From NCBI GenBank assembly GCA_020881915.1, contig JAJFPB010000003.1, positions 124,001-188,000 of the forward strand: a stretch of 64,000 nt of DNA, given 5' to 3'. This document shows positions 1-64,000 of the stretch, piece after piece; the stretch's first letter is position 1; each line of letters begins with the position of its first letter. Under the pieces are notes generated by a model. It saw only the letters and a program-made list of their open reading frames with translations. It did no database searches and was not told the origin of the DNA. This DNA is from Paramyrothecium sp. XJ0827. Lineage: Eukaryota; Ascomycota; Sordariomycetes; Hypocreales; Stachybotryaceae. A program made the position numbers and the translations under genes.

Positions 1-1528
1 GATGATTGTATTGATTTGGTTCTTGTCCCATGTCTTGTAATTTGAGGGATGGGTTGTCCATATATTTATAATGCTTCAACAGCCTTACTCGTCCCTAGAG
101 CCATAGCAATCCCTGTCGGGCGGTCCTGGTGAGATTTCATCTTGCATAGGAACTGAGAGCGCATCATTGCCTTCATCGTTAAGGTGTCAAGGGTGGCGGT
201 TGCTGGACTCTAGAGATGATTGCATCCTTTCCGACGTCATTCTACCGTACAGCTGGGTCAACTTCAGGGTCGCGGGCCTATTAATAGCATATGAACTTTG
301 GAATATACCAAATGATGTCAAGCGGCGTTGGTCTCTACAACTTGCGTGTAGCGAAGCCACTTCATCTCCACATAATCTGGTCTATGCGTGGTCATGCTCT
401 GACATCAATGGGAAGTTGAAGCCTTGCTTCATCTTTGAAGAGTGGAAGAAACATAAAGACTCTTAATTCTGACATGCAGCTTCCCGACTTGAAGGAGACG
501 TACTCTCGCCAACAGGTGAGCGAGTATGCACGATGTCGTCACAGTAAGCTTGTCGGCCGGGCAAAAGAAAATTGCAACTCTTCCCCTTGACGGTGTAGAA
601 ACTCCGAAGACTTTCGGAACATGGATCTCGTCCGATCAAATCCGCCAAAAACCTGTGACAACGAATTTCTAGTAATTTCACCTATGGTGGAAGTTTCGCC
701 AGTCACTTTGGGTACCGCCTGGTAAATTGCACTATGCAGGGATGGTTGTTGCAGGCTGTTGTGTAACATGCTCGTGAGGGGTGAATTGGGGGGCTGGAAG
801 ATGCAGGAGCATCCACCACGTCAAGGGGATATGAGCTCTTATTGGCAGGACTTAGCCTACGCCGCAACGGACACTGCAATCCTTTGCTTATAGACCCGAG
901 TTCGAGTTAACCGCTGCAATACTTTGCTTGAAGACCCGAGTTACCGGATTCCACGGCTTGAACTTGCCATGCTGAGTCCAAGTTGAACCGCTGCAATGTT
1001 TTGCTTGGAGACCCAAGTTCGAATTGGACCGGATTCAAAGGCTTGAATTTGCCACGCTCCTCCAGTCCAGCTACGGGGTTTCGCTGCGTAAGTGTGACAC
1101 ATTCTCTAAATTGTCTGCGGATGCAGGTCTTCGGAAAAAACGATTTTGTTATTACGGACCTTGGATAGCCCAGCTGTTGGATTCTACACGGAGGGGGTTA
1201 GAGTCCGGGGGCCGCCTTCTGAAAGATACAGGGTGGATCCACACGGTGGTCGAAAAGATGTGCTGCCTGGAGTCATGTTCGCTGTTTCGCCATTATCACC
1301 GTTGTTGGAGCGAGGTGATGTTGGCAAGTCGAATCGGCTGCAAAATCGGGGCTGGAGACAAATAAATACCGTGCTCAGTGGCAACACATTCATGTATATC
1401 AAGCTCCAAGACCTCGGCGTTCTGATGGATGGCACGTACTGGATCTTTCTGTAGAGCAACTAAGAGACAACTCTGGAAGGCCATCCCCATCGGTCTCTCT
1501 TTGTTCCATTTAACAGGTTTGTTCCATC
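1..1528. other. Left flank, no gene recognised
   Basis: No open frame in this stretch resembles a known protein or joins to another through plausible splice sites. The longest frames (for example 167-466 on the plus strand) are short and show no motif. The one structured element is the imperfect tandem repeat at 872-1064. The last few hundred bases presumably hold the promoter of the amine oxidase gene that starts at 1529. Confidence 0.5.
872..1064. repeat. Imperfect tandem repeat, about 77-bp unit
   Basis: The phrase CTGCAATNCTTTGCTT followed by AGACCCGAGTT or a close variant occurs three times, near 875, 913 and 991. The second and third copies are followed by matching text (ACCGGATTC, then GGCTTGAA, then TTGCCA), giving two diverged units of about 77 bp (about 911-987 and 988-1064) plus a partial first unit. 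It is non-coding and I know no family for it. Confidence 0.6.
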
Positions 1529-3217
1529 ATGCACGTCGGCATTGTAGGCGCAGGCATATCCGGCCTTTATACAGGGCTCCTACTGTGTCGCGAGGGTCAC
1601 AGAGTGACCATATTCGAAGCAGCGGACCGTGTAGGGGGGCGCATTTATACTCATCGTTTCACACCGCAGGACAAATGCCAAGATGTCTACTTCGAGGCTG
1701 GAGCGATGAGGATTCCTCGCTCCTCGCTCCATTCCAAGGTCTTTGACTTGATCCGATATTTGAACACGCACAGTTCTGCTGAGAGCCGGATTGAGTTGAT
1801 CCCATATGTCCTCGACCACGAAAACAACAAATCATTCTTCCGGGGTCAAAAGGGACTACTGCAGGACCCTCGTTGGTCTGCCAAGGCGGGCCTTCCCGCA
1901 GGGTTCTGCAACAAGACCCCACAGCAACTCCTTGGCAGCGTGGTCATCCCATGGCTGACTTTGCTCCGCTAGAACTTTGACGATGGTTTTGAGAAGTTGC
2001 TGCAATACGACGAGTACTCGTTCCGGGCCTATCTAAGATCCGTTGCTGGATGGCCCCACGAAGTAATTGAATTTGTTGAACTTTTCTGTTCCCAGACAAA
2101 CCAATACGATCTCAGCTTTACCGAAATTATCATGCAAAACCTTGACTTTGACACCAAGGACGTGAGTCTTGATTACCATTGGGTTGTACGACGGCGACGG
2201 GGAACTGACGAATTTGATAGTGGGTGACAATCCGCGATGGCATGTCGCGTATGACGCAGTGTGCGGCTGGCCTTGTTGGCTTTGAAAACATCCGCCTCAA
2301 CACGAGGGTGGATCGGATAAGCTATCTGGAGGATGGGCGCGTCGAGCTATCGGCCACAGGCCTGCATCAAACGACGACCATGGCATTTGATGCCGTGGTC
2401 CTGGCTGTACCGCCGGCGGCCATCCACAGCATAGTAGACCGGCCAAGCTGGTCCTTTATGAAAGAGCAGGCGATCCGCGGTACACACTACGAACCGCTCT
2501 ACAAGATGGGAATGCATTTCCGCACTCGGTTCTGGGAGCGAACTAACAAAAACCCGTGCTTTGGAGGCCAAAGCACGACGGATCTCCGTTTCCGGTGGAT
2601 CGTATTTCCATCCAATGACATGTGCAGCAACGGGAGCGGTGTCTTGCTGCTGTACAGCTGGATGTCAGATGCAGCCAAGTGGAGCGGACTTTCGCAGGCA
2701 GAGCGCATCAAGATCTGCCTCCACGACCTCAACAAATACTACGAGGACGACCCTGAGGTTGATGTATACGAGCAGTACATCGAAGCTTTTGATGTCATGT
2801 GGACAGCAGAATGGTGCGGAGGGGATGCCATGTTCCTCCCCGGCCAGTTCTCTCGGTTCCACGATGTGGCCAAAGCGCGCGAGGGGCAGATTTTCTTTGT
2901 AGGGGAGCACTTGTCCAAGCATCACACATGGGTAAGTGCTAGCATGCAAGGCTTGGGCCCATTTAACTGATTTTCCTTGGCAGATTGCTGGGGCGATCGA
3001 TTCGGCGTGGAGAACGACATCCGATTTGCTGGGTTGTCCAGTTCCATCAGAGGCAGGGGATACGGCAACGGGCCAATCGGGGTTAGCTGCCCTCGGTCGC
3101 GAGTACTTCAGCGCAGAACAGAAGCGACTCAGGGAGACGACTAACATAAGCTCCCGCGGGTTTAAGGCTTGCGTCATTCCGAAGCATTTGAACGTGCAGT
3201 ATGTCGAGGTATTTTAA
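1529..3217 (+). pseudogene. Flavin amine oxidase / L-amino-acid oxidase-like, with an in-frame TAG
   Basis: FAD-dependent amine oxidase of the L-amino-acid oxidase type, which deaminates amino acids or amines to keto acids, ammonia and H2O2. Three exons fit: 1529-2161, 2221-2931 and 2984-3217, with phase-0 introns of 59 and 52 bp; about 525 codons. The N-terminus has the dinucleotide-binding motif GAGISG followed by GGRIYTH. The C-terminus has the family's GEH...HTW-IAGA FAD-contact region spanning the second intron. Codon 148 (1970-1972) is TAG, but the same frame continues on both sides with family-like sequence (VVIPWLTLLR, then NFDDGFEKLL). The simplest reading is a nonsense mutation. A 33-bp in-phase intron (1940-1972) ending in that TAG is possible but shorter than normal fungal introns. 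The rest of the gene shows no decay, so the lesion is recent or the splice is real. Confidence 0.75.
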
Positions 3218-3675
3218 ATGATGTTGGGTTGTTATTGAAGCCGGGTTTTGGGGCACTCGTAGTAGAGCGAGCGGCGTTTAGCAATAGATACTTTCAGGTC
3301 CGGGATGAAGCATCAGCCCGAGAGTAATTGTCGAGTGAGCCTGATGACGTTGGTGGCCCGTGCTGATTATTGACGCGGTGAGCAGTCAGAGGACCAGAAA
3401 GAAGAAACAAGTATTTGCGGCTGTATCATGCCATGGCACGGTTCAATTCCGTCATTTCACTTACCCTTTCCTCCCCCTGCGTCGAGCGGAATTTCGGCAT
3501 TCTCCAACCAACACTTTGAGCTGATTGCGTCACAGAGCAGTAACTCATGCAGATGCAGCACACCACTGCAGTCGTGTCCTCAGTATATGTGATTGACCAT
3601 TTCGTAAAATTACAATCGCCGTGTTAATTTTGTGTCATTCGATTGCCTCATCAACCCTATCCTCCCTCTCCCTTC
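3218..3675. other. Intergenic, promoter of the MFS gene
   Basis: About 460 bp between the amine oxidase stop and the transporter ATG. The last 60 bp are pyrimidine-rich (CCTATCCTCCCTCTCCCTTC just before the ATG), as is common in fungal promoters. I see no gene or strong repeat. Confidence 0.4.
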
Positions 3676-5453
3676 ATGTCTCATTGTTCTCCGGAAATGA
3701 GCTCTAGCGCTAAATGCCATATTGTCGCGCCAGAGCGCGGTCAAACAACGACAGAGACCATCACTTTAGACCACGATGAGAATCCCTTGAACTTCTCCTC
3801 CGCACGCAGATGGACCTGCACCATCATTGGTCGGTTCAGCAATTCAGCACTAGTGGCTCATCAAGTTACTAATTATTGTAGTGGTTCTGATGACTTCTAC
3901 CATTGCCTTTTGCTCATCCATCCATACCGCCGCCATTTCAGCCATTTCGCAGGACTTGGACTGTTCTCACACTGTCGCAACCCTGGGTGTCACTACATTC
4001 CTTCTTGGCTTCGGCACTGGTCCTCTCATCTTTGCACCACTGTCCGAAATTTATGGCCGGAACCCCGTGTACCGAAGCGTATTACTACTCTTTGTGCTGT
4101 TCAATGTGGGCTGCGCACTCTCGCCTAATATTGCCGCCCTCCTGGTCTTCCGCTTCTTATGTGGCTTCTTTGGTTCCCCTACTGGTAAGCTGCTGTTGTT
4201 GTTGACGCTACATGGGCATCCATTTCTCTTGCTGATGAGATGTATAAACAGTAACTAACTCGGGTGGCTCTTTGACCGACTTGTGGCCGTCAAGCCATCG
4301 TTCTGTTCCTCTTGCGCTGTTTACTGCGGCGAGTTTCCTAGGTCCAGTTATTGCACCCATCGTTGGCGGATTCCTGACCGAAGGAGCGTCTGTACGTTAC
4401 CCCAAGTATAGTAATTTGTCCTGGCTAAACGTAACTAATACGACCCTCACAAGTGGAGATGGTGAACCATGACTCAGGCCTGGGCCTTTTGCCTGCTACA
4501 TTCCCCAATGCTAACAGGCTCTACAGGGACTTCTGGCTGGTGTCCATTCTAAGCGGCCTCGTATATATCACCATGGTCGCATTTCTTCCTGAGACTTATG
4601 CACCAAGGCTGCTGCAAGTGAAAGCACGAAAACATGGCATTCAGGAGCCACATCAGAAATTAACACTGATGCTCCGGACCAACATCACTAGACCGACCGT
4701 CATGTTTTTAACCGAGCCAATTCTGTTTCTGCTATCGCTCTACATGGCTTTTATCTATGGCATATTATACCTTGATTTCACCGCCTACCCGTATGTCTTT
4801 CAGCAAACTAGGCATTGGGACACGGGCATCTCTGGTCTTAGCTTTCTGGGTAAGAATGCGGTTTGCTCCAGCTCCTCTACGAAAAAAACTCTGCTAAGAC
4901 TTGAATTTTAGGTATTGGAACTGGAATGGCTATTGCGACTTCGGCATCACCTTATATCAACCGTGTATATGGCCTCTACGTTAAGAAACTCGGTGGGCCC
5001 AAGCCTGAAGCTCGGCTACCCCATTTGATTCTGCTGTCGTGGCTAGTTCCACTAGGACTATTCTGGTTTGCATGGACAGCCGACCCTCCTATCCACTGGG
5101 CCAGCTGCATTATTTCAGGCATTCCTTTCGGGATAGGCTTTGTGGTTCTGTCATTGGGTATAACTTCATACCTTATCGACTGCTACGGCAAGTATGCTGC
5201 CAGTGCGCTCGCCGCCAACGCCATTCTCAGATCCCTATTCGGCGCCGGTTTCCCTCTTTTTTCTCGTCAGATGTACGATGAACTGGGTGCTGCTTGGGCA
5301 ACCTCCATCTTAGGCTTCATTTCAGTGGCTTTGGCACCTTTGCCTTGGGTCTTTTACCGCTTCGGTCCACGCATCCGAGCGCGTTCTACGTTTCACCAAA
5401 GAACTATAGAGGAGGAGGATAAGGAAGGGGCTGCTGTGGACCAATCGGCTTGA
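3676..5453 (+). CDS. MFS transporter, DHA1-type (multidrug/polyamine antiporter-like)
   Basis: Proton-coupled exporter of the fungal DHA1 group, plasma membrane. Six exons fit: 3676-3829, 3882-4184, 4252-4391, 4454-4461, 4527-4849 and 4912-5453, giving 489 aa. The start is the ATG at 3676; 3697 is a possible later start. The cytosolic N-terminus ends in DENPLNFS, the group's pre-TM1 signature. The TM2-3 loop has GPLIFAPLSEIYGRNPVY, the MFS motif A region, and GGFLTE precedes the WRW motif. About 12 hydrophobic segments can be followed. The fourth exon is only 8 nt, forming Trp-Arg-Trp with one following base; without it the frame and the family motif are lost. Substrate is unknown. Downstream of the amine oxidase on the same strand, so the two may have worked together. 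Confidence 0.85.
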
Positions 5454-7581
5454 CAAGGATAGAAGATAGCAGGTATATTGGATCTAAGATCACGTCAGCT
5501 TGTCAACTTTTGAGATCAGCAAACGTTATTCGAAGCAACGCGCACAAGTCGAGGCCAGGCCGTAGAGCGGCGAGTAAGATGAAGGGCACCGTCTCAGACT
5601 CGACGCTTGATACGTTTTCAAACAAGGCTCATGAACGGGAAACGGCAGACACAAGCATAAATGCAGGCAACCCTTCGTATGGCCCGTGTAGCGCGAACGG
5701 ACGGGTTGGAGTTCGAAATGGGCCACCGAATCTGACGGCAAATTGCCGCGTGAAACAGGCGGTAAAACACTTGTCCCTCAATTCCTCACAGCAAGCTCAA
5801 TGGTCGACCGAAGGCTAGCGAGGCCAGAGGATATCAGATGGCTCAGATTGGATCGAATGGGGAGGGGTTCTATAAGTCATTGGAGTGTCAATTCGCGCGG
5901 AGGTCGAACGCTCTCATCAAAAATGCGAAATAACATCGCTGAATATCAAAGGCGGAAGGCGGTAGACTGAGTTTTGCGAAACTAACAGGGTACATCCACA
6001 GCGAGGCTTCGATGGGTTGTTAAAGTTGTTCGTGGGTATACAAACGTGACAACACGAACAATTACGAGATGGAAACGCAATAGCGGTCGCGAATGTGGCG
6101 CCGAGATGGTCTGCCTGAGTGTTTATCCTTCGCATGGCTTTGGATGAAGAGATGGTCGAGTGGTACTGAGAGGTAGCACTCAGTGCGGGGGGACACATAA
6201 CAATAACTATTATAATTGATGGGGTCCTTATTCACTATCATAGTTGGGTGCTTGCGTTTTATTTCGCCACGGATGAGACTGTTCGGCAGTATATAATGGA
6301 GGAATGGGTAATTCTGTTCAATCTGTAGCTCACCTAGTAATGGTTTACGAAGCAGGTAGTTGACGAGTCAATTCGACAGCACGAGTCTAACTCTGCAGAG
6401 AGCGCAAAGCGCAACTAGAGCAAGCAATCTCAGCAAATCAAAGACCATGAGTAAAGCGTCTAGCAAGTGTCGCTGGTGACTGGATAATCTTGTCGATTCC
6501 CTTAGGCAAATGCAATGTCTACAAGTTGCATCGTCGTTTAGGTACAGATGCAAGATTGAACCACCGCCCCTCTTTCTTCCACCCCACTTTGTCCCGCAGC
6601 AAGGCTTTCTAGCTTTGTGCTCACCCCTCTCAGTTCACTTTCATCCTTGGATTGTGGGAAATGAGGCTTTGAATTCGAGAGAATGGAGCTGAGGCTGCCG
6701 CGAGTCCACTGCAGCGGGTGGATTAAGCAGATCGTTTACAACTCATGAAACGTTTCCTTGACGTGACGTCTACTAAATTAAGAGTCAGGCATAAGCTTGG
6801 ATCCAGAAGTTCAGATAGGGTCAAAAAGACATGCAAAAATCACAATACCCGATACATTTGCGACAAAAGGGTGATTCTAATCTTTAATCTGCATCATCGA
6901 ACTGAATAGTCTCTCGAGGTCTAGGACGGCGAATCTGGCGTTTCCATATTCAGCTCAGCCGTCCCTGAGTAAAAAGTGTGCTCTACTACCGACGCTCTAC
7001 TAATTACAGCATTTAGTTCAGATTGGAAAAAGTAAGGCAAGCTTTCAAGGCTGTTGCTTCCCTGACCTTAGATTGAGACGTTAATCCCGAGTCCGAAGAC
7101 GTCAAGTGCTACTGCCGCCGCCGTAACCTAACAGCCTTAAACTTGTGGTTCCTTGCTCAACGCAGCATCGCCCCAAATTCCGAGCCATCGGCGAGTTCGG
7201 CGAGCTTGCCGATGGCGTCGGCACGGGTGATATGGAGCTGGCTCACATGAATCCGTTTGGCTCATAAATACTCCTGTCACAACAGTCCCTATTGCCCCGC
7301 TTTAAGGGCGCACTTCCTTCCAAATGACGTTAGGCATTCGGGCTTCTAGACTTCAAATCATAATCTGCTGCTCAAACCCGAAAAACAACACCACATCGTA
7401 AAAGCAATTGATTAATCGGAGGTGGCGGCTTAATAATGTTTCCACGTGTCGAAGTGCCTCGAACAATAAGGAACCTGTTTGGCAATCCCGTTCGTAGTAC
7501 AAATAGGAAGCGATATCCCACCCAAGGACACACCGTGCTTATTATTTTGCACATCGATCTCCAGTACCCTCGAATTATACA
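5454..7581. other. Gene-poor stretch, 2.1 kb
   Basis: Open frames here are short and overlap on both strands with no motif and no joinable exons. The last 150 bp form the promoter of the isochorismatase-like gene at 7582. No transposon ends or tandem repeats were found. Confidence 0.4.
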
Positions 7582-8381
7582 ATGGCAAACACGGCAGTTC
7601 TTCTTATTGATCCTTATAATGATTTCTTGCACGAGGATGGCAAGTTCTATCCTGCACTAGCTGAAAGTCTCAAAGCAACAGACACCATCAAGCACTTGTT
7701 TGAGATCGTGAGAGCAGCAAGAGCAGCCAAAATTCCCATTTTCTACTGCATGCATCAGCAAACCAACAAGCACACCTTTTATTTATGGAATTACCTCAAT
7801 GAAAGCCAGAGGAGAATTGGGGCTTCAAGCCTATTCGCTGAAGGTTCCTTTGGTGCACAGTACTTTGAAGGCTTGCAGCCCGACCTGGAGGCAGGTGACG
7901 TGGTAGTATCGAAGCACTGGAACAGCAGGTCAGGGTTTTCATTCGGTGATTTGGGCAAATATCCGTGCCTAGAACTAATTATTTGGGAAATAGCTCCTTC
8001 GCAAACACAGATCTCGACTACCAGCTGTCTAAGCGAGGCATCAAGAAGGTTGCGCTGGCTGGGCTTATTACCAACACTTGCATCGAAGCCACAGCAAGAT
8101 ATGCTTACGAACTGTAAGTGATATTAAAAACTTCATGCGGAGGTTGCTAATTTTGTGTAGTGGCTATGAGATTACAATGTTGTTCGTATACCTCGATCCC
8201 AACACAGGCATTGACTTAATCTGACTTTTGCAGGACCGATTCCACGGCTAGCCTAAGTGCCGAGTTACAGGAAGCTGCCACCAAGTTGGTTTGGCCTCTG
8301 TTCGCTAACAAAGTAAGCACTACTGCAGAATGGGCGGCGTCATTGACGGGAGACGGCAAATTGGAGGTTAGATATATTTGA
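7582..8381 (+). CDS. Isochorismatase-like cysteine hydrolase
   Basis: Small Rossmann-like hydrolase of the isochorismatase/nicotinamidase superfamily, acting on amides or vinyl ethers. Four exons (7582-7928, 7994-8113, 8161-8181, 8234-8381; introns 65, 47 and 52 bp) give 211 aa, the normal family size. The expected catalytic triad is present: Asp10 in LLIDPYNDF, Lys about 111 in VVSKHWNS, and Cys about 146 in LITNTCIEA. The 21-nt third exon encodes the end of GYEITML and is required for frame. The substrate cannot be told; such enzymes occur in salicylate, nicotinamide and secondary pathways. The Zn2Cys6 gene downstream on the same strand may regulate it. Confidence 0.88.
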
Positions 8382-9464
8382 GCGGGGGTTAAACTTGGAT
8401 TTAGTGTCTCGGAGGTTTTGTACCAAGTCTTCCTTCGTTTCCAAGTACATCACTGTGGTCCTGATTATCTGGTAGATTTTAGTCAATTATCAAGTAACAG
8501 AACGCGAATTGATGTTATCGTGGCCTTGGCATTCTTGATCATGACCCCAAACAGACCTCAACCCTTGCTAAAGTGTTTATTACTGCAGGCTCCTTGGCCA
8601 CATCTTCAGCATTTTTTAAATCAATTCAAAGCGGCCCAACAATTGCGGAGGACATTAACCTTGCCAGTCATGCCTATTGTTCCAGAGTACATCTACCATC
8701 AACCGCAGGTAAGTGTATCTAAAAACATTTCAGATAAGCCAGTATGCTAGAAACGGAAGGGCGACGGCGCCGAAAACCGGGTGAGGGAGCCCTAACGCAC
8801 TTGCGACTTCATTTTATGAGGGTCAGACGTTTCCTATTGTCTGCGGTGCCTGCTAATAGTAATTAGGAAATGTTTTCGTACCAAGGCACCAAGTCACGAC
8901 ACATACCGTAGTGGAGTTTCGGATCTAGAGAAGTCGCAGCCGAAGGAAAGGAAACATGCACCGCAATAGATGCTTTTTGTCGGCAGGTTCAATTAAAGGC
9001 CGCCTCCGCTGGGATGTTAATGACACCACCACTGTATGCCAATATAATGCCATCTTACGTCGCCTATGCTGTTCCAGGCCCCAAGAGCCTTACTGCTTAG
9101 ATTTCTACCGTCCATTAGTTAACACAAATGCAATTGGCATTTGGCTATAATGTCCACTCCTTGTCCAGTGGACAAGCTTTCGCGACGGAATGCCGGCAAA
9201 AGAGAGGACGGTGGAGCCTTCAGGCGCTCTTCCTTCCTCTTTGGGCAAAGCCGGATCCGGGAATTTGTGCAGGGACGCTACGGATCAATGGCGTTATCCT
9301 TGCGATGCCTAGGTGGCGCCGCCGTAGCTTACCAATGTATGCAGTCGTTCTCTCCTCCGCGGTACGGCTGCGCTTTTCTTCCTTTGTCCAAAAGTCAGAC
9401 TCTGTTCGCAAGAAAGACCCTGTTCAAATGGAGAAAAGAACGCCGTTGTAAAGCTAGCACCACT
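8382..9464. other. Intergenic, with an orphan exon-like segment at 8513-8708
   Basis: No complete gene. The frame at 8513-8708 reads as sensible protein (GILDHDPKQTSTLAKVF, then GPTIAEDINLASHAYC) and ends at a good donor (GGTAAGTG). I cannot name the family or find partner exons, so it may be a gene relic. The rest shows nothing and includes the promoter of the regulator at 9465. Confidence 0.35.
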
Positions 9465-11076
9465 ATGGGCGGAGCACCAGGGTCTTCTACGAGGTGTTTG
9501 CAGTGCAGGCAGCGAAAGAAGAAGGTTGACTGCAGCCCCCTTACAATTCAGGACTGGCCCGCTAACATAAATGCAGTGTGGTCTTGAACTCCCTCGGTGC
9601 CTGCGGTGTGTTAATAGCGGCATTGCTTGCAGTGGGCCTGGAGACAGTAGGGTGTTCGTCAACCAGCATCCAAGCATTCTTCAGACGAGTTCAGCCAAAG
9701 CAGTACTAACCACAGCCTTCCGGACACGCCATTTATCTCTCCCCACCCCTCTGATGAACGATGGTCCCTTCTATGTATCATCTAACCGTATGCTCTATGA
9801 TTCCATCTCAGCCGAGTTCAGCCCAAAGCGGCGGACAGGCATTTTCAATGGCGACAGGTCACCTGATCGACATCCACACTACTCTTCATTTGCGTTGATG
9901 ATACGGGAACTGTTGCGCTCCAAGTCCAAGGACATGAGGTTGTTGGATATCAGTACTTTCGCTCTGTTGGCCAAGTACTTCGGTTCTTTACGTCGTAACC
10001 AGGGACTGGTTAACATCGCGGATGGTGCCTACACGTTGGCTCTGGGGAAGTTCTATCGGCAATTGGGCGGTCCCGCCGCCACGGGCAATTTCCAGAGCAT
10101 CGGTGAGCAGAAACTTGGGTCCGCATTGACCCTGTGCTTGATATTTCAGTACTTTGAGGTAGGACATCATTCATATTATCGATTAGCAGCCTGAGTCTTA
10201 TAAACCCAACCGCAGGTAATAAGTTGGCCTCATTCAAAAAAAGAATTTGAGATGCATTCAGACGGTGCACTTGCTATGATGGGCCAGACACCGAAGCCGA
10301 TTCCAAATTCGCCTTGGCGGGTTGTTTTCAACAGTATCCGAGAACTAACGGTAGGTATCGCACGAACAGCTTGTTCTCATGCATAATTCTAACAGGCTTA
10401 GATATCTATTTCACTCCAAAGAAGACGTGGTACATTCTTGGCACAACTCCGATGGCGGACTACACCGTTTGATGGTCTCAAGATGTCCTTGGCAGAGCAG
10501 CTTCACGATTTGGCCATCCAAATCCCAGTAATCTTGGAGCAGGCCGATATGCTGGTTACAACACCATCTGAACATATAGATGGAAACAAGCTCCGTCCGT
10601 TTATTCATTACTGCAGCGACATTCTACAACAACTCGACACTTGGTACCTCGGCTTCGTTCATGCCCAACCAAGCCCTGCTTATTGGATTGATGGCAAAGC
10701 ATTTTCGGAGAATGGATCACCAATATTACATGATGATCCAGTCTGTCGGTATAATTGGCCTGATGAGACGTACACGCTTCGGTTCAGAGACAGCGCGAGA
10801 GCTGGGCAGCTTGCGTACTATTGGAGCTTCCGCTTGGAGCTTCTTGCTGCAGTGGAAGATGTTTTCCAGCTTGGCCAATTTATGCCAGGGTTAGTAGGGG
10901 ACGAACTGTTCCTAGCAGTGGGGAGACTTCAACAATCACTGCCAGAGACTCGAGAGCTCCCAAGGATGATATTTGAGGCATTAAATGTCATAGACACCTG
11001 TCCAGAGGGACACATGACCGCAAAGCTACCAGTGGAAGTTTTAAGTAGATATAGGGCACAGAAGCAAAGGCTATAA
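9465..11076 (+). CDS. Zn2Cys6 transcription factor
   Basis: Fungal-specific nuclear regulator. Four exons (9465-9524, 9577-10158, 10216-10350, 10402-11076; introns 52, 57 and 51 bp) give 483 aa. The zinc cluster is split by the first intron. Joined, it reads CLQC-RQRKKK-C, then six residues, then CLRC-VNSGIA-C, the pattern CX2CX6CX6CX2CX6C, at residues 12 to about 38. Exon 3 begins with the FEVI-type segment usual in the middle region of these factors, and the rest is a helical regulatory domain without other motifs. The last intron must use the acceptor CTTAG at 10401; the nearer AACAG would put a stop in frame. Targets are unknown; the isochorismatase upstream or the epoxide hydrolase downstream are candidates. 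Confidence 0.85.
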
Positions 11077-11639
11077 TTTAGAATATTTAGGAATAGCCAG
11101 GGTCCTTTTACTTGTTATAATGACCGGGCCTGGACCTCAGTATAAGGGAGGTATTTTTATGGTTTATTATTTAATATAAAAAGTAAGATTCCCTCTTAAA
11201 GTATAGATTATATTAGTTACTAATTTATAAGACTTTTTTTCGAGGAATTAGATTAAATAATATCTTAAGGATAATATAATACTAATAGTTAGTAGATTCT
11301 AATCTAAATATAATATATAGAATCTCCTAATTATTCTAATTATTTCTTCATTTTAGGGTATAAATTTTTTTTTACGCTAATAAAGTCCTGATTTAATACC
11401 TTGGTTTTTTAATATATATTAGCCTTTCCTTAGTACTAGTATCCTGGGGCTAATATATCTATTTACATACATATTATATAAAAATCTACGGCCTAGTTCA
11501 TGACCTTGGGTCAGGTCGTAACAATGATGTTCCTGTTCCAAAGACGAAGAAGAAACAAGAAGGGAAAAGATGTAATTTCTGTCTAAATCTCTGGCCTCCT
11601 ACCCTAACCAGTATCCTACCTGGGGAGCTAGGCCCTTTG
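11077..11639. other. AT-rich intergenic block
   Basis: Roughly 11090-11490 is strongly AT-rich and full of TA steps (for example TTATTATTTAATATAAAAAG), unlike its surroundings. It resembles RIP-degraded or relic transposon DNA in ascomycetes. No gene or repeat ends were recognised. Confidence 0.5.
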
Positions 11640-12970
11640 CTAGTCTTCCTTGTCATAGCCATCTTTTCCCTCGACGCAAGCGTAGCAACCACCCTTCTTA
11701 CCAAACATAGTTCTTAGATCGTTGGCAAGCTCCTCTGGGCACTCCCACGCAGCGAAATGGCCACCCTTGGAATGCTCAGCTTGGAAGGCAATGGGACCAA
11801 GCGTGTGGTCCCAGAGCTTTGGAGTGCTAAGGATATCGAAAGGGAAATGAGACACGCCGATCGGCACGTTTGGATTGAAGAGGCATAGCTCCTCGAAGGC
11901 TGTGGGCTGTCGATGATGAAATTCGTAGTAAATTTTGACGCTTGACGAAGCACCAGCAGACGAAAAGTAGTAGATGCTGATCCATGTGAGGATTTCCGTG
12001 TCCGTCCAAGGATAGGCATCGGACCAGTCGCGCAGTTTCTCATAGATCCAAGCCAACAAGGCTACTGGGCTGGATTCAAGACTGTAAGCAATAGTCAAGG
12101 GTCTGGTCGACTGCATCAGATAATAGCTCATGCCTTCCTCCTTGAACCTTGCTGATCGCTGTAGACGTTGTTTCTCTTCGTCCGTCAGAGGTGTTGCTTT
12201 GGCCTGTGCATGGAGGCTCGGAAATTCTGACTCGGTTGGCTCTTTTCCGCAGGCATTGCTTATGAGATATGCTTTACAAAACGTAGGCCCGTGGTTTTTG
12301 GCTAAAAGCCGACAGAGCATTCCGCCAATATCTCCTCCTTGAGCAACTATCACGTTGTTAGTATGAAAACGCCATTCGTCTTGTCCATGTGAACTCGCCG
12401 TATTGTATGTACCCAAGCTTCTGCATTAGCTTGTGGCAAGCTTCGGCGTGTTGGTCGATGTTGAAACCTTTCTATCCACCGTATTAGCAACGAATCGAGG
12501 CTGAGTATATACACTCTGACCTTGAGACTTGTGGATGAAAATCCAAAGTCGACCAGGCTTGGAACAACGACATGAAAGGCTGGATAGTCGACGCCTCCCT
12601 GTACAAGGAGTGGCACAATTTTTGTTCCTTCCAGAAAACTCCCCGGCCATCCGTGTAGGAGCAGCAATGGTATCGCATTGGGAGTGGTGCTGCGATGGTG
12701 AATAAAATGTATTTTCTGCGTGCCATGTCCCTCCACCTCGATGTTGGCAGTGAATTGCGGTATTTCGTTCAACTTCCTTTCTGCTTCTCGCCAGTCGAAA
12801 TGATTTTGCCAGACATCGACCAGTCTCTTGATTTCACTGACTGGAGGGCCCTGAATCCAAGGCTCGATGCCCAGTGGCTCAGAGGGGAAGTCGTTGAGGC
12901 TCAGCTTTTGCTTGAGCCGCTCCAGATTTGCTTCAGGAACATTGATTTTGAAGGGCTTGATAGAATCCAT
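11640..12970 (-). CDS. Epoxide hydrolase, microsomal (EHN) type
   Basis: Alpha/beta-hydrolase that opens epoxides to diols. Three exons on the minus strand (12970-12521, 12471-12399, 12346-11640) give 409 aa, the usual length. The N-terminus (FKINVPEANLERLKQKL) is the EHN domain. HGWPGSFLE marks the oxyanion-hole region. The nucleophile is Asp180 in VAQGGDIGG, and His about 371 in KGGHFAAWE is the catalytic base. The second intron (12347-12398) begins with GC instead of GT (GCGAGT), with ACTAAC near its 3' end; only this splice restores QY-VAQGGD. The start ATG at 12970 gives MDSIKPF. Alternatives such as juvenile-hormone-type hydrolase share the fold. Substrate is unknown. Confidence 0.88.
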
Positions 12971-13641
12971 GATTGACTTGCTTTTCTTTGTCGTTATAAT
13001 ACTAAAGACCTGAAATCTAGATGGGCAACTCACGTCGTACTTATACAACCAAACTTCTTCAGACTACCCCCGCAGGGGACAACACTTTTAGCACAGAGTA
13101 CTGACGCCTCGGCCACTTTCCAGCCAGCTGAAGATGCTCATCAATATGCTCAGACTTAATTTCTACGAGTCCAGCTGCGGAACGAGTGTTGTTACAGTGT
13201 GACTGTCGTATAGATGCGGTCACGGCCATCAAGCCGGAATAATCCATACTACATGATTTGTCCAACATTCGAGGCGCCAGTTCCATCAGCTTCATGTTAG
13301 TCTAGTACCAAATCGGCTACGGCGGCTTGGCCTAGTTGATTCCCAGCGGAGACGGTGGGTCAGAATCGCATTTGACCCAACGTCTTGGCAAGCGGTGTAA
13401 GCACTAACCCAAAAATTAGCGCTTTAGAGTAGAGGGTTGTGCTTGCAGACATGCTCGAAGCTCCAAGATACCGTCTCCCCGATATGTATGTTGAGCGCGT
13501 TCGTTTAGTCTTATCACTGGGCGAACCATTTCTTACCTCTGTCCATTCAGCTCTGGCACCTATGGTCTCATCCCTCCGCATCGCTCCCCGCTCCTGTCGT
13601 TGAAGGCTTGAAAAAGGGATTTTTAGTCATTTTTTTGATCC
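12971..13641. other. Intergenic, divergent promoters
   Basis: About 670 bp between the divergent epoxide hydrolase and the unrecognised gene at 13642. No coding frame, repeat or clear operator was found. Confidence 0.4.
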
Positions 13642-14920
13642 ATGTCCATGGCTGGCGAAAATAGCGGTGATGTGCTCGACATCATCGAGCATCACGCCAA
13701 AGCTCTCATCACACTGAGTAAAACACATGCTACATTATATGGAAATTGGTTGAAATCACTCGATAAGGGTCGCCGATATGACTTCAAAAGGCTCATTGGC
13801 GGGCAGCAGCAAGTGAAGGGGGGCCGACGGCGGGCCCGGGTTGAGGCCCTGCTAAATGAACAAAACGGATTATCAAGAGATTCAACAGCTGGGTGCAAGT
13901 CATCTTCTGCAAGAGGAAGAAGAGAAAATTTATTCGTCCTTTGCACCAGCATAACAGTCGAGGAGCTCGCGCGACTAAACCAGCTTGAGTCTATCAAAGA
14001 GCCGGCATTCTTCGAAGACACTGGGTGCCTTCAAGGGCAATATGACTTCGCCGTGGCATATAGGAGGTGCCTTAAGCGTGAAACCAATCACGTGAGAGAA
14101 CGCATCATCGAGCGATTTGAGTGCCTGGCCTTTTTTCTCAATATTGTGCTTCAAGGCTTCCATAGCGGAAGCAGCTGGCTTTATGGTGGCCACAGCCGGC
14201 TCATTGATCTGCAGAAGCCGCCTGATGATGTTCACTCTGCTAGAAAAAGGAACGAGAGTATGGCGCAGAAGGGTCTCAGTTATTACTGCTGGGGAATTTT
14301 CCTAGGAGGCCTGCGGAACATAATATGCCTGAGAGCGGATGAAGAGGTTCCTGAATCCTTGTGAGTTACTTACCAACCATCTTGGAAGAGGGGTTGTGTC
14401 TCACCGTAGCAGGTTTTTTGACAGGCATCACCGTCCTTGCATACCACTGCGTGCCATGCAAATTCTCAAGTGCGGCTTATGCGTGAACGATGCGAGGATA
14501 CAGAGGTGTGTGGACACAATTGTAAGCGCATGGCCAGTGATTCCAGAAACAGTGACTATGCAAATCATCACATCTTTAATGTTCAACAAGTCTTGGGGTC
14601 TTTTGTCTCCCGAAGAGCAACAGGAGATGAAGGATACGGCGTTTGCAATGGCAAAAAGGCTTGCCGTCAGCGCCGTTTCGCAAGCACACGGGTCGGAAAA
14701 GGAGCAACGAAATATCTGGCACGAGGACTTCCCAGACGAACATTCTGGCCTTGCTGCAATAGGCCGGCACGAGGTGGAGACAAGTCACATTCGGCGGTCA
14801 CCAGGGTACGAGGGCCTGAGTTTGGAGGCGTTTTGGAGCATGGAAGGCTGCGGGGCGAATGGTCATATTCCTGATCTCATGCACGGCACTCTCTTCACGA
14901 GCTTTTTGGAGCCTGGTTAG
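13642..14920 (+). CDS. Unrecognised protein, about 408 aa
   Basis: I do not recognise this gene. Two exons fit well, 13642-14360 and 14413-14920, joined by a 52-bp intron (GTGAGT...GCAG). The product would be about 408 aa without signal peptide or membrane segments. It has a basic stretch (QQQVKGGRRRARVE, about residues 51-64) and a predicted helical C-terminal half with several Trp and Cys. Inside exon 1, around 13865-13950, another frame reads MNKTDYQEIQQLGAS followed by a Glu-rich stretch. That looks at least as protein-like as the chosen frame, so a missed intron or a frameshift there is possible. The stop lies 11 bp from the convergent gene at 14932. Confidence 0.5.
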
Positions 14921-14931
14921 GTTATGCAACA

Positions 14932-15549
14932 TCATTGAGGTGGCTGAGTACTGTCTGTCTGGGTAGTAGATGGCAATGAAGACGGTGCAATCGATTCGTT
15001 CCGGGTCCCTCTTTCATCATGGCTGGACGGATGATCTTCCCCATAGAACACAACAAAACACACAACAGATCCTTCACCCGTCGATCTAAGCGTGGAAGGC
15101 CCAGTAATAAAATGCACAGTCCCAACGGGGCCCCATTCAATAGACTTCTCACCAGCCGCGCCCTGTACGACGCTTTTGAAATCCCCCGTTTTTTGAAGAA
15201 CAACGGCTGCGATCATGGCAGTTTTGGAATCAAGGTGAAAAATTCCACTTTGGAACAATAGAGCATACTTGTGTATCACGTTCAAGGGTCTCCCAACGAC
15301 CTTGTGGAGGATCGTTTTGTTCTGGTGCGATATTAGTCAACGGTAAGGACGACAAAAGAGCAAACACCGGAACACACTGACCTGTTCACAGAATGCATCA
15401 TACTCTTGCTCTACCGCCTGATAGTTGATGTGAATTGGGATATATGAGGGGCGAGCTGCTTTCGCCTTGTCAACAGCCGGTCCCGCGGCTAGGGCGGATG
15501 CAAGGAGGCTGGCTGTAGGATCAAAAGACGCGTACACCTTGTCTGCCAT
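14932..15549 (-). CDS. Unrecognised small protein, 185 aa
   Basis: Two minus-strand exons, 15549-15382 and 15321-14932, with a 60-bp phase-0 intron (GTCAGT...ACCAG), give 185 aa. The N-terminal part is Ala-rich (ASLLASALAAGPAVDKAKAA) and the middle contains FHLDSKTAMIAAVVLQKTG and EWGPVGTVHFITG, which could form a small alpha+beta fold of the SnoaL/NTF2 kind, but I cannot assign it. The C-terminus is Ser/Thr/Gln-rich and low in complexity. No signal peptide. It is convergent with, and 11 bp from, the gene at 13642. Confidence 0.55.
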
Positions 15550-15905
15550 TGGTGCAAATGGACAAGGGAGGACTCAATGCCTGAAGGGGACGTTTGTGAG
15601 AAATTTGGGAGCAACTACCACAATGATGGAGGAAAGCGTGGTTTAAATGAATTAGGAGGTTTTTGTTGGTCATGAGCATGGTCGAACCTGGGCAATATGG
15701 GCTTCCCGAGTGTGGCTAGTGACGGTTCTTGAAATTCGCGTCAAGACTGGTGAGCAGTTTTAGATTTTAGACTGTTCACGGCAACCACCTGCGCAGACCG
15801 GCTCAACTTCGGGTCAGGCGTGATCATTTCCGTACATTGGGGAGAGTTTTTGAAACCTGCGGATAATTATTTCTAGCTACTTTCTATATAATTCTTAAAG
15901 TAATA
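15550..15905. other. Intergenic before transposon 1
   Basis: Promoter side of the 185-aa gene. The final 35 bp (TTCTATATAATTCTTAAAG region) are AT-rich and end in the TA at 15904-15905 that is duplicated on the far side of the transposon. No gene seen. Confidence 0.45.
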
Positions 15906-15955
15906 ACGTACACCACAAGCGAAAGTCACAACTAAGCGAAAGTCACAAAAATCTC
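15906..15955 (+). repeat. Left terminal inverted repeat, transposon 1
   Basis: Fifty bases starting ACGTACACCACAAGCG, identical to the reverse complement of 17713-17762. It contains a direct repeat of the 15-mer AAGCGAAAGTCACAA with two bases between copies, a likely pair of transposase-binding sites. Confidence 0.95.
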
Positions 15956-16003
15956 TCAACCTACAACCTACCAATTCAATCAACCAATTCTCAACAAATC
16001 AAC

Positions 16004-17656
16004 ATGCCACAGCTAAATGATGAAGCTAATATTATTCTTGCCCTTCAAGCCCTTCAAAAAGACCCAAAATTAAAAGTCGGGCGCGCTGCATCAATCTACC
16101 AAGTCTGCAGACAGAAGCTGGGCCGCCGTCACCGAGGCACACCATCTCGACACAATATTATAGCCAATTCCCGTAAACTATCTGATCTTGAGGAACAGAC
16201 GATAGTTCAGTATATCCTTTACCTGGATTCACGAGGATTTTCTCCCCGGCTTCGTGGCGTTGAAGATATGGCTAATCGCTTACTTGCTGAGCGCGACGCG
16301 TCTCCCGTTGGAACACATTGGGCTTCCAACTTCGTCAAACGGCAACCAGAGCTCCGGACGCGTTTCTTTCGCAGATATGACTACCAGAGAGCCAAATGCG
16401 AAGATCCAATCGCGATAAGCGCGTGGTTCGCGCTCGTGGCGAACACAATCGCGAAGTATGGCATTGGATCAAATGATATCTATAACTTTGATGAGACTGG
16501 CTTTATGATGGGCGTGATTGCGAACGGTATGGTCATTACAGGCACAGAAAGGCGTGCAAACCCTAAGAAGGTTCAGCCTGGAAACCGTGAGTGGGTTACA
16601 GTCATTGAATCGATCAATGCTGAAGGGTGGGCGCTGCCGCCATTCATCATCGTTGCAGGCCAATATCACCTCTCTAGTTGGTATCGCGAAAATAACCTCC
16701 CGGGCGATTGGGCTATTGCAACTACTAAAAATGGCTGGACCGATAACGAGACGGGCTTCGAGTGGCTAAAGCACTTCAATCGGCATACAATTCAGCGATC
16801 AAATGGTGCCTATCGTCTCCTGATCCTTGATGGGCATGAGAGCCACCACTCGGTCGCCTTCGAGGATTTTTGCAAGGAGAATAAGATCATCACGCTCTGT
16901 ATGCCGCCTCATTCATCTCACCTGCTCCAGCCTCTTGATGTGGGCTGCTTTGGGCCGCTTAAAAAGGCATATGGACGAGAAATAGAGCATTTGATCAAAT
17001 GCTCTATCACACATGTTTCCAAGACCGAGTTCTTTCCCGCCTTCCACGCCGCACACCAAGCTACTATGACCAAGAAAAATATCGAGGAGGCTTCCGAGGT
17101 GCCGGCCTTGCTCCTCTTGATGCAAACTATGTGATCTCGAAGCTGGATGTGAAGTTAAATACTCCAACGCCTCCTAAGGGAACCCCTGACCTTCCCGACC
17201 CTTGGGTTTCAAAGACCCCAAGACAGTCAGAGAAACTGATTATCAATCCGAATACCTTGAAAAGCGAATTAAAAGACATCAAAGCAGCTCCCCGGCATCA
17301 ATTATCCAAGCATTAAGGTCATTGACCAAGGGAACTAAAGCAAACTCGCATCGAATAGCATTATTAGAGTCTGAGGTCAAGGACCTTCGAGAGGCAAATG
17401 TAATACTAAGCCGGCGCCGCAGAGAAAAAGGAAACGCTTACGCGATGGAGGGACAATGACTGTAGAGGAAGGTCAAGCATCAATTGATCAGACGGATGTT
17501 GATATGCAGATATTGGCGGAAACATCGAGGAGAGGAGGTTCGGGAGGGTCAGCGCGACCGAGGGAAAGGCGCTGTGGTGTATGCGGCAAGCCCGGGCATA
17601 ATGCACGAACATGTAAGGTAGATATTCCAGCCTCTGGAGATAAGTATAGAGATTAA
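16004..17656 (+). pseudogene. Pogo/Fot1 transposase, three C-terminal frameshifts
   Basis: Would cut and reinsert its own element at TA. From 16004 the frame is open to about 17084, covering the helix-turn-helix region (SDLEEQTIVQYILYLDSRGF) and the whole DDE core: YNFDETGFMMG, then LLILDGHESHHS, then LLQPLDVGCFGPLKKAYG. Compared with copy 2, one base is missing at about 17084-17090, another at about 17220-17222 and a third at about 17428-17440. Past these, the coiled-coil tail and a CX2CX4HX4C zinc knuckle (CGVCGKPGHNARTC) can still be read in shifted frames, ending at 17656. The intact part stops soon after the third catalytic Asp. Confidence 0.9.
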
Positions 17657-17712
17657 TTTGAATTGATTTTATGGTCTGCTGTGTTTTGATTGAATTTCTT
17701 ATTGGAAGGGTT

Positions 17713-17762
17713 GAGATTTTTGTGACTTTCGCTTAGTTGTGACTTTCGCTTGTGGTGTACGT
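17713..17762 (-). repeat. Right terminal inverted repeat, transposon 1
   Basis: Reverse complement of 15906-15955, ending GGTGTACGT followed by TA. It carries the same duplicated 15-mer, inverted. Confidence 0.95.
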
Positions 17763-18094
17763 TATTTAATTTTTGAATTTAATAAATTTATATTTAATTT
17801 CCTTTTCATAAATTTTTTATTAATATCTTTGATTTATTTTAGGTTTAAAATAAATTATTTAAAATATATAATAAATATACTACTTAATTTTTAGTTATAC
17901 ATTAATATACTTAAGGTCAGTATATATATATATACATATATATTATATAATTGTCTATAAATCAGTTATAACCTTGGGTCAGCTCGTGATTTAATTTCAA
18001 AAACAGTTATAAGAGGCTAAAAAAAGCACACTCCTAACACAAAAACAGGTTGCACTTTTACAATTATCACACTCTCTGGATTCTTCTACTTAAA
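17763..18094. other. AT-rich gap and promoter of the FAD monooxygenase
   Basis: From 17763 to about 17990 the DNA is almost pure A/T with runs such as TATATATATATACATATATA. It is probably RIP-like or relic DNA into which the transposon inserted. The last 100 bp return to normal composition before the ATG at 18095. Confidence 0.5.
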
Positions 18095-19478
18095 ATGTAT
18101 GAAGCCGTCGAGTCTCCCATTCCTCTAGCGATTATTGGCGGCGGCATTGCAGGCGTGAGTCTTGCAAACGCACTCGTTCGAATACCGCATCTGGATGTTC
18201 AAGTGTTTGAGTCCGCCCCCGTGTTTTCGGAACGTGGAGCAGCTGTCGCATTCGACACGCACGCACTGCAGGCGCTTGATCTTATTCTGCCCGGGAAAAA
18301 GGACGAAATGTTAAGTAGAGCCGGTGCAGTGTCTCTGAACTCTGTGCGCAATGTCATGGTACGAGCCTCCATAATCATAGCCTCTTCTCAGAACTGACAC
18401 CATCTTCAGGGTTCTGGGCCAGCTGCTGGTCAAATTATCTTTGAACAGGAAGGCGAAGAATCTGGCATCGTCGTCCATCGCGCCTCTCTCCTCCGAGAGT
18501 TGATCACACTCTTACCGCAGCAGATTTTGCACACGGACAAGAAACTTGCCAAATTGCATCAAAAAAATGACACGGGTATGGTTAAGGTCACTTTCCAAGA
18601 TGAGACAAGCTACGAATTCGCCGCGGTAATCGGGGCGGACGGCATATTTAGCACGGTTCGCTCGCACGTTCTTCAAGATCGCGCTGACGAATTTGCCGCC
18701 TCGCCAGCAGGCTTTTGGGATAGCAGGACCCTGATTCCGTTTGAGAAGGCAGTAACTACTCTGGGCGTAGAAATGTTTGAGGTAGACCGGCAATGCGGAT
18801 GGATTGGAGACCGCGCATTCATCATGACGGATGTTCTCGACAACAGGACCACGATCCAGTGCATTATGTCTGCTGTCGAGCCTTCACCGACGGGAGACAG
18901 AAAACGTTTGTTGACTCGAGAAAACTTTGCTAAGACACTGGAGTCGTGGCCTGATGACCCAATCGCAAAAGGCATCACCGAGGTAATTTAGCCTTCAATG
19001 TTCACCTTTGTTTTCGATGTTAACGGCACAATAGATATTCCTCAACCAGCCCGACACGTATGGCTATTCCCAATGGGAGCACAAAGCAACATCAACCTAC
19101 TCCAACGGACAAGTCTGTGTGGTTGGCGATGCCGCCCATGCCATGACTCCATGGCAGGGTTCCGGTGCAGCCATGGCCTTTGAGGATGCCATCATCCTGC
19201 AAGAGCTCCTAGCGCATGTAACATCGCGGGCAGACATCTCCGCAGCATTGAAGGCGTATGACAGTCTGAGGCGGCCACGTTGCCAGAGAATTATTGACTC
19301 CAGCCGTGAGACGGGTAACATTCTTTGTGGGAACGATGCAAGGGCAGGTCTGGACCCGCAAAAGATAGGGGGGTTGTTGGTGCATCAGTGGGATCATATT
19401 CTCGACTTGGATTTTGGTGCCCATAAAGCAGAGGCAGTGCGGGAATTCCAAGAGCTCATTCGTGATAGACTTAGTTGA
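18095..19478 (+). CDS. Group A FAD monooxygenase (salicylate hydroxylase-like)
   Basis: NAD(P)H-dependent single-component aromatic hydroxylase of the salicylate/6-hydroxynicotinate 3-monooxygenase type. Three exons (18095-18358, 18410-18982, 19035-19478; introns 51 and 52 bp, both phase 0) give 426 aa. The first FAD motif is IIGGGIAGVSLA (residues 13-18 for the glycines). The middle has GADGIFSTVRS, about residue 163. The second FAD motif, VVGDAAHAMTPWQGSGA, is near residue 308 and is intact. Nothing is broken, although transposons lie 333 bp upstream and about 770 bp downstream. It could equally belong to a biosynthetic pathway; the substrate is unknown. Confidence 0.9.
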
Positions 19479-20243
19479 TCTGGTCTTCGGGACATCTACA
19501 CATGGTGACTCCTGGTCGAAGTATCACAAACCTCTGTGGACTAGCGCCAAAACTCTCTGTATGTTAGTGAAAGGTGTTATACAATGCTTCATCTCTCCCC
19601 GCTCTTCGTACCCTTGTGGTGTGATACCATGTGTTGGTTGTAGCACGTCCCACAGGCAACCGCCCATGCAGTTCCTTCGGGCTCGGAGCAAGCTCGGAGC
19701 AAGGTCGCAGCGGGCAGTGGGAATGCTACAACACGAATGTAACGCTTGCATCGGTGGCGATAACATAACGCCGAAGGTATGCGTTGAGCTAAAGAGACTG
19801 GTATGCACTCCTACAAATTGGGGAAATCTGCGAGTCGATTGTTGGGGGCTGTTTGTGCTTATCCAGCTTACCTTCTTCCAACGGCAGTTGATTTCGGTGA
19901 TCAAGGGCGATGGCAAGCCGAATCTCGTTCTGGGCATATTGAGCTGGAACTTTTGAAACAGTCAGCGTCACCTTGTGGGGTGTGGTAGCATCTAGGCTCC
20001 AGCGGCGCAGCACGCAAAGGCAACAGCCAACAGCCAACAGCTGTGACAATCAAAGAATTCAGTTTGTTCTGTGTGATTGGGCGGACAGGAAATGCACTTT
20101 ACTCAGCTACCCCAGAGCTCTTAGTAGAACTCATCTAGAGATTATATTAAATTCTTATATACATAATAGGAAGTTTAGCTTACTCTTAGTATAGCAGGTA
20201 TAAATTTTATATGTTCTTTTTATTAAGTTTAGGCTTTAGTTTA
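19479..20243. other. Intergenic between the monooxygenase and transposon 2
   Basis: No gene seen; frames here are shadows without motifs. A short direct repeat GCTCGGAGCAA occurs twice at about 19679-19701. From about 20130 to 20243 the DNA becomes AT-rich, as around transposon 1, and ends in the target TA at 20242-20243. Confidence 0.45.
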
Positions 20244-20291
20244 ACGTACATGATAAGCGAGTGCACCAACCAAGCGAGTGCACCAAAAATT
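20244..20291 (+). repeat. Left terminal inverted repeat, transposon 2
   Basis: Forty-eight bases beginning ACGTACATGATAAGCG. Contains the 15-mer AAGCGAGTGCACCAA twice, two bases apart, the same layout as transposon 1 with a different sequence. Confidence 0.95.
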
Positions 20292-20341
20292 ACTCAATCT
20301 CTCCTCTTTACATCTAATCAACTATTTCTCAACCACCAAAT

Positions 20342-21995
20342 ATGTCACAATCAAATAATGAAGCTAATATGCTTCTCGCTCCTCGGGCCCTTCAAAATGA
20401 CCCGAAACTGGGTCTACGACCCGCCGCAAGATTATACCAGGTGGATTATTATGCCCTTCGTCGCCGACAGAGGGGCATCCAGTCTCGGCGCGATACCATC
20501 CCCAACTCACGGAGACTATCCGATCTAGAGGAGCAGATTATTGTCCAGTTCATTCTCGACCTGGATTCGCGAGGATTTCCCCGCGACTGCGTGGTGTTGA
20601 AGAAATGGCCAACCGACTGCTCGCTGACCGCGACGCGTCACCTGTCGGCAAGCGCTGGGCTTCCAACTTCGTCAGGCGACAACCAGAGCTCAAGACGTTT
20701 TTTTTCGTAAATATGACTATCAGAGGGCTAAATGCGAAGATCCAACCATTATTCGCAATTGGTTCCGGCTCGTGGAGAACACAATCGCGAAATATGGCAT
20801 CGACCTAGCCGATATCTACAACTTTGATGAGACCGGCTTTATGATGGGCATAATTGCAAGCGGAATGGTCGTCACAGGTGCAGATAGGCGTGGAAACCCG
20901 AAATCAGTCCAGCCTGGAAACCGGGAATGGGTTACAGTCATTCAGGCGATTAATGCCGAAGGCTGGGCGATCGCGCCGTTCATCGTGGTCGCGGGCCAAT
21001 ATCACCTCGCAAGCTGGTACCAGGAAAGCAACCTTCCGGGCGACTGGGCTATTGCGACAACTCAAAATGGTTGGACCGACAATGAGACCGGCCTTGAGTG
21101 GCTAAAACACTTTGACCGGCATACCAAGGCCCGATCAACCGGTCGCTATCGTCTTCTGATCCTCGATGGGCATGGAAGTCACCACTCGGTTGACTTTGAG
21201 AAATATTGTGAAGATAACCATATCATTACGCTGTGTATGCCGCCTCATTCGTCTCACCTACTTCAGCCTCTTGATGTCGGGTGCTTTGGGCCACTCAAAA
21301 AGGCATACGGTCGAGAAATAGAGCATCTGATCAGGTGCTCTATAACCCACGTTTCTAAGACTGAGTTCTTTCTGGCATTTTACGCCGCCCACCAAGCCGC
21401 CATAATAGAAATTAATATCAAAGGGGGTTTTAGAGGGGCCGGGCTTGTTCCTTTAGACCCAGAAAGTGTCATATCGAAGCTTGATGTGCAGGTACGAACT
21501 CCAACACCGATTGAGGAGGAGGCCGGCCTCCCCGACCCTTGCGTGCCCAAGACGCCAAAGACGGTCCTTGAGGCTACCTCTCAATCTGAATACCTTGAAA
21601 GACGGAATCAGAAGGCACCAGGAAGCTCCCCAGCATCTATTGTTGATGCGCTTAAGTCATTTTCTAAGGGAACGAAGGCGATAATGCATCAAATAGCATT
21701 ATTAAAGTCTGAGAACCAGATCCTTCGACAGGCAAATGAGACTCTTAGCAAGCGGCGTAGGGCAAAAAGAACCCGGCTACAGAATGGAGGGAAGATGACT
21801 ATAGGTGAGGGAAGGGATGAGATTGATCAGAAAGACGTTGATGCGCAGATAATGGCTGGATTGTTGAGAAGTGGTGGTCGAGGGAGGTCAGCACTGGCGA
21901 GAGAAAGGCGCTGTAGAACCTGTGGAAATACCGGACATAATTCAAGAACATGTCAGATAGTTGTGTTAGTATCTGAAGAAGACGATAGTGATTAA
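20342..21995 (+). pseudogene. Pogo/Fot1 transposase, two N-terminal frameshifts
   Basis: Closely related to the transposase of copy 1. Against that copy, one base is missing at about 20577-20590 and another within the T-run at 20698-20705. From about 20706 to the stop at 21995 the frame is continuous and includes all three DDE motifs (YNFDETGFMMG, LLILDGHGSHHS, LLQPLDVGCFG), the KGGFRGAGLVPLD segment lost in copy 1, a coiled-coil-like region and the zinc knuckle CRTCGNTGHNSRTC. The N-terminal DNA-binding region is what is broken, so the full protein cannot be made from this copy. Confidence 0.9.
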
Positions 21996-22053
21996 TTTTA
22001 ATTGATTAGATGTTTTGTAGTGATTTTAAGTAATGTTCTATTTTAATGGTGTG

Positions 22054-22101
22054 AATTTTTGGTGCACTCGCTTGGTTGGTGCACTCGCTTATCATGTACG
22101 T
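22054..22101 (-). repeat. Right terminal inverted repeat, transposon 2
   Basis: Reverse complement of 20244-20291, ending CATGTACGT before the TA duplication. Confidence 0.95.
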
Positions 22102-22103
22102 TA

Positions 22104-22848
22104 ATGAATTAATTCTAAATCTACTAATAAGTTGGGTAGGTGCAGTATTTTTAAGCGAAATCCTACTAGTAGCTAGTAATGGTGGTGCAATAATATCAAG
22201 GTTGAAATAAAGTGTGGCCTTATAGGGTGGCTTTGATGAACACCTTTATTACTTTATCTTAATCCAGCGTATGATTGTCTAGACTACTACCGGGCGAAGG
22301 GCTGGAGATTTGCCTGTGGCCGTGAGTCTCTGATGAAGCGTGGGTGTTCGGCCAAAGCCAAACTCGTGACTCTCGACATCGAGGACATCCCCAGACGATA
22401 TCAAGAGGATATGGGGCCTGTTCCCTCTGCCTAGCCCCTAATCACAACAACCTGCTAGACTTTGGTAGAGAAAGCGCCGACGCAGCCGGCCACAAGGATT
22501 AACTGCGTCTGTCTGTACTCCCCAGCTTCCACACGAGAATGTGAACTTGGTCCCTATACAGTGTCTTGGCAAGAATAGCGAAGTATGTCTTGCACGGCGG
22601 CTTTCTAGGTTTGGATCCGTAGAAGCTCAGCCGCACCTTGAACCGGAGACTGCCATTTCAAGCGAGTGTGCCTATGCTAGAGGCACGTCGGGCTCAATCA
22701 ATACCGTGACACATGGACGAGCGCGTGAGAGACTGGGAAGAGGATGGCATAATGTTAATCGCCTGGTGATTTTCGTCTAGACAGACGTAGAGTTGCTCCT
22801 ACCCTAGCTAGATAGATATTTTAACTTCCCCTGTACACATGCGTACAC
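22104..22848. other. Intergenic after transposon 2, with a possible gene-end relic
   Basis: The frame 22264-22434 reads as plausible protein (YDCLDYYRAKGWRFACGRES, then LVTLDIEDIPRRYQED) and ends at TAG 22432-22434. It could be the last exon of a lost gene; I do not know its family. The remainder shows nothing. Confidence 0.35.
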
Positions 22849-25079
22849 TTAAGCCGAGGTGGGCGTCGGCAGACACGAGCAGGCGGAGCTAACACGAGAG
22901 ATGATATTCTCACCGCAGGCTGTAGCGCCGTATGTAGGGACCTTGCCAACATCGGCAGACCAACCATCAAGGAATTCGTTGCAGAATTCCTGCGACTCCT
23001 CAAGACGGCCCTCCACACTCGTAGAGCGCATAGCGCGCAAGCAATTATCGGCGTTACATGGGTGGGTCCTTGGGCATGATTCGCGGCGGGTCATCTTAAC
23101 CAGAAATGCGCCACGCTCTTTGGTGTTAATAAAGATGAAGCCAGAGGGGAACATGGCATATGATGCCCACGTCCCAAACTCGTAGGTTGGGATACCACCA
23201 CCAGGCTCGTTATCGTCCTCAGGGTGGATATCAAAGTAAGCGATCTGCAACATTAGTTAGACATAAACTGCATTTTATATCTTGTAAGGAAATTATTGAT
23301 CTCACCTCGCAGACACTATCGCCGGAGGGATCGGTCGGGATAGAGCTGATATCGTAGACACGGAGACCGGCCTGATAGTTTGACTGGTAGCTTAGACCGT
23401 CTTTGATATACTGATTATGATCCACACTCCTCACAGTGCCTAGTTGAAACATCAGCCATTAATTCCTCTGTCAAGCCGCAATTCTCTATAAGCAGCATTT
23501 GAGGCATGGTGTTGTGGGCATCAGATGTAAGTCAGGATTCATAAGAGCGACTCACCCTTATAGAGGCCAACCTGCTTAGGGCTCTCGAGAGATTCAAGTT
23601 GCCAAATAAAAGTCACAGGGTAACCATCTGCAGCAGCGCCCACAGATTGGACCTCATCAAGCTCATCGTCAAGAATCAAAAACTCCTGCCACTCGGGGTC
23701 GAGAACCCATCCCTGTTTAGCATTGTGTTAGCCTGCGTTCGGGGATATAGCAATAAGAAGCTCGGGAAATGAGCAACCGCAGAGACATAATGAAAATATA
23801 GGATGGTCTCACCTGATGAGTGTAGGTGGCGCCATTATATGAAGTAACAGAAATGATCGATGAGTTAGTAGGGTCGGTGACATCGTAGATCGTCAGAGTA
23901 TCCTCGTTATAGGAGTAGCAGACATCGCGGCCCAGGTACTTGGTATCAGGACCCTTGTACGTCAGGCATTGGGCCTGTGACTCAATTAGCCGTTATCCTT
24001 TATGCGGGGTATAGAGCTCAAAAACGTGGCAACATACGTCGTGGACGTAACCGTCGTTAGGGTTGCAGCCGATCTTGGTCGGGTTACTAATGTCTGACAG
24101 GTCGACAAGGATGAGACCAGATCGACATTCATCAGTCCGGGGCTGAGAGCCAACAACAAGCAGTAGATCCTTTTCCTCGTAGACAACAACATTGTGGCTG
24201 CGACCTGGACCAGGCAAGTCTGTAAAGTGAGCGGTCACGTCTCTGACTGGATCGAACTTGACAGGTGCCTTAGGGTCAACATCAAGCAGTCTAGTCATGT
24301 CGAAGATCTGGATACCGTGGTTGGCCAGCTCGGAGCCAATGACCATATAGTGCTTGTAGGATCTGACCTCCTTCCATAAGGCATTACGCTGAACTGGCAC
24401 TGGCATGGGCCTAAAAAAGAAGTAGGCCACGAGTCAGCGCTTGGTCGACCATACCATTCGAGTAATCGCTCTCATTTCAACGGTTTCAATAGGACCAGAT
24501 CCCTCAACTTACAGGAAGCCCAAGAGGGACATACGACCCTCCGGGAGAATCTCAATGAAGGCTGTGCCATCAACCATTCCGTTTGCAATAAATTCCCTAA
24601 GCAAAAACACATGAGAAGTCAGTCCTGCAGCTCATATTGCGTATTGCGAAACAGTGGCATCTTTTTACTTACCGGCCAGATTCAGGATGGACCCAGCCCC
24701 AAGTAGACGAACCGGTGCGGGGTATAGAATCGGGTGTCAACCCATATCCATTAGGCGAGCCAAGCGTGGCGTGGTTGATGAAGTCATATAAGTCTATGTT
24801 CTTGCACTTGAAGCCGTGAAGCGGGTCGCCCGGGACAGCCTGGGCAACACCATCCTCGCACTTGGTGTAGTTGAGCCTAGGCCAGACACTCGAGTTCAAC
24901 ATGCCGGCCTCAGCTTGGGCAATGGTCATTTCGAGCTTGCGCTCCATATTCCACGCGTGCAATTTGCCGTTATCGTAGACGTTGGCGGCCCGAAGCGTGT
25001 CCTTGGGCATCTCCTTCGCCAGGACGGTCGTAGCGACGGCCGTCAGGGCGACGGCGCCCGTGGCGAAGTTGAAGTGCAT
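22849..25079 (-). CDS. Secreted LVIVD-repeat (choice-of-anchor-B-like) protein
   Basis: Predicted extracellular beta-propeller-like protein with LVIVD repeats; no enzymatic role is established for the family. Seven minus-strand exons fit in frame: 25079-24673, 24596-24513, 24410-24038, 23974-23813, 23712-23556, 23439-23306 and 23244-22849, giving 570 aa. A signal peptide is clear (MHFNFATGAVALTAVATT, cleavage after about residue 20). Repeat-type segments include GIQIFDMTRLLDV, GLILVDLSDISNP, TLTIYDVTDPTNSS and GLRVYDISSIPTD, and RSHNVVVYEEKDLLLVVG is typical of the family. The C-terminal part has many Cys, suggesting disulfides. Introns of 61-116 bp are longer than those of its neighbours. 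Confidence 0.82.
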
Positions 25080-27676
25080 AACTGACTGGCTAATGCAACG
25101 GACGGCACTTGTGAAAACACAGCTAGGAGCTCGGGAGATAGCCAACTCAAGTCTGGAGACAGTAAGATAAGGCAAGCAACGAGCGACGAATATCTTGACG
25201 GAGCAGAGAGGGACCGAGGACGGATTAAAAAGGCCCTGGGCCGGACTAAAATTTTACCCTGCAGGAGCACTATTAATTTAAAGTATGCATCATGGACGAT
25301 AACACTGCCCATCACCGCCTGGGATTCAGATCGATTGGGTAGGTGCAAGCCTTACCCCACGTTGCCATGCTGCTTTACCCTGTTGCCAAGCCAGGAGCGG
25401 GGACGTTATCTCCAAATATTGTGGTAGTTCTATTGCCGTAGAAGGAAGGTCATTGTTATTAGCACCGAATGACGTCTCGGCGCTGTCTTGGTCCCTTGGC
25501 GAACTGAAGAGGGTAATCTACCTAGAGTCGGTCTGGTAGGTTCACGATTGATGAGTATGAATTGATTGTAGAATCGTAAAGAAACGGCCGCAGTGACCTT
25601 CGCACTAATTAGAGATGGAGCCATAGTTAAAATATCGAGATTCGTGATTACTTGTAGCGGGAAAGCTCGAATAAGAACGAGCAAGCGTCCCTTCTGGGAA
25701 GACAGGTGAAACCTCCGAGGAGAAGTGGTAGGAGTAGGTGACGGAGTCCGTAAAAGTTGAGGTCCGCTTAAAGATTGGGTCAGAGGAGCTGTAGGCATAG
25801 AGTTGAAGGACAGGTCGATACGGACTAATAAGACCATATTAGCAAGGTAAGTGATTCATTGGGTCCATGACTCGATAAACGACAGCCGTCTGCAACTCTC
25901 GGAAAAGTTGGCGAACAGTAAAGTGATGGCTGCGACTCATCTCTTTATTTCCACATGTCACCTCATGTCTAGAGCTTTTCTAGCTTGATAACGTGTCTGG
26001 CTGGAATTGAAAGGCTCTGGAAGATTAGTTGAATATGATCGAGCTCCTTTGGCTCGAATCGCGCCAGTGGCTTGCAAGAATGTCGAATGAAAATCTGACC
26101 GAGAATCGAGGAAGCGGCCGTGCAAACCAGTGGTGAGTCAACAACATGGCTATCTATCCAAGATACTAAAATACCTAGCTCGTAATTGATGAGCCTTTAA
26201 GGAAGGACTGAATGAAACCTCATCTCATCAATAATCGGTATTTTCCTTGCAGCCTGCTCGTTGCTGACTATGGTAGATTTGGCGCATCGAGCTTTAGATG
26301 TTTTAGCAGGCTTCTATTTTCTTGCGGTAACGGACACACAGGTCACATCACCTCGCAAGTCCATCACTGTCCCGCATTCATATGCGTCGCATTCCGCTCC
26401 CAGTCGCGCTGTGTTCATTAGCCATCTGTGCAACCCCCCCGCCAAGAAGTACTACCGAAGACCTGCTTTTTTGTTAATCTAACACGCGATTACAGAATTT
26501 TCCTGACATTTGGCCTTCCTTTTTCTTTGAGTTCTGCCCATTGAGCTGCCTTCGAGCCACATGCATTGCTGGCCGCTCCGACGTTCAAGTAGGTCTCCTA
26601 GTCTCAACTAGTCAACTCATAATAGCCATCGTTGCAATTATTGACCTGAGATGGCCACACAGCATTCCAAACCTCTTAGACTTCTCTCAAACATCATGCT
26701 CGCGCGGCTCAAGTGAGGAGTTGACCAACAGTGCATGCATCGCTCATCATGTCCTACCATGCTCACTGCTGGTAACACTGGGCGAGCAATATGCGTTTAG
26801 ATCTAAACTTGAACTGCCATTAAGTCCTGATGCTAAATAGAAACCTCCAAGTATTAATAAGAGCCACAGTTCCCGTTAATAAGTTGCACCAAGACTTGTA
26901 CCATTTTGGCCAGTGTCTCTTCTGCGAATTAGCCGTAGAAAGTGACTCATAAGTCAAGCTGCCTAATCAAGCCGCCAGATTCCTGCTTCTGAAGGTTCAA
27001 TTCCACCCGCCCTATAAATTTCTCGTAACCCTATCCTGCCGCAACCTTCTGGCGTTCAATGCTCCAATAACTCATCCATGGCTTCAACTTTACGGTTGGC
27101 TGCTCCCCTTCAATCCTTGTCCCACTGCTGGCCCGTGATTCCGCCGCCAGTTTCACTCGAGAAAAAAAGTCCTAGCCCACATCTTCCATCGCTATTTCTC
27201 CGCGAAGTTCTCAATTCAAGCTCAAGTAAGTTCTCGGGTCTACAGATGGACTACGCGTGTGTTTATTATTAAACCTACTGCGGTGTCTAAGTCTCTGGGT
27301 ATAAGACTGCGCCATTCCACTGTTACAATGGCGCTGTGTCCTTACATGTGTCCTTGGAACATAAATTACCGGGGATAGATTAGCCTATAATTGAAACCGG
27401 GCAAAAATTGCAAAATCATCATAAGATCAAAGCTTGTCTGGAATGACCAGTTAGAAGCTTTTTGGGGCAAGTCTGAGCCTGACTCATGCACAACCCCAGT
27501 TTTGCACAACTAGTGGCATGGACCAATGGTAATGTCAAAATATTTGGTTCCGGCCCGTAGCGTGGGCCCATACATCTGATGGGCTTGCCTGCGTACATCC
27601 ACTTGCAATAAGGTCAGTGTAACAATATGAGCCTATAGTATATGTGAAATGTAGAAATGCATTGAAGATGAATCTG
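25080..27676. other. Gene-poor stretch, 2.6 kb
   Basis: No frame here resembles a protein or can be joined through good splice sites. TATAAAT at about 27014 sits 65 bp before a short ATG frame (27078) that I do not consider a gene. Single bZIP-like cores occur at 26943-26950 (TGACTCAT) and 27480-27488 (TGACTCATG), at the border of the cluster to the right. Confidence 0.4.
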
Positions 27677-27687
27677 CATGAGTCATA
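27677..27687. promoter_or_regulatory. bZIP-type palindrome, 10/11 match
   Basis: CATGAGTCATA, 155 bp upstream of the MBL-hydrolase ATG. Contains the perfect Gcn4/AP-1-type 9-mer ATGAGTCAT. Part of the set shared across the cluster. Confidence 0.65.
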
Positions 27688-27841
27688 ACAACCCATCAGA
27701 GACCGGCATATGGCCTCTGCGGCCCTCGAGGCAATGGTATACTTCGCGGTTGCAGCCGGTCTTTCGTGTTTCCGCAATTTGCATTTACTTTAGCTCGAGC
27801 TCTCCAATATCCATACACTGCACATTGCGTCACTCAAAGAC

Positions 27842-29014
27842 ATGGCGAGCAAAAAGGAAAATTCAGGAGCAGGTCCACCTGTGATAATGTCAGCAAATAC
27901 GGAGACTTGTCGCGTGTCTTTGATAGACACAACATGCAGCTTGACAGTGCCTAGCGACACACTGGTTGAGCCCACGATTCCGGGCCACGAGTTGATGAAC
28001 TTCCCTACCATTTCGTTTTTGATTACACACAATAGATCAAAAAGACAGCTTCTTTTCGACTTGGGCTGCCGCAGGGATTTTTGGAATCTTCCAAAGCCTA
28101 TTGTTGACACCATCGACGCAAAAGTCCCAGGCATCAAGGTCGACAAGAACCTCGCGGATATATTGAGAGAGGGAGGTGTTGACTTGGGCAAATTGGAAGC
28201 GGCAGTTATCAGTCACGGCCACTATGATCATATTGGAAACCCAGCTACATTTCCAAAGTCCATGGATCTTTTAGTTGGTCCTGGACTTTTGGAGAGCCTT
28301 CTCCCTGGTTACCCGTTGTCTGAAAATTCTCCGATCTTCCAAGAGGCACTTGAGGGGCGGGTGGTTCGAGAAATTGAATTTTCTGGACAGTCTACAATCG
28401 CTGGATTTGAAGCACATGACTACTTTGGCGATGGTAGTCTATACATCCTCGACTCTCCCGGACATGCGATAGGTCATCTTTCGGCTTTGGCTCGAACCAC
28501 CAAAGACACATTTGTGTTTTTAGGAGGTGACATTTGCCACTTCAATGGTGCCATCAGACCGAATCCATTGGTACCCATGCCTCCTTCATTTGGATGTGAT
28601 GAGATTGACACAGATTTCGGAAATGAGTTACCTCCTTACCCATCATCTACGTTTACTCAATGTCATCCACATCCAGACAAGGCCAGGACATCACCGTACT
28701 ACACGCCATGTAGCCGAGAAGGCTCATGGTACGTGAAGCCGGATCTAGCCAGCCAGAGCATTGATAATTTGAAGGCTATCGACGCGGACGATCGCTTTCT
28801 GGTGCTGATTGCTCACGATCCATCCATTATGAAAATATTGCCATTTTTCCCTGAAGGCGACGTAAACGATTGGCATGCAGCTGGCTGGAAGCAAAAGTTG
28901 CGTTGGAGATTTTTGGATGAACTACCTATTTCTGGCAAGCACCGTCCATACCTTGTGGATGGGACCTATATGAATGGCAGACTTGTTAAAACTCTCAAGG
29001 GAACGAAAGCGTGA
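27842..29014 (+). CDS. Metallo-beta-lactamase-fold hydrolase (lactonase-like)
   Basis: Binuclear-zinc hydrolase of the MBL superfamily, in one exon of 390 aa. The metal motif SHGHYDHIG (HXHXDH) is near residue 121-128; further ligands are in SPGHAIGH and FLGGDICH. The arrangement resembles AHL-lactonase/AttM-type enzymes, which open lactone rings. The N-terminus has no signal peptide, so it is probably cytosolic. Next to a Baeyer-Villiger monooxygenase cluster, opening of a lactone is an attractive role, but glyoxalase-like or thioester hydrolysis are alternatives. A bZIP palindrome lies 155 bp upstream. It is convergent with the ADH gene (138-bp gap). Confidence 0.88.
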   Translation: MASKKENSGAGPPVIMSANTETCRVSLIDTTCSLTVPSDTLVEPTIPGHELMNFPTISFLITHNRSKRQLLFDLGCRRDFWNLPKPIVDTIDAKVPGIKVDKNLADILREGGVDLGKLEAAVISHGHYDHIGNPATFPKSMDLLVGPGLLESLLPGYPLSENSPIFQEALEGRVVREIEFSGQSTIAGFEAHDYFGDGSLYILDSPGHAIGHLSALARTTKDTFVFLGGDICHFNGAIRPNPLVPMPPSFGCDEIDTDFGNELPPYPSSTFTQCHPHPDKARTSPYYTPCSREGSWYVKPDLASQSIDNLKAIDADDRFLVLIAHDPSIMKILPFFPEGDVNDWHAAGWKQKLRWRFLDELPISGKHRPYLVDGTYMNGRLVKTLKGTKA

Positions 29015-29152
29015 GAATCAACTTTCTGTTGTGGGAGATCAGTTGAATCTTCAAAATCACACACTCATTGAGTTCTTAGAACAATACTAGATTGAACGTT
29101 TGATAACCTTTCTATTATTTGCCAACTAAATACGCGACTTCATTAGGTTCAA

Positions 29153-30445
29153 CTATTTCTCGGCGTCGAATATGACTTTATGGGCCTTCATGTTATCAAA
29201 CAAGTCGTAGCCCTCCACGGCGTTGCTGAGTGGCATGATTGTCTCTGTCATGAAACTGGGGGTTGTGACTTCAGTAAGCATTGCGATTCAATGCGAGGGG
29301 TATTTATGGACTAACTTACCCAAGAAGGTGTTGCTTCCTTTCCAGTAACTTGAGTGCTTGTGGAAATATGCCTGAGTGGTTATGCTTAGCAGTCTTTTCG
29401 GAACTATGAACCGAGCACTTGAAATCGGCGAGACTTACTCCTCACGGGGCATCTTCCCATTTTGATGGTAAGATTTTTACCGTATGCTTGATTCCCAGTC
29501 CAAGGAATAGCCCCATTGTGAACTCCCACACTGGAAATAATTCCCCAAGGCCGTAGAAGATTGAACCCCATCTCAAGCCCAGAGCTATGACCGACAACCT
29601 CGATGATGACATCCGCACCACGGCCGTCAGTTAGCGTCCTCACCCGATCGAACAAGGCCTCTCGATCGGTCAAGTAATTCCAAGACTCAGCTCCAAGTTC
29701 ACTCGCTGTAGCGAGGCGGGATTCGATGCCATCAACAGCTAAAAGAGCTTTTGGCCCATACTCCATTGCAGCAATCAGGGCACACAATCCAACCGGACCA
29801 CAACCCAAAAGGACCACCACAGATTCCGAGGCCAGTCCCAAGTCTGCAAGGTCTTTCAAACCATTGTATGCGGCAAAGTAGCCGGTCGGAAAGATGTCTG
29901 CCATGAGACAAAGCTTCGCTTCGTCTATCCCCTCTGGGGCTTTGAGTACAGTAGTATCGGCCAAGGGTACTCGCACGTACTCTGCCTGTGAGCCATGCAA
30001 AAGAGGAGTGCCGAAGAGCAGACTCTTTTCACACCGCGATGAGAACCCGCGCTTGCAGTAGAAACACGAGCCACAGCTCACGGTAAATGGGCAGACAACA
30101 GCATCCCCAGGTTTAACACTTGTTACCTTGGAACCAATCTGCCACACCACACCGCTGAATTCATGGCCCATGATGAACCCTGTGGCCGATTTCTGGTGCC
30201 CGCGAAAGACATGAAGCTCACTGGTAGGAGGTTTGTATCAGCTAGAAGTACGCAGAAGTCTTGTGGATAGGTTTCACTAAGGTGCAATGCAACAATAGTC
30301 GAATGACCTACCTGCCACATAAAGCTGTGTATTTGACTTTGACAATTATGTCATTTTGGTCTTGGATTTCAGGAATGGGCCTTTCTTCCACAACGACCTG
30401 CTTGATGCCTTTCAAGACTACTGCGCGCATTGTACTTGGACTCAT
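29153..30445 (-). CDS. Zinc-dependent medium-chain alcohol dehydrogenase 1
   Basis: NAD(P)-dependent alcohol/aldehyde oxidoreductase of the MDR superfamily. Four minus-strand exons (30445-30312, 30220-29439, 29371-29320, 29255-29153) give 356 aa. It has the catalytic zinc ligands (LCGSELH and GHEFSG), the structural-zinc lobe CGSCFYCKRGFSSRC (CX2CX2CX7C), and the Rossmann motif LLGCGPVGLCAL. The last intron must use the acceptor CCCAG at 29256; the nearer GAAG gives the wrong frame for FMTETIMPLSNAVEGYDLF. The ATG at 30445 is followed five codons later by another (MRAVV), which could also be used. It is divergent from the acyl-CoA ligase. Confidence 0.88.
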
Positions 30446-30648
30446 ATTGGAAAAGTGTACCAGGAGAAACGGTTTGGCTGAATTCAGTTTAATCTTGCCT
30501 CAACTCGTCTTCCACTTCGTCAACCAGTAACGAGGCTGATATAAGGCCGTCCAGGGCGATGTCCTACATGGATAGCTGGCTATCCTTATCGAGACGGGTC
30601 AAACTAATCCCAGTCCGGGATACAAGCACATTGGTACCAAGGAGGTAC

Positions 30649-30658
30649 TGAGTCATGT
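30649..30658. promoter_or_regulatory. bZIP-type box, partial
   Basis: CTGAGTCATG, core TGAGTCA with a perfect right half-site, 204 bp upstream of the ADH1 start on the minus strand. Confidence 0.45.
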
Positions 30659-31460
30659 TCTATTGTCTCGGACAAAAAGGATGTATACTGTCGATGTCAT
30701 CCAGAAGGCAAGGTTCCTTGTTTCATATGATCTGCTTGCGCCTTTGTGAAGATCAAACAGCGTATGGCAAGGTGCAAACCGTACATAGTCGGGTTCAAGC
30801 ACAACTGAAGCCATTACAAGCTTGGTTGTAATATCTTTGTAACAGTTGTAGTCCCAAAGTGTGCAAATGCGAATGAAAAACGCATGTACTTGGAGAATCG
30901 GAGCTGCAACTTTTTCTACCAAGTTCGGAATTGCTTTATGGTCGACAGCTCAGGCTAACAGGTAGCACGAGTCTAATTCGCATGTTGTCTAATAATACAG
31001 TGACAGAGAGCTCTCACGACATCGGAAGTTGCTCTGGAGACTAGGAGAATGTCCGTAAGCCGAAGATCGTCTAAAACACTTCGGTGAGGAATTTTATGGC
31101 GTAAAACAGACTGCCTATTTTTACTGATATTCCGGGTATGACGCTCCCGGTTAATGTGAATTAGATAAAAACCTTGAGTCACATTGCTGGTAGGTGTCGG
31201 GAATGAGGGCGGGAGCTCTCTGACTGAACTACAGAGTGTGCATGGGGAAAATTCATTCAGCAGTACTCAGATGGAGGGCTCATAGGTGTCCTAACTTAGG
31301 TGTCGTCATGTCGGCCTAGCAATAGGAATTATCTCGAGTTAGCTGGCTCTAAACCATGGAAACAATTCGTATTCAAAGTCCAGTCAAGCCTTTCAGGGCC
31401 TAAAGACGACATCTCAGACCTTTTGAGTTTGGACATGCGTCGGCTGATCCGTTTTGAGCA

Positions 31461-31471
31461 CATGACTCATG
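31461..31471. promoter_or_regulatory. bZIP-type palindrome, perfect
   Basis: CATGACTCATG, 205 bp upstream of the acyl-CoA ligase ATG. One of five perfect copies. Confidence 0.7.
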
Positions 31472-31665
31472 CCACATATACCTCGGTAAAGCGTGGCACA
31501 GCCGAAAGCTCAATCTGCCGATAATCTATGTATGTATTTGCTAAGCTGCTGGTATCTATTCCCTGACTTCTTTTTTGAGGAATCATTGTAGCACATTCTC
31601 CGAGTGCCTAGTGAATTTACCACTGCGCCCCTTTTGTTGCCGCCGCATTACGTCACTGTGTCACA

Positions 31666-33434
31666 ATGCAATATACTTCACAGAATCCTGATGTTAACGG
31701 TACGAATTTCTGCGTGGGTCCACGGACTGGCACTACAGAATACAATGACTAACACAATATGTTTCAGTCCCAAATGACGTCTCGTTATGGACGTGGTTGT
31801 TTGATACGAATCAATCCTGCCTCCGCAACTCATGCCACTCTGACCTGCAGGGATTCACAGACGTTCAGAGCAAACGTAGCATCGGTTTCACGGAGATCAA
31901 GAAATACACTTCGTACATTTCAACGGCCTTGACGCTGCATCATGGCTTGCGTGAGGGCGACGTGGTTATGGTTTACAGTAGGAACTCCGTCTGGTACCCT
32001 GTTGCTACCCTGTCAGCCGTCAGGGTAGGGGCTATAGCGTGTGGCATTTCGCCCGACTATAATTTGGAAGAACTCAGTTATAGTCTCCGTCTCACCAAGG
32101 CCAAATTTCTCATCACAACGTCGGACCATGTCTCTATCGCACTCCAAGCCGCGGAGAGATCAGGTCTTGATAAACGAAATGTCATTCTCATGGATGGAGA
32201 TGAACCGAACAACCAAACGACACACTTGCAGCATCTCGTTGCGCTTGGAGCATCACTTGGAGCGGACAAACAAAGCCACCCATTCGTGATTCCTGAAGGC
32301 AAAACCAACAAAGAAGTTTGCAGCTACTTGTGCCTTAGTAGTGGAACAACAGGTCTACCCAAGGCCGTCATGATATCGCACGCGAATATAATAGCGCAAT
32401 GTCTGCAGATTCAGCAGATCACCCCTGAGGACCACGACAAAGTGCTTGCAGCGCTGCCGTTCTATCACATTACTGGAATCGTGCACCAATTGCACCTGCC
32501 ATTTGTGATTAATGCGCACGTCTACGTCCTGCCGAAGTTCAGCATGGAAACAATGCTACAAACAGCCTCGGATTACAAGATAAAAGAGCTGTTGATTGTC
32601 CCACCCATCCTGATTCGACTTGTGCGAGAAGATTTATCGACCAAGTTTGACCTCTCTCACGTCAAACGCTTCTCGTCGGGCGCTGCGCCGCTAGCTCGGA
32701 AGGTCTTGGACCAACTGGAAAAGAAGTTTCCGGGCACTGGGTTCAAGCAAGGGTATGGAATGACAGAGTCTTGCTCTGCCATTACATCGCATCCACCTTC
32801 GAAGTACTCCTATAAGTACGCAGATAAGGTTGGAATGTTGGTAGCCTCTACGGAGGTTAGAGTGATTGATCCAGAGACCGGGGCCAAATGCGGAGTTGGC
32901 AGAGCCGGTGAGATCTGGGTCCGTGGCCCTCAAATAGCAATGGGGTACTGGAATAACCCCGAAGCTACCGCAGATAGCTTCGACGAAGATGGATTCCTTC
33001 ATACGGGCGACATAGGGTATTTTGATGAGGAGGGCTTACTTTCTATTACGGATAGAATTAAGGAGATGATCAAGGTCAAAGGCATCGGCGTAGCACCAGC
33101 CGAATTGGAAAATGCCCTACTTGGCCATGCAGCTGTCGCCGACGTCGCTGTATGCGGCGTCCCCAACGACCGCGCGGGTGAGCGACCCAAGGCGTTTGTG
33201 GTTCTTAAACCAGCGGCAATGAGAGCAAACACTCCTGAGGAAACGGCCAAGGCTCTGATTCAGTACATCAAATCCGAAAAGGCGAGGCATAAATGGCTCG
33301 CCGAAGTCGAGATTGTTCAGGAAATACCGAAGAGTGCAGCAGGTAAAATTCTGCGACGAAAGTTGAAAGCAAGCTCTCCAACAAGAATTGGGACCATCGT
33401 CGTTCGTGATGAGCAAATGGTGGCCAAACTTTAG
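31666..33434 (+). CDS. 4-coumarate:CoA-ligase-like acyl-CoA synthetase, peroxisomal (PTS1)
   Basis: ANL-superfamily enzyme that activates a carboxylic acid via acyl-AMP to an acyl-CoA. Two exons (31666-31699 and 31768-33434, 68-bp intron) give 566 aa. Motifs in order: the P-loop SSGTTGLPKAV at about residue 200, GYGMTESC at about 340, HTGDIGYFDEEGLL and the hinge DRIKEMIKVKGIGVAP at about 415-435, and the catalytic-Lys region KSAAGKILRRKL at about 532. The C-terminus is VAKL; AKL is a classic PTS1, so import into peroxisomes is expected. The short first exon (MQYTSQNPDVN) is typical of fungal 4CL-like proteins. In this cluster it would activate the acid made by the neighbouring aldehyde dehydrogenase for beta-oxidation. 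Confidence 0.92.
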
Positions 33435-34618
33435 CAAGTCCACGTCAAGACATCAGCCACGTACCTAGGAACAGTCTACCATGGTGGCACAAGTGCGTCT
33501 GGAGATGGACTCAGAATAAAGAAATCAGTGAAACATGGACTTGGGCGAAAGAAAGAAGTCGAGCCAAAGCGCTGGGTTCCATGTGCAGTCGAGTGTGTTG
33601 GTAAGATGTTCCAATTGTACAGTGCTTGTCTTGTCAAGTCAAGGCGCAATATTGGCCATATGTGCGGAGCGCAACTGCAGCAGTTCCAGGAAAGACCTAA
33701 TCAAATACTCTTACGGCTGGAGAGAAGCAAAGAACAGCGTGAGGGGGGTCAGATCTAAAGGACGTTGCGGTACTATTGAAGCCCTGTTCAGCAGTTTTGA
33801 CTCGAAAAGGTTGGACCTATTGTATATGGAATAGACGGCAAAATTACGATCCAAGCAAGTGGTTTCATCGTGGCCCCGAGACGGTTGCAGATCTCTGAAA
33901 ACCGGGATAACAGACCTTGAGATCAACCTCAACAGAGAAATAGTTTTGCTGAGTCTTTGTATTCACAAGATAATTACACCAATACCATAGCCATTCAATC
34001 AATTTGATCAGTCATAACCCTTTACACCAGTGGAGGCTTGCTTTCTTGCAGTTTGTAGTGTCTGTGTGCAGGTCGCAGAAAATTCTCAGATAAGCTATTT
34101 GGCTAATCAAAAATAAAGGAAAATGTATCGCTAGACGTTTTTGGGTACTCCATTTTACAAGGACAAGCATGACTGCTGAGACGTATGCTACTTTTGTGAA
34201 CCGAGGAAATGCCGCGAGTCCATTTGTGTACCGAGAGCTTAGCTCATGACTCAGTTGCTTCAAGCAGGTTCCGGTCTCAACAATGGCAGGGGTTGTTGGC
34301 GTACCAGTGTACCGCAGACCAATGATCCACTGTCGACTAGGTCGGAATAACTGACTCAATGGCAACCTGGGATGCCAAAGAATGGAGCAATGGATCTCCA
34401 AGTCCTCGAGATAGCCCACATCGCACAACAAGGCTATAATTTGAATCCCATCTCATCGGAGCTGTAAAAAGACAAAAATCAAACAACTTACAGATTATTA
34501 CCGGGAAAATTTGAGAAGAATTCCCTTTGCAAATTTTGGTTAGAAATCAGCAGAACTTTGAGTGTCGTCTTCAAGGAACAAACGATTAGATCGTCGCCAC
34601 GAGCCACTCCTCGCCATT
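33435..34618. other. Intergenic, promoter of the aldehyde dehydrogenase
   Basis: 1.2 kb between genes on the same strand. Small frames on both strands carry no motif. A CATGACTCAG box lies at 34245-34254 and a TGACTCA core at 34352-34358. Confidence 0.45.
34245..34254. promoter_or_regulatory. bZIP-type box, partial
   Basis: CATGACTCAG, 374 bp upstream of the aldehyde dehydrogenase ATG. Left half-site perfect, right half-site degenerate. Confidence 0.45.
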
Positions 34619-36601
34619 ATGCAGCTCGAGCCACACCTCACCCAGCTGTTTATCGGTAATAAGGTGTGCCATTCATAACTCCAAAGGAAGAAGGGATGAG
34701 AAAGGCGATTACTAACACTACTCCTCCAGTACGTTGACTGCCGGAGCAAAAAGACGTATGTAACTTCAACCCAATAACATTTTACAAATATCCTTGGCCG
34801 GCCAACACGGTTTGGCCACTCTGGGTTTAGAAGCCGAGAAGAGGCTAATGTTCCAAAACATTTTGTAGTATTGCTGTATACAATCCAGCAACAACCGAGC
34901 TGGTCAGCGACAAGATCCCAGTAGCCGGAGAGGAGGATGTTGATGAGGCTGTCCGGTTGGCCAACCAGGCATTTGCGGCGGACTCGCCATGGCGCAAAAT
35001 GACCAATAGCGAACGGCAAAAAATCCTGCTCAAGTTTGCAGACATCCTTGAAGCCAACCAGGAACGGCTCGCTCATCTAACGCGTCTGACCCTTGGGGCG
35101 CCATATCTACCTTTCGGAAAGTCCGAGATCGATACAGCCATTAACTGCTTTAGATGCAAGTGCCACCCCACGTTTACGTGTGACAAGATAGGATGTTATT
35201 TCGGAGAAAACAAAGCGCTAACGACATGCCGAGTCTTTAGATTATGCGGGTTGGGTAGACAAGCATGCCGGGCAAGCTTTTCCCGCCGACGATGGGTTCT
35301 ACAAGATTGTGCGGAACGAGCCCATTGGTGTAGTAGCTGGGTGAGTCCAACTCGATACGTTCCAGTACTCCAACAACATCAAAGTCGTCTATAGCGTCTC
35401 GCACACAATGTGTCCAGCGTGACTCTGATACTGACTCTTATCGTGCTGCAGAATCATCCCGTGGAATGGTCCACTCGCATCAGTTGGTCTCAAAGCCGCG
35501 CCGGCACTGGCAACGGGCAACGTATTCATTCTAAAACCGAGCGAAAAGACTCCATTAATGGCTGCAGAGCTAGGAAAACTGGTGCTCCAGGCCGGGTTTC
35601 CTCCTGGTGTATTTCAAGTAGTGACCGGTGATGGAAGTACTGGAGCACTACTGGCATCACACATGCACGTGGCCAAGGTCAGCTTCACGGGAAGCATTCC
35701 GACCGGCAAGGCAGTGCAGGTCATGGCTGCGAAAAGCAACCTCAAAAGGGTCACACTGGAGCTGGGAGGCAAAAGCCCAGCGGTCGTGTTCAATGACGCT
35801 AATTTGGACAATGCGGTCAATTGGTTCGTGAAAGTCTAGCGGTGGCGCAGAGGCGTTATAACTGTTACGGCATGAGACGTTGCTAACGAGGTGTTGCTTG
35901 ATAGGACTGTCAACGCACTCCTGACCAATAGCGGACAAATTTGCTTCGCGGCAACGAGAGTCTACGTCCAATCGGGGATCTATGATCAATTCATCAAGGG
36001 GTACAACGCAGCAATTCAGGAGAAGAAGAAGCGAATTGGGAATCCCGAGGCGGAAGGTGTAGAATTCGGCCCTGTTGTAGACAAGGCACAGTACGAGCGG
36101 ATCATGGGCATCATCGCCGATGCGAAAGACAAGAAGGAGGGCACGCTGCTCGCAGGCGGCAACATCATGGACGGAAAGGTAAGAGGCTGTCAAGAGACCC
36201 ACGACTGCTTCGAATGTACGCTAACACTGGGGTAGCAGGGTTACTTTATAGAGCCAACCGTCTTCACAGAGACGGAAGACGGTGCCTTCATCCACAGGGA
36301 CGAAATCTTCGGACCAGTGGTGGTAATCAACAAGTTTGAGACGGAGGAAGAGGTTTTACGCAAATGCAACGACAGCAGGTACGGGTTGATGGCGGGCGTA
36401 TTCACGCAGGACATCAACCGGGCACTCCGGCTGAGCTCACAGATCGACGCAGGCGTGGTGGGCGTCAATTGCATCAGCACCATCACCCCCTCATGCCCGT
36501 TTGGTGGGACCAAGGAGAGCGGGTTGGGGCGCGAGAATGGAGAGCATGCGCTGCGAGCCTACACAGAGCCCAAGACGGTGTTGATCAACCTCAACTTCTG
36601 A
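34619..36601 (+). CDS. NAD(P)-dependent aldehyde dehydrogenase
   Basis: Oxidises an aldehyde to the acid. Seven exons fit: 34619-34663, 34730-34755, 34869-35155, 35241-35340, 35452-35823, 35905-36178 and 36239-36601, giving 488 aa, the usual ALDH length. The catalytic Glu is in VTLELGGKSP (about residue 254) and the nucleophilic Cys in NSGQICFAATR (about 287). IIPWNGP and FTGSIPTGKAV mark the cofactor site, and EIFGPVVVI and SGLGRENGEHALRAYT the C-terminal signature. The third intron (35156-35240) starts with GC (GCAAGT), needed to give NCFRYYAGW. The second exon is only 26 nt. Downstream of the CoA ligase on the same strand, it can supply its acid substrate. Confidence 0.92.
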
Positions 36602-37411
36602 TGCTCTTTGGTGAGGTGTACGAGACGGCGGTCTGTAGTGCGACCAGAGAGCAGCTGTGTATGTAAATACCATGACAAATGCATGTGTTGCTCCTCGTTT
36701 CCCTTCGTCCGAATCTGTTGCGCCTACGCTTTAGCTCGGGGCTAGCTGGGGTCACGGTTCCAGCCGCCATGAGTCATGACAACAAGCCCGGGATTATCGA
36801 CCAAGTTGAAAAGTAACTAAGCAGGCAGCTGACGACTCGTCCCATTCTGGATCCACCCATCCGCTGGGTGCAGCTAATGGGAGGGCTCGAGGCTGGCCAT
36901 AGCACTTGTTAGTGTCTCTCTCCACGATTCATCCCCAGACCATTCCTTGTTTTCCCCGCATTTTCGGCTTGTCGGGACCCCGCCGGCTCCACACCCCGTC
37001 GCCGGTGGACGGCTGCGCAGGTGGTTGGTTTCACAGCACAGCAACCCCGCACTCGAGCCTCGAGCCGCGATCACCATCCCGGCTTCGGGTGCCCTGTTTC
37101 TTAACATTCATATGCCTTGTCCGTCCATGCGTCCACATATTACCGTCCGTATCTCGCACATCTGCGTACCCCGCGCCGGCCCCTGCTGCCCCGCCCCGCA
37201 CTTGATGAGAGCATCAGTTGTTCCCAGCACGTATGCTGCAAATCGCCTGAGAGAGAACGCGCTGGTAGTCGGTAAACGCTGGACCACGCGTGTCAGCGAG
37301 ATTTGACGCCCCAGCAACTGGAATCGAGGATAACTAAGGGGCAGTTCGAGGCATATATTGATCACGGGCCACATTTCACGACCTGCACTCGGCATCATCC
37401 ACAGCGTGAAC
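36602..37411. other. Intergenic, promoter of the bZIP gene
   Basis: About 810 bp with short GC-rich frames but nothing recognisable as a gene. Contains a perfect 11-bp palindrome at 36768. Confidence 0.45.
36768..36778. promoter_or_regulatory. bZIP-type palindrome, perfect
   Basis: CATGAGTCATG, 644 bp upstream of the bZIP gene's own ATG and 167 bp past the ALDH stop. Position allows autoregulation of the bZIP gene. Confidence 0.65.
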
Positions 37412-39179
37412 ATGCCAGAGCAAGCATCCAGGAAGCGCTCCCGTGCTGTAGCAGCCCTCACCGAGGAGCAAATCCGGCACAAGCGCGACATTGATCGCCG
37501 TGCCCAGCGCGCTTTCCGGAAGCGCACCAAGGACTGCATCTCCAACCTCGAGCTGCAGTTCAAAGAGCTGCAGGAGACCTGTGGCCAACGAGAGCGCGAT
37601 CTGCGGGTCATGCGGGAGCAAAATCAACTCTTGGTGCAATGCCTAGAAAACATTGTCGACCTGGCCTCGTCTACCCTGACCCGGATTAATCCTGATAATA
37701 GTGATAGCGAGCCTTCGCTTGCTGACGCCGAGCCAGCGGCCCAAGATATGGCGATGGAGGTGGAACCGGTCAGCTGTGGGGAAGCTAGCCATCAAGCTGT
37801 AAGCCCAACTGGCGAATCACCCATTGAAGTCTTTCGACATGAAGACCTTGCACAAATGGTCGAGTCGACCTCTGTACCGGAAGAACAGAGACGCCCATCA
37901 GCAGCATCAGCACTCGCTTCCGTAGTGGATGCTTCTGCACCAGATGAGACTATCCATGTCCAAGCGGCACAAATATATTCTCCTAAATCCCCCAACCATT
38001 TGAGAGAAGTGACTCCGTCCGGGGGAGAAATCTCGCCTACCTCCGCAGCAGCTGCCAGTCCTCCATTGCACAGCATGGACGGCCCGATCGTGTCGCCACT
38101 CACGGGTTATCAGGCAGACGAACATTCTCTTGGTCAAAATCCGCCACTATCATATACCGAGGGTGATCAGATACCCCTCCAGTCCTCAGGCGTCGCAGGT
38201 TCCATTGGCGGAGACGGCTCTCCAAAGGTGCGATCTTTTATTGCCATACCAACGCCCGCTAGCACAATGGGGAGCTCGGATGTGCGTGATAGCAGCCTCA
38301 ATCCAAAGGCCGCATATCATGTATTGCCAGAGCACCTGCCCTCTACATGTCCCCTGGATTCGATCCTTTTAGATTTCCTGCACGCGCAAAGGGATCTCAT
38401 TGCACGCGGCATGCCTTTCGATGCCATTGCTGGATCTCAAAAACCTACGACCAAAGCCATGATAGACCCATCCCTCGTCTCATCTGTACCTCCACTCAGC
38501 GGTGTCATGTCTGGCGTCCTTTCGACTTTCCAACATGTCCACAAGACTGAAAAACTGGCATTCTTTTGGTTAATGTGCCTGACAATGACGGTATGTCCAA
38601 TATTTCCGCCCCTTGTGAGATATTTTGCTGTTCGAAGCAAGTTGTCAGGTTTTCGGCTTTTTGTGGAGAACCCAAGTTGCGATTAGATACACGAACGTAG
38701 CTAATGGGTATTTCATAGTGGCAAATATCACCTAACAGCGAGAAATATCAAGCTATGCCGCCATGGTTGAGGCCTACAGTGACCCAAGTTGCTGTGTCGC
38801 ACCCCTGCTGGATTGACAACATCCCATGGTAAGCTTTCTTCTCCTTGCTGTTGCAAATCCCCATCTATCTTGCTTCTCAGACAATCAGTCATTCGTTTCA
38901 AAATCTAACTTGCGGCAAAGGCCTGGTGTAAGAGACGTCCTCATCGAAAAGGCGGATGAATATCCATTTCACATATTCTCCGATTATTACTCTCAGAATG
39001 TGTCAGTCAACTGGCCGTTCGATAGTGCTGACGCGGTGTCCGACCTTGGTGGCGGCGACAGTGTCTTGCATTCTATATTCGAGAAGCATATTCGGAACCT
39101 CAAGAATTGGAGTGTGACGCCAGAGTTTTGTGCCAAGTTTCCCGAGTTGGAAGCTGCCATCTACCGTCAAGGCTATTGA
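37412..39179 (+). CDS. bZIP-like transcription factor with DUF3425 domain
   Basis: Nuclear regulator of a fungal-specific group. Three exons (37412-38590, 38719-38828, 38921-39179; introns 128 and 92 bp) give 515 aa. The start at 37412 puts the basic region almost at the N-terminus: KRDIDRRAQRAFRKRTKDCI (about residues 28-47), running into a leucine-zipper-like heptad region to about residue 90. The position of the usual invariant Asn holds Asp (DRRAQRAFR), as in many fungal DUF3425 proteins. The middle 230 residues are low-complexity Ser/Pro/Ala/Glu. The C-terminal DUF3425 domain includes the segment CPLDSILLDFLHAQRDLIARG, FWLMCLTMT, HPCWIDNIPWPGVRD and HIFSDYY. It lies inside the cluster whose promoters carry a bZIP-type palindrome, so it is the natural pathway regulator. 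Confidence 0.9.
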
Positions 39180-39593
39180 CTACATTCACCCAAGCGAAAA
39201 GCTGGTGCCTTATGAGGGGGCTGTAATAATATGTACTTAACGAAACTCGTCACATGTCTATGCATCAATACCCCCTAAGTGTTGGAAGCAGAAGGTTTGC
39301 AGTGGGTTCGCAATGTCTTGGACGAGTATATGTGGACAACTCCGAAAATGCTGGTTTAATCTGGTGTGTATAAGTTATATGTGCCAAAAACTCACATGAG
39401 CATTTGACGATAGAGTACATTTTTGTAGTTCCGCGCTCTATGCAGGGAAGCCTTGCTTTCTGCAATAAAACTCTTGAATCTGTTTATTCTTGCCATCTGA
39501 CTGAGTCACCGAAAAAAAAAAAAAAGTCTCTGCTTTGCGGCCAGTGTCTTACCATCCCCTTTCTGTTATCTACTCGATGTTTTACGTTTTTGA
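39180..39593. other. Convergent intergenic region
   Basis: About 410 bp between convergent 3' ends. Holds an A-run at about 39512-39525 and a TGAGTCA core at 39502. No gene seen. Confidence 0.45.
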
Positions 39594-41704
39594 CTAACTG
39601 TTTGGTCGTACAGAAGCAGCAGTCGGCACGTCTTCGACGTGTCTGTGAGAGAGTTCGTCTTTCATACCATGCTGCTCCAATTTGATGGACCCATCTACCT
39701 GCTGCGATCCAATTTCCTCGTCGATTGTATAGCCTTTGACAAAAATGTAGTCTATTTCCTCCAAAGTCTTGCCACTTGTCTGTGAGGCAGTTAGCCCACA
39801 GTCACTACAGCTTGATTGATTGTGATGAAAATGGGATCCGAGAGATGATGAAAATTCACCAGGGGAGGAATGTGTGGACGGGCAAAGCAAATCAAATAAT
39901 AAGCTTACCTCGGGAAAAAAGAAGTAAACGAAAGGGATATTAAGCATGATCATGATGCAGAAGAGGATGTAAAACTTCCAGCCTGCTGTAGCAATAGCAT
40001 ATGGTGTAATTAAGGCGATAACCTTGCGTCATCACGTATTGTTAGCGTAGTTTTGACAGAGGTCGTTAGCGAGAGTGTGGTTACTCACAAAGGTCCATAG
40101 CCATTCGGAAAAGGTCGCTGTGGCCGAGCCGATGTGCCTCAACTTCAGCGGCGTGATTTCGGGGGCATAGAGCCATGGGATACTGTTCCAGGAAAGGCCA
40201 AAGGATATCTCGTAGACGAATAACATCGCCAAGGCCATTTTGGATGTGGCAGATGTGTTGACAGCAATACCCGCGGTGAATATTGCCATGGCAGTGAGCA
40301 AAGCAACGGATCCTAGCAGCAGCATGGGCCGACGTCCTACCCGGTCCAACAACACCATGGGCGGGAAAGTGCCGCACCAAAATGCAATCTGGATGCATCC
40401 AGCGACCAAACTACTGGTCTCTCGGCTCAATCCGACATTGGTCTCCAGCACGATTGTGACGTAGAAGGCAATAACGTTGATGCCGGTGAACTGCTGCCAG
40501 AATTGAATCATGAAACACAACACCAGACGCCGAGTGTTTTTGACCGGTGACTTATCGTAGAGGACACTTTTCCATGTCAACTTTCCAGCCTCTCCCTGCA
40601 TCTCCAATTGGAGTGCTCGTTCCATGTTAGCCACGATGGTTTGGACAGAAGGGTCGTCCTCAGCGCTATTGTGCAACCTCGAAAGCACACGGACTGACTC
40701 CTCTTTAAACCCATGCGAGAAGAGCCATCTGCCCCATCATGCACAAGTTAGCTGCTCTGTTTGTAAAACAGTATTTTTGAAGTCTGATACGCTATATTGA
40801 ACTGACCTTGGAGTTTCGGGGAGGAATAGGATCGTGAACGCCGTAAATAGAGCGAACACATTCTGGAACGCGATAGGAAATCTCCACACCACCTGCGAAT
40901 GCGTTCCCATTAGCATCATTTATTCAATCGGCTCACTCAAGCCCTGAGAGCTTGTCCTTTTGCAAAAGCATGGCCTTTAATTACCTCTCCTGTTAAGTTC
41001 TTGATCGTGCCATAGTCGAGCCAATAGGCAACCACTGTGCCAAACTGCAACGTGGTCAGAGCCTGTATTTTGCCACATAAACAACCGTAGCGAGGCAATA
41101 CTGACAATGACTATGGATAATTGAATGGCTATAGAGCGGCCGCGATTCTTGGCAGGCGAGCATTCGGACACGTAGACGGGCACCGTGGAAGTATTAATAC
41201 CTGGCAGAATGATGTGTCAATTTATACTCTTAAACTCCTTACGTAGATGTTTGGACAGATTGGACTCTGCTTCCTGGGTTTGTACATACCGTTACCAACA
41301 CCAGAGATCAGTCTGCCTATGATCAACTGTGTAGATCCATAGGTAGCTGCCTGTATGACTCCACCAATAGTCATGATCACGCAACCCCAAAAGATGCTGC
41401 GCTTGCGACCCAGCTTGTCGCCGACCATCGCAGCGACCATGCAGCCAGCCAGGCAGCCAATGTTGTAAAGGGCGACAATGAGGCCCAGGAAACTGGGACT
41501 AGGGTTGTCAATGGCTTTGAGAAAGCTCGGATCTGTAACTAGGCCACCCAGGACACCCTATTCACGTGTGGTTGGGTTAGGGTTGTGAAGCAGAGCTCGC
41601 GAAGGGAAAATTACCTGATCATAGCCGAAGAGGAGGTAGGCGCTGCCAGCACTCACTGTAATGGCAACCCTAAGGGCTTTCCCGCGAAGTTGATGGAAAA
41701 CCAT
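39594..41704 (-). CDS. MFS sugar-porter family transporter 1
   Basis: Plasma-membrane sugar/H+ symporter-type protein with 12 predicted membrane segments. Eight minus-strand exons (41704-41615, 41557-41290, 41200-41106, 41044-40985, 40892-40807, 40728-40089, 40022-39909, 39779-39594) give 512 aa. Motifs: FGYDQGVLGG in TM1, GDKLGRKRS between TM2 and TM3, PVYVSECSPAKNRG after TM4, FLPETPRWL before the central loop, QQFTGINVIAFY in TM7, DRVGRRPML between TM8 and TM9, and PETSGKTLEEID at the end of TM12. Within this catabolic block it may import the substrate or a glycoside; related proteins also carry quinate or lactose, so sugar itself is not proven. A perfect bZIP palindrome lies 381 bp upstream. 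Confidence 0.92.
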
Positions 41705-42553
41705 GCTGTCGGCCTGTTGAGGGGAAATTCACAAGGCGTTTATCGCCCTAGGAACACGCCTTCTTGAATGTGAGGGTCTTGAAGTCTAGATTCTTGATTG
41801 ATTGATGCAGAATTGGTTGAAAGACCGATAACGAGCAGCAGGAGAGTCGTACTGATACATTGCTATTTCAACTATGTGCAAATCACAATTATAACTTCGT
41901 CAGCTGATGTCTACCAGGCTTCCGGGTCTAGAGTGTGAGTCTAGCGTAGGGCGATCACTGACCCCTTGCATGTTTTCGAAAGTATATTTCCGTCAGGTGG
42001 TTCAACACTCGGCATTGAGATTTCTCAAGCGTCGTTGGAAAACCATGTGCTACGCATGCATGCTAACCAGAAAAAGATTCTTCACATGAGTCATGTTTGC
42101 TACTACTGGATCAACTGCCAGTGATTATCTCCGCATGAGTAATGTAACTATGCTTTTGCCTTCTCCGCGGACAACATCCACCATGTCATGTTAGACCAGG
42201 CCGCTGCGTCATGTGCACCAGCACCGGTATACACTACGATGTATAGCCAAGGCTGTGTTGGAGGTTCGGGCAATGGGTGGACACCGTTATTGGCCGTATC
42301 ACAATCATCCATTCAGTTGTTGCTGTTCAGGTACAATGCCAAATTTTTCCCATGCTCGCTGAACAGAAATACTAGAGACCAATGACTTTTCAAGCTATTG
42401 AATTAACCTTGTGCGCCACATTCATCACATTAGATCATCTCAGAAAAATATCACGCCTCACTTGAGATCAACTATGTGGAGGTACGGAGACATTAAGCAG
42501 TTTCAATTCTGAGCCTATCTATCAAGAGGGAGTTGGCCATCATTGCCTCATCG
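41705..42553. other. Intergenic, promoter of transporter 1
   Basis: About 850 bp between the transporter start and the tail of the second ADH. No gene. Contains the perfect palindrome at 42085 and a one-mismatch box ATGAGTAAT at about 42135. Confidence 0.5.
42085..42095. promoter_or_regulatory. bZIP-type palindrome, perfect
   Basis: CATGAGTCATG, 381 bp upstream of the sugar-porter 1 start (minus strand). Confidence 0.7.
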
Positions 42554-44020
42554 TCACAAAACGATACCGAAACGGCCTGCTGTTTTCCCACCATTCATTG
42601 TGTCAATGATCTCATGAATGTCGTTGATGCTGTTGCGTGTCATGATGTGGGCTTTTATATTGTGTTTGTGGCTGAATTCGATGGGTTCGACCATGTTCTG
42701 GGGGATTCCACTGCTCCGTCCGGCGATACGATATTTACCCAGCAAGATATCGAGGGCATTAACTGTTAAGGGCTTTTGAGGGATGCCAGCCACCATCAAA
42801 AGACCATTGATTCTATGAAAAGTTAGCTTGACCAATACCTCAATTACCAAGGGACTGCGGGAGATAAGATGCATTCAAGACAAAGGCTTCAAGTGAATGC
42901 GTTTGGACGTACCGTAGCGTACTTGGTGCCGTAAGATATGCAGCGTTTGAAGCGCTGAAGACGGCAGCCGCATGACAGCCACCGTTTGTGACCTTCTTGA
43001 GCTGCGCTTCCCAGTCGCTGGTTTCCAAAGTGTTGTACGTATAGTCTGCACCAAGCGACTTGACCACGTCTAATTGTGCATTGGAAACATCAAGACCAAC
43101 AACTTTCAGGTTCAAGGCCTTTGCGTACTGCACAGCTGTTTATTCGGGCCAAATCATCAGTACGACGAGGTCGGATATGATTACGGTGAGGGCGCTTACC
43201 GAGATGACCCAACCCTCCACAGCCCACAACTGCAATCCATTGGCCTTCCTTCAGATCGCATCCTTTGATGGAATGATACGCTTGTGGGGTGTTAGTTTCT
43301 GGAATAGTTGCTGTATGCTCGGTCGATCCAGTTTGGGAGGATGGAAACCACTCACCTGTAACTCCAGCGCAAAATAGTGGTGCAGCTGTTACCAAGTCCA
43401 TACCCTGGGGTAGAACCATGGCATTTCTGTAATCGGCTATCGAAAACTCGGCGAAATGGCCATCACAAGTGAAGCCATGCATTCGGCCTGTCTTCTTCTC
43501 GCAGAAAAGATTATGTACCTGGCATCCATCACACTCATCTGTACATGGTTAGCATGAATTCAACCTCGACCCAAGCGGAAAAGATGTCTCACAGCAGGCA
43601 TAGCTACATCCCAAACAGCCCACGGCATCCCCTATCTTGAAGTTTTTTACATCTTTCCCCATTGCTACCACGTAGCCCGTGTTCTCATGCCCAATCGTCA
43701 CCTTGTCCGTCGGCGGCTCCTCTGCTGTGTGGCCCCAAAAGAGCATCTGGCAGGGCCACTGTTAGATTTCAAGTCAAGTCCACTCATTCATTTGTCTCGA
43801 GCACGCACCAGATCCGAGTGGCAAAGCGTTGCGCATTTTGTTTTGATCAATATTTCATTATCCCTGCACGTCGGAACAGGGATTCGGTTGACCTCAACTT
43901 TGTTGGTGTGCTGACGGGGTCAAGCAGTTAGCAGGTCGTTTGCGACATCTCTGAGCCTCGTGGATCATGAACCTTGTTATATTGCGCTGCAAGCATCGTT
44001 TCAGTTGCGATGGACCCCAT
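42554..44020 (-). CDS. Zinc-dependent medium-chain alcohol dehydrogenase 2
   Basis: MDR alcohol dehydrogenase of the yeast Adh/cinnamyl-type branch. Seven minus-strand exons (44020-43973, 43910-43809, 43746-43593, 43538-43356, 43280-43200, 43135-42913, 42812-42554) give 349 aa. Catalytic zinc ligands are Cys in TLCHSDLM and His in TIGHENTGYV. The structural-zinc Cys lie in ACYECDGCQVHNLFC. The Rossmann motif GCGGLGHLAVQYA spans an intron. The C-terminus contains NALDILLGKYRIAGRSSG. Unlike ADH 1 it has the short-loop microbial ADH layout, so the two probably act at different steps. Near-perfect bZIP palindrome 417 bp upstream. Confidence 0.9.
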
Positions 44021-44914
44021 ACTGACTGCTGTGGTACAATTTCCGAAGACAGAAGTTGATAAAGTTGCGAATAGCGAAAAATTGTCGAACTCGGACAATA
44101 TTCTTCGAAATAGGTTTTGAACGAGGAAAAAGGCTTGTCAAAAATTAGTGAGCAGCGAAGCTTAGCGACCTGTTTGGAGATCCCGTGCCCCTTTCATGTA
44201 AGGTATTTCTGTCCCACAGCAGTGGAGGTGGTCATTATTTCCCCGTCAATTTGGGGTCTGGGGAAATGGAGCTACTCCACGCCCTAGAAGCTTCATGACA
44301 TGACTAATGACTTTAAGTGTGCGTCACAACTACTTATCGGATACCATAAGCCTCATTTCATTTGTCGTTCACGTGAGGCCAAATGCCCCGTATCAACTAA
44401 GGGGCTTGAATGTCGTCGCTCATTGCAGCAACCTTTCATGAGTCATCGTTGCTTCAATCCAGGTTGTATAGTACATGCTGTAACCTGAATCATTCGATCT
44501 AGATTATGTACGCAAAATTTACGCACGGTGGCAAACTGGCCGCGGGTTGGGGGGTGGTAAAAGTAACTCCAAGAGGCAAGCAATCTCACAATGGTCAAAT
44601 CTCTCAACTTGTGGCGCAAGGTTGTGGATCGAGATTTCGACCATGTCGTCCCACAGTCAACATGACATTGATGAAAGTCATGTCACTGGTCTGCAGAAAC
44701 CTAGCCATCAGTCGCCAGCTCTAAGCCAAAATTATTCTTCCGTGTAATGAGGTATTGCTTGATTAAGCTGAGATGAGACGTCGTGCATATCTAGGATTAT
44801 GGTAATTAGTTTACCTCACCTAGACGAGAGGAGCTTCATGGATGTAGTTACAACCTAAGTGTTTCATTTGAAAATCACGGTCCTAGTCTTTCTATGCCCT
44901 TTAACAAGTTCCCG
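44021..44914. other. Intergenic, promoter of ADH 2
   Basis: About 890 bp. No gene. Contains a palindrome at 44437-44447 and a one-mismatch box CATGACTAATG at 44299-44309. Confidence 0.5.
44437..44447. promoter_or_regulatory. bZIP-type palindrome, 10/11 match
   Basis: CATGAGTCATC, with the full 9-mer ATGAGTCAT, 417 bp upstream of the ADH 2 start. Confidence 0.65.
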
Positions 44915-46934
44915 CTAGATTCGGCCTCGCTCTAGAAACTTGTTCGGAATATCGACGAGCTTGCACCTCAAGTACTCTGCCAAGTTCTTGCCCAATACAT
45001 CATAGGTGGAGCTAGACGCAACTCCACGATCTAAGTGATCCTTAAGCAGGAAGTGAACGGCTAAGGAGACGATGTCAGCATTCAGGTTGCGTTGGGCAAT
45101 TGAAGATCCCAGGGCCGTTTTGACTCACCCCAGATGTTTGGGAGCTCAAACCGAAAGATAGGTTTGCCTTTATCGTCTTCGGCCAGTAAGTTTCTTAGCA
45201 AATTCACCGTCAGGAGATTCCGGAGCCAGTCCCATTCGTCGGCATTGCGAACAAAGAATCCTACATTACAGTCCGAGCCTTTGTCTCCGCTCCTGGCATG
45301 CACTACATAACCCAGAGGCGCCCTCGTCGTTGGCCCAAAGGAGCTGAGATTGATCGAATCAGAGGTTTCGTAGGATGGCTGCTCATAGAGGAAGCTCTGC
45401 GTGTCGGAAGGCGGGGGAATAGATAGCTCCAAATCTTTGAACGGTACATAGCACGTATGGTTGATAGCTTGTTGCGGTAACAATGTCACAAAATACTCAT
45501 AGTAAGGCTTTGGAACGGCTTGTCGAGTATCCACCGCAAAAGTAGCTCCTGGATAGCTCTGCATGATAGTATCGGTCACCGGGCGCAGGAAGTTTTTGAT
45601 CGAGAGGTCTTCTGCGTCCTTGGCTTGGGCAAAAATGCGAAGATCCACGGTGGCTGCGTCCTGGTTCCTAGGGTCTGTCGGACAGCGGCCGTTGGTCCGA
45701 AACACCAGGCAATGGAACTTGGATTCATCGAGGCCAGCGCGAACTTGACGTTCCAGGAGCGCTGCTTTCTCTTCAATATCCAAGCCACATAGGAAGTAGT
45801 GCGCCTCTGCCTGATATCCACCTTTCGCCGTTATGCCAACCTTTGTGGTCGGCGGAGGTTTCACGCTCCCGACATTATGCACGAATCTGTTTGAAAAGTC
45901 AGGCTTATAACCAATGCGGGCATGAGAATGAAGTTGGGTTCGTTGTCGTCCACTCACACTCGGTTTTCTCCCGCCTCCTCAATTTTAATGGTGTCCAGCA
46001 CTGCCACAACATCCGAATTGTAGTAGTACGGACCTTGGATCTCGTAGAGTAGCTGAGCCTTGCAGGTATCGACTGTCACAGAACCGCCACGAGCCTGCTG
46101 TTTTGTCACAAAAAAGTGACCATTGGACTGCATCTCAACAATTGGGAACCCGACATCCGTCAAAGAATCAGTGAGGCTCTTGAAGCCAGAAAAGTTTCCT
46201 CCCGTGACATATGTCGAGCATTCGATGAAATGGCCAGCCACAAATGCGTGAGCCAGCCTATCGTAGTCATTGCGAGCCCATTTAAAATGATGTGCTGCGA
46301 TGCCAATGGTTGGAGATGCATCTGCGACACGACCGCAGAGAACAATATCGGCCCCGTGGTTCAGCGCTTCAACGATACCCCAAGCGCCAAGGTAGGACTG
46401 TGCGTAGACAGGCTCAAGGCCCCAGTCCAAAAGTGTTTTGCCTGATCAGTCTCTGTGGTCAGTACAACTAAATACTCAATAAGGAGTAGGCGACAGTGCC
46501 TCACCTGTAGTCAAGCTTTTGAAGTCATGTCCAGCCTTGACGGCTTCCTCAACGGCTTCGATTGTCTCATCACCTCCAACCCAGGCGACTTGGAGGCTGA
46601 GGTTGGCGTCTTTGACCATACGCACGACTGCTTCATATAGCTTCTGCGTGTCGCTAGCTCCCGCATTTACGGCAACCTTAATTCCATTTCTTTGGAGATG
46701 CTGCAGGGCTGGCTCCAGAGCCTCGAGAAACGAGTCTTCAAACTCATCCGAGAGGCCCTTTTTGTCTATCTTAGAGCCTCCTCTTGTGGTCATGTTGTAC
46801 TCGGACATCCAGTCGCCAACAATGTAGCTAACGTTGTCATTCTTTGCCAGATCAGCGAAGCCATGACGACGATCCGTTACGGAGCCGGACGCGGAGGCAA
46901 TTCGGACATAGTCCATACTGCTAACGGAACCCAT
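44915..46934 (-). CDS. AtuA-like protein (DUF1446, acyclic terpene utilisation family)
   Basis: Member of the family of AtuA from the bacterial acyclic terpene (citronellol/geraniol) utilisation operon; its exact reaction is not established. Four minus-strand exons (46934-46505, 46441-45958, 45886-45129, 45060-44915) give 605 aa. The N-terminus has the family's IASASGSVTDRRHGF-type opening and ALQHLQRNGIKVAVNAGA. The middle has YLGAWGIVEALNHGADIVLCGRVADASPTIG and YVTGGNFSGF. PPPTTKVGITAKGGYQAE opens the second half, which contains HARSGDKGSDCNVGFF. The last exon supplies the C-terminal segment (DVLGKNLAEYL). No targeting signal was seen. Its presence points to branched acyl or terpenoid acid breakdown. 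Confidence 0.9.
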
Positions 46935-47728
46935 GGTGAGCTGCTGATTGCTGAAGTATTGGGAGCATAAAGAAGCAGAATAACTCTGACAAGGTAGTCA
47001 TAAACGCAAAGACTGTTGTACAATGTCTTGCGTTCTTAATATATGCTTTGCCCCACTTGCGGTTCAACAAGAAATTGTGGATAGCAAGAGCCCCTCCCAA
47101 TTCATTCTTAGAGTGCTGCCTTTGCTTTACTACTAAAGAAGTAAGGGGCGGCGGTGTGAGCAAATTAGTCATGTTCTTCCCACTTCACCTACTGGCAGGC
47201 ACGTACTAATTGCTATCGTTCCATCCAGGCCCAATAAGGCCTCAGCATTACATACCGGCCAATAAGGGATGTCCCAGAGCATCCTTCCATGGGCCTTGTA
47301 GACTCAAAAGCCGCTACAGGTTTCCCGGGCTTGACAATCTCCACGATGCGGCAAGGGGTAAACCCCGGCAGAGTCTCATCTCCGCATGAGGATGCTAAAA
47401 AGATTGCTAAGCATCCAGCCTCAGAAACCCTGTTCAAACACAAATTATGTAATACTTTCCCAGTAGACGAAGTCATGAAGTAGTTCTGTTATCACATGAA
47501 GATGTAATATAACGATACTCGATTTGCTTGTTCTTGTCCCATCACCGCCTGTGTTGTTACTATTTGAAGTCCACAGGAAAGAGCCCGGTTGCTATTATTA
47601 AGGCGCTTGTCAGTTGTGCTACCTAATCATGTCTAAATCTGGGAGACAGAGCTTCAGATGTCTCTCCACGATCAGCGGGGAAACAACCATCCTTCTAACC
47701 AAATCAACATGGCTGATCGAGCTGAATG
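46935..47728. other. Intergenic, promoter of the AtuA-like gene
   Basis: About 790 bp without a gene. The nearest bZIP-like box is ATTAGTCATG at 47164-47173 (one mismatch in the 9-mer), 230 bp upstream of the ATG. Confidence 0.45.
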
Positions 47729-50443
47729 TTACAATCCGAGACCTAATTCCTGTGCAAAATACAAAGATTGATCATTTTGAATCCAACCATCCATTTCCTC
47801 TTTAGTAATGTCCGAAAGACCTATGTAGTCGATGCAATCAGTCTCGATGCTGACTAAATTTTCTTTCTGCGTTAGGAAAGCCCCAAAAACTGTCTGTTCG
47901 TTCTCGATAGTCGAGGTGCTACTGGGTCTTGTTGTTTCGGGTGGGATCGTGAGCTCGGGCGGGAAATCTATCTCGTTGGGCAGTCGATCCAGACTCAAGG
48001 CTAAATCGATGGTCATGACGACTTTCAGGAAGCTAGCTGGGTTGTGTTTGATGATATCTGAACAACCATTGTCACCACATAGTGATGGGGTGGCCATCGC
48101 TCTGACAATCCTTGGGGAAAACGTCATCCAATCAGCGGCATTAGCCGAGTCCACAACCTGTACAAGGATGTGAGATACCCAACTCACGCCATCATAGTGT
48201 GGCTCACACGCCTTCATAGCTCGTACTAGTGTTCGCAGGCGAGCTTTAATTCTCTCGGCTCTCTTGACGGTACACTTGGCTAAGGGGGGGTGTCCAGAAC
48301 CATCGGGAAGTGATAACTTATTCTCAATCATGTAGATTGCTAACGGGAGTGCCGAACACCCCACGGCACTACTAGGAAGCCATTGCGCCAGTCCAAGGCT
48401 AAGAAGGCGTTCGAGGCATTCAGCTATGTCATTTGGTGCATGGCAAAGCTCGTTGCATATCTGCAACAATTGCGCGCTGGGGTATAGAAGAGGCGATAGC
48501 GGATCCTTATTGGTCATAGATAGTACAGCGTAGAGTTCGCAGCTATGGAGAGCCATTTTGGAAGACCTTAGAAAAAAGTCAGTTGAGATATTTCATAGTT
48601 GGCTGGAGAGTTAAGGCGCAAGAAATAGTATGCCGAAAGAAGGCGTGAATACCTACTGGTAATACATCCAAAGGACATTGGCAAACAATAAGACCGATGC
48701 ATGGCCAGGTTCTGTCTTGAAGTCTGTAGTGCTCTGTGCCGCTTGCAATGGCGAGACTAAGGGGGTAGCCTTGTCGACCCATTGCTTCAACTCATTCTTA
48801 CAGGCAAGAATCCTGTTGAACTTCTGCATACACCACGATCCGTCCGTGGCGACTTCAGCCTGCGGAGGATAGGCAAGCTCCAGAATTTCGGTCATGCAAA
48901 CGCATAGTTCCACCAATAAAGTCATGAGAATGGCCAAGGAGAACTTCGAGTCAGGGCTGTTGACTTGCGAACGCTCGAATTCATCGGCAATATCCTCAAG
49001 GTTCAAAGGGGTTTGCGAAACGAAATCAAAGTGGTGTTGGGTGATCTGTACATTACGCCGGACACAGAGGGGCATAATTCGGTCCCTAATTATGCAGCAC
49101 CACCAGATTCGTCGCAGGAGGTTTTTTTTCTTTGGATCATGGCACAACGAAGACGCTAACTCATGATTCTGGCTTTCTTTGGCCGCATCCATAGCGAGGG
49201 CCTTCGCTTGTTGGATTGCAACATTCAACCAAGCTGAATTCTGTTGCTTCCGACCTTTCGTGAATGCAGGGCACCAGTAACTGAGCAATAGAGCAACCTG
49301 TGCAATCGTGACAGGGTCTGTCTCAGTCTCGAAGTCGTACAAAAGCTTAAAACAATGGCGGTCAGTTCTATTGGCCTTTGAACTTGCCCGTTTCAACGCT
49401 TATTGCACTGGAGGAATCATACCTTGGCTTTCCTGTAAAAGCAAGCCATAGCTGCACGCGCATCTTCAACGCCAAGAGCGTGCACGGTCTCTATAGACAC
49501 ATACTATCGCATCCGTTATCTTAGCAGAAATTTCCAGGTGATGGACCAAAAACTACTTACACTGCAAGCAACAAATATCATTCCATGGAGCAGAAGCAGG
49601 GGTAGTTTCTGTTGCGACTGCGCGCCGGATCCAAGGTTTAATTCGGGCCCTTCCTGGGCAAACATCTCCCAGAAATCCCCCTCATTCATTAGTGGAAGCA
49701 TCGGATGAACATACAGAAAGTATGCTTTCATTAGCGCATCAAGAGTTGTTTTGTTTGGTACTCGCAAGCACCCCTGCGAATCCAGATAGTCAAGGTCGCA
49801 AACCATAAGACAATCCAGCTTGGACACGGTCAAGAATGGCATCTTGGAGTAATGAATTTCATTCCTTGAAGCCATCCGTACAGCTGATCCAGGTGAATTT
49901 GCGTTATCATGCGCACGCGTGTACATGTATTGTTGCTCGGAATCTGAAGCGCCTGGAGACATTTCTGATATCGAACTTTGCGGAGAAACCGCATCGTTCG
50001 ATGTACTCAGTTCATCTGTGGGGGTCTCTGAGGAACGCCAAGAGTTTCTCTTTGTTGAATCATGGTTTCTTGATTGAAAAGCTTCATTCTCGAGCCCGAG
50101 CACAGGCTCGTTGCCCTGAAGCGAGCAGGAGTCAACGCCCCCGCCAATGCCCACGTTTATATCGCTGCTTTCATCGCTTTGATTGCCAGTGTCAGCAGGG
50201 ATCCCGAGGAATTAGGGCACAGAATTCATACTGGGGTCTCATTTTCTTCGCGCGGGGTGTTAGGATACATGCGCTGCTGTGGAAGCGGCAGTTTCCGCAT
50301 GGCTGGCCTTTTCGGACAACGTCGCACCGAACCTTGCGCTTTCGACAATTCAGGCATGCTTTTGCCGCTCTTTTGTGACCAAGCTGAGCCATATTGGCCT
50401 CTGGAAACATGACCAAAGGGTCGCTTGGCTGCGTGGCAATCAT
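47729..50443 (-). CDS. Zn2Cys6 transcription factor with fungal-specific regulatory domain
   Basis: Second regulator of the right-hand block. Five minus-strand exons (50443-50232, 50176-49561, 49503-49423, 49345-48657, 48566-47729) give about 811 aa. The zinc cluster is CLNC-RKRKVR-C-8 residues-CGNC-RFHSSA-C (CX2CX6CX8CX2CX6C), at about residues 28-57, with ATG at 50443. The fungal-specific domain is evident from AYFLYVHPMLPLMNEGDFW, LLYDFETETDPVTIAQVALLLSYW and RRIWWCCIIRDRIMPLCVRR. This is the layout of regulators such as those of alkane, amide or cutinase metabolism, but the target cannot be told. It shares a 1-kb divergent promoter with the Baeyer-Villiger monooxygenase, which is the likeliest target. 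Confidence 0.9.
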
Positions 50444-51499
50444 GTTCACTAGTCAATCCCAAGGTGAATCGTGATGCCAACAGAACAGCAAAAGGGTTTT
50501 GTAAACTGGTTCAGAGCTTGAATTCCCCTCCGCTCACGAAAGAAGTGAAGAATTTGAGGACAAGTCAAACCAGCAAAGCCGACCTAGCGATGAATTGTCC
50601 GTTGAGCAATTCGGCATTTCTTGTTGAATGAGCGGGAAAATCGCCCATCGGTCACGCTCCCCGATGCCGGTGTATAGAACGCGTTCGAGTTTCTCAAGTC
50701 ACGCGTGTATAAATCACGTATTCCTCATAAAAGATTAATGCGGCGCTATCATGAAATGTGTCACAGAATAAATTTTGGAAGACGGAGCACCTGTTCGATG
50801 TAGTGGTAAAGCTAATAAAGTGCCAAGCTACATGTGGATGGGTTCAGCCTACGTGTCCACGCTACCATTCTTGTCCTGCTGAAATATCATTGAAGCCACA
50901 TGAACTTTCTTGTACCCCAGATGAAACAAGCGCAAAAACACCGTGTGTGTGCGCAGAGCTATCTCATATTATGGTGTACTATCATATCAGAGCCTGCGTC
51001 AGTCACTCAAGACTAGCCCAACAGCGATCGGCCAAATCACGCTCGGACCGATGGGGCCAGTGTTGCGAGAGATGGAGAGGGTTCACTGCCTGGCAAATAT
51101 TGGGCATGACTCATGATCTTTCTTTGGAGTAGTCTGTCATGGGGCAGATGAAAACATGACTAATGTCGACTCTAAATCTGGTCGAACAAGGTGGAGAGGC
51201 ATGGTGGAGTGTGGTACAGCACAGTCAAGGGTGGAGTCTCTGGGGTTGACCATCCAATGCTCTGCACGACGGAGAGTGGAGAGCCTTGTGGTCTCACTGG
51301 TTGTCATCAAGTATTGATGCACCAACCGTGTTTGCTTTCTTGCTTTCACAATTTCTCCACATGTTTAGGGACAGGCAGTTTATCTATCTTCAATCTATGC
51401 CAATTCGCGTCCAGGAAAACAAAGTCTTTGGAAGTTTTTCTATCATCTCTTTTTCCTCCTTTAGTGCACCTGTCTTCAATCACAAGTTAGGAAACAACA
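50444..51499. other. Divergent promoter, Zn2Cys6 gene and monooxygenase
   Basis: About 1.05 kb without a gene. Contains a perfect palindrome at 51105 and a one-mismatch box CATGACTAATG at 51155-51165. Confidence 0.5.
51105..51115. promoter_or_regulatory. bZIP-type palindrome, perfect
   Basis: CATGACTCATG, 395 bp upstream of the monooxygenase ATG and about 660 bp from the Zn2Cys6 start. Confidence 0.7.
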
Positions 51500-53398
51500 A
51501 TGGCCCCACCAAAGACAATCATTATTGGCGGTGGTGCCGCAGGTATTGCCATGGCTCATACGTTGAAGTGGAAGCTTGGCTACTCAAACTTTGCCGTAAG
51601 ATAACGTCACAACTTTTGAAGTTACTTACCTCAATTCGATTTAAATGTTGACTTCGATTGATGGCACAGGTATATGACAAGCGGGAAGGCCTTGGGGGGA
51701 CTTGGAGAGCAAATACCTACCCTGGATGGTAAGTGTCCAGCTATCGCCAGCTGTGGATCTCATCATACAGAATCTGTCACTGACATTATGAAGTGGCTCA
51801 GATGTTCCCATTCATCTCTATTCTTTCAGTTTCAATCTCAACCCTGACTGGACGCAACAGCTGGCGGATCAGGAAGAGATTTTGAAGTGTAGGTCATCGG
51901 TTGGACACCGCTCCTTGGTTTTGGTAATGGCTCACCGTTTCGCCCCCTCAGATATGGAGTCGACCGTCGACAAATTTAAACTCCGGTCGCATTTTCTGTT
52001 CAGTTCCGAGTGTATCGCTGCGAAATGGACTGATAACCAATGGCATGTCACTTTTGTCAACCCGACAACAAATCGAAAGTGGACTGAGAAATGCGATATC
52101 CTCTTGTCCGCAGTTGGAGGCTTCTCCCAACCCAGAGAGGCAAGGTTCCCAGGCTTGGACCGTTTCAATGGAAAGATCTTTCATACAGCTGAATGGGATC
52201 ACAGCTTCGACATAAGAGGTAAGAGAGTGGCGGTCATTGGCAATGGCTGCAGCGCTGCACAGGTCGTTCCCTGCATTGCACCTCAGGTGCAACAGCTAAC
52301 GCAGTATGCGCGGAGTCCACAATGGTATCACGAGCGTCCTAATAGGGGCTTTTCGAGCTTGGACAAATTTTGTTTCCGATACATTCCATTTCTGCAGCGT
52401 TACTACAGACTGAAAATCTTTCTGAAGACGGACCAACTCGCCGCGGTCTACGGTCCCAACGAGAGCCAAGTGAGACAACGACTTGCCACCGAGGACGAAG
52501 CCAAGAGATACATTTACAGGGAGGCCCCGAAAAAGTACCATGATTTCATTGTCCCGGACTTTCCCCTTGGATGCAAGAGGAGGATCTACGATCCCGGATA
52601 TCTGGCATCTTTGCACCGGGACAATGTGGAGCTGCTCCCGGAGGGCATCAAAGAGTTCACCGAGACAGGCCTCGTCAGCGAGACGGGCAAAGAGGCAGAA
52701 TTCGATGCTGTCATTTTAGCTACTGGATTCAAAGTCACGTCGTTTCTGACCCCCATGGAGATTACTGGCAAAACTGGAAAGAGCCTTCAAAGCCAGTGGG
52801 ATGGTCACCGAGGAGCACAAGCATACATGGGAACATTTGTTCACAATTTTCCCAATATGGCTATCCTGTGAGAAATCCTTAGCGCTCTCATTCTTGGTCA
52901 TTACTAACATACTCAAGCTTCGGGCCAAACACTTTTCCGGCGTTCAACTCTGTCATTTACTCCGTGGAGGTACAAGTCAGCTATATCGCGGACATGCTGA
53001 TCAAGCCTATTCTCGACGAATATGCCACAACTGTGGAAGTCAAACAAAGTGCTGAAGAGGTTTTCGTGGAAAAACTCGACAGGGTTCTATCTGAGACCGT
53101 ATTTGCTGCTAACTGTAGCAATTGGTACATTAACAGTGCCGGCCGGAATTCAGCGGCCTGGCCAGGCCTAGCATGGACCTTTTGGAAGGCGACTCTATTG
53201 CCCAAATGGAAGAATTTTACCACGACTGGCGGATCTAGCATATGGGTTCTCCGTAAAATATGGCGTAATGTCAGGTCAATGCCGGTTTTGGCATGGTTTG
53301 CTCTTGTCTTTGCAGCCTTCGTATCCCAGACCTGGAGGCCTTGTAGTATGGTGCCGGCATACAGTGTCGGTCATCTAAAGGGGATTTGGAAATTATAG
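51500..53398 (+). CDS. Baeyer-Villiger monooxygenase (type I flavoprotein)
   Basis: FAD- and NADPH-dependent enzyme that inserts oxygen beside a ketone, giving an ester or lactone. Five exons (51500-51595, 51670-51728, 51794-51888, 51952-52867, 52918-53398) give 548 aa. First FAD motif: IIGGGAAGIAMA, residues 8-19. Near residue 154 the sequence FNGKIFHTAEWD fits the BVMO fingerprint FXGXXXHXXXW(P/D) exactly. The NADPH Rossmann motif is VIGNGCSAAQ, about residue 178. ATGF precedes the C-terminal domain. The third exon uses the acceptor GAAG at 51793; the nearer CAG would create a stop. The C-terminal WFALVFAAFVSQ is hydrophobic and might anchor it to membranes. An N- or S-oxidising FMO is the alternative. 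Confidence 0.9.
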
Positions 53399-53979
53399 GT
53401 ATCCATCGCGATTTAATGTCTGATTTCATCTCTCAAATCTGTTTCCTCTTCGCCATTGGCACCCTTCGAATTCAGACCGCCCAACTTCACTTGATTAACT
53501 CGGCAATGGAATGAGAATACTGTTAGAACACAACAATAACAAACCATACTAGGACCTAGTTTGCAAGCTACTGTATACAAGGGGCTCGATTAAAGTAATT
53601 TACAATTTGTTGAGCGCTTCCTGGACTGCCTTACCATATTAAGCTTGGAGCCAAACACGTCGTCCTACCCGACCGATAACAAGGTCGGATAGTGCGCAAG
53701 CATTCAATCGAGGTGGAAACTTGAACTTGATGAAAATTGTCTAAATTCGGTGCCATCCTCGACACTGCAGGAATGAGGGTCCCTTGATACAGATTTCTCA
53801 CAAATTGCTCACGTACTGAACCAGTGCATTATAGGGTAGCTAAAGCAGGATGGATTTCCCTGTATATTCCACTAACAGCCCATCACACAGGAACCCTTGA
53901 CAGAACAAATTGACCTATTCCGAAAACTCATTACCCCTTATTCCTATGAAAACCCTTGTCAGACCCTCAATGACTCTGC
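53399..53979. other. Convergent intergenic region
   Basis: About 580 bp between convergent 3' ends; no gene, repeat or motif recognised. Confidence 0.45.
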
Positions 53980-55978
53980 TTAGACTGCCTCGACGTACTC
54001 GGCACTACCACTCGTCTTCTCTTGCGACTTCTCTTTAGGATTGGTGCTTCGCCCTGAAAGTTGTTGTGCCAATGTGCTGCTTTTAACTTCCTCTTTTGCA
54101 AAAATCAAATCAATTTCCTCCAGCGATTTACCTGTGGTCTAAAAAGAGTCAGAGTTAAACAAAGAATTAAACAAAGAAAGGAGTTGACTTTACTCACCTC
54201 AGGACACATAAAATATACAAAGAAGACAGCTAGGAAGCAGGACAGCAACATCCAGATCCAAGTCTTCCAACCGACATTCTGGAGAGCGATACCACCTGCA
54301 AAGACAGTTATGAAGGAGAAGACCCATTCTCCTAGAGCTCCTGCCGCCGCACCCGCATGGCGTAGTCGAAGAGGAGCAATCTACGCATGAAGATGGATTA
54401 GCATGCAGTTTTCTCGGAACGGAGTTGGGCTGGAGTGAAAGGTATACCTCTGGGCCGTACAACCAACAAACACCAATCCATCCATAACCAAACACCATGT
54501 TGTAGACAAAGATGGCAGCAACAGCAATCCATTGTGTGGCATTTGTAGGATTCGGCAAGCCAATCATTGCCACAAAGACAGCCATGCAAGCTGTCAAAGC
54601 AGCAGCTGAGTACATCATGACGTTACGGCGGCCAACTTTCTCAATTGTCCAAACCAGTGGGACGGTGCCTAGAGCGAAAGCGGTGTTCATAATAGCCGCC
54701 AGCAACTGAGCCATGAAGCTTGAAAGGCCCACTTGAGAGAATATGATGGTACTGTAATAGACAGAAAGGTTGATTCCTAGAGGCGGTGGTTCAGAAAGTA
54801 AGCAGCCGGGAACTCTTCGGAAAATATACAACTTACCCATCATTTGCTGAATGGCGAGAATTAGAAACGAAATACGAATGCGTCGGCCCGCGCGCAAATC
54901 ACTTCTGTCCCAAATAAGATCAATGGCCTTGAAGCTGCGTTCGTTCGAGGTCTCCAGCTGGATACTGGCTTGGATGGCCATTTTGGTGCTCTGGACTCTT
55001 GGATCATTTATGTCCGCATCAAACAGCCTGCAGAGCGTATCATCTCCCTCTGCATCGTATCCTTTGGCGTAGTACCATCGCGGCGTATCAGGAAGGAAGA
55101 GGACTATGCCTCCAGCGGAAAGCGCAAACACGATTTGAAGGGCAATAGGGAGTCTCTATCATTATGGTGACACATCGGGTTAACAACAGTGGCAGAAAGA
55201 CCATCTGGATGTGTCACTTACCCAAGATATCTGTGTAGTGAGCCGAGTAAAGCCAAAGTCAACCCAGTATGCGACTGCAGCGCCTGACACCAGAAATATG
55301 CAGGTAACAGCCACATCAGGACCTCGTTGAGAGTCCTCCAAAGCCATTTCGGCCTGATAGGTGGGAATTGAGCAAGAAATGAACTAGTTTTATGTCAGTA
55401 ACCCGCAAGGCGTCTCTTGCCATGAGACAGAAATGAGTATGTCCTTCTTACGCCGATACCAAAGCCCTGTTACGGAGGTTATTCTCTGAAGATGTCAAGG
55501 CACATGGCGAGATGTTCTGAGCACCTACACAAACGATGCGACCCACTATCATGTGGGGAACGGACCATGCAGAAGCCTGCAAGCTGCCTCCTATGACAAC
55601 ACACAGGTTCCCAAGAAGCACACACATTCGACGACCGAGAGGCATTCCAAAAAAAATGACACCAAGCGAGCATACTGCCGCAGCAAGTGTGTATGCGGAG
55701 GCAATCATGGGGATCACGTAAGTTCCGGTAGGATGCTAAAATCATCAGCACGAGAAGTTTCGCAATGGGAAACACTTACACCCATGGCCTTTCTGAAAGG
55801 TTCCGTCTCCTGCACACCACCCAACACTCCTGCATCATACCCGTACATGAGGAATGACTGTCTCGTGTGAGCACCAGGCCGCCGTCCAAGTATTCGCGGA
55901 TAATTAGTAACTCACAATAGCACAGCTTGTGGACAGCATTTGCCTGATGGCGTTGCCCTTGATCTTGGACTTGAACAT
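53980..55978 (-). CDS. MFS sugar-porter family transporter 2
   Basis: Second sugar-porter protein, 12 membrane segments, plasma membrane. Nine minus-strand exons fit: 55978-55916, 55857-55780, 55735-55529, 55466-55452, 55383-55222, 55155-54837, 54776-54448, 54380-54198 and 54138-53980, giving 504 aa. Motifs: MYGYDAGVLGG, GMPLGRRMCV, the RIVC-GFGIG-FISCSIPTYQAE segment, FLPDTPRWYYA, EKVGRRNVMM, CWLYGPEIAPLRLRH and PETTGKSLEEID. The fourth exon is only 15 nt (GFGIG), and one intron (55736-55779) is only 44 bp. It is divergent from the old yellow enzyme, with a perfect bZIP palindrome between them. Substrate is not clear. Confidence 0.9.
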
Positions 55979-56721
55979 AGTTGCGAGGGAATGAAAGCAG
56001 CTTAGCTCCCACTATGGGGTCTTGGTTGCTTGGAGTGGAACTCGGATGAAATAGAAGGATCAGGGGCGGATGATGTGCGTGCAACAGTGGATTCAAGATC
56101 AGTTTGCCGGCTATATATGTCCAACTTTGCACGATTGTAGTCGCTTGGCCAATCAATCAATCGCTTGTTCATCAATTCCCAGACCAAAGCCATCAGCAGG
56201 GAATCTGGGGTAGGTCTGAGCCATGCGGAGTGCAAGTCTAGTTGCATCATTCGCGTGGTTTCAGCTACGCACCACCAAATTGTAACAAAAAGGCCATGAG
56301 ATCATGACCAAAAATGAGAAATATTAAGCTTGCCGCCATTGCATGTGGCGCTCCGCCACATGTCCGACCAAAAAGTCTCGATTCCGGAGCCTCGCCCGAC
56401 TTTCAAACCTTCTCCACTACTACTGCTTTCCTGCCAAAGATCAAGTCGCAGCGCAGCGTGTCATGAGTCATGGCTGACCTGCCATCGTTATTGTTCACGA
56501 CACCGTGAGAAAACGAGACAAGAAAAAGTAGGACCGATGGGCCAACATTCTGGTCCACTAGAGAAAATGTTCTAGCTGGGCTGCATACACACGATGTTTA
56601 TTTTTCAAGTGTTTCCATAACAAAGAACATTTTCCTTCCTGGATTGTTTTTGATTTCCTCACCACAGAAGAAAACGCATTATTACCAACGAATTACCCAT
56701 TCGACAAGGTTTCAAGACAAG
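55979..56721. other. Divergent promoter, transporter 2 and old yellow enzyme
   Basis: About 740 bp without a gene; carries the perfect palindrome at 56462. Confidence 0.5.
56462..56472. promoter_or_regulatory. bZIP-type palindrome, perfect
   Basis: CATGAGTCATG, 260 bp upstream of the old yellow enzyme ATG and 484 bp from the transporter 2 start. It could serve both genes. Confidence 0.7.
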
Positions 56722-57819
56722 ATGGAGCAATCACGCTTGTTTCAGTCGATCAAAGTCGGCAAGATCACTCTGAATCATCGGATTGGGCTTTGCCCTCTCA
56801 CACGATTTCGCGCGTCTGACAGTCACATCCCCCTAGACATAACGGCCGAATACTACGCCCAGCGAGGGTCTGTTCCCGGGACACTACTGATCAGCGAAGG
56901 AACTTTTATCTCCGCAGCCGACGGAGGTTACGCAAATGTGCCTGGAATCTACGAGCAGAGCCAGATCGATGCTTGGAGGAAAGTCACAGACGCGGTTCAT
57001 TCCAAGGGCAGCTACATCTTCTGCCAGTTATGGTCACTTGGCCGCGCTGCCGATGTAGAAGTTGCCAAGCAAGAACAGATGACCATAGTCAGTTCCGACA
57101 GCATCCCTATCGACTCGTCGGCTGCCATACCCCACAAATTGTCGATTGAGGAGATTCAGGTTCGGATCAAGAACTATGTACAAGCAGCCAAAAACGCAAT
57201 CAGCGCCGGTTTCGACGGAGTTGAACTCCACGGTGCCAATGGTTACCTTATTGACCAGTTCATCCAAGATCGATGTAATCGGCGAGACGACGCCTACGGA
57301 GGAAGCATTGAGAACCGCTCCCGGTTTGCTGTCGAGGTTATCAAGGCTGTTGCCGAAGCTATCGGACCAGAGAGGGTAGGAATTCGCTTTAGCCCTTGGA
57401 GTACATACAATGGAATGAGAATGGACGACCCGATCCCGCAGTTCTCTGATGTTATCCAGAAGATTGATGTATTGGATCTTGCCTACATCCACTTGGTAGA
57501 GTCAAGAATTGCGGGCAACAGCGACGTGCAAGCAGCGGATAAGTTGCAGTTTGCATATGATATTTGGAACGGGCCTTTGCTGATTGCTGGAGGGTATAGC
57601 CCAGAATCTGCCCGGCAGCTCGTGGATGAAGAGCTTCCGGAGAAGAATGTAATAGTCATGTTCGGCCGACATTTTATCTCAACCCCTGACTTGCCCTTTA
57701 GGGTGCGAGAAGGCCTTGAGCTCAATCAGTACAACCGCGACACTTTCTACACACCGAAGGCACCTGCTGGCTACATAGATTACGAGTTCAGTAGCGAGTT
57801 CTTGGCTCAAAAGGCCTGA
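56722..57819 (+). CDS. Old yellow enzyme (NADH:flavin oxidoreductase)
   Basis: FMN-dependent ene-reductase that reduces the C=C bond of enones such as carvone or cyclohexenone. One exon, 365 aa, beginning MEQSRLFQSIKVGK. The TIM-barrel motifs are clear: LCPLTRFRA near residue 30 (the Thr contacts FMN), the substrate-binding pair in GVELHGANGYLIDQF (about residues 166-180), CNRRDDAYGGSIENRSRF, VGIRFSPW, and MFGRHFISTPDLPFR near the C-terminus. No targeting signal. Classical fungal OYE length. In this cluster it would act before the Baeyer-Villiger step. Confidence 0.93.
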   Translation: MEQSRLFQSIKVGKITLNHRIGLCPLTRFRASDSHIPLDITAEYYAQRGSVPGTLLISEGTFISAADGGYANVPGIYEQSQIDAWRKVTDAVHSKGSYIFCQLWSLGRAADVEVAKQEQMTIVSSDSIPIDSSAAIPHKLSIEEIQVRIKNYVQAAKNAISAGFDGVELHGANGYLIDQFIQDRCNRRDDAYGGSIENRSRFAVEVIKAVAEAIGPERVGIRFSPWSTYNGMRMDDPIPQFSDVIQKIDVLDLAYIHLVESRIAGNSDVQAADKLQFAYDIWNGPLLIAGGYSPESARQLVDEELPEKNVIVMFGRHFISTPDLPFRVREGLELNQYNRDTFYTPKAPAGYIDYEFSSEFLAQKA

Positions 57820-58185
57820 AGGAATATATCATCATTGGTTACATAAAGCAGGTTCCATTTGTCCGAGGACCATCAAGCTATCGTGTCAAACGTTATGACC
57901 ATTGCCCCTGGATTACAGATGGCAAATGTCCTGAAGTACATCACTTCATCTTTGTTAGCGGTGCACCTTACATTCATCGAATCTTTGCATGACTCACCCG
58001 CATGTTTCGTCCCCCTCACGACATGCTTAGCTCCACTTTATGATTTGTGGCGTAGCACTCACCCACCTCCAATACAAAGCATAACAGGACTGCTGAACGC
58101 AAAATTGCACCCATTCTTAGTTCGATGGGCATGTGCTTCCTTCAATTTGAATTGTTCCTATCACAACAGTCTCGCGGCAAATTCC
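57820..58185. other. Intergenic, promoter of SDR 1
   Basis: About 370 bp. An upstream in-frame stretch exists before the chosen ATG but lacks family similarity. It contains the box CATGACTCAC at 57988-57997, 198 bp upstream of the ATG. Confidence 0.4.
57988..57997. promoter_or_regulatory. bZIP-type box, partial
   Basis: CATGACTCAC, core TGACTCA intact, right half-site degenerate; 198 bp upstream of SDR 1. Confidence 0.4.
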
Positions 58186-59256
58186 ATGGAAGCAAGAAGC
58201 AACAACGGTATGCCGCAAACCATTGACTCAACCAGCAAGGTTTGGCTCGTCACAGGATGTTCTAGTGGATTTGGGAGCTATATTGTCAATGCTGCGCTCG
58301 CTCGTGGAGACAGGGTCGTAGCAACAGCTCGCCAACTGGCCGGTCTGGCTCAGTTCCAAGGAAAGCCCAACGTTGAGCTGCTTCAGCTTGACGTGACTGC
58401 GCCAGAAGACGAGCTCCAGCAAAAAGTAAATGCTGCCATATCGGCTTTTGGTCGCATAGACATCCTGGTGAATAATGCTGGCTACGTCTTGTCAGGTGTG
58501 TGGGAGGAGTTAAGGTCGGAAACCCTCACAGTTGACTTGCTAATCAAATGCCTTTTGGAATTAACTGCTGACAAAGAATCGCCAGACCGGAGGATGTTCA
58601 GCATCAGTTTGACACAAATATTTTCGGCGCTCTAAACTTGACTAGAAATGTTCTCCCACACATGCGGTCCAGGAAGACAGGTGCTATCTTCTTCATGGGA
58701 AGCATTTCTGGTTGGCACGGAGTGGCAGCAGGAGGGGCTTACAGTGCCTCAAAATTCGCCCTTGAAGGTATGTCTATTGACAGATCCCAGAATGACGTGT
58801 AAGATGCTAATGCACGTCCCACAATTAGGAGCTGTAGAGAGTCTTGCTGCAGAGGTAAAACATTTGGGTATCCGGATCCACGTTTTGGTAATCGGTCAAT
58901 TCCGCACCAACATCCTCGACCCAAGCAAGAAAATTTCGGTGCTGGACATTGATCATGGAATATTGGAATATGGTCCAATCAAGCAAGAAATGTCCGCCAG
59001 ACATGCGGCAACTCATGGTGCCCAGCCTGGCAACCCTTTGCTCATAGGAGAGAAAATCGTGGATCTCGCCAAGTTGGAAAACCTTCCAAACAAAACACCT
59101 GATAGCCTCCCGTTACGAATCCCTCTCGGAAGCGATGCGGTCCAAGTCATGAGGCAGAAATGCGAAGAGACGCTAGATCTCCTGCGTGTTTGGGAAGGGT
59201 TTGCCGCGAGTACCAATTTCGCAGAGACTAAGACAATTCCGGGTTACTACAGATAG
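58186..59256 (+). CDS. Short-chain dehydrogenase/reductase 1
   Basis: Classical NAD(P)-dependent SDR. Three exons (58186-58514, 58586-58767, 58829-59256; introns 71 and 61 bp) give 312 aa. The cofactor motif is TGCSSGFG (residues 23-30), the structural motif NNAG is near residue 96, and the catalytic YSASK near 161. The first intron ends at GCCAG 58585, not at the later GGAG, which would shift the frame; this gives ELRPEDVQHQFDTNIFG. The ATG at 58210 (MPQTID) is an alternative start. The likely reaction is alcohol/ketone interconversion. It lies downstream of the old yellow enzyme on the same strand. Confidence 0.9.
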
Positions 59257-59541
59257 TATCGTCAAATACTATCCTATCAGCGTCACAAGCAACTTTTTCC
59301 TGGGTGATGTGGTGATAATTCTGAGCCTTCCTAGCTCTATGGGAGAGCCACGTATACATAGATAATCCTACCTGGTAAGCTGAAGCAGGTGCAAGGCTTT
59401 TACTGAGGCGTAGACTCCTCAACAACACAACCAACATCAGCTACACTTGTATTTCGTTGAATTCATATGGATTTCAAGCCGTAACATATGAAGGGCTACC
59501 CGTTACATGGGAAATTAAAACTTCTCATCCCATGCTCTTCG

Positions 59542-60092
59542 TTACTTGGAAGTGAGTTCAGCGATGTTCATGCCATTACTGCCGCCCACTTCACTGGTTG
59601 CCTCGCCGACAACCAAGTTTTCGTATCCAACCATGTAAGTCATTGGAAGTGCCATGAACCTGTTGCAGTCATCGCTGAGGGCCGCAGCGTACTCTTTGCT
59701 ATTGTAGAAAGCAAGCCAGTCATCCCAAGTCTTCACCCAAAGTTGTGCGCAACCATCATAGTCGAGAACATTTTCACCAAGACTTTTCGCCCTTTCTTTC
59801 ATTTCTGGGGTTTGATGATGCTAACGGGTCATTAGTTACCTAGGAAGACTATCTCTGAAATGAATCGAAGTAAACGTACCTGCACATATCGCACGATATG
59901 GGTTCGGAAAGCTTGTGTGGCTACTGCCAAGTCGGCATGCACAGTCTGCCAGTGTCCAAAGAAAGTGTCATAATCAATAGAATCAATTTTCTTGAAGAAA
60001 ACCGAAACCTTGATGCACGGCTGGAAGTTTGCCTTGGATTCGTAATCCAGTTTGGCATGTGTAAACTGGTGCTCAACTTTTCGCCACGGCAT
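59542..60092 (-). CDS. EthD-domain protein
   Basis: Small dimeric alpha+beta-barrel protein of the EthD family. The family is named from the ethyl tert-butyl ether degradation operon, and some fungal members work as cyclases or decarboxylases. Two minus-strand exons (60092-59880, 59820-59542, 59-bp phase-0 intron) give 163 aa. The N-terminal half has IKVSVFFKKIDSIDYDTFFGHWQTVHADL, the family's opening (FFKK...F..HW...HA), and the second half has YDGCAQLWVKTWDDWLAFYNSKEY. It is divergent from SDR 2. The exact reaction is unknown. Confidence 0.85.
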
Positions 60093-60626
60093 TGTTCGAC
60101 GATGCTGTTGGTGTGTAAATGTTAGTCACGTTCAATCTGCCACACGGCAGGACATATTATTAATAGCTCTGAAGCTGTGTAGGCCCTCGTGTGATATGAC
60201 AGCACTAATGACATGAATCATGGGCTCACTCGCGACAGCCACGTTCTACTAGCCTCGATTTCCCCGCACATTGCGAAAGTCTGGGGAAGCTCATTACCTC
60301 AGGGCAAAGCAAACAAATGAGTAACGGTTCGTTTACTGAAAGGCTTTAGCGTGGAGGACTTTACCCTTGTTCAAGATCACCCCTAGCTCTCATGGTAGTG
60401 GAGATGATCATGATGCAGCTTCGATGAGACCTGCCTCATTACTTATTGTAGTTCTCGTTCGGGACAAGAGATAGAATTTAAGGGTCTCCTAGTCCGGTAT
60501 TCGGACCCGACGAAGGTTCCAAGTCTTGAGAATAATTTTCTGTCCCTACATCCAACACTCTCCGCCTTCGGGTCCATGGGAAAGGTAGCATTTCTCCCCA
60601 TATGAGCTGAAAACTTGACACACGCA
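60093..60626. other. Divergent promoter, EthD and SDR 2
   Basis: About 530 bp without a gene. The box CATGAATCATG at 60212-60222 matches the shared palindrome except for the central base (A in place of C/G) and sits 120 bp from the EthD start. Confidence 0.45.
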
Positions 60627-61546
60627 ATGGCATCATCGTCAAAAGTGGCTATTATCACAGGTGGGGCCTCTGGCCTGGGACTTGCCGTTGCTAAGAATCT
60701 CGCGTCTCAAGGCTGGATGGTGAACATCTTCGACGCCAATGCAGCAGCTGGAGCGGAAGCTACCAAAGGCAACCTCAATCTAAAATTCTGGCCCGTTGAT
60801 GTGACCTCTTGGCAAGTGTTGTCAAACAGTTTCGACTCCGTTTTCAGAGATTTTGGTAGGCTAGATCTGGTTTTTGCGAATGCTGGTATCATCCAGATGC
60901 AGAGTTTCTATGAACGAACAGACTCTCTTCCACCACGGGAGCTACAACAGCCGAGTATTGACATCAACCTTAAAGCAGTGATAAATACTGCCTACCTCGC
61001 GCAGCACTACTTCAGGACGGATCAAAACTCAAGCGAGGATCGGGTCTTAATATTGACGGCGAGTATCGCTGGATTTGTTTGTCACGGCCTCTACCAAATT
61101 CATTCCTGTGATGCACCAGGACTAACATCTACGCCCAGTATGCGCAGGAATTCAACCCTCTATACTCTGCATCGAAGGCCGGTGTCGTTAATTTTATGCG
61201 CTCGGTTGCAAGGCCGTTTCATAGAGATGGAATTCGCACCTACGCCATCTGTCCGGGCACAATCAGAACCAATTTGCTCTCGAGCAACGTATGGGATACC
61301 TTTCCGGAGGAGTATCTGACGCCTGTCCAAACCGTTGTGTCTACTATCAACACTTTGGTAGCTGGAGGGCCGTTTATCGACGCGAATGGGAAGAAGATTG
61401 CCAAAGGTGCGGATTACGGTCTTGCTGTTGAAATTTTTGGTCAGGAATTTTATTTTCGGGATCAATTGGAATTTATCAACAGTGGAATGAGAAAGATTTG
61501 TGAAGCTGCAAGCTTAGACAATCAGCAGACCAATTTTTCAACGTAG
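60627..61546 (+). CDS. Short-chain dehydrogenase/reductase 2 (15-hydroxyprostaglandin dehydrogenase-like)
   Basis: NAD-dependent SDR. Two exons (60627-61076 and 61139-61546, 62-bp phase-0 intron) give 285 aa. Motifs: TGGASGLG (residues 11-18), NAG in VFANAGIIQM, the catalytic Ser in LTASIAGF, and YSASKAG near residue 159, directly after the intron. The C-terminal half has ICPGTIRTNLL. The family oxidises hydroxyls next to bulky groups. It could carry out the first oxidation of a cyclic alcohol here, but the two SDRs cannot be told apart by sequence alone. Confidence 0.9.
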
Positions 61547-62384
61547 GGATATTATGCAGGCAAAACATTACTCCTAGCTACTTAGATAACATGCAAAAAT
61601 AGAAAACCACAATTGAACAAGTCTATGTGTATTCGTCGATTCAGTCCAATTGACAAATTGATTCAATTAGGGAATGTCAGCGTACTTGCAGAACTCACAA
61701 GTTGGTCGAAGGTTAGTGAATGACGGAAACCAAATTCTTTACCCGAGGACACATATCTTTTCAAGTGCTAGGGTATCTTCTGGTAGTAGCAGCCACAGAT
61801 TAATTGTTCAAATCCTTGCCATGTAACTCACACCATTTAAATGAGTTGTAATTTTCCCTCGCTGTTGTGCAAGTGAACCATGCGGTTCTGTGTCTTAGAT
61901 CTATTCGCCCACGAAACACCGTTCGTTGAACGCCTGTAATTTTGGAAAGCCTTTCAATATTTCCATCCACATAGCATTTGCTTTCTCAATAGACTAAATA
62001 ATTATATCTCAAAGGGACATTTTATAATTCTCTAATTGAATAGGGTTCAACTAGACCACGATCTAGCTTTAGGCGGTAGTCTTTCTGGAGCTTTTAGAGT
62101 TAAAATCTTAGAATTTTCTTGATAATTTGGTGCTTGTGCAGCATATAAAGACGCTAATCAGAGTTCGCAATCACAATGTAACGTGGCAGCTTCGAAAGGC
62201 CAGGAAGCGCGCTACGAGAAGAGATATTAGACTGAGGTCCTAGGCCATGCACGACTTTGTCGCCTCATTACCTTCTCCATTCATTGCGTAAATTCTTGAA
62301 ACCTATCCCGTCCACCCTTCCAACAACCTGAAAATAACAGAAACAAAATATAGAAAGCGAATTATAACTCAGAAATTACTCAAA
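61547..62384. other. Convergent intergenic region
   Basis: About 840 bp, moderately AT-rich, without gene-like frames or repeats. Confidence 0.45.
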
Positions 62385-63373
62385 TTATGCATCTGTTACG
62401 TCACGAACGCGCTGGACATCAAGTGACTTTCCACCATATCCTGCAATGATCTCAATGACTCTCTGTATAGCTTCGACTTCTTCAGCTTCTATCCCTACTC
62501 TCAGGCAAGCTCTCAGATGCCAGTACGTCGGAGCGCGTAGATTCTGTGTCATAATGGCGGGAAGGACAACGAGTTCCGTCTCTTGCAAGCTCAAAATCCT
62601 ATGATCGGACAGGAAGAGGCCATAAGATATGTTGACGGATATCCATGCTGTCATTTGTAATTAGCCGTTATCACAAACCTGTGTTTGGTGGTGAGTCAAT
62701 CGAAATTGGACTTACGAATATCAAGATGGGACTCTAAGGTTTTCACATGTCCACCTTTCTCACTCTTGTACAGGACATTGAGAACTTTAGCTGCGCGCTC
62801 CGAGTTTTCTGGACCTGTCTGCCAATCCTCTCTGCGTCAATAGAGTTAGATAGAACTAGTCTTCTGTATAATATATGGCCTGCGACAACAAGGTCTGGGA
62901 ATTCGATGAACTCCTGAAAATCCGGGTTCTCTCACCTCGAGCAGGAATAGTCCCGATCTTCCGGTCTCTCGACCTCGGATATAGAAGTCACTGCCTCGAT
63001 GACGACGGGTATTCCATTGATGATGATGCACTTGACCAGAGCCTCTCTCAGGCGACGAACTAGAGCTTGACGTGCGGATGACGTCTGATAATCTGGCTGA
63101 GCGACTAAGTGTTCATACAATCGGCCAGCAAGCTGCTGCTGTCCACTTCCGATAAGAGACGCAATCTTTTCTTGGTAATAATCATTAGCTCGGGACCCGT
63201 AACAACTTGAACGTGTTCATATCGAGCGAGGTAAGACGAGACATAATTACCACAGTTAGATACCAGCCATGCTTCCGAAAGCGGGGTGGAAATTCTGCTT
63301 CCGCCCTTTCAAACAGGTTCTTCAGTGGCTCCAGTAGCAAAGTTGCATCATTCGATGGAGTGAGAATTTCCAT
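62385..63373 (-). CDS. Carboxymuconolactone-decarboxylase-like (AhpD-fold) protein
   Basis: Fungal member of the CMD/AhpD superfamily, small helical proteins with decarboxylase or peroxidase roles. Four minus-strand exons (63373-63251, 63165-62936, 62831-62716, 62647-62385) give 243 aa. It starts MEILTPSNDATLLLEPLKN. HGWYLTV joins IASLIGSG across the first intron (85 bp), and RQALVRRLREALVKCIIINGIPVVIEAV is the central helix pair. ISVNISYGLFLSD and WHLRACLRVG follow. The CXXC of true AhpD enzymes is absent. The third junction (62648-62715) is the least certain. It marks the right edge of the metabolic block. Confidence 0.78.
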
Positions 63374-64000
63374 GGCTAGCGATGTGGGAATATCATAACA
63401 ATGCGTCTGCAACGTAAAATTGGGCGCTGGATTCTCAGCTTGATTGTGTTTTAAGACGTAGCGTGTAGCGATATCGGACAAGCTGGCGAATGCAAGGGCG
63501 CATACTACCCTCCGATCGCACTCAGGTGTGAGACACTTTGGGCAAATGCACAAACAGGCGTGTGGCTGTGCAGACGTAATATGAGCTTCAATATCGTGAT
63601 AGCGATTTGCTATCGAGAAATGTATCTATGTGCAGTATCATCATGACGTTAGCATTATGTGCGTCTAAAAATACAATACTTCCATCACGTTCATTTCCAT
63701 GTTTTATGACATGTCATATTAAAGAAAACAATTGTCAACCGGCTCTATAAATGATTTTCTAATTTTGTAGAAAAATTTGGCTACTCTGGGAACTCACTAG
63801 AGTTGGTGTATACTCATACCGTTGACCGGAAAAGACGTTGGAGTCAGACCTCTTACCTTTTTGAGTTTCGCCATGTCCTTATCACCATGGCAGGTAGTAA
63901 TGTCATCCTTGCCGTGGAAAGCTTGAAGCGAAGAAAATCCAGGTATTCGAGGGACGGGAGAAAGTCATCACTTGCAGAGAAAAGCCATGGTTGTAACACG
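63374..64000. other. Right flank, no gene confirmed
   Basis: Promoter side of the CMD-like gene. On the minus strand, 63857-63955 has a short frame before a GTAAGA donor, which might be the end of an exon of a gene starting beyond the window, but I could not recognise it. Confidence 0.35.

What the first reader, a model, noticed from the sequence alone, without database searches (positions are those of the whole stretch)
27677..57997. An 11-bp bZIP-type palindrome marks the promoters of the whole right-hand cluster
CATGA(C/G)TCATG occurs perfectly at 31461, 36768, 42085, 51105 and 56462. Copies with the full 9-mer ATGASTCAT occur at 27677 and 44437, and weaker copies at 30649, 34245, 57988 and 60212. 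Each lies about 120-650 bp upstream of a cluster gene: MBL hydrolase, ADH 1, CoA ligase, ALDH, bZIP, transporter 1, ADH 2, BVMO/Zn2Cys6, OYE/transporter 2, SDR 1 and EthD. At equal base frequencies about 0.03 perfect 11-mers are expected in 64 kb. I saw none in the left 27.6 kb. The cluster encodes its own bZIP protein, which suggests a self-contained regulon.
Basis: partly seen in the sequence, partly recalled or inferred. Interest (0 to 1): 0.85.

Follow-up and report, generated by a model that had tools for sequence, protein, structure and literature searches.

The report
Private switch code of catabolic cluster
A fungal gene cluster that looks built to break down ring-shaped compounds carries, in front of every predicted gene, the same short mirror-image DNA word or a near copy of it; the exact word is otherwise very rare in the genome and is most likely the landing site of a regulator protein that the cluster itself encodes.

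Summary
All five perfect CATGASTCATG copies and both extra 9-mers are present. The 51.77-Mb genome has only 19 perfect copies: five in this 34-kb cluster, 14 scattered singly (541-fold local excess). All 15 CATGASTMA sites in the cluster are intergenic; with a one-base-off palindrome at 60212, each of 15 predicted genes has an element upstream, the nearest at 120-662 bp.

Best explanation: the cluster-encoded bZIP protein (Pap1/Yap-like basic region, DUF3425 C-terminus) binds these sites and drives a lactone-forming catabolic pathway (OYE, Baeyer-Villiger monooxygenase, lactonase-like MBL, dehydrogenases, CoA ligase, AtuA). Support: 18 of 30 bZIP homologues share a contig with a listed BVMO or AtuA homologue; flanks and TGASTAA forms fit Gcn4/CpcA poorly. 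Against: the invariant bZIP Asn is Asp (27 of 28 aligned homologues), the one DUF3425 bZIP with a mapped site that I found binds another word, and one perfect copy sits at a valyl-tRNA synthetase gene, as CpcA would explain. Motif conservation in other fungi was not testable. A solid but unproven regulon of a known kind.

The parts
27478..27488 (.). CCTGACTCATG, half-flanked element, MBL promoter (354 bp from ATG)
27677..27687 (.). CATGAGTCATA, 9-mer element, MBL promoter (157 bp)
27842..29014 (+). Metallo-beta-lactamase-fold hydrolase, lactonase-like
   Evidence: PF00753; NCBIfam AHL-lactonase models, below their cut-offs; PDB N-acylhomoserine lactonase 3.6e-7
29153..30430 (-). Zinc alcohol dehydrogenase 1
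   Evidence: PF08240, PF00107
30649..30657 (-). CATGACTCA half-flanked element, ADH1 promoter (219 bp)
31461..31471 (.). CATGACTCATG perfect palindrome, CoA ligase promoter (195 bp)
31666..33434 (+). AMP-forming acyl-CoA ligase
   Evidence: PF00501, PF13193
34245..34253 (+). CATGACTCA element, ALDH promoter (366 bp)
34619..36601 (+). Aldehyde dehydrogenase
   Evidence: PF00171
36768..36778 (.). CATGAGTCATG perfect palindrome, promoter of the bZIP gene itself (634 bp)
37412..39179 (+). bZIP regulator with Asp-type basic region and DUF3425 C-terminus; exons 37412-38590, 38719-38828, 38921-39179
   Evidence: model; PF11905; Pap1 is the best solved match of its N-terminus, weak, E 0.026; homologues
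39594..41704 (-). MFS (sugar-type) transporter 1
   Evidence: PF00083
42085..42095 (.). CATGAGTCATG perfect palindrome, transporter 1 promoter (381 bp)
42134..42144 (+). CATGAGTAATG variant, 49 bp from the palindrome
42521..44020 (-). Zinc alcohol dehydrogenase 2 (low-coordinate end approximate, not at a stop codon)
   Evidence: PF00107, PF08240
44299..44309 (+). CATGACTAATG variant, ADH2 promoter (279 bp)
44437..44447 (.). CATGAGTCATC, 9-mer element, ADH2 promoter (417 bp)
44915..46916 (-).
   Evidence: PF07287 8.6e-168 and PF23544
47164..47173 (-). CATGACTAAT element, AtuA promoter (249 bp)
47729..50443 (-). Zn2Cys6 regulator
   Evidence: PF00172; model
51105..51115 (.). CATGACTCATG perfect palindrome, shared BVMO / Zn2Cys6 promoter
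51155..51165 (+). CATGACTAATG variant, 50 bp from the palindrome
51500..53398 (+). Baeyer-Villiger-type flavin monooxygenase
   Evidence: model; FMO-like; PDB cyclohexanone monooxygenase 1.2e-58
53980..55978 (-). MFS transporter 2 (exon borders rough)
   Evidence: PF00083
56462..56472 (.). CATGAGTCATG perfect palindrome, shared OYE / transporter 2 promoter
56722..57819 (+). Old yellow enzyme (ene-reductase)
   Evidence: PF00724; PDB chanoclavine-I aldehyde reductase 5.3e-113
57988..57996 (+). CATGACTCA element, SDR1 promoter (190 bp)
58186..59256 (+). Short-chain dehydrogenase 1 (internal exon borders uncertain)
   Evidence: PF00106; start codon
59542..60092 (-). EthD-domain protein
   Evidence: PF07110
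60212..60222 (.). CATGAATCATG, centre-mismatched palindrome between EthD (120 bp) and SDR2 (405 bp)
60627..61546 (+). Short-chain dehydrogenase 2 (no splice found; stretch 60627-61100 scanned)
   Evidence: PF00106; stop codon read

Best explanation
The repeated word is the operator of one pathway regulon. The bZIP-DUF3425 protein made at 37412-39179 dimerises and binds CATGASTCATG, and the less symmetric CATGASTAATG, in the promoters of the cluster, its own included, so that it switches on an inducible set of genes and amplifies itself. The set encodes ring-opening catabolism: OYE reduces an enone, the BVMO makes a lactone, the MBL-fold lactonase opens it, dehydrogenases and ALDH oxidise the product, the CoA ligase and AtuA feed it towards beta-oxidation, and two transporters move the substrate. 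Shown here: the sites, their rarity and placement, the gene families, and linkage of bZIP, BVMO and AtuA homologues in other fungi. Inferred: that this bZIP binds, that it activates, autoregulation, the order of steps, and the substrate class (a cyclic, perhaps terpenoid, ketone). DUF3425 as signal-sensing part is a guess.
For: Rarity: 5 of 19 genomic perfect 11-mers in 34 kb (0.009 expected) and 3 of 35 CATGASTAATG (0.021 expected). Placement: 15 of 15 CATGASTMA sites in the cluster lie outside the predicted genes, which leave 10.7 of 34.5 kb; no CATGASTMA in the 30 kb fetched on either side of the window. Flanks: 11 of 16 cluster TGASTCA cores carry CA/TG on at least one side against 11% of cores elsewhere, 5 of 16 on both sides against 0.33%. 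The five palindromes share nothing beyond the word: 16-34 of 100 flanking bases identical in 10 pairs, either orientation. TGA(C/G)TAA is listed as a Yap1 element (PMC8450079, passages) and the basic region is of the AQxxFR kind. Linkage: 13 of 30 bZIP homologue rows share a contig length with a listed BVMO homologue and 11 of 30 with a listed AtuA homologue (18 either, 6 both), with close locus tags in Fusarium nematophilum (5548, 5550, 5563), Neonectria ditissima (g3529, g3532, g3538), F. decemcellulare (13229, 13232) and Colletotrichum tabaci (00935, 00936). The N-terminus of homologue P0001 is predicted as one long helix, 18-97.
Against: No binding, expression or mutant data. The residue at the invariant bZIP Asn is Asp (27 of 28 aligned homologues, Glu in one); in Phytophthora infestans bZIPs with Cys or Val there gave array motifs in 2 of 12 cases against 11 of 17 with Asn (PMC11267843, passages). 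Pfam bZIP models did not hit it at 1e-3, and the Pap1 match is not significant alone (E 0.026). The DUF3425 bZIP A7370 of Curvularia binds ACGGCTGAC (PMC13113314, passages). One perfect 11-mer lies upstream of valyl-tRNA synthetase. The simulations of PMC8450079 favour a GA step, not CA, beside Yap1 sites (passages). 12 of 30 bZIP rows show no shared contig. Motif conservation elsewhere untested.
Confidence: 0.72

Rival explanations
1. General control: the Gcn4/CpcA orthologue reads these sites as ordinary TGASTCA elements and ties the cluster to amino-acid starvation; the cluster bZIP has another target.
For: The core is the CpcA element TGA(C/G)TCA (PMC3199737, passages). A valyl-tRNA synthetase gene has three AP-1-type sites in about 115 bp, one of them a perfect 11-mer. 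The core alone is 5.7-fold enriched in the cluster.
Against: Most of the enrichment sits in the flanks, which most genomic TGASTCA sites lack; CATGASTAATG is enriched too; the one other target locus with a core plausibly upstream, argininosuccinate synthase, has no CA/TG beside it (n = 1). CpcA itself was not identified in this genome.
Confidence: 0.1
2. Another bZIP (a Yap1-type or other factor), alone or as a heterodimer with the cluster bZIP, which may be unable to bind alone because of the Asp, reads the sites.
For: 13 PF07716 matches over the cut-off in this genome; Asp at the invariant Asn; TGA(C/G)TAA is a Yap1 element; heterodimer-only binding is proposed for non-Asn oomycete bZIPs (PMC11267843); a DUF1446 (AtuA-family) gene, AN10086, is in the table of genes of the NapA section of PMC5371717, NapA being the Aspergillus nidulans Yap1 orthologue (passages).
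Against: A general Yap factor would not explain why the flanked word is concentrated in one cluster; TTASTAA, a main Yap1 site, is not enriched here (3 sites left of 27.4 kb, 4 right of it).
Confidence: 0.13
3. The sites are a by-product: chance, or copies spread by duplication of promoter segments, without regulatory meaning.
For: The word was picked after reading the sequence; the 14 copies elsewhere are about as many as the reversed control word (15).
Against: Shuffles give 0.04; the unselected word count puts it first; the five copies share only 16-34 of 100 flanking bases pairwise, so they are not segmental duplicates.
Confidence: 0.03

Closest known systems
Apf2 / Api-box of the apicidin F cluster, Fusarium fujikuroi (PMC4109984, passages)
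   Same: Cluster-encoded basic-region regulator with a near-palindromic box in almost all cluster promoters, enriched over the genome; boxes shared by divergent promoters
   Different: bANK protein with ankyrin repeats, box TGACGTGA, box absent from the regulator's own promoter, biosynthetic cluster; promoter mutation was done there, nothing comparable here
Yap8 and its 13-bp element, Saccharomyces cerevisiae (PMC3865217, passages)
   Same: AP-1-type bZIP with altered basic region, a long flank-dependent palindrome and a very small regulon
   Different: Core TTAATAA, two target genes, other residues changed; DUF3425 not mentioned in the passages seen
A7370, DUF3425 bZIP of Curvularia lunata (PMC13113314, passages)
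   Same: bZIP plus DUF3425 architecture, regulator of a metabolic cluster
   Different: Encoded outside the cluster it controls; binds ACGGCTGAC in the cuaF promoter
Gcn4/CpcA cross-pathway element (PMC3199737, passages)
   Same: Core TGASTCA
   Different: No CA/TG flank requirement known to me (recalled); amino-acid supply genes rather than ring catabolism
Monoterpene ketone catabolism: Rhodococcus DCL14 limonene/carvone route (PMC7794910, passages) and Grosmannia clavigera BVMOs (PMC8120277, passages)
   Same: Ene reduction, BVMO lactone formation, lactone hydrolysis, CoA activation
   Different: Substrate here unknown; lactonase-like MBL where DCL14 uses MlhB; orthology to CMQ_7007 or CMQ_6956 not tested

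Membership tests
Pathway-specific regulator with cluster-private box | Regulator encoded in the cluster | tested here: met
   bZIP-DUF3425 at 37412-39179; homologue linked to a BVMO or AtuA homologue in 18 of 30 rows
Pathway-specific regulator with cluster-private box | Box in cluster promoters, rare elsewhere | tested here: met
   15 of 15 predicted starts have an element upstream within 1.2 kb, nearest 120-662 bp (EthD and SDR2 have only the mismatched palindrome at 60212); 5 of 19 genomic copies
Pathway-specific regulator with cluster-private box | Regulator binds the box and is needed for expression | not testable with these tools
   No binding or expression data
Yap/Pap1 AP-1 bZIP family | NxxAQxxFR basic-region signature | tested here: not met
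   DxxAQxxFR in the window protein; Asp in 27 of 28 aligned homologues. It may work like a Yap protein; not filed as a member
Yap/Pap1 AP-1 bZIP family | Leucine-zipper helix after the basic region | tested here: inconclusive
   Long helix 18-97 predicted for P0001; heptad d positions L, L, R, M, L, I in the window protein
DUF3425 bZIP group | PF11905 domain | tested here: met
   98.5 bits, cut-off 27.1
Gcn4/CpcA regulon | TGASTCA core in the promoters | tested here: met
   16 cores in 27400-61545; AtuA has only the TGACTAA form and EthD/SDR2 only TGAATCA
Gcn4/CpcA regulon | Bound and induced by CpcA | not testable with these tools
   No data
Monoterpenoid ketone catabolic cluster | Ene-reductase, BVMO, lactone hydrolase, CoA ligase together | tested here: met
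   Families only; the lactonase call is weak
Monoterpenoid ketone catabolic cluster | Growth on, or turnover of, a terpenoid ketone | not testable with these tools
   No assay

The most novel reading that the evidence does not exclude
A lineage of fungal bZIPs in which the 'invariant' DNA-reading Asn is fixed as Asp reads an extended 11-bp AP-1 palindrome (CATGASTCATG, tolerating CATGASTAATG) and forms the dedicated, autoregulated control code of an unnamed catabolic gene island (bZIP, BVMO, AtuA core) spread over many filamentous ascomycetes; because the basic region barely changes among homologues, the same word should mark this island in all of them.
Probability: 0.4. Interest if true: 0.7.

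Novelty: new member of a known kind. Interest (0 to 1): 0.52.

Why it matters
If true it gives a readable code for a catabolic cluster whose bZIP, BVMO and AtuA genes are linked in a range of ascomycetes including Fusarium and Colletotrichum species, and it names the regulator to test. It would give a binding site for this Asp-type bZIP group (I know of none) and a case where a supposedly obligatory DNA contact of bZIP proteins has been swapped and kept. The word could then be used to delimit such clusters in other genomes. Literature, open-access library only: no paper holds AtuA, Baeyer-Villiger and gene cluster together (0); DUF1446, fungi and gene cluster gave 2 papers, one seen in passages, one in the listing only, neither describing such a cluster as far as seen; no listed paper holds the phrase 'acyclic terpene utilization' (15 of 1,954 listed, ranked by number of terms held).

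Tried and rejected
CpcA flanks: three target families were sought (IGPD, argininosuccinate synthase, KARI). In the fetched pieces the three IGPD loci had no TGASTCA, the single KARI-locus core lies on the downstream side of the predicted gene, and only the argininosuccinate synthase locus had a core plausibly upstream. So the CpcA comparison rests on two genes, counting valyl-tRNA synthetase, which speaks for CpcA.

The 14 other perfect sites: 10 kb round each was fetched and genes predicted. 2 of 14 are inside a predicted exon (L010, L012), 1 overlaps a predicted start codon (L006); none of the 14 loci holds a second perfect copy. I saw no shared function, judging by eye; only the valyl-tRNA synthetase was confirmed by a family search. 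A wider regulon is neither shown nor excluded.

A second word, ACCGATGGGSC, is 2 of 38 genome-wide and was chosen after the fact; left as a lead. No RNA family at gathering score and no tandem repeat was found in the window. The Grosmannia limonene paper is not held.

Rows left out: homologues P0023 and P0030 were not put into the alignment (28 of 30 used). The 18 linked bZIP rows include two of one Thelonectria contig.

Gene models come from a home-made predictor with hand-set splice sites; exon borders of ADH1, ADH2, ALDH, both transporters and both SDR genes are uncertain, and one search found no valid splice for SDR1 or SDR2.


Full report
What was claimed and what is there. Five perfect CATGASTCATG, seven ATGASTCAT and the named weaker copies are present. 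The window is bases 124,001-188,000 of a 5.70-Mb contig of an unnamed 51.77-Mb genome in 15 contigs; introns, Zn2Cys6 and DUF3425 genes mark it as fungal.

Rarity. The perfect 11-mer occurs 19 times in the genome, 5 of them here; no two of the other 14 lie closer than about 320 kb (listing). The reversed-pattern control gives 15. The 9-mer occurs 142 times (reversed control 183), 7 of them here; the bare core TGASTCA occurs 4249 times (reversed control 3371). In 27,400-61,545 there are 16 cores where 2.8 are expected (5.7-fold), but 5 perfect 11-mers where 0.009 are expected (541-fold). So the outer CA/TG arms carry most of the signal: 11 of 16 cluster cores have them on at least one side against 11% of cores elsewhere, 5 of 16 on both sides against 0.33% (with for the one-sided count). 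P values were computed after the motif had been seen. An unselected 11-mer count in 10.7 kb of cluster intergenic sequence still ranks CATGACTCATG first, and 7-, 8- and 9-mer comparisons with 200 kb of other sequence of the same genome rank TGACTCA, ATGACTCA and CATGACTCA first (that background includes the 14 motif-bearing loci, so it is conservative).

A second form. The one-mismatch scan shows CATGAGTAATG at 42134 and CATGACTAATG at 44299 and 51155, two of the three 49-50 bp from a perfect palindrome. Genome-wide this word has 35 copies, 3 here, 0.021 expected. TGA(C/G)TAA is listed among Yap1 response elements (PMC8450079, passages read).

Placement. 15 of 15 CATGASTMA sites in the cluster lie outside the predicted genes. 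None was found in the 30 kb fetched on either side of the window, nor in the window right of 58 kb; two isolated matches lie at 4468 and 6446. Counting the mismatched palindrome at 60212, all 15 predicted starts, all ATG, have an element upstream, the nearest at 120-662 bp, the bZIP gene (634 bp) included. The five palindromes share no more than 16-34 of 100 flanking bases pairwise, so they are not recent segment copies. Gene models rest on a home-made predictor.

The genes. Pfam and NCBIfam place an MBL-fold hydrolase with sub-threshold lactonase matches, two zinc ADHs, an acyl-CoA ligase, an ALDH, a DUF3425 protein with a bZIP-like N-terminus, two sugar-type MFS transporters, AtuA, a Zn2Cys6 regulator, an FMO-like monooxygenase, an old yellow enzyme, two SDRs and an EthD protein. 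The monooxygenase's best solved relatives are cyclohexanone monooxygenases (1.2e-58), the MBL's an N-acylhomoserine lactonase (3.6e-7), the OYE's chanoclavine-I aldehyde reductase (5.3e-113). The order ene-reduction, BVMO, lactone hydrolysis, CoA activation is that described for bacterial limonene and carvone breakdown (PMC7794910, passages); the substrate here is a guess.

The regulator. The basic region reads RDIDRRAQRAFRKRTKDC. The best solved match is Pap1, weak (E 0.026), whose aligned Asn is Asp here. In 28 aligned homologues (two of the 30 left out) the position is Asp in 27 and Glu in 1, while the Q and last R of A-Q-x-x-F-R are invariant and F is kept in 26. A homologue is predicted to form one helix over residues 18-97. 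Such conservation argues for a kept DNA-binding job, but the Asp is a real caveat: P. infestans bZIPs with Cys or Val there gave array motifs in 2 of 12 cases (PMC11267843, passages), and the DUF3425 bZIP A7370 binds ACGGCTGAC (PMC13113314, passages). A Fusarium graminearum survey names Ile, not Asp, as its one replacement of the core Asn (PMC9028111, passages).

Conservation. The protein database gave 30 bZIP homologues and lists of the best 120 each for BVMO and AtuA. Twelve rows show neither; some misses are expected because lists are capped and each row is a 90% cluster with one representative contig, others may be real absences. In Fusarium nematophilum, Neonectria ditissima, F. decemcellulare and Colletotrichum tabaci the locus tags lie within 15 of each other; in F. 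decemcellulare the listed AtuA is on another, 13-kb contig. The DNA of those clusters is not held here, so conservation of the motif itself was not tested.

Who reads it? The cluster bZIP is favoured because the word is concentrated where that protein is encoded, because the flanks and the TGASTAA form are not what a Gcn4-type reader needs, and because the gene travels with the pathway. CpcA remains possible: its element is the same core (PMC3199737, passages), and a perfect 11-mer with two more AP-1-type sites lies upstream of valyl-tRNA synthetase. The argininosuccinate synthase locus has one core without CA/TG arms. Other bZIPs exist (13 PF07716 matches over the cut-off), and an AtuA-family gene appears in a table of the Aspergillus NapA (Yap1) study (PMC5371717, passages).

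Standing. A box shared by a cluster with its own regulator is a known kind of system (Api-box, PMC4109984, passages); this is a new, well-marked example on a catabolic cluster, with an unusual bZIP as probable reader. Searches that turned up no description of such a cluster: 2 papers, passages seen; 0 papers; 2 papers; 15 of 1,954 listed; 15 of 109 listed.

Noticed in passing
51047-51057 and 56533-56543: ACCGATGGGSC in the two divergent promoters, 58-71 bp from the palindromes; 2 of 38 genome-wide. Possible site of the Zn2Cys6 protein; chosen after the fact.
   Followed up: partly
36951, 47675, 60259: GCGGGGAAA, resembling a CreA-type site (motif recalled): three copies in cluster intergenic DNA, one more at 20576, 0 in 200 kb of other fetched sequence.
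   Followed up: no
L007:4890-5005: Valyl-tRNA synthetase promoter with three AP-1-type sites, one a perfect CATGACTCATG.
   Followed up: partly
window 16004-17134 and 20772-21995: Two DDE_1 transposase genes left of the cluster.
   Followed up: no
P0045 and P0099: BVMO homologues of Neonectria ditissima and Aaosphaeria arxii carry an extra SDR domain, either a fusion or two neighbouring genes joined by annotation.
   Followed up: no
P0007 and P0021, P0034: Thelonectria olida has two bZIP homologues and a BVMO homologue on contigs of the same length (85,535), so probably on one contig.
   Followed up: no
P0001 residues 318-525: DUF3425 domain is predicted with high confidence (pLDDT mostly above 90) with no PDB match at E 1e-3; not searched as a domain alone.
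   Followed up: partly
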